Source of the DNA: a virus
Virus record (IMG/VR): IMGVR_UViG_3300042881_002984
Location: 1 to 26,493 of that record
Length of the DNA: 26,493 bases
Strand: one strand, 5' to 3'
Shown here: positions 1 through 26,493 of the stretch, one piece after another
Layout: every line of letters begins with the position of its first letter
Position numbering within the stretch: position 1 is the stretch's first letter
The notes under the pieces: generated by a model
What the model saw: the letters and a program-made list of their open reading frames with translations, nothing else
Told to the model about the DNA's origin: nothing
Database searches by the model: none
Made by a program: the position numbers and the translations under genes

Positions 1-54
1 GCTATCTATGCTTACGAGCAGCGGTATGTGCAGTTGAAGGGGGGCGCGTCTTGA
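1..54 (+). CDS. C-terminal end of an unknown gene (5' truncated)
   Basis: The frame starting at base 1 is open to a TGA at 52-54 and reads AIYAYEQRYVQLKGGAS. The stop codon is embedded in TTGACAC (51-57), the same junction arrangement seen after the terminase, portal and 9168-10049 genes of this phage, which supports it as a real gene end. Too little remains to assign a family. It lies upstream of the packaging genes, where late regulators or HNH nucleases are often found, but nothing here identifies one. Confidence 0.55.
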   Translation, partial: AIYAYEQRYVQLKGGAS

Positions 55-224
55 CACCCGCCAGTCTCAAGAGGCGTAAACAACAAGGCTCCTTGTTGAG
101 ACTTGAGAAAGGAATCTCTTTGGAAGCCAGAGCGCGAGGAGGCCACGACTGGCAAGATTTGGGGCAAAATTTATTGCGATTGGCTCAAGTAATAAACACT
201 TCTCGCGGTTTGCCGTCTCAATAG
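51..224 (+). CDS. possible small ORF in the leader before terS
   Basis: A frame is open from before base 3 to TAG at 222-224. It has no ATG or GTG in a useful place, and the available starts are TTG at 51, 93 or 96. The translation is basic, with KRRKQQG near the beginning and a possible amphipathic stretch around DLGQNLLRLAQVIN. Codon use (AGA, CGA, TTA, AAT) differs from the neighbouring head genes. It may be a decayed or host-type small gene, or chance coding across a regulatory leader with inverted repeats. I do not recognise it. Confidence 0.2.
   Translation: MTPASLKRRKQQGSLLRLEKGISLEARARGGHDWQDLGQNLLRLAQVINTSRGLPSQ
65..108 (+). repeat. nested inverted repeat upstream of terS
   Basis: An inner perfect palindrome, CAACAAGG (81-88) and CCTTGTTG (91-98), has a 2-nt centre. 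Outer arms TCTCAAG (65-71) and CTTGAGA (102-108) surround it. No T-run follows, so it is not a typical intrinsic terminator. It could be an operator for a late regulator or an RNA hairpin in the leader of the packaging operon. Confidence 0.5.
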
Positions 225-242
225 CCGATTTGATAGTGAGAC
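215..242 (+). repeat. second inverted repeat sharing the GTCTCA half-site
   Basis: GTCTCAATA (215-223) and TAGTGAGAC (234-242) form a 9-bp arm with one mismatch around a 10-nt centre. The GTCTCA half-site also occurs at 64-69 and its reverse complement at 97-102. The site ends 28 nt before the terS start. A repeated half-site in front of the late operon suggests a protein-binding site, but this is inference. Confidence 0.4.
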
Positions 243-270
243 ACACGAAAAAGCCGTATCAAGATGCCGC

Positions 271-810
271 ATGGCCCTGACGCAGATCCAACTCGCCCGC
301 GCGCTCGACGCGAACCAGACGAGCATCAGCCTGTGGAAAGCCCAAGGGATGCCGACCGACTCGGTGGAGACGGCGAAGGCGTGGCTGGCGGCGAACATCC
401 GCCGCAGGAAGGGCGGCAAGCTCTCAGCCCCGCCCGCGAGCAGCAACCCGGCGATGGGGCCGAAGGCGCGACTCGACCGCGCCGCCGAGGGCGAGCTTCG
501 GCACTACGAACTTTGGAAGGCTGCCGCCAACGTGGACGAAATAAACAGCCGCACAGTGGCCGAACTGGCGGGAGCGTGGCGGGACAGTCGGAAGGCAGCA
601 GCACAAGCGGAGCAGGAATTTTCGCAATTCCTTTCGATGACCAAGACCACGCTGAACAAAGCCGAGACGGTGGCGGCGATTCGTGGGCTAATCTCGGCGG
701 CGGTGCAGGATTTTTCGACGTTTCAATGGGGGGAACAGGCGACCTCGATACTGCGAAAACATCTGGCGACATTGCCGCCATCCTTGAGCGAGCAGACCAA
801 GGCGGATTAG
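271..810 (+). CDS. terS: terminase small subunit (Nu1-like)
   Basis: This 179-aa protein opens with a helix-turn-helix-like segment (residues 3-27, QLARALDANQTSISLWKAQG) followed by GMPTDSVETAKAWL. That pattern is typical of the DNA-recognising N-terminus of Nu1-type small terminases, which choose the packaging site and recruit the large subunit. The middle and C-terminal parts are charged and helical, as expected for oligomerisation and TerL binding. It directly precedes the large terminase, which overlaps its 3' end in another frame. No clear Shine-Dalgarno and no TTGACA element precede the ATG; inverted repeats lie upstream instead. An ATG at 264 in another frame is not used. The family call rests on position plus the HTH; sequence conservation in this family is low. 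Confidence 0.7.
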   Translation: MALTQIQLARALDANQTSISLWKAQGMPTDSVETAKAWLAANIRRRKGGKLSAPPASSNPAMGPKARLDRAAEGELRHYELWKAAANVDEINSRTVAELAGAWRDSRKAAAQAEQEFSQFLSMTKTTLNKAETVAAIRGLISAAVQDFSTFQWGEQATSILRKHLATLPPSLSEQTKAD

Positions 811-2507
811 CCGAGGCTTGGGCGGCAAGCCATGAAGTGACGATTGCCCCGCCAAAGCCGGGGGTGGTGGCGTGGGCCGAGGGGAATCTGAAGCTCTCCG
901 AGCGAATCACGAACAAGCCGGGGAGCTACCTGACCCAGCGCACGCCGTATGTGCGCGAAGTGTTGGAATGCTTCGCAGACGAAAGGGTGCGGAGGCTGGC
1001 GCTGGTATGGGGGGCGCAGACATCGAAGACCACGGCCATCATCGTGGGCATGGCCTACAAATTGGACAACTCGCCCGCGCCTTGTCTGTGGGTCATGCCG
1101 TCCACGCACCTGGCGCGGTCTTTTTCGGAAACGCGGTGGATGCCATTGATTGACCAGAACCCGACGCTCGCTAGGCACAAGCAGGCCGATCCCGACAAAT
1201 ACCGACTTTTGGAACAACACTTTGACCGCATGAGCGTGTGGTTCACAGGCAGCAACAGCCCCGCCTCGCTTTCCTCGCGCTCGATTGCCGCGCTGTGCAT
1301 GGACGAATTGGACAAGTTCCCGGCCAAGGGCGGCAAGGAATCAGCGCCTTTGCAGTTGGCCGAGGCCCGCGTAGCGACCTATCCGCAGCATATCATCATC
1401 ACAACCTCGACCCCGACCTATGAGGATGGGGCCATTTGGGAAGAATGGCTGAAAGGCGACCAGCGCAAATACTTCGTCCCGTGCGAGGCCTGCGGCGAAA
1501 TGTTTGTCTTGGAGTGGGAGCGCATCAAGTGGGCGCAGGAAGCCAAGCAAGATTCCGCGTGGAACATGGAGATTGTCTCGGAATCGGCGCGTTGCCATTG
1601 CCCGAAGTGCGACCACGCGCACACCGAGGCCGACAAAGCGCAGATGCTTGAGCGTGGCGAATGGCGGGCGACTGACCTTGCCGCCGAGCCAGGGCGGCGC
1701 AGCTACCATCTGTCCTCGCTCTATGCTCCTTGGCGGCGGTGGTCGGATCTGGCCGTGAAATTCCTTCAAGACCGCGAGACGCCGGGGGGCTTGCAAGATT
1801 TCTTCAACCGCGAACTGGCCCTGCCTTGGGTGGCGGCGGGGTCACTCATCACCACGGCGATGATCCGCGAGCGGGTGGATGCCTCGCCGCGTTACACGAT
1901 AGGCCAGCCGCCCGAAGGCAAGATGTTGGGCCGCATCATGTCGGTGGACGTTCAGCAAACGGAACTGTGGTGGATTATCCGCGAATTGCACGAAGACGGG
2001 AGCAGTTACTTGGTCGATTACGGGGCGGCGATTGGGTGGGATTTGGTCATGGAAAAGTTTCGCCATTACAAATGCTTCAAGGGCGTGGTCGATTCGGGCT
2101 ATGCGGCCAAGACCCCGGCAGGCGTTTACTCGTTCGTTGCTCAGTCGGGCGGTCTATTCTGCGCGGCCAAGGGCCGCACGGTGTCGCAGGGATTGCGCGA
2201 GCCGTGGAAATTTCAGCAAATCTTGGGCGCGGGTCACAATATCTGGATGCTGCAATTCGACGCCGAGTTTTGGCAGGCGCGGCTTTACCATGACGTTTTG
2301 CGCGATGGCCGGGGGCGCTGGTATCTGCCGCGCGACATCGCCAAGGACTACGTTTCGCAGTTGCAGGGCGAGGCGCTGATCGAAAAGGAAGGCGTGGCGC
2401 GGTGGCAGCGCCTTGGGCCGAACCACTTGGCCGACTGTGAGAAGATGGCGCTGGTTCTGATCGACTCCATCATGTCGCAGTTCCAAGCGGGCCAGCCCGC
2501 TCCTTGA
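726..2507 (+). CDS. terL: terminase large subunit, GpA family
   Basis: This is the packaging motor ATPase and nuclease. From the ATG at 726 (593 aa) the following are visible: Walker-A-like GAQTSKT (96-102), Walker-B-like CMDELD (191-196), coupling motif TTSTP (226-230), and a zinc-finger-like region with Cys253, Cys256, Cys290, Cys292 and Cys295. Nuclease acidic residues sit in SVDVQ (D408), VVDSGY (D456) and HLAD (D570). The order and surrounding text, such as DQRKYFVPCEACG, match the GpA family. The Walker A lacks the usual Gly before Lys. The start is uncertain: 726 overlaps terS by 85 nt, while an in-frame GTG at 837 would follow terS by 26 nt and give 556 aa. The frame is open further upstream to 264, but that part is the shadow of terS. 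The TGA stop is embedded in TTGACAC. Confidence 0.95.
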   Translation: MGGTGDLDTAKTSGDIAAILERADQGGLAEAWAASHEVTIAPPKPGVVAWAEGNLKLSERITNKPGSYLTQRTPYVREVLECFADERVRRLALVWGAQTSKTTAIIVGMAYKLDNSPAPCLWVMPSTHLARSFSETRWMPLIDQNPTLARHKQADPDKYRLLEQHFDRMSVWFTGSNSPASLSSRSIAALCMDELDKFPAKGGKESAPLQLAEARVATYPQHIIITTSTPTYEDGAIWEEWLKGDQRKYFVPCEACGEMFVLEWERIKWAQEAKQDSAWNMEIVSESARCHCPKCDHAHTEADKAQMLERGEWRATDLAAEPGRRSYHLSSLYAPWRRWSDLAVKFLQDRETPGGLQDFFNRELALPWVAAGSLITTAMIRERVDASPRYTIGQPPEGKMLGRIMSVDVQQTELWWIIRELHEDGSSYLVDYGAAIGWDLVMEKFRHYKCFKGVVDSGYAAKTPAGVYSFVAQSGGLFCAAKGRTVSQGLREPWKFQQILGAGHNIWMLQFDAEFWQARLYHDVLRDGRGRWYLPRDIAKDYVSQLQGEALIEKEGVARWQRLGPNHLADCEKMALVLIDSIMSQFQAGQPAP

Positions 2508-2523
2508 CACACGCCGCGAGTGC
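2504..2523 (+). promoter_or_regulatory. TTGACA junction element before the gpW-like gene
   Basis: TTGACAC lies 20 nt before the GTG start at 2524 and contains the TGA stop of terL. CACGC (2508-2512) can pair with GCGTG (2522-2526), which includes the start codon. No Shine-Dalgarno is present and no -10-like box lies 16-18 nt downstream. Confidence 0.6.
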
Positions 2524-2787
2524 GTGACGGACGCTGCTATTTTGGCCCAAGTTTTTACGGCCTCTGAACTTTCGCAACTCAAAGCCAGTTGTAAGGCTCA
2601 GATCCTTGCTGGCGGGGCGAGTCAAGCGTTCGTGGTGTCAAGCAGTGTGGGCGGGCGCAGCGTCACCCTGCAAAAGTCCTACGATGCATGGGATATGCTT
2701 GGCCTCATCGAGACGGCCCTTGCCATCAATGCCGGGACAATCGGCAACTCGCGTGTGACGCAAATGCGCTTCCCGAATCGCACATGA
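2524..2787 (+). CDS. gpW-like head-tail joining protein
   Basis: A small 87-aa protein between the large terminase and the portal, the position of lambda gpW. Its layout fits gpW: an N-terminal helix (AAILAQVFTASELSQLKASCKAQILAG), a short beta hairpin (AFVVSSSVGGRSVTLQK) and a second helix (AWDMLGLIETALAINAG). gpW-type proteins bind the portal ring after packaging and prepare the head for the tail. The start is GTG at 2524, 20 nt after a TTGACAC element. Its TGA stop overlaps the portal ATG (ATGA), suggesting coupled translation. Assignment is by position and predicted fold; residue identity with lambda W is weak by eye. Confidence 0.65.
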   Translation: MTDAAILAQVFTASELSQLKASCKAQILAGGASQAFVVSSSVGGRSVTLQKSYDAWDMLGLIETALAINAGTIGNSRVTQMRFPNRT

Positions 2788-4313
2788 AGACCAAGCAGAC
2801 CAAATTTGTTGACCGCCTCGCCGCGCGCTTTGGCTTTTCGCGCATGATTGAGGCCGTGAACCACCGCAGCGAGGAGCGCGGTTGGGTTTACGCGCAAGCG
2901 CAGGATTCTAAAGTTGACCTTTCCTCCTATGACCGCACCCGCCTCATGGCGCTTTCGCGTAAATGTTTCTACAACAACGCGATAGTGCGGGGCGCAGTGC
3001 GCGACAAGGCCATGTATTCCGTGGGCAGCGGCATCGGCATTCGCCCGCAAGCCATGTCAGGTGATCAAGCGTGGGACGACGCGGCAGAGCAATGGTGGGA
3101 GAACTGGGCGCGCTCGCCCGAAATCAGCGGGCGGCACGATATGCGCTCCCTGCAAATGCTCGTCTCGGAGGCTATTGACCGGGACGGGGAAATTTTCGCC
3201 ATCCTTACAGCCAAGACAGACGGCGCTCCCGCCGTGCAGATCGTCGAAGCCCACCGCGTAGAGTCGCCCGACACCTCGGCAAGCAACAACGGCGTGGTGG
3301 ACGGCGTGAAGCTCGACAAGTTCCAGCGACCGCTTGGCTATTTTATCGGGGAAGGCGACGAATACCCGCGCCGCCACCGCGAGGTGAAGGCCGACGCCAT
3401 GCTTCACGTTTACGAACCAGAGCGCGCCGACCAAGTGCGCGGTTATCCTGCCATCGGCGTGGCGCTCAACAGCGTTTTGGATCGGGACGAATTGCTGCGC
3501 TTCGAGATGATGGCGGCAAAGGCTGGCAGCAGCATCGGCCTCGTCATCAAAAACTCCACAGGGAACATCGGCGCGGAGGGATTCCTTGGCGACTTCAGCA
3601 AGGACAGCAACGGCAACCTGACCCGCGAAAGCATTTTCGGCGGCGGGCTGGTTCCGCGCATGAAGAATACGGAAGACATTCAATCCTTCGTGATGAACCG
3701 CCCGAACGAGAAGCTCGACAAACACCTTGAGCAATACATTCGCGCAGCGGCCATCGGCCTTGGCCTGCCTTACGAGTTTGTTTGGGACACCAGCGCGATC
3801 GGCGGCGTGGCGCAGCGGTTTATCATTCAGAAGGCGGCGAGATGCTTTGCTGCCCGCCAGGATGTGCTGGTTAATGCGTTCCTGTCGAAACTCTGGCGCT
3901 ATGCGATTGCCCGCGCCATCTCGCGCAAAGAACTTCCCATGAATCCCGGCTGGCAGTCTGTCGGCTGGCAAACTCCGCGCTCGATCACGGTGGACGTAGG
4001 CCGCGAGGCCACCGCCCGCCGCGACGATGTGAAGGCCGGGCTAATGACGCTCTCGGACTACTTCGGTGAGCAGGGCATTGATTGGAAGGAGGCCGTGGCC
4101 GAGATTGCGACCGAACGCGAATTTGCCGCCGATCTTGGTGTGATGATCGGGGTGGAGCAGGCGCAACCGCAAGCCCCCGTGCTGGAAGTTGTCCCGGCGA
4201 TTGATGCGCCAGCGAACAGCGCCCCGCAGTTGGAAAGCAAAGAAGAACCGACAGAGTTGGCCTTGCCCAAGAAGCGCAAACGCATCTACCGTCGCAAGAA
4301 GCCGACTGCTTGA
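2784..4313 (+). CDS. portal protein, lambda gpB type
   Basis: This 509-aa protein forms the dodecameric ring through which DNA enters and leaves the head and on which the capsid nucleates. Recognisable family stretches include YDRTRLMALSRKCFYNNAIV near the N-terminus, a VRDKAMYSVGSGIGIRP segment, SEAIDRDGEIF, EAHRVESPD, HVYEPERADQVRGYP and the LRFEMMAAKAGS helix. All are typical of the lambda-type Phage_portal_2 family. The ATG at 2784 overlaps the preceding stop (ATGA); upstream in-frame ATGs belong to the gpW shadow. The last 15 residues are strongly basic (PKKRKRIYRRKKPTA), probably a DNA- or scaffold-contacting tail. The TGA stop is embedded in the next TTGACA element. Confidence 0.95.
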   Translation: MKTKQTKFVDRLAARFGFSRMIEAVNHRSEERGWVYAQAQDSKVDLSSYDRTRLMALSRKCFYNNAIVRGAVRDKAMYSVGSGIGIRPQAMSGDQAWDDAAEQWWENWARSPEISGRHDMRSLQMLVSEAIDRDGEIFAILTAKTDGAPAVQIVEAHRVESPDTSASNNGVVDGVKLDKFQRPLGYFIGEGDEYPRRHREVKADAMLHVYEPERADQVRGYPAIGVALNSVLDRDELLRFEMMAAKAGSSIGLVIKNSTGNIGAEGFLGDFSKDSNGNLTRESIFGGGLVPRMKNTEDIQSFVMNRPNEKLDKHLEQYIRAAAIGLGLPYEFVWDTSAIGGVAQRFIIQKAARCFAARQDVLVNAFLSKLWRYAIARAISRKELPMNPGWQSVGWQTPRSITVDVGREATARRDDVKAGLMTLSDYFGEQGIDWKEAVAEIATEREFAADLGVMIGVEQAQPQAPVLEVVPAIDAPANSAPQLESKEEPTELALPKKRKRIYRRKKPTA

Positions 4314-4330
4314 CATGAGCCCGTCCGAGT
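4310..4330 (+). promoter_or_regulatory. TTGACA junction element before the capsid protease
   Basis: TTGACA starts 21 nt before the ATG at 4331 and contains the portal TGA stop. No Shine-Dalgarno sequence lies in the 17-nt gap between the two genes. Confidence 0.55.
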
Positions 4331-5170
4331 ATGGACGCGCTAAAATTTGAAGGCATCTCCGTCGCCACCGTTGGCCCGGCTCTCGGTCATGCCATGTTGG
4401 TGGACGATGTGACGCTGTTGCAGGCCGAGGCCGCAGGCGTTGCTGGTTCACCCGTCAAAGTCTTTGTCGATCACGACGAAAGCATTGATTCCCTCATCGG
4501 TTTCCTCGCCAACTTTCGAATTGTCGAAGACCAACTGCGCGCCGACTTGGAACTTCTCGGCTCGCACCCGCAGGCCACTTTCTACAGCGAGATCCTGACC
4601 AAAGCGCCAAACCGTGTCGGTTTTTCCATGACTTTCAGCGGAACGCCCGACGAGCAAGACGGAAAGCGCTTCGCCCGCGTCTCGGAACTGGTCAGCGTGG
4701 ATCTGGTTTCCCGCCCCGCCGCCAACCCTGACGGTGTTTTCCGCGCCGGGTCGGAGCCCGAAGCCGCGCCCGAAGTTGACACCGCCGCAGTGGGCATGAC
4801 TGAAAATAGTTCTGTCGCCAAAGTTGAGTTTGACGCTCAAGCCGCCATCGAATCGTTGGCCGCTTCGGTTGCCGACCTCAAATCCACCGTGGACGGCCTC
4901 GCCGCCGCCAAAGAAGAAACTCCCGCGCCCGTCGCCGCTCCCGTTGATTCGGAAATGGCCGCGAAGCTCGATGCCGCGATGACCAAGCTGTCCGCTCTGG
5001 AAGTCGAACTCGCCGCTCGCGGCGACAACGCCATCACGGGCAACGGTTCCTCCGTTTCGGTCGAAGACGCTTACGCCTCTGGCGACCGCACCACCAAATT
5101 TGAAATCGTCCGCAAGGCGCTTGAGGCCAGCGATTTCTCCCTCATCAACAAGCTCAAACAATCCAAATAA
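4331..5170 (+). CDS. prohead maturation protease with fused scaffold domain
   Basis: A 279-aa protein of two parts. Residues 1-138 look like an assemblin-type (HK97 gp4-like) prohead protease: His48 in VFVDHDES, Ser99 in VGFSMTFSG and the closing VSVDLVSRPAANPDGVF strand. Residues about 150-279 are Ala/Glu/Lys-rich with heptad-like segments (166-195 and 207-231), typical of a scaffold that fills the prohead and is then degraded. An in-frame ATG (residue 156) with its own TTGACAC element would release the scaffold alone, as in lambda C/Nu3. The gene lies between portal and coat, the standard place. Catalytic residues are assigned by pattern; the peptidase clan is inferred and not proven. Confidence 0.8.
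   Translation: MDALKFEGISVATVGPALGHAMLVDDVTLLQAEAAGVAGSPVKVFVDHDESIDSLIGFLANFRIVEDQLRADLELLGSHPQATFYSEILTKAPNRVGFSMTFSGTPDEQDGKRFARVSELVSVDLVSRPAANPDGVFRAGSEPEAAPEVDTAAVGMTENSSVAKVEFDAQAAIESLAASVADLKSTVDGLAAAKEETPAPVAAPVDSEMAAKLDAAMTKLSALEVELAARGDNAITGNGSSVSVEDAYASGDRTTKFEIVRKALEASDFSLINKLKQSK
4776..4795 (+). promoter_or_regulatory. internal TTGACA element inside the protease gene
   Basis: TTGACAC starts exactly 20 nt before an in-frame ATG at 4796 within the protease reading frame. This is the only plus-strand TTGACA found inside a coding region, and it sits where a nested scaffold start is expected. It has no Shine-Dalgarno. Confidence 0.55.
4796..5170 (+). CDS. nested capsid scaffold protein (internal start)
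   Basis: Internal initiation at codon 156 of the protease gene would make a 124-aa protein identical to the protease C-terminus. It begins MTENSSVAKVEFDAQ, followed by helical, coiled-coil-like segments (SLAASVADLKSTVDGL and MAAKLDAAMTKLSALEVEL), a Ser/Gly-rich linker and a basic C-terminal helix ending FSLINKLKQSK. Such a C-terminus commonly docks onto the coat protein. Lambda and many related phages make their scaffold in this way from the protease gene. Support is the in-frame ATG, the position at the domain boundary and the TTGACAC element 20 nt upstream. Expression as a separate product is inferred. Confidence 0.6.
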   Translation: MTENSSVAKVEFDAQAAIESLAASVADLKSTVDGLAAAKEETPAPVAAPVDSEMAAKLDAAMTKLSALEVELAARGDNAITGNGSSVSVEDAYASGDRTTKFEIVRKALEASDFSLINKLKQSK

Positions 5171-5179
5171 CCTACTAAC

Positions 5180-6094
5180 ATGGCCTCCATCACTGGTCTT
5201 AACGACGACATCATCTCGTCAGCGGCGCTCAAAGCGTTCGTTGATTCTCTCCACCCGCTGAACGCTTTCAGCGTGAACTACAACGCCGAAGCCGCGCGCA
5301 AAGGCGAAGTGGTGAGCATCCCGCTCATCTCCTCGATCACCGCCTCCACGTTCAACAACACCTACGAAGGTGCGGACGGAGACGTTACCCTCACCGCCCG
5401 TGAGGTCACGATCGACAAGCACTATCTCAGCACGGTCGATTTCACCGACACGCAATGGAGCAAGTCCTCCGCGCTCACCCCGCAGATGCTTGCCGAAATC
5501 GGCGCAGAGCAGGGCCGCGCAGTGGCGCAGGCTTTCATCAGCGCAGCCTGGGGCATGATCACCACGGGTAACTTCGGCGCGGCGGTTGCCTCGTTCACCT
5601 CGGCCTCGTTCTCGATGGCCGATGTCCGCAAGGCCCGCTTGGAACTTACCAAGGCCAAAGCCCCGCAGAACGACCGCGCGTTGTTCTTGGAGCCGGAAGC
5701 CTACGACGCTCTCCTCTCCGACAGCACCAACATCCTCGCTAACCTCAACTTCGGCCCCGAAGGTGTGCGCGAGGGAGTGGTTCGCCGTCTGGCGGGCATG
5801 AACGTCTACGAGTCCACCCTGATCCCGGCCACCAACGTCGGAACCAGCATCACCCTCGCAGGCTTCGCGGTGCATCCCTCGGCCATCGCCGTGGCAATCC
5901 GCACCCTCCAGCCGCAGGCTCCTTCAGAGTATCTGGAAGCCCGCACCGTGGTCGATCCCGTCTCTGGTATTGGTTTGGGCTATCGCCGTCACTATAACAC
6001 AGCAAATGGGACTCATTTCCTCAATTTTGAGGTGGTGGGCGGATTCACCTACGGCATCACGGCGGGTCTTAAGATCCTCGCCAAGAAAGCCTAA
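5180..6094 (+). CDS. major capsid protein
   Basis: A 304-aa protein directly after the protease/scaffold gene. The N-terminal half has VSIPLISSITASTFNNTYEG, a TAREVTIDKHYLSTVDFTD strand region and a long helix TPQMLAEIGAEQGRAVAQAF resembling the spine helix. The later RALFLEPEAYDALLSD and GMNVYESTLIPA resemble the A-domain of HK97-fold coat proteins used by many Verrucomicrobia- and Bacteroidetes-type phages. It would form the icosahedral shell. The ATG lies 10 nt after the protease stop, without a Shine-Dalgarno, in the context CTAACATG that recurs before several other genes here. A strong terminator follows 30 nt downstream, consistent with a highly expressed last gene of the head unit. Confidence 0.88.
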   Translation: MASITGLNDDIISSAALKAFVDSLHPLNAFSVNYNAEAARKGEVVSIPLISSITASTFNNTYEGADGDVTLTAREVTIDKHYLSTVDFTDTQWSKSSALTPQMLAEIGAEQGRAVAQAFISAAWGMITTGNFGAAVASFTSASFSMADVRKARLELTKAKAPQNDRALFLEPEAYDALLSDSTNILANLNFGPEGVREGVVRRLAGMNVYESTLIPATNVGTSITLAGFAVHPSAIAVAIRTLQPQAPSEYLEARTVVDPVSGIGLGYRRHYNTANGTHFLNFEVVGGFTYGITAGLKILAKKA

Positions 6095-6122
6095 AGACTG
6101 TTCTGGTTCGTGTGTTCAGCAG

Positions 6123-6150
6123 ACCCCTGGCTATGCCGGGGGTTTTGCTT
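6123..6150 (+). terminator. intrinsic terminator after the coat gene
   Basis: CCCCTGGC (6124-6131), loop TAT, then GCCGGGGG (6135-6142) form an 8-bp GC-rich stem with one T-G pair. TTTTGCTTTT follows immediately. It would stop or attenuate transcription between the coat gene and the glycosyltransferase gene. Confidence 0.85.
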
Positions 6151-6159
6151 TTGGTGAAG

Positions 6160-6181
6160 TTGACAGGCCCGCCGTGGCCGC
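6160..6181 (+). promoter_or_regulatory. TTGACA element before the two-domain glycosyltransferase
   Basis: TTGACAG starts 22 nt before the ATG at 6182. Here it is not linked to an upstream stop codon, because the coat gene ended 65 nt earlier. GGCC (6166-6169) and GGCC (6176-6179) can form a short stem between it and the start. Confidence 0.55.
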
Positions 6182-7933
6182 ATGGACACACAGCCTTCCT
6201 TGGCGTTGGTCGCTATTACTGGAAATAGCGAGGGTTACATCGGGCGATTCATCGAGGCTTTCCAAAAGCTCACGCCCCACATCTACATTGTCCGCGCCTG
6301 CGGCGGCAGGGAACCAGATCGTTCGCTCGACATTGCCCGCGAAATGGGGTGCAAGACGGGCGAATACAAGAACGCCGAAGCGTTCCAGTTTTGGGATCAT
6401 GTGGACAACTTCGCCGCCGCCCGGCAGATGGCGACGGACATGGCCGAGGCAGACGGCCACGACTGGCTCATTTGGGCCGATACGGACGATATTATTGAGC
6501 AAGAGTCCTGCGACATCATCCGCCAGCATTTGCGCGAGACGGCCCCCACGACCACGCTGGCGATGGTTCCCTATCGGTTGACCAATAATGGACTAAACCT
6601 CTTGCGTGAGCGCATCTGGCGGCGCGGGACGGCCAAGTGGGACGGCGCTGTTCACGAACACCTTGAACCCTTGGACAAATCGGGAGACGGGCAAGTGAGG
6701 TGGGAGGACGCCCGCATTGTCCACGCCCCTGACGAAAAGAAAGACGAGGCATCCGAAAAGCGCGGCAATGCCCGCAACTGGCGCATCATTGAATCGCAGC
6801 CCGACTGGGACAAAGACCCGCGCTGGATTTTCTACGGCAGCCTTGAGCATTTCGGCATGAAAAAGGATGCGCGCGGCATGGAACTCGCCATCGAGGCGCT
6901 CAAACACGAATCGCTCTCAGGGGATGAGCGGTATGAGCTTTATCTGCAACTCGCCATGCGGACGCAGGCATTCGCGCCGAAGAAATCGCTATTGCACGAA
7001 GCCTACAAGGTCAGTCCGTGGCGCAGGGAAGCCTTGGCCCAACTCGCGGCCACCAGCCTGGACAGCGGCGAGGCGCAAGATGCCCTGGCCTATGCCCGCG
7101 CATTTATGGCCCTGCCTGTGCCAGAGATTGTCCCGTGGACACACCGCCCGGTGGTCTATGGCTTCGGCGGCGTCGGGCTTTACGCCTGCACTCTGCGCGC
7201 CAATGGCGACACCGAGCGCGCCGATCAATTTGAATTGGAGTGGTTCAAGAAGTGCGGGGCAAAGATCAGCGTATGCCACCCGACCCGTGGCCGTCCGCTG
7301 CAAGCTGCCGAGACGCGCAAGAAGTGGCTGGAAGCGGCCAAAGACCCGCAAAGCGTGGAATACATCTTTGGTTTTGCCGAGGATGATGACGAGACGCGGG
7401 ACGTTTTGGGTCGATTCAAGCACGGCCTTTCGCCCGCTGGCCTCATGGATCAAGTCGGCGGAAACGCCGTGGCGAATTACAACGCGGCAGTAAAGGCATC
7501 GTCAGGGCAAATCATCGTCACCGCACAGGATGACATCGAGCCGCCGCTATTTTGGGACGAGCTTGTTTGGCAGGCGTTGGAACCGCACCTAAAGCGCCCG
7601 AAAGTGCTTGGCGTGAAAGACGGCCACCGCACGGACGGCCTCATGGTGACGTTCATTTGCACCCGGCCAACCCTCGGCTGGCTTGGCAACGGTGGAGGAA
7701 TCCTGTCTGGCGACTATCACGGCATTTATTCCGACACGGAATTTTCCCACCGCACGCGCAAAGCCGGGATCGTCTTGGACAGCGAGATTGTGTTTCTGCA
7801 TAACCACCCGTTTTTTGATCCCAAGGTCGCCACGGATGCCGTCTACGATGTGGAGAACTCCGACGCGGCCAACAAATTCGGGGCCGAGGTCTTCAAGCGC
7901 CGCAACCCTGACGCCTTTGACTCCAAGGATTAG
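6182..7933 (+). CDS. two-domain glycosyltransferase with central TPR-like region
   Basis: A 583-aa protein. Residues 1-165 resemble a GT-A fold family-2 glycosyltransferase: a first strand LALVAITGNSEGYIGRFIEAF, the metal/nucleotide motif WADTDD (D100-x-D102) and WDGAVHEHL. Residues about 215-355 are helical and TPR-like (LEHFGMKKDARGMELAIEAL and SLDSGEAQDALAYARAFM). Residues 361-545 look like a second glycosyltransferase domain: KISVCHPTRGRP, TAQDDIEPP (D450-D451), SGDYHGIYSDTEFSHR and FLHNHP. It would transfer sugars from nucleotide donors in the cytoplasm; the acceptor is unknown. It lies between coat and connector genes, behind a terminator and with its own TTGACA element, so it looks like an inserted cargo gene. 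Virion, host-surface or DNA-base glycosylation are all possible. Confidence 0.75.
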   Translation: MDTQPSLALVAITGNSEGYIGRFIEAFQKLTPHIYIVRACGGREPDRSLDIAREMGCKTGEYKNAEAFQFWDHVDNFAAARQMATDMAEADGHDWLIWADTDDIIEQESCDIIRQHLRETAPTTTLAMVPYRLTNNGLNLLRERIWRRGTAKWDGAVHEHLEPLDKSGDGQVRWEDARIVHAPDEKKDEASEKRGNARNWRIIESQPDWDKDPRWIFYGSLEHFGMKKDARGMELAIEALKHESLSGDERYELYLQLAMRTQAFAPKKSLLHEAYKVSPWRREALAQLAATSLDSGEAQDALAYARAFMALPVPEIVPWTHRPVVYGFGGVGLYACTLRANGDTERADQFELEWFKKCGAKISVCHPTRGRPLQAAETRKKWLEAAKDPQSVEYIFGFAEDDDETRDVLGRFKHGLSPAGLMDQVGGNAVANYNAAVKASSGQIIVTAQDDIEPPLFWDELVWQALEPHLKRPKVLGVKDGHRTDGLMVTFICTRPTLGWLGNGGGILSGDYHGIYSDTEFSHRTRKAGIVLDSEIVFLHNHPFFDPKVATDAVYDVENSDAANKFGAEVFKRRNPDAFDSKD

Positions 7934-7936
7934 GGC

Positions 7937-8269
7937 ATGGCAAGCCAGTTAGACACCGCGCACATCCTTGGCGTGGCCGCGATTACCGATGTCGGCGGCG
8001 AGTGCGTGACCATTGGCGGGATCGACTACAAAGCTGTAGTTGGCGACACCGAAACCCGCGACGAATTGGCCGAAGGCGGTGTGAGGCAAATCCGTAGCGT
8101 GCGCCTGGCGCTCCAAGCCAGCGCCTTTGAGCCGCGCTTCGACAAAATCGACAACACCGTTCCTGCCATCTGGAGTCGCGTCACGGTGCGCGGGCAAGAG
8201 CTTCAAGTGTTGGCCGTCTCGCAGGACGGCGCAGTGGTCGAAATCACAGCGGGCGGCTTGGCCGAATAG
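7937..8269 (+). CDS. head completion / head-tail connector candidate
   Basis: A 110-aa, mostly beta protein with segments ECVTIGGIDYKAVV, SVRLALQASAF, SRVTVRGQELQVLAV and AVVEITA. Its size, its beta-rich character and its place just before the tail completion genes fit a gpFII-like or similar connector that caps the filled head. It starts 3 nt after the glycosyltransferase stop, with a modest AAGGA upstream. No family motif is decisive, so the function is inferred from gene order. Confidence 0.5.
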   Translation: MASQLDTAHILGVAAITDVGGECVTIGGIDYKAVVGDTETRDELAEGGVRQIRSVRLALQASAFEPRFDKIDNTVPAIWSRVTVRGQELQVLAVSQDGAVVEITAGGLAE

Positions 8270-8271
8270 TT

Positions 8272-9171
8272 ATGGCGGCGGCAGTCTCAGCCGACATTAC
8301 GCTGGATGAATTGCGTAAGTTCGTCCCGAAGTTCGTCAATGCGACAACAAAAGAAGTCGGGCAAGAACTTATCCGCCAAGCAAAACTGCTTGTGCGTGAT
8401 AGCGGCGACAATGGCCTGCTGTCCATCACGCCGCCGAAAGACGAGGGCCAAGGCGTCGGCGCAGTCACGCGAGACATCAACCGTGTCTTTGTCAGCGTTG
8501 CCGTCATTCGCAAAATCTTGGCCGATAGCGGAGTGCGCGGGGTGTCTGTCGCGTTCAGCCGATACATGAAACAGGGTGGCCCAAATTACTCAGAGGCCCG
8601 CGCCTTGGATCTTCTGAACAATCAGACCCCGACGCTGGTTGAGGTGCGCCCCTATACCACGAAAAAAGGAAAGCGCGTCAACAGCTACACACAGACGCGG
8701 AAAGTGTCGGCAGTGGGCGAGCCAAAGTTGGGCAATCTTCAATATGTGGGCCAAGAACCAAACCGCAATCTGCACAAGAGCAGGCAAAATTCTCAGGGCC
8801 GAGTGAACCAAGCGCATTGGTCGCAGCTTGTCGTTAGCAAAGGCAAAATGAACAGCTACACGACCAAAATGACCAAGCGCGTTGGAACGCTCAAGGCGGG
8901 TTGGGGCGCTGCATGGAAAGACCTCGGACTTGTAGGGGCGGGCGCGCTCAATTTGCCAGAATTTGTCAGCAACAATCTTACGCGAGGCAGCGGGAAGGGC
9001 CGCAGGAGCTTCGGCAATCCTTTGAATATGTATATCGAAATGGCGAACACCGCAAAAAACGCCAGCGACAAAATCCGCCAAGGTCGGGTTAATTGGTTGC
9101 TTGAGTTCCGCCAGAAACAGATCGAACGCGAAATGAACAACCGCCTCGGCAAGTTAGCAAAAGCCGCATGA
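8272..9171 (+). CDS. minor tail / tail-completion protein candidate
   Basis: A 299-aa basic protein. The N-terminus (TKEVGQELIRQAKLLVRDSGDNGLLSITPP) forms an amphipathic helix resembling the start of HK97 gp10- or lambda Z-like tail completion proteins. The middle is Lys/Arg/Asn-rich and the C-terminal half has a segment GTLKAGWGAAWKDLGLVGAG and a long helix KIRQGRVNWLLEFRQKQIEREMNN. It lies between the connector candidate and the tail terminator, exactly where lambda has Z. It starts 2 nt after the previous stop, and its end overlaps the next start by 4 nt (ATGA). The longer than usual length suggests an added domain. Assignment is positional. Confidence 0.5.
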   Translation: MAAAVSADITLDELRKFVPKFVNATTKEVGQELIRQAKLLVRDSGDNGLLSITPPKDEGQGVGAVTRDINRVFVSVAVIRKILADSGVRGVSVAFSRYMKQGGPNYSEARALDLLNNQTPTLVEVRPYTTKKGKRVNSYTQTRKVSAVGEPKLGNLQYVGQEPNRNLHKSRQNSQGRVNQAHWSQLVVSKGKMNSYTTKMTKRVGTLKAGWGAAWKDLGLVGAGALNLPEFVSNNLTRGSGKGRRSFGNPLNMYIEMANTAKNASDKIRQGRVNWLLEFRQKQIEREMNNRLGKLAKAA

Positions 9172-10049
9172 TCCACCGCCAATTAGAAGCTCAATTTGCC
9201 GCCCGCATCGAAGCCGCCCGCACGGGAACCGCGCTCGCAGGCATTCCAATTCGCTATGCCGTTCCGACCGATCCGCTGGCCCTGCCGTGCGTTATCGTCT
9301 CGGCGGCAGGCTCCGAGCTTGTCGAGGGCGGGGTGAGATCCGCCAGCCGGGTAAGCATGGATTTTAGCGTTCTGACCTCGGCCAATGACGGAACAGGCTG
9401 GCAGACATCCCACAAGAACCGTGTGGCCGCGCTCTCGCGTATTTTGGACGATACCAATACCAACACCGCGCTTGCCGCCATCAACGCGGCACAGACCGAT
9501 TTAACACTATACGGATGGCATCTGGTCGAGCTTTCGGGCAACACCGCACCGAACATCCAGACCGACACCATCCGCATCAGCGCCGTGGCAGGCGACCGAA
9601 TCGCCACCGCACCCACAGGCCCGACATCGGCCACTCCGCAAACCTACAGCCTGCGCCATGAGATCGAGCAAATCGTGTCAGCCCACCTTGGCACCGAGCT
9701 TCCGAGCGCCGTAACAGACGATTACACCGTGTATCCCTACTACTCGGAAACCACAGCCCCGCCCCGGCGCATTGTCGCCGCCTGCTTGTCGGCCAGCCGA
9801 CCCTTCCCGCAGTTGGCCCGATGGCAGGCTGATGCCACCATTCACATCATCAGCCCCGGCGAATACGCCAGCGCCCATGACGAGGTGGTGGAGCAAGTCG
9901 AGGAAACCCTGCGCGAGATCGTGGCCCAAGACTTCACCTCGGCCAACGTCACGGTTGCCGGGCTGTTGGAAAGCGCGCACTCGGTCGATACGGCCAACAA
10001 CCGCATTACTGACGTTCTTAGCGTGACCCTCTATTGCCAGCAGAATTGA
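9168..10049 (+). CDS. tail terminator-like protein, apparently two tandem domains
   Basis: A 293-aa protein that reads as two copies of one fold. Each half has an N-terminal helix (HRQLEAQFAARIEAA and LRHEIEQIVSAHLG), then a Pro-containing strand (PLALPCVIVSAAG and APPRRIVAACLSA), a beta-bulge strand pair, a helix (SHKNRVAALSRIL and AHDEVVEQVEETLREI) and a final strand (TIRISAVAGD and VLSVTLYCQQN). This layout fits lambda gpU-type tail terminators, which cap the tail tube and join it to the head. The ATG overlaps the preceding stop (ATGA). The TGA stop is embedded in TTGACAC. The duplication is judged by eye from secondary-structure pattern, not by alignment. Confidence 0.5.
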   Translation: MIHRQLEAQFAARIEAARTGTALAGIPIRYAVPTDPLALPCVIVSAAGSELVEGGVRSASRVSMDFSVLTSANDGTGWQTSHKNRVAALSRILDDTNTNTALAAINAAQTDLTLYGWHLVELSGNTAPNIQTDTIRISAVAGDRIATAPTGPTSATPQTYSLRHEIEQIVSAHLGTELPSAVTDDYTVYPYYSETTAPPRRIVAACLSASRPFPQLARWQADATIHIISPGEYASAHDEVVEQVEETLREIVAQDFTSANVTVAGLLESAHSVDTANNRITDVLSVTLYCQQN

Positions 10050-10065
10050 CACGCCCGGCGAGGGT
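10046..10065 (+). promoter_or_regulatory. TTGACA element before the tail tube candidate
   Basis: TTGACAC starts 20 nt before the ATG at 10066 and contains the upstream TGA stop. GCCC (10053-10056) and GGGT (10062-10065) can pair just before the start codon. Confidence 0.6.
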
Positions 10066-10626
10066 ATGCCTATCAGCTACGGTGTTTCGGGCGCTTTTTC
10101 CAAAAGCACGGCCAAGACGTTTGAGAAACTTCTGGTGCAAGACCAGAACGGCGTCACCACGACGATTATCTCAAAGTATGTCCGCACGGAGACAACCACC
10201 GAGACGGTTGGAACTACCTTCGGCGCTGGCACAATTGGCAGCAACGAAGTTCTAAACGCCACCATCACCGCCCAAGTGGACGAGCAACTGATCGAAAGCG
10301 GAAGCGCATCGTCTTCGCCAGCGGCCATCCGATTCTACAACCCTCGCGCCGAGGCTTCGGCTCAGGTTTTGGGCGACTTCACGGGCAGCAGCTTCTCGCT
10401 CGACAGCATTTCTTTTACTGTTCTGAGCGCCGAAAAGGCCGAAACGGCAGGCGATGTGGTCAAGACCAACATCCGTGGCACGGCCATCAACACGGCGACA
10501 GTCGGCGGATCAACCCTTACCACGGGCGACCATTCTTCGACTTCCACCATCCGAGTTGAAAAGCGGTTTGGTAACACCGATTACCAGCGCGTCACCGTCA
10601 CCACGGTCGCTTTTGCCGGATCGTAA
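10066..10626 (+). CDS. major tail (tube) protein candidate
   Basis: A 186-aa Thr/Ser/Ala/Val-rich beta protein (NGVTTTIISKYVRTETTTETVGTTF, EVLNATITAQVDEQL, STIRVEKRFGNTDYQRVTVTTVAFAGS). Its position, between tail terminator and tail chaperone, is where the tail tube gene is expected, and the beta-strand repetition fits a tube subunit that stacks into rings. It has its own TTGACAC element, as would suit an abundant structural protein. No conserved tube motif is visible, so this is a positional call. Confidence 0.55.
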   Translation: MPISYGVSGAFSKSTAKTFEKLLVQDQNGVTTTIISKYVRTETTTETVGTTFGAGTIGSNEVLNATITAQVDEQLIESGSASSSPAAIRFYNPRAEASAQVLGDFTGSSFSLDSISFTVLSAEKAETAGDVVKTNIRGTAINTATVGGSTLTTGDHSSTSTIRVEKRFGNTDYQRVTVTTVAFAGS

Positions 10627-10637
10627 GGGCTCGCGCT

Positions 10638-11201
10638 ATGGATGCGCTGGCCGCTGAAGCGTTCTTAAACGCGACACACCGCGTTTGCGGGCTGCGAATG
10701 CTCCCGCTTTCCGTGGGCCATGCCTTCACCTTGGAAGCTATCGGCTCGCCATTTTACCACGGGCAGATGGGCAGCGAGCAGGAATTGCGGCTTGCCGCAT
10801 GGATCTGCTCGCGCCCCGCGCTGGTCTTGCCCGACATGGATTCCCTGGCCTGCCGCCTGTGGAAGTGGCGCAAGATTGATTTTGTGGCCGAGGTTGCCCG
10901 CTGGCGCACCTATGTCGCGGACTACTGCGCCCCGCCGCAAATGTGGAACAAGCAACCCAAAGCAGGCGAGGAGCGCGGCGAGCCTTCCAAAATCCCCAAC
11001 GCCATCAGCACCGTGGCCCGGCTCATGCGCCTCGGCATGAGCGAACAGCAAGCGTGGGCCACCCCCGTGGGCGCGGCGGCATGGTATGAGGCCGCAGCCT
11101 ACGAGACAGAAAGTGGCTCACACCTCGACATCGTGACCGACGCCGAGCGCATTGCCATTGCCAAGAGCAAGGCCAAGAAGGAGGGCGAGGCCAATGGCTG
11201 A
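10638..11201 (+). CDS. tail assembly chaperone candidate
   Basis: A 187-aa mainly helical protein immediately before the tape measure gene, the conserved place of tail assembly chaperones (lambda gpG/GT). The C-terminal half (IPNAISTVARLMRLGMSEQQAWATPVGAAAWYEAAAYE) resembles chaperone-type sequences seen before tape measure genes, in which a helix and a Trp-x-x-Pro turn are followed by an Ala/Tyr-rich helix. The tail is Lys/Glu-rich (SKAKKEGEANG) and carries the AAGGAGG Shine-Dalgarno for the tape measure gene. No obvious slippery frameshift heptamer was seen, so a gpGT-like fusion is not supported here. Confidence 0.5.
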   Translation: MDALAAEAFLNATHRVCGLRMLPLSVGHAFTLEAIGSPFYHGQMGSEQELRLAAWICSRPALVLPDMDSLACRLWKWRKIDFVAEVARWRTYVADYCAPPQMWNKQPKAGEERGEPSKIPNAISTVARLMRLGMSEQQAWATPVGAAAWYEAAAYETESGSHLDIVTDAERIAIAKSKAKKEGEANG

Positions 11202-12645
11202 AGTAAAAGTAAAAATCACAGCGGCCAACCAGACGCAAACTGGCTTTCAGTCCGTCTTGGCCGATGCACAAAAGACGGCGACACAAGTGCAGCAGACTTT
11301 TGCGCGGGCATCTACCGCGCCAAGAATGCCACAAGTAAAGCAGCCGGGCGGCAGCGGCGGGCCGATAGACATTGATATTGGCGACTATGGGCTTGGGCCG
11401 CTGCGGGAATTGCAGCAACAGCTTAAACAGGCGCGTGAGGCCGCGCAGCAGGCGTTCGATCCAGACCCCCCGCAACAATTCAGTAACGGAATTGGCGGCG
11501 TCCTTGGCAGATTTGCCATAATGATTGGCGTTGCGGCGACCGTTGGCAGGGTGGTTGCTTCGGCATTTGAACAGTTAAGCCAAGCAGTAAAAGCCGCCAC
11601 ATCGGTTCAAGAGCAATTTAATCAGGTTCTTGGCGAGGCGGGAGCAGCGCCGACGCTGGATGCCGCCATATCTGGATACAAGCAACTAAATAGCTTGGCC
11701 GACCAGACAGGCAAAATTATTGACGAAACCATTGGCAAGGACACGCGCAGCGCGTTTGCCAGCTTTTTTTCTGCAAAGCCCGGACAACTGTTGAATCGAG
11801 GCGCGGATTTTCTTGGGCTTAATTTTGTTACAAGCGGCCTGCGTTCGCAAGAGCAAGACCAAAGATCAAAAGCTCAACAAGCATTGCTGGCATCGTTGGA
11901 GCGGCAAAAGTTGGACGCCGAAGCACTGTCCGCCTCAGCGGGAGATCCGTCTGCCACTGAACGCATACAGCGCGAACAAAGGCAGCGTGAACAGCGCCGC
12001 CGCTTAGACGATCAGCTTCGCGGAAGCGCCTCGCCAGAATTTATCGCGGAAGCCAAAGGAAAACTGGAAGCTGCAATAGCCGCAGAAAACGAAGCCGCAG
12101 CAACTAAAGACCGTTTAGAGTCAGAGAAAAAGGCCACTCAAGAAAAAGAAAAGCAGACACGCGAGGCCCAAAGATCGGCTGAAGAAACTCAAAGAGAGGC
12201 CGAACAAAAAGCAAGGCTGGCAGAACAAGCGGCCAAAGAACAAGAACGCACCGCCAAAGCTCGACGAGGCATTGACCAAGACATTGCGCTAACCGAGGCC
12301 AAGCTGCGCGGCGACAAGGGCGCGGAGGAAGACATTCTGCAACAGCGCGACATCGACCGCGCAATGGAGAGCGGGGCCACATTTGAGCAAGCCGCCAACC
12401 TTGCCGCGACCAACGCGCTACAGCGCCAGATGGAAGCGGCGAGCGCCGCCGAGGGCCAAGCAAAAATGACAGGCTCTTTCGGCGCAAGCTCTCTCCAACG
12501 CATCGGCTTCGCCTCAAACGAATTTTTCGACACCCGCCGCAAAGAAGACCCAAGCAAACTGATGCAGCAAATGGTTTCCGAGCAGAAGAAGACAAACAAA
12601 TACCTCGGTGATGCAGGCGGGCTTTACCTTCAATCATCCTCATAA
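11194..12645 (+). CDS. tape measure protein
   Basis: A 483-aa protein that is long, helical and coiled-coil rich, with Gln/Glu/Ala/Arg repeats from about residue 240 to 360 (ERIQREQRQREQRRRLDDQLR, EKEKQTREAQRSAEETQREA). A hydrophobic segment lies near residues 102-125 (GGVLGRFAIMIGVAATVGRVVASAF). These are the hallmarks of tape measure proteins, which set tail length and enter the host envelope with the DNA. The ATG at 11194 has AAGGAGG 9 nt upstream and overlaps the chaperone stop by 8 nt. By the usual 0.15 nm per residue, the tail would be roughly 70 nm, short for a siphovirus. The coding stretch 11600-12250 is visibly more A-rich than its neighbours. Confidence 0.8.
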   Translation: MAEVKVKITAANQTQTGFQSVLADAQKTATQVQQTFARASTAPRMPQVKQPGGSGGPIDIDIGDYGLGPLRELQQQLKQAREAAQQAFDPDPPQQFSNGIGGVLGRFAIMIGVAATVGRVVASAFEQLSQAVKAATSVQEQFNQVLGEAGAAPTLDAAISGYKQLNSLADQTGKIIDETIGKDTRSAFASFFSAKPGQLLNRGADFLGLNFVTSGLRSQEQDQRSKAQQALLASLERQKLDAEALSASAGDPSATERIQREQRQREQRRRLDDQLRGSASPEFIAEAKGKLEAAIAAENEAAATKDRLESEKKATQEKEKQTREAQRSAEETQREAEQKARLAEQAAKEQERTAKARRGIDQDIALTEAKLRGDKGAEEDILQQRDIDRAMESGATFEQAANLAATNALQRQMEAASAAEGQAKMTGSFGASSLQRIGFASNEFFDTRRKEDPSKLMQQMVSEQKKTNKYLGDAGGLYLQSSS

Positions 12646-12648
12646 CCT

Positions 12649-13302
12649 ATGGCACTAATCGAAACAACAGGCGGCGGATTTCAAGACAGCGGCGACCGCA
12701 AGGTTTTGCGGAAGGTTTACGTTTCCACAGGCGGGACGCTCCTCAACATCCCCACAACCGAGCAGGGTTTCCCGTTGTCCTCCGTCAGCGCGAGCGAGGA
12801 GCCGGGCGGCATCCGCCGCGCCGTGGCCGAATACTCCCAAGGCGGCGAAGGTGGGGCCAGTTACAACCAATACGGAAAAAGGATCGAGCTAACGGGCGGC
12901 ACGCGGGAAGTGCCGATTCAGACGCATGAATACTTTTCTGATTTGACCGAAGAGGAAATTGCAGCCGTGCAAAAATGCGTCGATGCGCGCGATCCTAATG
13001 CGGACGAAAACTATGCGATGGCTGGGAGATTGTATCCTTTGTATGCCTTTCTAATCAGAGGCGTTGAATACGTCCTTGCCCCCTCAGTTGTTGGGCGCGT
13101 TACCGAAATAGAAAGCGCGCTTCCAAGTCTTGAGCCGATTGCGAAAGTTGCAAATCCTTCAGAGCTTAACGCTCCTGCCGACACGTTTTGGATCTGCACG
13201 GCAATTACCGCTTCACCCATCGGCAATCGTTACGAAGTCACCCGCGAATACACGCTAAACTTCAGCAGTTGGGATGATGTCGCTGCACTTTATTCGTGGT
13301 AA
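12649..13302 (+). CDS. tail protein downstream of tape measure, function unknown
   Basis: A 217-aa protein that I do not recognise. It starts 3 nt after the tape measure stop and is followed 3 nt later by another tail gene, so it belongs to the tail operon. It is beta-rich with aromatic strands (GDRKVLRKVYVSTGGTLLNIP, REVPIQTHEYFSDLTEEEIAAVQ, DTFWICTAITASPIGNRYEVTREYTL) and ends in a Trp/Tyr-rich tail. A distal-tail or tail-tip role (between tape measure and fibre) is the likely meaning of the position. There is no signal peptide or membrane segment. Confidence 0.5.
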   Translation: MALIETTGGGFQDSGDRKVLRKVYVSTGGTLLNIPTTEQGFPLSSVSASEEPGGIRRAVAEYSQGGEGGASYNQYGKRIELTGGTREVPIQTHEYFSDLTEEEIAAVQKCVDARDPNADENYAMAGRLYPLYAFLIRGVEYVLAPSVVGRVTEIESALPSLEPIAKVANPSELNAPADTFWICTAITASPIGNRYEVTREYTLNFSSWDDVAALYSW

Positions 13303-13305
13303 GTC

Positions 13306-13941
13306 ATGGCCGATTTCGCGCAAATCCGATTCCTGCCCAACAGGCCGCTCCTGCGCGAACTGAGCGCCGATCGTCTCAACACGATCCTGCAAGAGATCAA
13401 ACGCAACAAGCCCAAGGGCGAGCGCGGCATCACAGTCAGACAAGACGGCACAGGCACCTACATCGGCCTAGCCGCTTCCCTGCCACGCGGCGGCACCTCT
13501 GCCCCAACGACCCGCCAACCGTGGGACTTAATCGCCCGCGTCGATCCCGACGCCGATCCTGAAGACGAGAATCCGCCTTATTTTGTGCGCGTCCAGCCCG
13601 GAACGCTCAACGGCATCCTGCCTTCAAATTGGGACGAGGAATTTGAGTGCGCTGGCACGGGCCTGCATTACGCCAAGGCCGTCATTGCCACAGACGGCGT
13701 GAACATCACGGGCGTGACAATCGAGATTGATACCGAAGAGCCTCCGCTGCAAAGCGCTTTGCTCTTCAGCGTGGACAATCCCGTGACGCTGCTATTCGGC
13801 CTGTTTGCCGAGGGGCAAGTTTACCGCGTCATCGGCCCCGGCGACATCATTGCCACACCAGAACTGTGGCTGACCAAGGCAAAAGACTCGCCGCCCGCCG
13901 TTGGCGAGCTTCCTTGGATCAACTATTACCGACTCACATAG
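13306..13941 (+). CDS. minor tail protein, function unknown
   Basis: A 211-aa protein in the tail-tip region. The N-terminus (QIRFLPNRPLLRELSADRLNTILQEIKRNKP) is a helix that may anchor it, followed by beta-rich segments (GITVRQDGTGTYIGLAASLP, YFVRVQPGTLNGILPSNWDEEF, VITGVTIEI-like strands) suggestive of a small carbohydrate-binding or structural beta domain. It begins 3 nt after the previous stop and ends 2 nt before the GTG of the Ser/Thr-rich protein. Function is inferred only from neighbours. Confidence 0.5.
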   Translation: MADFAQIRFLPNRPLLRELSADRLNTILQEIKRNKPKGERGITVRQDGTGTYIGLAASLPRGGTSAPTTRQPWDLIARVDPDADPEDENPPYFVRVQPGTLNGILPSNWDEEFECAGTGLHYAKAVIATDGVNITGVTIEIDTEEPPLQSALLFSVDNPVTLLFGLFAEGQVYRVIGPGDIIATPELWLTKAKDSPPAVGELPWINYYRLT

Positions 13942-13943
13942 CC

Positions 13944-15872
13944 GTGATTACTTGGACGGTAAACACCACGGCGGCTGTCAGCACTTCCGTGTCGGGCTCC
14001 AACTCGTCCACGCATAGCAGGAGCGTCACAGGAACTTATCTTTCCAATACTGGAAGCGGCCCGTCACAAACAAAAACGAATAGCTTTTTTACGCAGGGCA
14101 GTTCGTCCTCAAGTTTTAGCTCCGTTACTTCAAACGGCACTACGCTTGCCACCAATTACTCAACGACATTCCTGTCCACCTCACAGTTTGCTTTCGATGT
14201 GGCCGCAGGAAACCAAACCAACACAAGCGGACGCACCATAAACTCAACCACGGCGTCGGTTAATGTGCAAACCACGACCGCAAGCACACGCGAATACACG
14301 TTCTATCCAACGACACTTGCCAGCGTGGCAACGAGTGGGTGGAGCTACGATTCGGAGCAGTCATTGTTTACCGCCACGGCGGGTGAGGTTTCCAGTATAA
14401 CGCTGGCGACTTTTACGCAATCTTCTCAAGAAACATTCATCACCACCACAAACTCAGGAACGGCATCCGATGGCGGCCACAGACAAACGCACTACCGAGC
14501 GGATCGGTTCACGCGGCCCGTGTTTGTTAATGGGGTTGAAATAGCCCAAACGCAGCACGAAGTCTTGTGGGCCGCAAATGCACCAGCCAGCGAGCCCTTG
14601 GATGTCGCGGGCTATCCCGCCAGTGAATCAGCCACAACTGCAACCTCGTTTGTGCAAAATCCGCCCTCGCAGACGATGGCGCTCGTCTCGACTTCCGCTT
14701 CTACAACGCCTGTCAGCAAGACGATCACCACTTCCAAATACACCGTAACCTTTGACGAAGCAGACCCAGCCGCGCCGTTGGCGACTTTCACCGTTGGAAC
14801 TATCGCGGGCTACCAGCTTCCGATTGTTACGGATGTTGTGCAGCGAGCAACCGCCACAAAATCGGCGTCAAGCAGCTACGGAATCGGCCCCAGCGAGTCG
14901 TTTGTCCTCACGCAAAACTCTTGGTCAACAGGAACGCGGTGGCTTACCAGCGTCGAAACCTATTCTGGCTTCTATCGCACCAGCACAATCCGAGAGCGGA
15001 GGGGGCTCTATGTCAGCACGACTGAAAACCGCTCGGCGGTCAACAGCGTTTTGGTTTCTTCAACAAGCATCAGCGACCGAACTCTTGACGGAAACACGAC
15101 CAACTACTCTTCAAGTGCCTCCGAAATAGCCGGGGGGGGCGCGGCATTTTCCGCCGTCCCGATCGTGTGGCAAACAGAGCGGGCGCTTGGAACTGGGCGA
15201 TTTGTTTTTGAGGAAATCGGAGATGCCGCAACCTCTCTGTTTTTTTACGGAAAAGGCAATTTTGTGGTCAATGGTCAGACGGGCGCGGCCATCACGGGAC
15301 TGCCAGAGTGTGATCTGGTCTTTAACGACGAGCAGCCGAATCCAATTTGGGCAAAGGTGCATCGCAATGAGGGATTTGCTTTAACGGCGAGGCCTGGCAC
15401 CTACGACCTCGATCCATCGGGCCAATCTTTCACGGCGGGCAAGCTGTCTGTTTCTGGGAACTCGTTTACCTCAAGCACAAACGACAGCGTTACGTCGGGG
15501 TCTGCAAGCGGAAGTTTTGGCCTGAGTCATCCAGCCTTGGAAAACGCGGGCCGAGCGATTGCCCAAGATTTCGCTGGCTTCCCCAATATTGAAGGGCGCG
15601 CAGCGGGCGGCTCACCAAGCCCTGACGAAACGGTTGTCGGGGCAACTCGGCAAGGGGCATACCGCGTTTATTTTCCGTCAGCGCCAGCCACGACCACTTA
15701 CTTTTCAAGGCAAATCAAGACCAGCGCCACGGGCGAGCTTGCGATCAGTGCGCTGGAGGCGCTTTCGTATTTCGTCCCGCAGACAAATCTGGCCGACACG
15801 TCGCCAGTTGGACAAACCATGACGGTGTGGCCTGTGGCCCGAAATGCAAACAGCCAGTTTAGTGCTTGGTAG
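13944..15872 (+). CDS. large Ser/Thr-rich tail-tip or fibre protein
   Basis: A 642-aa protein from GTG at 13944, 2 nt after the previous stop; the open frame upstream is the shadow of the preceding gene. It is extremely rich in Ser, Thr, Asn and Gly from the start (ITWTVNTTAAVSTSVSGSNS, FFTQGSSSSSFSSVTSNGTT, SGRTINSTTASVNVQTTTAS). Extended beta segments with aromatic residues follow, and a C-terminal part (about 540-640) ends YFVPQTNLADTSPVGQTMTV. By position and size it is the best candidate for the central tip or host-contact protein in place of lambda J. Low-complexity Ser/Thr tracts are good O-glycosylation targets, and a glycosyltransferase gene follows. I find no recognised domain. Confidence 0.6.
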   Translation: MITWTVNTTAAVSTSVSGSNSSTHSRSVTGTYLSNTGSGPSQTKTNSFFTQGSSSSSFSSVTSNGTTLATNYSTTFLSTSQFAFDVAAGNQTNTSGRTINSTTASVNVQTTTASTREYTFYPTTLASVATSGWSYDSEQSLFTATAGEVSSITLATFTQSSQETFITTTNSGTASDGGHRQTHYRADRFTRPVFVNGVEIAQTQHEVLWAANAPASEPLDVAGYPASESATTATSFVQNPPSQTMALVSTSASTTPVSKTITTSKYTVTFDEADPAAPLATFTVGTIAGYQLPIVTDVVQRATATKSASSSYGIGPSESFVLTQNSWSTGTRWLTSVETYSGFYRTSTIRERRGLYVSTTENRSAVNSVLVSSTSISDRTLDGNTTNYSSSASEIAGGGAAFSAVPIVWQTERALGTGRFVFEEIGDAATSLFFYGKGNFVVNGQTGAAITGLPECDLVFNDEQPNPIWAKVHRNEGFALTARPGTYDLDPSGQSFTAGKLSVSGNSFTSSTNDSVTSGSASGSFGLSHPALENAGRAIAQDFAGFPNIEGRAAGGSPSPDETVVGATRQGAYRVYFPSAPATTTYFSRQIKTSATGELAISALEALSYFVPQTNLADTSPVGQTMTVWPVARNANSQFSAW

Positions 15873-15875
15873 CCT

Positions 15876-15897
15876 TTGACACTGCCGCCGCCTCCGA
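15876..15897 (+). promoter_or_regulatory. TTGACA element before the second glycosyltransferase
   Basis: TTGACAC starts 22 nt before the GTG at 15898, in the 25-nt gap after the Ser/Thr-rich gene. CACT (15880-15883) and AGTG (15897-15900), which includes the start codon, can pair. Confidence 0.55.
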
Positions 15898-16911
15898 GTG
15901 CTGGCGATAGCGACATACGCAACAAGGTCTTACTTCTATGCTTGGCCGCAGTTTCTGAGGCGCATCGCCGCCGCAGCCGGGCACCACGCCGAGGCGCATT
16001 TTGTTCTGGCAACCGACCAGAGCGAGGAGGCCAAGCAGGCCATTGAGAGCGCCCGCCACGAACTGCCCGAAGGCTGGCGTATCCAAGCCATAACCCTGCC
16101 GCTCGATGACGGAGGGGCCGAGGGCAAGGACTACCAGACGCCCGCACAAATGCGGATTGCCGCATTGCAGGGGGCCGCGTTTGCCGCTGCGAGAAAGATC
16201 CGCGCTACGGCCTTGTGGTCGGTGGAGGCCGACAACCTTGTCCCGGCAGATGCCCTCCGGGTGGCCGAGTGGGCGCTGACCATGCCGCAGGCAGACGGCT
16301 CGCCTTACTACGAGGTCGCGGCGGTCACTTACCCGAATGGCTTATTCTTAGGCGGCAACGGGAGCCCAAATCATCCAATCTGCGAAGACTTCAACGAGAA
16401 GGAGCGCAAGCTCCCGCCCCGCCTTGTCCGCGCGTTAGAGGTGTGCCGAGAACGGCTAAAGACCGAGCCAACCAGCGAGAAAGAAGGCAAGCGTCTTGGG
16501 CGGCTTGCCGAGCGCGTGAAGAAATGCCCGCCAGACGGAAACGTGTTTGAAGTCACGGCCAAGCACGGATGGCGCAGGCGCGGGTGGATGGACTTTGCTT
16601 ACCCTGGCATTGGTCGCGGGGCCATCGTGCCGTCAGATTGGTGCGGCCTCGGCTGCACCCTCCTGTCGGCCAAAGCGCTGGCGCTGGCCGATTTTAGCGG
16701 CTACGACGGCAGGGGAACGCAAGACCTGTTCCTTTGCTGGCATCGCTGGCACCCGGCAGCGCTGCGGATTGCCTGCGTCCCGCATTGTGTCGCCGACCAT
16801 GTGAAGCGCGACAAGGACGGCAAGATCGTCCACCACCGGGCCTACCACGAAACAGAAGGCGAATACCGAGGACATCTCCGCGTTCGTCAGCAGCAATGGA
16901 TGCCATGTTAG
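15898..16911 (+). CDS. glycosyltransferase-like protein
   Basis: A 337-aa protein. The N-terminus LAIATYATRSYFYAWPQFLRRI, the later HFVLATDQSEEAK strand and the acidic metal-site-like WSVEADNLVPADALRVAEWAL fit a GT-A fold family-2-like transferase. A C-terminal acidic/His part (GYDGRGTQDLFLCWHRWHPAAL, then ADHVKRDK) matches the usual acceptor-side region. It starts with GTG behind a TTGACAC element and overlaps the epimerase-like gene at its 3' end. It sits between a Ser/Thr-rich tail protein and an RmlC-like protein, so glycosylation of a tail protein or of a host surface polymer is the likely theme. The donor and acceptor cannot be read from sequence. Confidence 0.6.
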   Translation: MLAIATYATRSYFYAWPQFLRRIAAAAGHHAEAHFVLATDQSEEAKQAIESARHELPEGWRIQAITLPLDDGGAEGKDYQTPAQMRIAALQGAAFAAARKIRATALWSVEADNLVPADALRVAEWALTMPQADGSPYYEVAAVTYPNGLFLGGNGSPNHPICEDFNEKERKLPPRLVRALEVCRERLKTEPTSEKEGKRLGRLAERVKKCPPDGNVFEVTAKHGWRRRGWMDFAYPGIGRGAIVPSDWCGLGCTLLSAKALALADFSGYDGRGTQDLFLCWHRWHPAALRIACVPHCVADHVKRDKDGKIVHHRAYHETEGEYRGHLRVRQQQWMPC

Positions 16912-17333
16912 CCGAGATCCGCCCACTCACGGCGCACCTCGATGAGCGGGGCAGGCTAACCGAAATCTTTCGGGCTTCGGATGACGCGCACGGATTCGGT
17001 CAGGCATACATCACGACCTGCGCGGCGGGCGTGGTGAAGGCATGGCACCGCCACAAGCTGCAAGTGGATCGCTGGTATTGCGTAGCAGGCGCGGCCAAGG
17101 TCGGCATCTGGGACGCCGAGGCCAAGCGGGGGCAAACCATCATCCTTTCCGCCGACGCCCCGCAGCTTCTCATCATCCCAGCAGGGTTGTTTCACGGCTT
17201 CACCCCGTGCCACAGCCACCGCGAGGCGGCGATTCTTAACCTTCCATCCCGCGAATACGATCCCGCCAATCCTGACGAGGAGCGCCGGGGGCCGCTGGCT
17301 TTTCCATTTCGGTGGGACGTAGAGAGCCGTTAG
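16905..17333 (+). CDS. RmlC-like cupin, dTDP-sugar epimerase family
   Basis: A 142-aa cupin resembling dTDP-4-dehydrorhamnose 3,5-epimerase. Visible are HLDERGRLTEIFR near the N-terminus, VKAWHRHKLQVDRWYCVAG (the catalytic-His and substrate strand), GIWD, LLIIPAGLFHGF and the closing EYDPANPDEERRG and FPFRWD. Typical RmlC proteins are longer (about 180 aa), so this is a compact version, more like the short phage or sugar-isomerase-type relatives. It would change the stereochemistry of a nucleotide-linked keto-sugar. It overlaps the glycosyltransferase gene by 7 nt; ATG at 16896 is an alternative start three codons earlier. The pairing implies a small sugar-supply and transfer module carried by the phage. 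Confidence 0.7.
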   Translation: MLAEIRPLTAHLDERGRLTEIFRASDDAHGFGQAYITTCAAGVVKAWHRHKLQVDRWYCVAGAAKVGIWDAEAKRGQTIILSADAPQLLIIPAGLFHGFTPCHSHREAAILNLPSREYDPANPDEERRGPLAFPFRWDVESR

Positions 17334-17340
17334 CGGCTTT
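17325..17340 (+). terminator. weak hairpin at the end of the epimerase gene
   Basis: AGCCG (17325-17329), a 4-nt loop, then CGGCT (17334-17338) form a 5-bp stem followed by only TTT, which runs into the next TTGACAC element. It could be a weak attenuator; evidence is thin. Confidence 0.25.
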
Positions 17341-17364
17341 GACACAGAGGGCGAGGGCAAGGCC
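17339..17364 (+). promoter_or_regulatory. TTGACA element before the first BppU-like gene
   Basis: TTGACAC starts 26 nt before the ATG at 17365, the longest spacing of the set. Unlike the other copies, purine-rich GAGGG and AAGG stretches lie between it and the start. Confidence 0.5.
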
Positions 17365-17901
17365 ATGCGCGTCTATATCAACCTCGACACATCCGAATTT
17401 GTCGTTTCCCCCGTCCTGACGCAACGGGTCAACACGCATTACTTTGTTCGCCGCGACACCGTGCCCGTCGAGGTGCAGTTTGTCCGTAATGGCGGCGTGG
17501 TCGAGTTGGGAGCCGGGGCCACGGGGCAGCTTGGGATCAAAAAGACCTACACGGGCAGCTTCCTCGCCAACGATGCGGGGTGGACGAAGACAGGCGCGGG
17601 AACCAGCACGGTTTACCAGTTCGACCTGGCGCTAAACACCACCGAGCTTTCCGCCGAGTTTAATCCTGACGCGGACACAGACTCAATCACGGCCAAGTTT
17701 GAAATTTCTTGGACAGTCAGCGGCACGACGTCCAGCACCATGCCGTGCGAGTGTGTGATCTACAACGATGTGATTCGCGGGACGGAAGGCTCTGTCAGCT
17801 TTGCCAACACCATGAACCAGTTTGATCTGCGGGCCAGCGACAACACGATTTGGCGCGTGACGATCGACGCGGATGGAGTTTTGACCACACAGAAAATTTA
17901 A
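17365..17901 (+). CDS. baseplate / fibre-adaptor protein, BppU-N-like
   Basis: A 178-aa beta-rich protein. RRDTVPVEVQFVRNGGVVEL, followed by ITAKFEISWTV and a C-terminal WRVTIDADGVLTTQKI, resembles the N-terminal domain of siphophage baseplate upper proteins, which typically begin with a charged strand pair and a ligand-side beta sandwich. It would link the tail tip to the receptor-binding fibre. It starts behind a TTGACAC element, and the next gene begins 1 nt after its stop, so the two are probably cotranslated. Similarity is by pattern only; a plain minor tail protein is the alternative. Confidence 0.5.
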   Translation: MRVYINLDTSEFVVSPVLTQRVNTHYFVRRDTVPVEVQFVRNGGVVELGAGATGQLGIKKTYTGSFLANDAGWTKTGAGTSTVYQFDLALNTTELSAEFNPDADTDSITAKFEISWTVSGTTSSTMPCECVIYNDVIRGTEGSVSFANTMNQFDLRASDNTIWRVTIDADGVLTTQKI

Positions 17902-17902
17902 C

Positions 17903-18427
17903 ATGAAAACCTTTTTCACCCTCCTCCTCGCCACCCTCTGCGCGGCAACAAGCTACGGGCAGACGATGAAGGCGCTGATGTATAACACGAACGGGCGCAT
18001 CGCTTACAGCGGAACCAACGAGCTAATGTTCACAAATGCCGTTGGTTTTGCCGAGGGCGACTTGGAAATCACGGAGGCTGGCGGTATTGCGTGGGCTGGA
18101 GAACTGAAATACGAACCGGAGTCACAAACCTTTTTTTCGGCTTTGCAGTTTTCCTCGACCAATGTTTCCGCCGCCACCCGCACCAACTTGTCTCTCGGTG
18201 CCACATGGCTCTCCATCACCAACGTGACCAATTTCCGCTCGGCTATTGGCTTGGGGCTCCCCGCCCTGACCAACACCAGCAACGTCACCACGATGCGGGC
18301 GCTGGCGGGCAGCACGAATACAAATCAGCCGTTTAGCGGGACGTTTACATTCACAGACGGAGATGGATTGAACAGTTATTCCGCAGTTGTTTCAAACGGC
18401 ATAATTGTTTCCGTTACGGAGTATTAA
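17903..18427 (+). CDS. exported protein with signal peptide, function unknown
   Basis: A 174-aa protein with a clear Sec signal peptide: MKTFFTLLLATLCAATSYGQ, with basic n-region, hydrophobic core and probable cleavage after SYG. The mature part is Thr/Asn/Ser-rich and beta-like, with ATWLSITNVTNFRSAIGLGLPALT and a C-terminal TFTFTDGDGLNSYSAVVSNGIIV that resembles the closing beta strand of trimeric fibre tips. It lies between two baseplate-like genes in one tight operon (1 nt after the previous stop, CTAACATG/TTAACATG-type context). Export of a protein from inside a tail operon is unusual. It may coat the host surface, act in superinfection exclusion, or be a displayed adhesin. Confidence 0.55.
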   Translation: MKTFFTLLLATLCAATSYGQTMKALMYNTNGRIAYSGTNELMFTNAVGFAEGDLEITEAGGIAWAGELKYEPESQTFFSALQFSSTNVSAATRTNLSLGATWLSITNVTNFRSAIGLGLPALTNTSNVTTMRALAGSTNTNQPFSGTFTFTDGDGLNSYSAVVSNGIIVSVTEY

Positions 18428-18428
18428 C

Positions 18429-18614
18429 ATGAGCATCCACGACCCCATCGATTTCTTTTCGCGGCCACTCATCGGCGTCTCGACCTCCCTCGGCAGCGTG
18501 ATTGTGAGCCTGCTGCCGCACCTTGAGACTGCCGCACGCTTAGGAGTCCTTGGACTCGGCCTCGTCGCGGGACTGCTGACCGTTCGCAAAGCATGGAGGG
18601 ATCGGAACAAATGA
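18429..18614 (+). CDS. small two-helix membrane protein (holin-like)
   Basis: A 61-aa protein with two predicted membrane segments (about 14-30, PLIGVSTSLGSVIVSLLP, and 37-52, RLGVLGLGLVAGLLTV) and a basic C-terminal tail RKAWRDRNK. This architecture fits a class II holin or antiholin. It has a GGAG sequence 8 nt before ATG and its end overlaps the next start (ATGA). It is separated by about 4 kb from the main lysis genes, so a second holin, an antiholin, or a membrane partner of the neighbouring secreted protein are all possible. Confidence 0.5.
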   Translation: MSIHDPIDFFSRPLIGVSTSLGSVIVSLLPHLETAARLGVLGLGLVAGLLTVRKAWRDRNK

Positions 18615-18976
18615 GCGCGTGCAATTCCTCACAGGCTGATCTTTGCTGGACGCGGGGCGACTCTGGGCGGCTCGATGTCTCGGTCAAAGACACGGACGGC
18701 GCGGCCTACAACCTTACAGGGGCCACGCTTTTTTTGACGGTGAAGTCCGCGCTCACCGATGCAGATTCTGCCGCTGTGATTCGCAAAGAGGTCACGAGCC
18801 ACAGCAACGCGACGGGTGGGATTTCCCACTTTGATCTTCTGACCACGGACAACGCCACCGCAGGGACGCGCTATTACGATGTTCAAGTAAAAGATTCGAC
18901 CAACAAAATCTACACGCTTTTCGGCGGCTTGTGGAAAGTCCTCTCCGACGTAACCACTCGCACCGCACCGCTCTAA
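18611..18976 (+). CDS. BppU-N-like baseplate protein
   Basis: A 121-aa protein with the pattern of a baseplate upper protein N-terminal domain. It reads WTRGDSGRLDVSVKDTDG, YNLTGATLFLTVKSA, ISHFDLLTTDNATAGTRYYDVQVKD and TLFGGLWKVLSDVTTRTAP. It would form the adaptor ring that carries the receptor-binding protein. The start ATG overlaps the membrane protein stop and has GGAGGG about 11 nt upstream. The tail fibre gene starts 1 nt after its stop, which supports a physical partnership. The match is by motif pattern, and is stronger than for the 17365 gene. Confidence 0.65.
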   Translation: MSACNSSQADLCWTRGDSGRLDVSVKDTDGAAYNLTGATLFLTVKSALTDADSAAVIRKEVTSHSNATGGISHFDLLTTDNATAGTRYYDVQVKDSTNKIYTLFGGLWKVLSDVTTRTAPL

Positions 18977-18977
18977 C

Positions 18978-21422
18978 ATGGCCGCGTATCACAAAGTCGA
19001 GGTCAGCCTGAACACCAACGCGGTCGAGGTTGGGATTCCTTCGCCGCAGACAGTCAATGTTGTCGTGCCGACCATTGGCCCGGCTGGCCCGACTGGCAGC
19101 GTCGGCCCCGTTGGCCCAACTGGCCCCCAAGGCGTGCCGGGCACCGGGCTGGAAGTCCTGACCACGCAGGGCGATCTTCTCTACCAAGGTGCGTCCACCG
19201 GGCAGCGCCTCGCCATCGGCACAAGCGGCCAAGTGCTAAAGGTCGCCAACGGCATCCCCGCGTGGGGCAACGAGTCGGGTGCGGTCACGAGCGTTAATGG
19301 CGAGACGGGCGCAGTTTCCTTGAGTGCGGCAGACGTAGGAGCCGCCGCTGCCGCGCACACCCACGATGGCACACAGGTCGAAATCGTTGCAGATGACGCC
19401 ACTGGCCCCGTTTTAGCGGCTGGATTTAGCGAAGGCAGCGGCGTCAATGGCATTTATTGGCCCACGGACACAACGGCCAACGCTTTGTTAGTTTACAAGC
19501 TGAACCGAACCTACGGAATGTTTTTTGAGGCTGGCCGCTGGCACATTTACGAACTTGCGCCACTCAGCGCAAACATTGTTGTCAGTAGCGACTTAGACGA
19601 TACGGATTACCCGCATCAATCAAACTGGCCGACAGGATCTGTAACAAAGGCGAGTCTTTCAAATTTTGGCGACAATGCGGCGCAGCAATTTCGTTTTGTT
19701 GGCGATAGTATGGCTGTGACAGATGTCACCAATGCCGTCAGCACCTCCGACAGCCGCCTTTCCGACAGCCGCCAGCCCACGCTCCACGGATCAACCCACC
19801 ACACAGGCGAGACGGATGCTATTGCCGCGCACCAAATTAACGGGCAGACGATTTTCTCGGTGACAAGCGTCAATTATAGCGCCGATCAAACGCTGCCAGC
19901 TAATCGCGCAAGGCAGATTACTGTTTCCAACACCAATGCAAGCGGCATCACGCTGACATTGCCGACACAAGCAGAAGGCACCCTAAATGGCGACACCTAC
20001 GTCATTGTGGGCGGCAGCACAATGAGCGGGCCGATTACGATTCGTGGCGTGGTAAATCTTTCGCCGCTTGTTTACAACACGCTCGTCACAATCACGGCCA
20101 CAGGGCAGCAATACCGCTTGCGCTCTGGCGGCGGCACTTCTGGAAATTGGTCGCTCATCCCTGTCGATACCCACACCCACACAGGCTCCCAAGTAAGTGT
20201 CGGCACCACCGCCAACCTACCACTCAAAACAGGCACCAACGGCGTCATCGAGGCGGGTTCTTTCGGCACCTCGGCAGGGACGTTTTGCGAGGGGAACGAT
20301 GCGCGGTTGAGTGACGCGAGGAACCCGACGAGCCATGCCGCGAGCCATGCCGCTGGGGGGACGGATGAGCTTTTTGATCAGGATTTAAATACTACGGACG
20401 TAGTTGGTTTTGCCGAAGTGCAAAGTTACGGGGCGGTTTCGGTTGGCAACGAAGCGGACGGCACACCATTCTATAGAGCTATTTTTGCTAATACTACCGC
20501 AACTGATGACCGAGTTTTGACGCTCCCAGACGCCTCTGGCACCATAGCTCTTGTTGGGGACGCGCCCGCCTCCCACACCCACGTTGTCGCAGACGTTACA
20601 GGCGCAGCCGCCAGCGGCTCCATCACCACCTCTGGCCTCACGCAAGCCACCGCAAGAATTTTGGGCCGCACGACCGCCAGCACAGGTGCCATCGAGGAGA
20701 TCCAAATCGGATCGGGCTTGAGTCTTTCGGCGGGGGAGTTGTCGGCTACGTCATCGGGCGGCATCTCCGCAGTCGGCGCATCCACCGCCGATGTGTTGAG
20801 CGTGTCGGGGTCTGATCTGGTGGCCGATGACCCAAACGCCGACCGCATCGTTTTCTGGGACGATAGCGAGGGCAAGCTGCGGTATCTGGAGGCGGGATCG
20901 GGGTTGTCGATTAGCGGCACGACGATGACGGCTACGGCCAGCGGAGGATCAAAGACCTACGCCGTCTTCACCGCCGAACACAACCAACCGCCTGCCACCG
21001 CCTTCGCCACCCTCGACACCCGCAACAGCATCGCCGTCCTCGACTTCGATGACGCCACCGATGAAAGCGCCGTCTTCGTCAGCATCATCCCCGAAGCCGC
21101 CTCACTCGGAAGCGGCCTCAAGATCCGCCTGCACTGGATGGCAACCACCGCGACCTCTGGCAACGTGGTCTGGGATGTGTCTTTGGAACGCATGACCACC
21201 GACTTGGATTCAGACTCTTTCGACACCATTGCCAGCGGCACCGCAGCGGCCAACGGCACCAGCGGCATCTTGACCGTGACCGAAATCACCCTGACCACCA
21301 TCGACTCCGTGACGGCGGGTGACGGCTACCGCCTCAAGGTCACACGGGATGCGAACAATGCCAGCGACACCATGACAGGCGATGCGGAGTTGGTCGTTTG
21401 CGAAGTAAGGAGCGCGGCGTAA
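18978..21422 (+). CDS. tail fibre with collagen-like segment
   Basis: An 814-aa protein built as a trimeric fibre. After a short N-terminal domain, residues 34-54 are seven consecutive Gly-x-y triplets, a collagen-like shaft. GDLLYQGASTGQRLAIGTSGQVLKV and VTSVNGETGAVSLSAADVGA then follow, both standard phage fibre units. Two related repeats, SDSRLSDSRQPTLHGSTHHTG and DARLSDARNPTSHAASHAAG, sit in the middle. The C-terminal 150 residues (SGSKTYAVFTAEHNQPPATAFATLDTRN onwards) form a beta-rich tip, the probable receptor-binding part. It lies in an operon with the BppU-like proteins. There is no visible chaperone motif at the C-terminus. The start is ATG in the TCTAACATG context. Confidence 0.85.
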   Translation: MAAYHKVEVSLNTNAVEVGIPSPQTVNVVVPTIGPAGPTGSVGPVGPTGPQGVPGTGLEVLTTQGDLLYQGASTGQRLAIGTSGQVLKVANGIPAWGNESGAVTSVNGETGAVSLSAADVGAAAAAHTHDGTQVEIVADDATGPVLAAGFSEGSGVNGIYWPTDTTANALLVYKLNRTYGMFFEAGRWHIYELAPLSANIVVSSDLDDTDYPHQSNWPTGSVTKASLSNFGDNAAQQFRFVGDSMAVTDVTNAVSTSDSRLSDSRQPTLHGSTHHTGETDAIAAHQINGQTIFSVTSVNYSADQTLPANRARQITVSNTNASGITLTLPTQAEGTLNGDTYVIVGGSTMSGPITIRGVVNLSPLVYNTLVTITATGQQYRLRSGGGTSGNWSLIPVDTHTHTGSQVSVGTTANLPLKTGTNGVIEAGSFGTSAGTFCEGNDARLSDARNPTSHAASHAAGGTDELFDQDLNTTDVVGFAEVQSYGAVSVGNEADGTPFYRAIFANTTATDDRVLTLPDASGTIALVGDAPASHTHVVADVTGAAASGSITTSGLTQATARILGRTTASTGAIEEIQIGSGLSLSAGELSATSSGGISAVGASTADVLSVSGSDLVADDPNADRIVFWDDSEGKLRYLEAGSGLSISGTTMTATASGGSKTYAVFTAEHNQPPATAFATLDTRNSIAVLDFDDATDESAVFVSIIPEAASLGSGLKIRLHWMATTATSGNVVWDVSLERMTTDLDSDSFDTIASGTAAANGTSGILTVTEITLTTIDSVTAGDGYRLKVTRDANNASDTMTGDAELVVCEVRSAA

Positions 21423-21424
21423 AT

Positions 21425-22096
21425 ATGGCTTACGGATTTACAGCCAGCCCACAGGCAAACATTACTGGAACCTATACCAGCCACCTTGGACTTACAAAAT
21501 TCACATTGGCTCTGTGGATAAGGCGCGATTCTTCAGGCTCTCAGCAAGGTGTTGGATTCAATTCTGGCAGCGGCGTGACGGAAACGAGCCACAGATCGCA
21601 TATCACTCACTTTACTGACAATAGGATGTATTTCGTCATTTGTAATGGATCTTCAACAAATGGAAACGGAAATACATTGCAAAACATAACAGGATGGAAC
21701 CACTGGGCAATGGTATTTGACGGAACACAGCCCACTAATGCAACGCGACTGAATGGCTATGTTAACGGAGTTTCGCAGTCCCTTACATTCTCTGGAAGTA
21801 TACCGTCCTCACTATCCAGCAATGCGGTTAACCAACAGCTTAACATAGGATGGAACAGGGCAAACAATGTTTATAGCGTTGGAGCGATGGCAGAATTTTC
21901 CACTTGGGAAGATGCACTGACTGCAGAAGAAATCGCATCTCTCTCTAAAGGTTTTACGCCGTCAAACATTAGGCCCGACAAGCTATTGTCTCACATTCCG
22001 CTTTTAAGAAATTTGCAAGACGTTGTAGCGGCAAACGCTTTGACCAATACAAGCGGCAACGCCACCGTCGCCAACCACCCGCGAGTTTATGCCTAA
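21425..22096 (+). CDS. LamG-like (concanavalin fold) tail protein
   Basis: A 223-aa protein with the LamG/jelly-roll signature: FTLALWIRRDSSGSQQGVGF, WNHWAMVFDGTQ, LNGYVNGVSQSLTFSG, LNIGWN and GAMAEFSTWEDALTAEEI. This fold commonly binds carbohydrate and is widespread as a terminal domain of phage receptor-binding proteins. The sequence is clearly A+T-richer than the flanking fibre and accessory genes and uses ATA and AGA codons more, suggesting separate acquisition. AAGGAG lies 12 nt before the ATG, and the stop overlaps the next gene by 8 nt. It is likely an accessory receptor binder. Confidence 0.7.
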   Translation: MAYGFTASPQANITGTYTSHLGLTKFTLALWIRRDSSGSQQGVGFNSGSGVTETSHRSHITHFTDNRMYFVICNGSSTNGNGNTLQNITGWNHWAMVFDGTQPTNATRLNGYVNGVSQSLTFSGSIPSSLSSNAVNQQLNIGWNRANNVYSVGAMAEFSTWEDALTAEEIASLSKGFTPSNIRPDKLLSHIPLLRNLQDVVAANALTNTSGNATVANHPRVYA

Positions 22097-22520
22097 CTTA
22101 TACTACCGCATCTCCGACCCGAACGATGTCCGCGACCTTGGCGACCAAGTGGCCGCATGGCAGGCCACTGGTAATCCCAAGGCCGACGATTGGGCCGTGC
22201 AGCCAGCCGCGCCATCAGCAGATGCCGTGTGGCAGGATGGGGCTTGGAGTGTGCCGCCTGTGGCGACGATGACCGCCGAAGAGGCTGTTGCTCAATACTT
22301 CTCGCCTTACCAGACGCTCGCCTTGCAGCGTTTTGAGATGGCCCTACTCCAAGCAGGCAAGCCGCTCGGCGTGAAGATGACCTCCTGCAAGCAATGGCTG
22401 GAATCCGTCATGCTGGGCTGGGCGATGAATCCAACACCTGCACCATCGGCCGGCTTTGGAAGTCCTGCGGCGAGCTTTGAAGAGGCCAGCGCCGAGGCTG
22501 TCACCGATCTCGCCGGGTAG
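22089..22520 (+). CDS. tail fibre accessory or assembly protein candidate
   Basis: A 143-aa protein after the receptor-binding genes, overlapping the LamG gene by 8 nt. It has a Trp-rich N-terminal half (VAAWQATGNPKADDWAVQP, WQDGAWSVPP) and a helical middle (PYQTLALQRFEMALLQAGKPLGVKMTSCKQWLESV). The Trp-x-Asp-Gly-Ala-Trp pattern and the position resemble phage tail fibre assembly or accessory proteins. There is no conserved chaperone signature. It is followed by a short gap with a TTGACAC element that opens the lysis genes. Confidence 0.45.
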   Translation: MPNLYYRISDPNDVRDLGDQVAAWQATGNPKADDWAVQPAAPSADAVWQDGAWSVPPVATMTAEEAVAQYFSPYQTLALQRFEMALLQAGKPLGVKMTSCKQWLESVMLGWAMNPTPAPSAGFGSPAASFEEASAEAVTDLAG

Positions 22521-22523
22521 GCT

Positions 22524-22542
22524 TTGACACCCCTGCGGGGGC
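22524..22542 (+). promoter_or_regulatory. TTGACA element before the lysis genes
   Basis: TTGACAC starts 19 nt before the ATG at 22543. CCCC (22530-22533) and GGGG (22537-22540), with loop TGC, form the strongest hairpin of the whole set immediately before the start codon. Confidence 0.6.
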
Positions 22543-22710
22543 ATGAACTACCTCGTTGCGAGACTCAAAGAGCAGTCCACTTATTCGGGCCTGCTGGCCC
22601 TGCTTTCCGCCCTCGGTCTGGCCGTCGATCCCGAACAGTTTTCGGCCATCGCCGCCGCCGTGATAGCCTTGGTCGGAGTCTTTGAGGTCTTTCGCCGGGA
22701 GAGCAAGTAA
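22543..22710 (+). CDS. holin
   Basis: A 55-aa membrane protein with two predicted segments (14-28, YSGLLALLSALGLAV, and 34-50, FSAIAAAVIALVGVFEVF) and a basic end RRESK. It fits a small class II holin that would form membrane holes and time lysis. It begins the lysis cluster behind its own TTGACAC element and ends TAATG-overlapped with the lipoprotein gene. The amidase follows shortly, as expected in a holin-lipoprotein-endolysin cassette. Confidence 0.65.
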   Translation: MNYLVARLKEQSTYSGLLALLSALGLAVDPEQFSAIAAAVIALVGVFEVFRRESK

Positions 22711-22847
22711 TGCGCGCCGTCATCTTGGCGCTGGCCGCGCTGGTCCTCACGGGCTGCGCGGGAACCAAGTTCAACCTCGGCTACGACTTCAACGCGAAGA
22801 AGTTTTTTGCCGAGATCGAGCAGCCGTTAAGCGGCTACAAAAAGTGA
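22710..22847 (+). CDS. small lipoprotein, spanin-like
   Basis: A 45-aa protein with a lipoprotein signal: MRAVILALAALVLTGC, lipobox LTGC, Cys16 as lipid site and Ala17 at +2, which usually means outer-membrane sorting. The mature part is only about 30 residues (AGTKFNLGYDFNAKKFFAEIEQPLSGYKK). Between holin and endolysin, such a protein is a good candidate for an outer-membrane spanin subunit (Rz1-like), although no inner-membrane partner was found nearby. It is coupled to both neighbours by overlaps of start and stop codons, and supports a Gram-negative type host. Confidence 0.6.
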   Translation: MRAVILALAALVLTGCAGTKFNLGYDFNAKKFFAEIEQPLSGYKK

Positions 22848-23485
22848 ACCCGCTCAAATGGTTCAGTCATTTATTCGCGGTCTTTCGCGCTGGCCCACCG
22901 TCGATCTCGCGGAACTTATCCACGCCATCCAAGCTATCCTTGCCAAGCGAGCCAAAGAAGCCGAGCGCGCCACCAAAAAGCGCCCCAAGCACAAAGGCGA
23001 AAAGCCCTAAGAGCTACCCCGAAAAACTGCTCAACACGCCGAACGTGTCGAAGGGCAAGCGCATCAAGCCGAAGGCTATCGTCCTGCATCACACTTCGGG
23101 CTCTTACGCTGGCAGCGTGGCGTGGTGCATGAATCCTGCCAGCCGCGTGTCTTACCATTGCATCGTAGCAAAGGACGGACGGCGCTCCACGTTGGCCGAT
23201 CCAGACGAGCGCACATGGCACGCTGGGCGCAGCGAATGGCGCGGCAAGCGCGACTTGAACAGTTGGAGCATCGGCGCGGCCTTTGAAGGCGACACCTACA
23301 AGCGCCCGTTAAGCGAGGACGAGATGGCCTCGATGGCCGAATACCTTGAGCCACTTATGAAGCTGTATCGGCTCACGCTGGATGATGTGACCGACCACCG
23401 CACCGTTAGCCCCGGCAGGAAGGATGACCTTAACCCCGTCGAGTTTACGCGCTTCAAGGCTTATTTGGCAAAGCGATTAACATGA
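22844..23485 (+). CDS. N-acetylmuramoyl-L-alanine amidase (endolysin)
   Basis: A 213-aa enzyme that would cut the bond between muramic acid and the peptide stem. It starts at GTG 22844 (GTGA overlap with the lipoprotein stop). Residues 1-18 are hydrophobic and aromatic (NPLKWFSHLFAVFRAG). Residues 20-58 are a Pro/Ser/Lys linker. The Amidase_2 domain covers about 75-213. Family marks are VLHHTSG (His82/83), VSYHCIV, TWHAG (His126), DHRTVSPGRKDDLNP with His185 and Asp195 as probable metal ligands. It lacks a cleavable signal peptide; the N-terminal hydrophobic stretch could be a membrane anchor. Longer open frame upstream of 22844 is the shadow of the holin and lipoprotein genes. Confidence 0.85.
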   Translation: MNPLKWFSHLFAVFRAGPPSISRNLSTPSKLSLPSEPKKPSAPPKSAPSTKAKSPKSYPEKLLNTPNVSKGKRIKPKAIVLHHTSGSYAGSVAWCMNPASRVSYHCIVAKDGRRSTLADPDERTWHAGRSEWRGKRDLNSWSIGAAFEGDTYKRPLSEDEMASMAEYLEPLMKLYRLTLDDVTDHRTVSPGRKDDLNPVEFTRFKAYLAKRLT

Positions 23486-23498
23486 AAGGAGGACACCT

Positions 23499-23630
23499 AT
23501 GCACCGATCAACCGAGTTTGGCCTTGTTTACGGCCCATACGGCGGCATCGGCTTCATCCCGCGCATCACTCCGAGGCGAACTGCGGTTCGTTTCAGCGTG
23601 ATGCGTTGGTTTATGAAGCTGTTTGCGTAA
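23499..23630 (+). CDS. small 43-aa protein with strong Shine-Dalgarno
   Basis: A 43-aa protein (starting MHRSTEFGLVYGPYGG and ending VMRWFMKLFA) that follows the amidase stop by 13 nt. AAAGGAGG at 23485-23492 lies 6 nt before the ATG, one of the strongest ribosome sites in the window. The Gly/Pro/Tyr-rich centre and amphipathic basic C-terminus resemble small phage-encoded peptides, but no family is recognised. An alternative ATG at 23482 (TTAACATG) gives a different-frame ORF; codon use favours the 23499 frame. It is the last plus-strand gene before the convergent minus operon. Confidence 0.55.
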   Translation: MHRSTEFGLVYGPYGGIGFIPRITPRRTAVRFSVMRWFMKLFA

Positions 23631-23692
23631 ACCAAAGAGCCGTTTGATATACACAACGCCGCTTTGTGCATAGCGAAGTTCACACAAGGGGA

Positions 23693-23707
23693 GGGGCAAT
23701 TTGCCCC
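23693..23707. terminator. palindrome between convergent gene groups
   Basis: GGGGCAA (23693-23699), T, TTGCCCC (23701-23707) is a perfect 7-bp palindrome with a 1-nt centre, located between the end of the 43-aa gene (plus) and the end of the minus operon. It would act as a two-way terminator, but T-runs are poor on both sides. Confidence 0.45.
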
Positions 23708-23712
23708 CTTCC

Positions 23713-23865
23713 TTAGCGCCATCCCAAAGCAATCGCCATGAACCCCGCGTTGGCGCAGGCATAAAACAGGAAGCACGTTCCGAGGGCTGGCTGTCCTTGG
23801 CTCCAGAATCCGTAGGCCGTCCAAAGGTAGCAGACGGTGGTGATGACGAGCGGCCAGAAGGTCAC
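23713..23865 (-). CDS. small two-helix membrane protein, last gene of minus operon
   Basis: A 50-aa protein read from GTG at 23865 whose start overlaps the metalloprotease stop (GTGA). Two membrane segments are visible, VTFWPLVITTVCYLWTAYGF (1-20) and LGTCFLFYACANAGFMAIAL (28-47), joined by a polar loop WSQGQPA. Aromatic content is high. The 4-nt overlap repeats the spacing of the three genes before it, supporting a real translated cistron despite its size. The function is unknown: holin-like, exclusion, or an envelope partner of the protease are possible. Confidence 0.6.
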   Translation of the reverse strand: MTFWPLVITTVCYLWTAYGFWSQGQPALGTCFLFYACANAGFMAIALGWR

Positions 23866-24206
23866 GAAGCTTTGTGCCTCCCGATGCTGATTTTGCCGTC
23901 ATTGCACCGAGTCGCCGCCCACCGAACCACCGCGCAGACCAGCCGCTCCAAGTCCCGAACGTGCGTTTCGTCAGTCGGAGGGATGCAGGCGTGCGTTAAT
24001 TCGTGCGTCACAATGCCGAGTAAGTCGCCTTTCACAGCCGAAGGATTTAGCCAGATCGTCTTGCGGCGGTAATGGCACAGGCCGTCGAGCTTTTCCTTGT
24101 CGGGTGGACGCTCTACCCGGACGCGCCACCATTGGCCGTCGAGCTTGAAGCGCATCGTCGGTGCGGGTTTCTTGCGCTTGCGCGGGGCTGTGGCGGGCTT
24201 TTTCAT
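23862..24206 (-). CDS. HELTH-type zinc metalloprotease
   Basis: A 114-aa protein from ATG at 24206 (ATGA overlap with the HTH gene). Residues 1-17 are basic and Pro-rich. The core GQWWRVRVERPPDKEKLDGLCHYRRKTIWLNP leads to the HExxH motif VTHELTHA (His68, Glu69, His72), with Glu80 or Asp84/Glu87 in PTDETHVRDLERLV as possible third ligand. Length and layout resemble compact phage metallopeptidases (ImmA/IrrE- or WLM-like relatives). Longer frame upstream is the shadow of the HTH gene. With an HTH partner directly upstream, it may cleave a regulator, but the target is unknown. Confidence 0.7.
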   Translation of the reverse strand: MKKPATAPRKRKKPAPTMRFKLDGQWWRVRVERPPDKEKLDGLCHYRRKTIWLNPSAVKGDLLGIVTHELTHACIPPTDETHVRDLERLVCAVVRWAATRCNDGKISIGRHKAS

Positions 24207-24487
24207 TTGAGGCGGTAATGCCGAAGCGCCAAAACACGCTGCCCGCAGGGAACGCGAAACATCGCCGTCTCGCAGCGGCCTTGCTCGGCGGCTTTGCGGA
24301 TGAGCTTTGCCATGTGGCTTTCGCTTTTTCCGAGTAGGGCGGCGATCTCGCTCATGCGGAGCCAGCCGGGCGGCACTTCGTCGGTGGCGGCTTGGGTCGA
24401 GAGGGCCGCGCACCACTGGGCGAGGTCAGGATCGAGGGGTGGGGGCAAATTGCCGCCAGCCTTGGTGGTCAAAATTTTTGACCTCAT
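24203..24487 (-). CDS. small helix-turn-helix protein
   Basis: A 94-aa protein with an HTH in WLRMSEIAALLGKSESHMAKLIRKAAEQG (42-70), the recognition helix being SESHMAKLIRKA, followed by a short basic beta wing-like end (ALRHYRLK). It probably binds DNA. The start ATG overlaps the phosphoesterase stop (ATGA) and its stop overlaps the protease ATG. A 17-bp palindrome lies within its first codons. The gene is the second of the minus operon. Regulator, or DNA-binding partner of the protease, are both possible. Confidence 0.6.
   Translation of the reverse strand: MRSKILTTKAGGNLPPPLDPDLAQWCAALSTQAATDEVPPGWLRMSEIAALLGKSESHMAKLIRKAAEQGRCETAMFRVPCGQRVLALRHYRLK
24467..24483. repeat. 17-bp palindrome inside the start of the HTH gene
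   Basis: GGTCAAAATTTTTGACC is a perfect palindrome (arms GGTCAAAA and TTTTGACC around one T) covering codons 2-7 of the HTH gene. The position suggests autoregulation or a hairpin that modulates coupling between the first two genes of the operon. Confidence 0.45.
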
Positions 24488-25224
24488 AGGGGGAGGTGGT
24501 AATGCGGATCAAAGACCGCGATGTTCACCGTGCAGTGAGAACCGTTGAAATGCCCGTATGCCGCCGCGTGCCGCCATCCAAGGGTCTGCCGGCGCTGGGC
24601 CGAATAGCCAATGTCCAGCTTGATGCCGCAGCCGATGTTATAGCCGATGGCTTTGGCGTGAGTCCTAGCTGACTCCATCGCCACGCGGTGCGTGTGGCCC
24701 ATAACAATGCTGCGCCCGCTCATCTCTGCCACGTCACGAGCGGCAGAAACTCCATACAAAGATCCGTGGGTAAATCCCGTGTCGCCGAGCAGGAATATGC
24801 CCGCCGGGTGAACGCCGACGTATGGCACGACCTGGCACTTAATCTTGCCCATCTCGTCCATGATTCGGCCCATGACGTTGCCGGCGGCGTAGGAAAGGAC
24901 GGCGTTGGGCGAATGGGCCAACTCGGTTAGTCTCGCCTCATGGTTGCCGAGAAGGTAGACGTTCGGCTTGAGTTGCTTGAGGAAAGCCAACCCCTGCATG
25001 AGGTCATCAGCCAAGTCGGCGGCGTGGTCTGCGCTGTCCGAGTCTTTGCGCGCTCCAGAGCGGAGGCACCGGGCATCTATGGCGTCTCCAAGGTGCAGGG
25101 TGAACTGCGGCTTCCACGCTTCTTTAAGCCGAAGCATGGCATCGAGGGCGCGGGGGTCGGCCTCGGCCCCGTGGGTGCAACTGACTGCCAGATACTTTTG
25201 CCAGCCTTTGGTCTTGGACGCCAC
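24484..25224 (-). CDS. metallophosphoesterase, calcineurin-like
   Basis: A 246-aa protein from GTG at 25224. It has the calcineurin-family motif series LHLGDAIDARCL (GDxxD-type), LLGNHEARL (GNHE), FTHGSLYG and VMGHTHR (GHTH). The first motif, normally Asp-x-His, reads AVSCTHG, so the first metal ligand appears to be Cys. The protein would hydrolyse a phosphoester (phosphodiester, nucleotide or protein phosphate); the substrate is not deducible. It is the promoter-proximal gene of a four-cistron minus operon and carries a TTGACA element 20 nt before its start. GTG rather than an upstream ATG is chosen because of that spacing. Confidence 0.8.
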   Translation of the reverse strand: MASKTKGWQKYLAVSCTHGAEADPRALDAMLRLKEAWKPQFTLHLGDAIDARCLRSGARKDSDSADHAADLADDLMQGLAFLKQLKPNVYLLGNHEARLTELAHSPNAVLSYAAGNVMGRIMDEMGKIKCQVVPYVGVHPAGIFLLGDTGFTHGSLYGVSAARDVAEMSGRSIVMGHTHRVAMESARTHAKAIGYNIGCGIKLDIGYSAQRRQTLGWRHAAAYGHFNGSHCTVNIAVFDPHYHLPL

Positions 25225-25244
25225 GAAGCGGCGCGCTATGTCAA
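25225..25244 (-). promoter_or_regulatory. TTGACA element before the minus-strand operon
   Basis: On the minus strand, TTGACAT starts at 25244, 20 nt before the GTG at 25224, the same spacing as on the plus strand. CGCC and GGCG flanking the start can pair. An exact match on the opposite strand argues for a shared function. Confidence 0.55.
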
Positions 25245-25257
25245 GTCATATAAAACT

Positions 25258-25274
25258 GGTTACATCCGGGTTAC
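25258..25274 (-). repeat. pair of GTAACC sites on the left side of the att core
   Basis: GTAACC occurs on the minus strand at 25263-25258 and 25274-25269, 11 nt apart. The same hexamer in the opposite orientation lies at 25379-25384 and 25533-25538, so the copies surround the tRNA-like core as integrase arm sites would. Confidence 0.45.
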
Positions 25275-25374
25275 TCCATGAAGCGAGTCCCCCACAAGCC
25301 CCCACACTACGGCTTTTTTACTCTGTTGCGGTCAACGTGGCGTGTGGGTGAAAATATTTTGCCAAATGAAACCA

Positions 25375-25385
25375 GAAAGTAACCA
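25375..25385 (+). repeat. direct repeat GAAAGTAACCA, copy 1
   Basis: An 11-base perfect repeat; the second copy lies at 25529-25539, on the other side of the core. It is a candidate arm-type integrase binding site. Confidence 0.5.
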
Positions 25386-25443
25386 CTATTCCGACTCTAT
25401 GTTATCGCCCGATTTTCTCAATTTCCTGTGTCGGATGGCACCA

Positions 25444-25456
25444 TTTGGAGCCACTC
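25444..25456 (+). repeat. repeat TTTGGAGCCACTC, copy 1
   Basis: Matches TTTGGAACCACTC at 25541-25553 in 12 of 13 bases. With the GAAAGTAACCA pair, it makes a compound repeat flanking the core. Confidence 0.45.
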
Positions 25457-25473
25457 AAACCAAGTAGTGTAGA

Positions 25474-25493
25474 TTCGACCCCCTCCGCCGGCA
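25474..25493 (+). other. candidate attP core identical in form to a tRNA 3' end
   Basis: TTCGACCCCCTCCGCCGGCA has the form of a tRNA T-loop (TTCGACC), the 3' T-stem CCCTC, a 3' acceptor stem CGCCGGC and a discriminator A. The sequence to the left does not complete a tRNA, so only the 3' end is present, as expected for a phage att core that restores a tRNA gene on integration. The core lies 10 nt from the integrase stop and between two sets of repeats. The host tRNA is not shown; pairing predicts an acceptor stem starting GCCGGCG. Confidence 0.6.
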
Positions 25494-25502
25494 TCTTACA
25501 AA

Positions 25503-26493
25503 TCAACGACTTACAGAATTTGAGAGAGGAAAGTAACCAGTTTGGAACCACTCGGTTGCGGCCCTTCTTTCCTGCATTTCGAGGTAGTTCTTGCGGACTA
25601 CGGCCTCGGAGTTGCCCATCTCCAGCGCGACTTGTGAGGCGCTTTTCACGGCGGCGCATCGATAACTTCCAAAAGAATGTCGCAGGCCGTTCTTCACCCA
25701 CAGAACTCCTTTTCTGCGGAGCCGCTTGGCGAGGTTGTCGATCCTATCTTGCGGGGCAACCATGCCGCCGGGCTGCGGTTCGCTCTTGCGTATCCACGAG
25801 GCCAGCGCAGGCAAGATGGGAACAAGGCGACGGCGCTTGGTTTTGCAAATCTCTGGCCGCACCTCGATGTGCTTTCTGCCGAGCTTGATGTCCTCCCAGC
25901 GCAGTCCTTGAATTTCCTCGGTGCGTAGGCCAGCGAGGCCACCGATTGCCAGGGCGAGCCGCCATCCGCTTGGGGCGGCGGCAAGCAGGGCGCGGAACTC
26001 CTTCGGCGTGTAGATCGCCACAGGCTTTGTGTCCAAAGTCTTGGTGTGCGTCCGCTCTGGCGCGGTCATGCCGTCAGGGATGAGCGCTGATTTGCGGGCC
26101 CACGAGAAGAAGCTGACGAGGGCGGTGCGGACATTGTTGTAGCGGCGAGGCCCAACAGGCAGGCGGTCGAGGTAGTCGCGGATTTGGTCGGGTGTGACCT
26201 CGCTCATGCGGCAAGGGTGGGCCTTGGCAAACTTAGCAAGGTCGGAGGCCACAATGCGCGTCTCTTGCACCTTGCGATCGTTGAGGTGCGCCATGTAGCG
26301 AGTCACGGCCTCGGACACCTTGGGCGACTCCAGCCGCGTGGCTCGCCATTGTTGGAACTCGGAGAGCAGGGCGGGGGTAATCTCGGACAAGTCTGCCTTG
26401 CCCACCCGGATGGCTTTAAGCTGGGCGCGGGCTTTGTCGCGGGCGCGGTCGAGGTTTTTGGCGGTGCAAAGGATGCGCCGCCCGGCCTTGTGG
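25503..26493 (-). CDS. int: tyrosine integrase (5' end beyond window)
   Basis: The minus-strand frame is open from the TGA at 25503-25505 to the end of the window; a GTG at 26405 is only internal, because sense codons continue upstream (HKAGRRILCTAKNLDRARDKAR, typical of an integrase N-terminus). A SAM-like core-binding domain (YMAHLNDRKVQETRIVASDLAKF to FFSWARKSAL) precedes the catalytic domain. Box I is GLRTEEIQGLRW (Arg), then LVPILP. Box II reads NGLRHSFGSY in place of the more usual HxLRHxxA. The third box is EMGNSEAVVRKNY, ending in the nucleophile Tyr. It inserts and probably excises the phage at the adjacent core. It is transcribed towards the attP. Confidence 0.88.
   Translation of the reverse strand, partial: HKAGRRILCTAKNLDRARDKARAQLKAIRVGKADLSEITPALLSEFQQWRATRLESPKVSEAVTRYMAHLNDRKVQETRIVASDLAKFAKAHPCRMSEVTPDQIRDYLDRLPVGPRRYNNVRTALVSFFSWARKSALIPDGMTAPERTHTKTLDTKPVAIYTPKEFRALLAAAPSGWRLALAIGGLAGLRTEEIQGLRWEDIKLGRKHIEVRPEICKTKRRRLVPILPALASWIRKSEPQPGGMVAPQDRIDNLAKRLRRKGVLWVKNGLRHSFGSYRCAAVKSASQVALEMGNSEAVVRKNYLEMQERRAATEWFQTGYFPLSNSVSR
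25529..25553 (+). repeat. compound repeat copy 2, within the integrase 3' end
   Basis: GAAAGTAACCA (25529-25539) followed by TTTGGAACCACTC (25541-25553) repeats the two motifs seen to the left of the core. It lies inside the integrase coding end, which is common for one arm of attP. Confidence 0.5.

Follow-up and report, generated by a model that had tools for sequence, protein, structure and literature searches.

The hexamer TTGACA stands about 14 nt upstream of many late genes in several groups of bacteriophages, and at least one of these groups has Verrucomicrobiota as hosts. Our best reading, to which we assign a probability of about 0.5, is that this element is a novel type of start-associated sequence with a role in translation.

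Position of TTGACA relative to start codons

We analysed a stretch of viral DNA of 26,493 nt (the window). A first-pass annotation had listed nine plus-strand copies of TTGACA and one minus-strand copy (25239-25244), with distances to the start codon of 20, 21, 20, 22, 20, 22, 26 and 19 nt on the plus strand and 20 nt on the minus strand; all of these coordinates and distances are exact. A further minus-strand copy at 2636-2641, within a coding sequence, was absent from that annotation. A start codon follows at a distance of 19-26 nt for eight of the nine copies on the plus strand and for one on the minus strand. The overall number of copies in the window is at chance level (11 found, 11.6 expected); their placement is far from chance (P about 2e-16 for eight of nine plus-strand copies). 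The elements and associated features are:

51..56, plus strand: TTGACA without a start codon at a fitting distance, which one relative (G016) keeps upstream of its terminase region
2504..2523, plus strand: TTGACA and a 14-nt spacer, then GTG 2524 of a small head gene with terL and portal on either side; relatives keep the element
4310..4330, plus strand: TTGACA and a 15-nt spacer, then ATG 4331 of the head protease/scaffold gene
4776..4795, plus strand: TTGACA and a 14-nt spacer within the protease gene, then the in-frame internal ATG 4796 (putative scaffold start)
6121..6145, plus strand: terminator-like hairpin and T-run 3' of the major capsid gene, kept in relatives
6160..6181, plus strand: TTGACA and a 16-nt spacer with hairpin GGCC/GGCC, then ATG 6182 of a glycosyltransferase-like gene
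7917..7936, plus strand: variant TTGACT and a 14-nt spacer, then ATG 7937
10046..10065, plus strand: TTGACA and a 14-nt spacer with hairpin CGCCC GGCG AGGGT, then ATG 10066 of a tail gene
15876..15897, plus strand: TTGACA and a 16-nt spacer, then GTG 15898
17339..17364, plus strand: TTGACA and a 20-nt spacer (17-24 nt in orthologues), then ATG 17365
22524..22542, plus strand: TTGACA and a 13-nt spacer with hairpin CCCC TGC GGGG, then ATG 22543 of a small 55-aa gene in the lysis region
25225..25244, minus strand: TTGACA and a 14-nt spacer, then GTG 25224 of a metallophosphatase-like gene

The TGA stop codons of terL, of portal and of the gene upstream of 10066 fall within the TTGACA at 2504, 4310 and 10046, respectively, and the terminator-like hairpin ends 14 nt upstream of the element at 6160. 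For the element before the head protease/scaffold gene there are 82 orthologous elements, among which 14 different spacers occur, and the layout before the internal scaffold start recurs in several other lineages. The TTGACT variant of gene 7937 is itself conserved: relatives have it too, with an ATG at an unchanged offset.

The pattern TTGACAN{14,17}RTG has 156 matches in 20 related records against 14 for the reversed control; the peak upstream of starts that the first-pass annotation had proposed looking for in related phages and in the host is present in the phages and absent from host genes. An unbiased hexamer search at -30..-12 of phage starts ranks TTGACA first (58 genes, 0.9 expected), and 79 of 91 gene clusters have a spacer of 13-17 nt. 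Flanking sequence is uninformative across clusters, leaving TTGACA(C) as the conserved part; the following base is mostly C, as annotated (44/65 gene clusters). Other phage lineages, in which no similarity at the DNA level is detectable, also carry the element; Moulinsart, the closest isolate by TerL, lacks the motif.

Uncoupled late genes and the bacterial host

The element precedes 24 of 48 uncoupled late genes and 1 of 57 coupled late genes (P 2e-9), bearing out the earlier claim that tightly coupled genes lack it. Among uncoupled early genes it is found once in 26. The companion claim, that every gene with a gap of at least 16 nt except terS has the element, was too strong: in the wider set only about half of the uncoupled late genes and almost no early genes carry it, and the window itself has an exception in the amidase gene near 22.8-23.1 kb. 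Intergenic gaps of 15-18 nt offer just enough room for the element if the upstream stop falls inside it. Portal carries the element in C20p, G252 and G258 and lacks it in the window family, and a prophage homologue of the 15898 product (63% identical) is also without it. As these two genes show, the element tracks gene arrangement rather than gene identity. By the counts above, it marks late genes for which translational coupling is not available.

A Verrucomicrobiota metagenome-assembled genome (MAG) contains, with prfB and leuS on either side, the related prophage that encodes this 63% identical protein. The TTGACA profile relative to starts is flat in the host MAG (340 kb), no hexamer is enriched at -30..-12 of host genes, and no element was found at rpsL or rpsG of 30 related genomes; we therefore rejected a general host start signal. 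At the level of whole genomes, 14 of 16 have no excess of TTGACA, and the large excess in G269 derives largely from a dispersed repeat. G285 has clustered TTGACA matches. In other Verrucomicrobiota with high raw counts, the 16-63 kb searched per genome lack a peak at 13-17 nt. A scan of a genome contig collection with TerL found no host, and searching that collection for the motif gave mainly scattered single matches and one prophage. By these comparisons the element is phage-specific and unused by the host's own genes.

Transcription, processing or translation

TTGACA is the -35 consensus, which would suit ordinary host sigma-70 promoters. As the first-pass annotation had stated, however, no -10-like box follows at 16-18 nt, either in the window or across the 91 clusters, where no -10 enrichment exists at any offset. 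There is no consensus promoter at any window copy, transcription would begin inside genes, and host genes have no such element at that distance. We rejected these promoters for want of a -10 at any offset and regard them as scarcely credible.

The region after TTGACA is 67% GC and self-complementary. Spacer folding is -1.96, compared with -1.29 +/-0.14 for shuffled spacers, and spacers of 13-17 nt fold better than half-swapped ones in three trials (0/300 each; the 14-nt spacers alone give a weaker result). The stem sequence is not conserved among spacers, and hairpin presence does not track spacer length. The short stem noted earlier before the start is thus a property of many elements and of the spacer population as a whole, but is absent in others.

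A 4-mer core of the Shine-Dalgarno (SD) sequence, the purine-rich complement of CCUCC expected at -12..-5, is present in 5 of 48 uncoupled late genes versus 34 of 68 early genes. G is enriched at -4..-2, nearer the start than usual SD spacing. The one full Verrucomicrobiota 16S rRNA examined has a canonical CCTCC tail and no TGTCAA, and pairing of UUGACA with 16S rRNA was rejected on this ground. A search for a conserved small RNA with UGUCAA gave no convincing candidate, and Rfam and tRNA scans had no matches.

Recognition of DNA has its own evidence. Both TTGACA and TGTCAA are depleted in coding sequences of motif phages: in the window family the sense ratio is about 0.15 (start-associated copies left out) and the antisense ratio 0.25-0.32, against 0.58-0.65 and 0.70-0.78 in the host. 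This two-strand depletion suggests double-stranded recognition. In addition, a helix-turn-helix (HTH) protein adjoining the late genes is the sole non-structural protein that occurs in all five near-complete motif lineages but not in Moulinsart; its predicted fold is of moderate confidence, with no significant PDB match. The depletion, the conserved HTH protein and the conserved terminator before one copy leave some weight on a DNA-level role.

Such a role could be that of a phage late promoter, with TTGACA as core element, a phage factor (possibly the HTH protein) and leaderless or very short-leadered transcripts. In a phage late promoter of the T4 type, a phage sigma factor recognises one short element placed at a set distance from where transcription begins. 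A late promoter would account for the restriction to late genes, the two-strand depletion, the HTH protein next to those genes and the conserved terminator directly upstream of the element of gene 6182, and it agrees with a host without SD enrichment. However, no second promoter element exists at any offset, the spacing matches neither a -35 nor a -10 position, and the region to be melted is GC-rich, and so hard to open, as well as self-complementary; this composition counts against a T4-type promoter too. About ten serial promoters would be needed, at uncoupled genes only and none at coupled genes, and GTG starts, found in 18 of 91 clusters, are unexpected for leaderless mRNAs. We consider this promoter unlikely, while giving it more weight than any other alternative.

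The 13-bp consensus of cluster A stoperators is GGTGGMTGTCAAG, which includes TGTCAA, the reverse complement of TTGACA. Allowing three mismatches to this consensus, the window has 21 matches against a shuffle mean of 12.2, at the top of the shuffled range, and the two-strand depletion would again fit an operator at which a phage repressor binds many asymmetric sites and stops prophage transcription. Precedent comes from cluster A mycobacteriophages, in which stoperators are asymmetric sites scattered among short intergenic spaces and aligned with the direction of transcription (PMC6550527, PMC9283540), and the TTGACA copies are likewise numerous, of single orientation relative to transcription and in short intergenic spaces. 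Unlike those 13-bp DNA operators, the element conserves 6-7 bp, TTGACA(C), at a fixed distance from the start, and only two of its nine start-associated copies (2504 and 4310) are among the 21 matches. Neither the fixed distance nor the near absence from coupled and early genes is expected of operators, and one hexamer is common to lineages that should differ in immunity. An operator of this kind is improbable.

Cleavage of UUGACA by an endoribonuclease that sets the 5' ends of late transcripts would fit the fixed position upstream of starts and the single orientation of sites in late transcripts; no candidate nuclease was found, and neither the antisense depletion nor the absence from coupled genes is explained, making processing more improbable still.

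A role in translation initiation is favoured because the spacing to the start is fixed and coupled genes nearly lack the element. The first-pass reading of a start-associated, SD-independent signal, as opposed to a string of sigma-70 promoters, is supported; it needs amending in that the signal is not a host one and belongs to late genes, not to all gapped genes. Several observations weigh against translation: the depletion on both strands, a hexamer no more accessible than a shuffled one in the same context, the many elements without a hairpin, the HTH protein that accompanies the motif lineages and the lack of a 16S match.

Several features can be read from the sequences themselves: the hexamer and its distance from the start codon, its occurrence almost exclusively at late genes that are uncoupled, the missing element in host genes, the missing -10 box and 16S complement, and spacers more self-complementary than controls. 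The proposed mechanism goes further. The phage-borne element, UUGACA(C) followed by 13-17 nt (often with a small GC hairpin) and AUG or GUG, would most likely act on late mRNA and, as a substitute for an SD sequence, direct de novo entry of ribosomes to the start in cases where a late gene is not coupled to its upstream neighbour or where a start is internal and in frame, as for the scaffold inside the protease. Acting in RNA, it may recruit ribosomes through a partner, either a phage factor or a ribosomal protein (S1, for example), that would bind it at -20 to -15, where the mRNA leaves the 30S subunit. We propose, tentatively and at somewhat less than even odds, that it is an SD-independent, sequence-specific ribosome-entry signal of phages of SD-poor hosts, confined to uncoupled late genes and recognised by a phage or ribosomal factor acting in trans, giving a late translation programme distinct from that of the host.

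Comparison with known start signals

Bacteroidota and some Verrucomicrobiota make scarce use of SD sequences while keeping the anti-SD, and choose starts by other leader features (PMC6847099, PMC10783764). There the host genes rely on an A at -3 and low structure, whereas the element described here is a phage-only hexamer at -20. Lying at a near-fixed distance from late starts, it offers a small, mutable handle on start selection in bacteria that barely use SD sequences. It also aids start-site calling in such phages, internal scaffold starts included, and helps tie metagenomic phages to host groups.

Enterobacterial ACA motifs upstream of the SD raise translation, and ACA is present in S1-binding SELEX ligands (PMC3879156). 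These enhancers work together with an SD and have no strict spacing; the present element is a full hexamer with near-fixed spacing and apparently no SD.

The closest known system is the Start-Associated Sequences (SAS/ESAS) of cluster K mycobacteriophages, which differ in sequence and position. These are short asymmetric repeats with 11-19 copies per genome in a single orientation, close to the starts of a subset of genes and sometimes including the upstream stop codon; they are rare in host genomes, kept across subclusters, and about half have an inverted repeat (PMC3203893, PMC12699233). The SAS is a 13-bp sequence, GGGATAGGAGCCC, with an SD core; it is found 3-7 bp from the start and serves non-structural genes only (PMC3203893, PMC12699233). 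No match to this consensus with up to two mismatches exists in the window, and the TTGACA element, whose complement TGTCAA is missing from the one 16S examined, holds no SD core complementary to it. TTGACA(C) is also a single-orientation repeat upstream of starts, but it stands 13-17 nt away from them, apparently without an SD and in late genes, and its inverted repeats fall between motif and start. The element also renews interest in what the start-associated sequences of mycobacteriophages do.

Placement of TTGACA before late-gene starts

The window is an IMG/VR virus record of 26,493 bases. Its head module is lambda-like, with a GpA terminase, a lambda-family portal and a major capsid gene. 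The first-pass annotation had listed TTGACA copies at set distances ahead of start codons; every copy is present in the window and the distances are exact. The copy number of TTGACA is at chance level, but its placement before starts is far from chance (P ~2e-16). One conserved sequence, TTGACACCCGCCAGTCTCAA (window 51-56 and near 18839 of the relative G016), stands ahead of the terminase region, lacks a start at the expected distance and is followed by a hairpin-like AACAAGG/CCTTGTT.

The positional enrichment that the same annotation proposed to look for holds in relatives: TTGACAN{14,17}RTG occurs 156 times in 20 whole records versus 14 times for reversed controls. An unbiased count of hexamers at -30..-12 ranks TTGACA first (58 genes versus 0.9 expected). 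Scanning viral contigs with TerL yielded 55 loci in which ATG or GTG is found mainly at offset 20-23 from the first base of TTGACA; across these loci TTGACT gives one peak, at offset 20, and TTGACC, TTGACG and TTGATA give no start-codon peak. Under the constant TTGACA the spacers vary, with 14 distinct spacers before the head protease gene and 16 before the scaffold start inside it. The spacer is 13-17 nt long in 79 of 91 gene clusters and the next base is C in 44/65 clusters, where the flanks of TTGACA hold almost no information.

A pattern scan of viral contigs identified further phage groups whose DNA shows no detectable similarity to that of the window family. In these groups, too, most copies of TTGACA lie 13-17 nt ahead of a start. 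Remote protein homology reveals a structural module common to the window family, these groups and Moulinsart, the closest isolate phage by TerL, which lacks the motif.

In four genomes, and with a gap cut-off of >= 15 nt, the motif precedes 24/48 late genes with a gap, 1/57 tightly packed late genes and 1/26 early genes with a gap. A Shine-Dalgarno (SD) core is found in 34/68 early genes of these genomes. Early genes, for example at loci L067 and L073, frequently have AAGGAGAACACACACA-type leaders (SD plus CA-rich) before their starts, unlike late genes. The motif tracks gene arrangement and not gene identity, and in several lineages it stands ahead of the in-frame internal scaffold start. The element is real, specific to phages and tied to late-gene starts, and its positional statistics are strong.

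Bacterial genomes and possible host signatures

Matches in the bacterial genomes scanned are mostly scattered and single. One locus proved to be a GpA-terminase prophage of a 'Chthoniobacter flavus' MAG, surrounded on its contig by genes for a release factor, leucyl-tRNA synthetase and a chromate transporter; one prophage protein is 63% identical to the product of the window gene starting GTG 15898. The host does not employ the motif in its own genes: the TTGACA profile is flat over 340 kb of the host MAG, no hexamer is enriched in 238 host genes, rpsL and rpsG lack the motif in the 30 genomes of the host order that were examined, and 14/16 whole genomes have no motif excess over a shifted-spacer control. 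The large excess in genome G269 is due largely to a dispersed non-coding repeat. This repeat (TTGACAC[T/C]NGCA...CCCCCATG; L406-L434) is present in many copies, linked to RTPNSEL tandem repeats and unrelated to gene starts. Genome G285 has a mild excess clustered on two contigs, C18 and C22, with seven and eight TTGACA-N13-17-ATG matches in stretches of about 20 and 10 kb; these clusters are possibly prophages.

GTAC is absent from the window (85 expected), found twice in the host MAG (716 expected) and nearly missing from most motif phages, with normal counts in G241/G244. Because it is rare in the window, most motif phages and the host but not in some motif phages, the motif phages likely span at least two host groups. 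The scarcity may stem from a restriction system or be usable as a host signature. GCATGC has 0 copies in 367 kb (window and ten relatives) versus 87 in 340 kb of the host MAG.

Action at the RNA or the DNA level

We favor translation over a phage promoter as the more likely mechanism. In favor of action in RNA, the start codon sets the motif spacing, the motif is missing from coupled genes, and the GC-rich spacers fold better than shuffled ones, without a conserved stem sequence. They also fold better than spacers whose halves were exchanged between genes (13-17 nt spacers, 0/300 in each of three trials), an effect that is weaker for 14-nt spacers alone (0.06, 0.007, 0.01). Accessibility of TTGACA is not above that of a shuffled hexamer. 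Sigma-70 promoters are excluded or unsupported as a reading of TTGACA, as is pairing with 16S: in the Verrucomicrobiota 16S examined, the tail is canonical and TGTCAA does not occur.

Other evidence favors a role at the DNA level. In phage CDS, TTGACA away from starts is depleted, and so is its reverse complement; the depletion is weaker in the host and absent in Moulinsart. Since TGTCAA ranks behind GTAC-containing and palindromic sites (103rd of 3,930 and 27th of 3,513 hexamers) and the genomes are related, this depletion is moderate evidence; an effect on both strands might also come from RNA, should UGUCAA mask the element. Two features are consistent with transcription control, a conserved terminator ahead of one element copy and a candidate late regulator:

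Window 6121-6145: a strong hairpin of terminator type, conserved, immediately behind the major capsid gene
HTH protein of L067:17637-18152, with its homologues (alignment A3): encoded just ahead of the terminase region

The HTH protein is the sole non-structural protein in all five near-complete motif lineages that is missing from Moulinsart; a fold search with its model returned nothing significant. The TTGACA of its gene may be coding sequence (ATG ATT GAC) and was therefore left out of the element count.

Comparison with known elements

Stoperators have a 13-bp consensus. They resemble the element in orientation and hexamer but not in spacing (PMC6550527, PMC9283540). Among known elements, the closest in kind are the Start-Associated Sequences of cluster K mycobacteriophages (PMC3203893, PMC12699233), which differ from the element in position, sequence and gene class and whose consensus has no match in the window. 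Their discoverers likewise leaned to translation, undecided (PMC3203893). ACA enhancers (PMC3879156) suggest S1 as a possible reader of the element.
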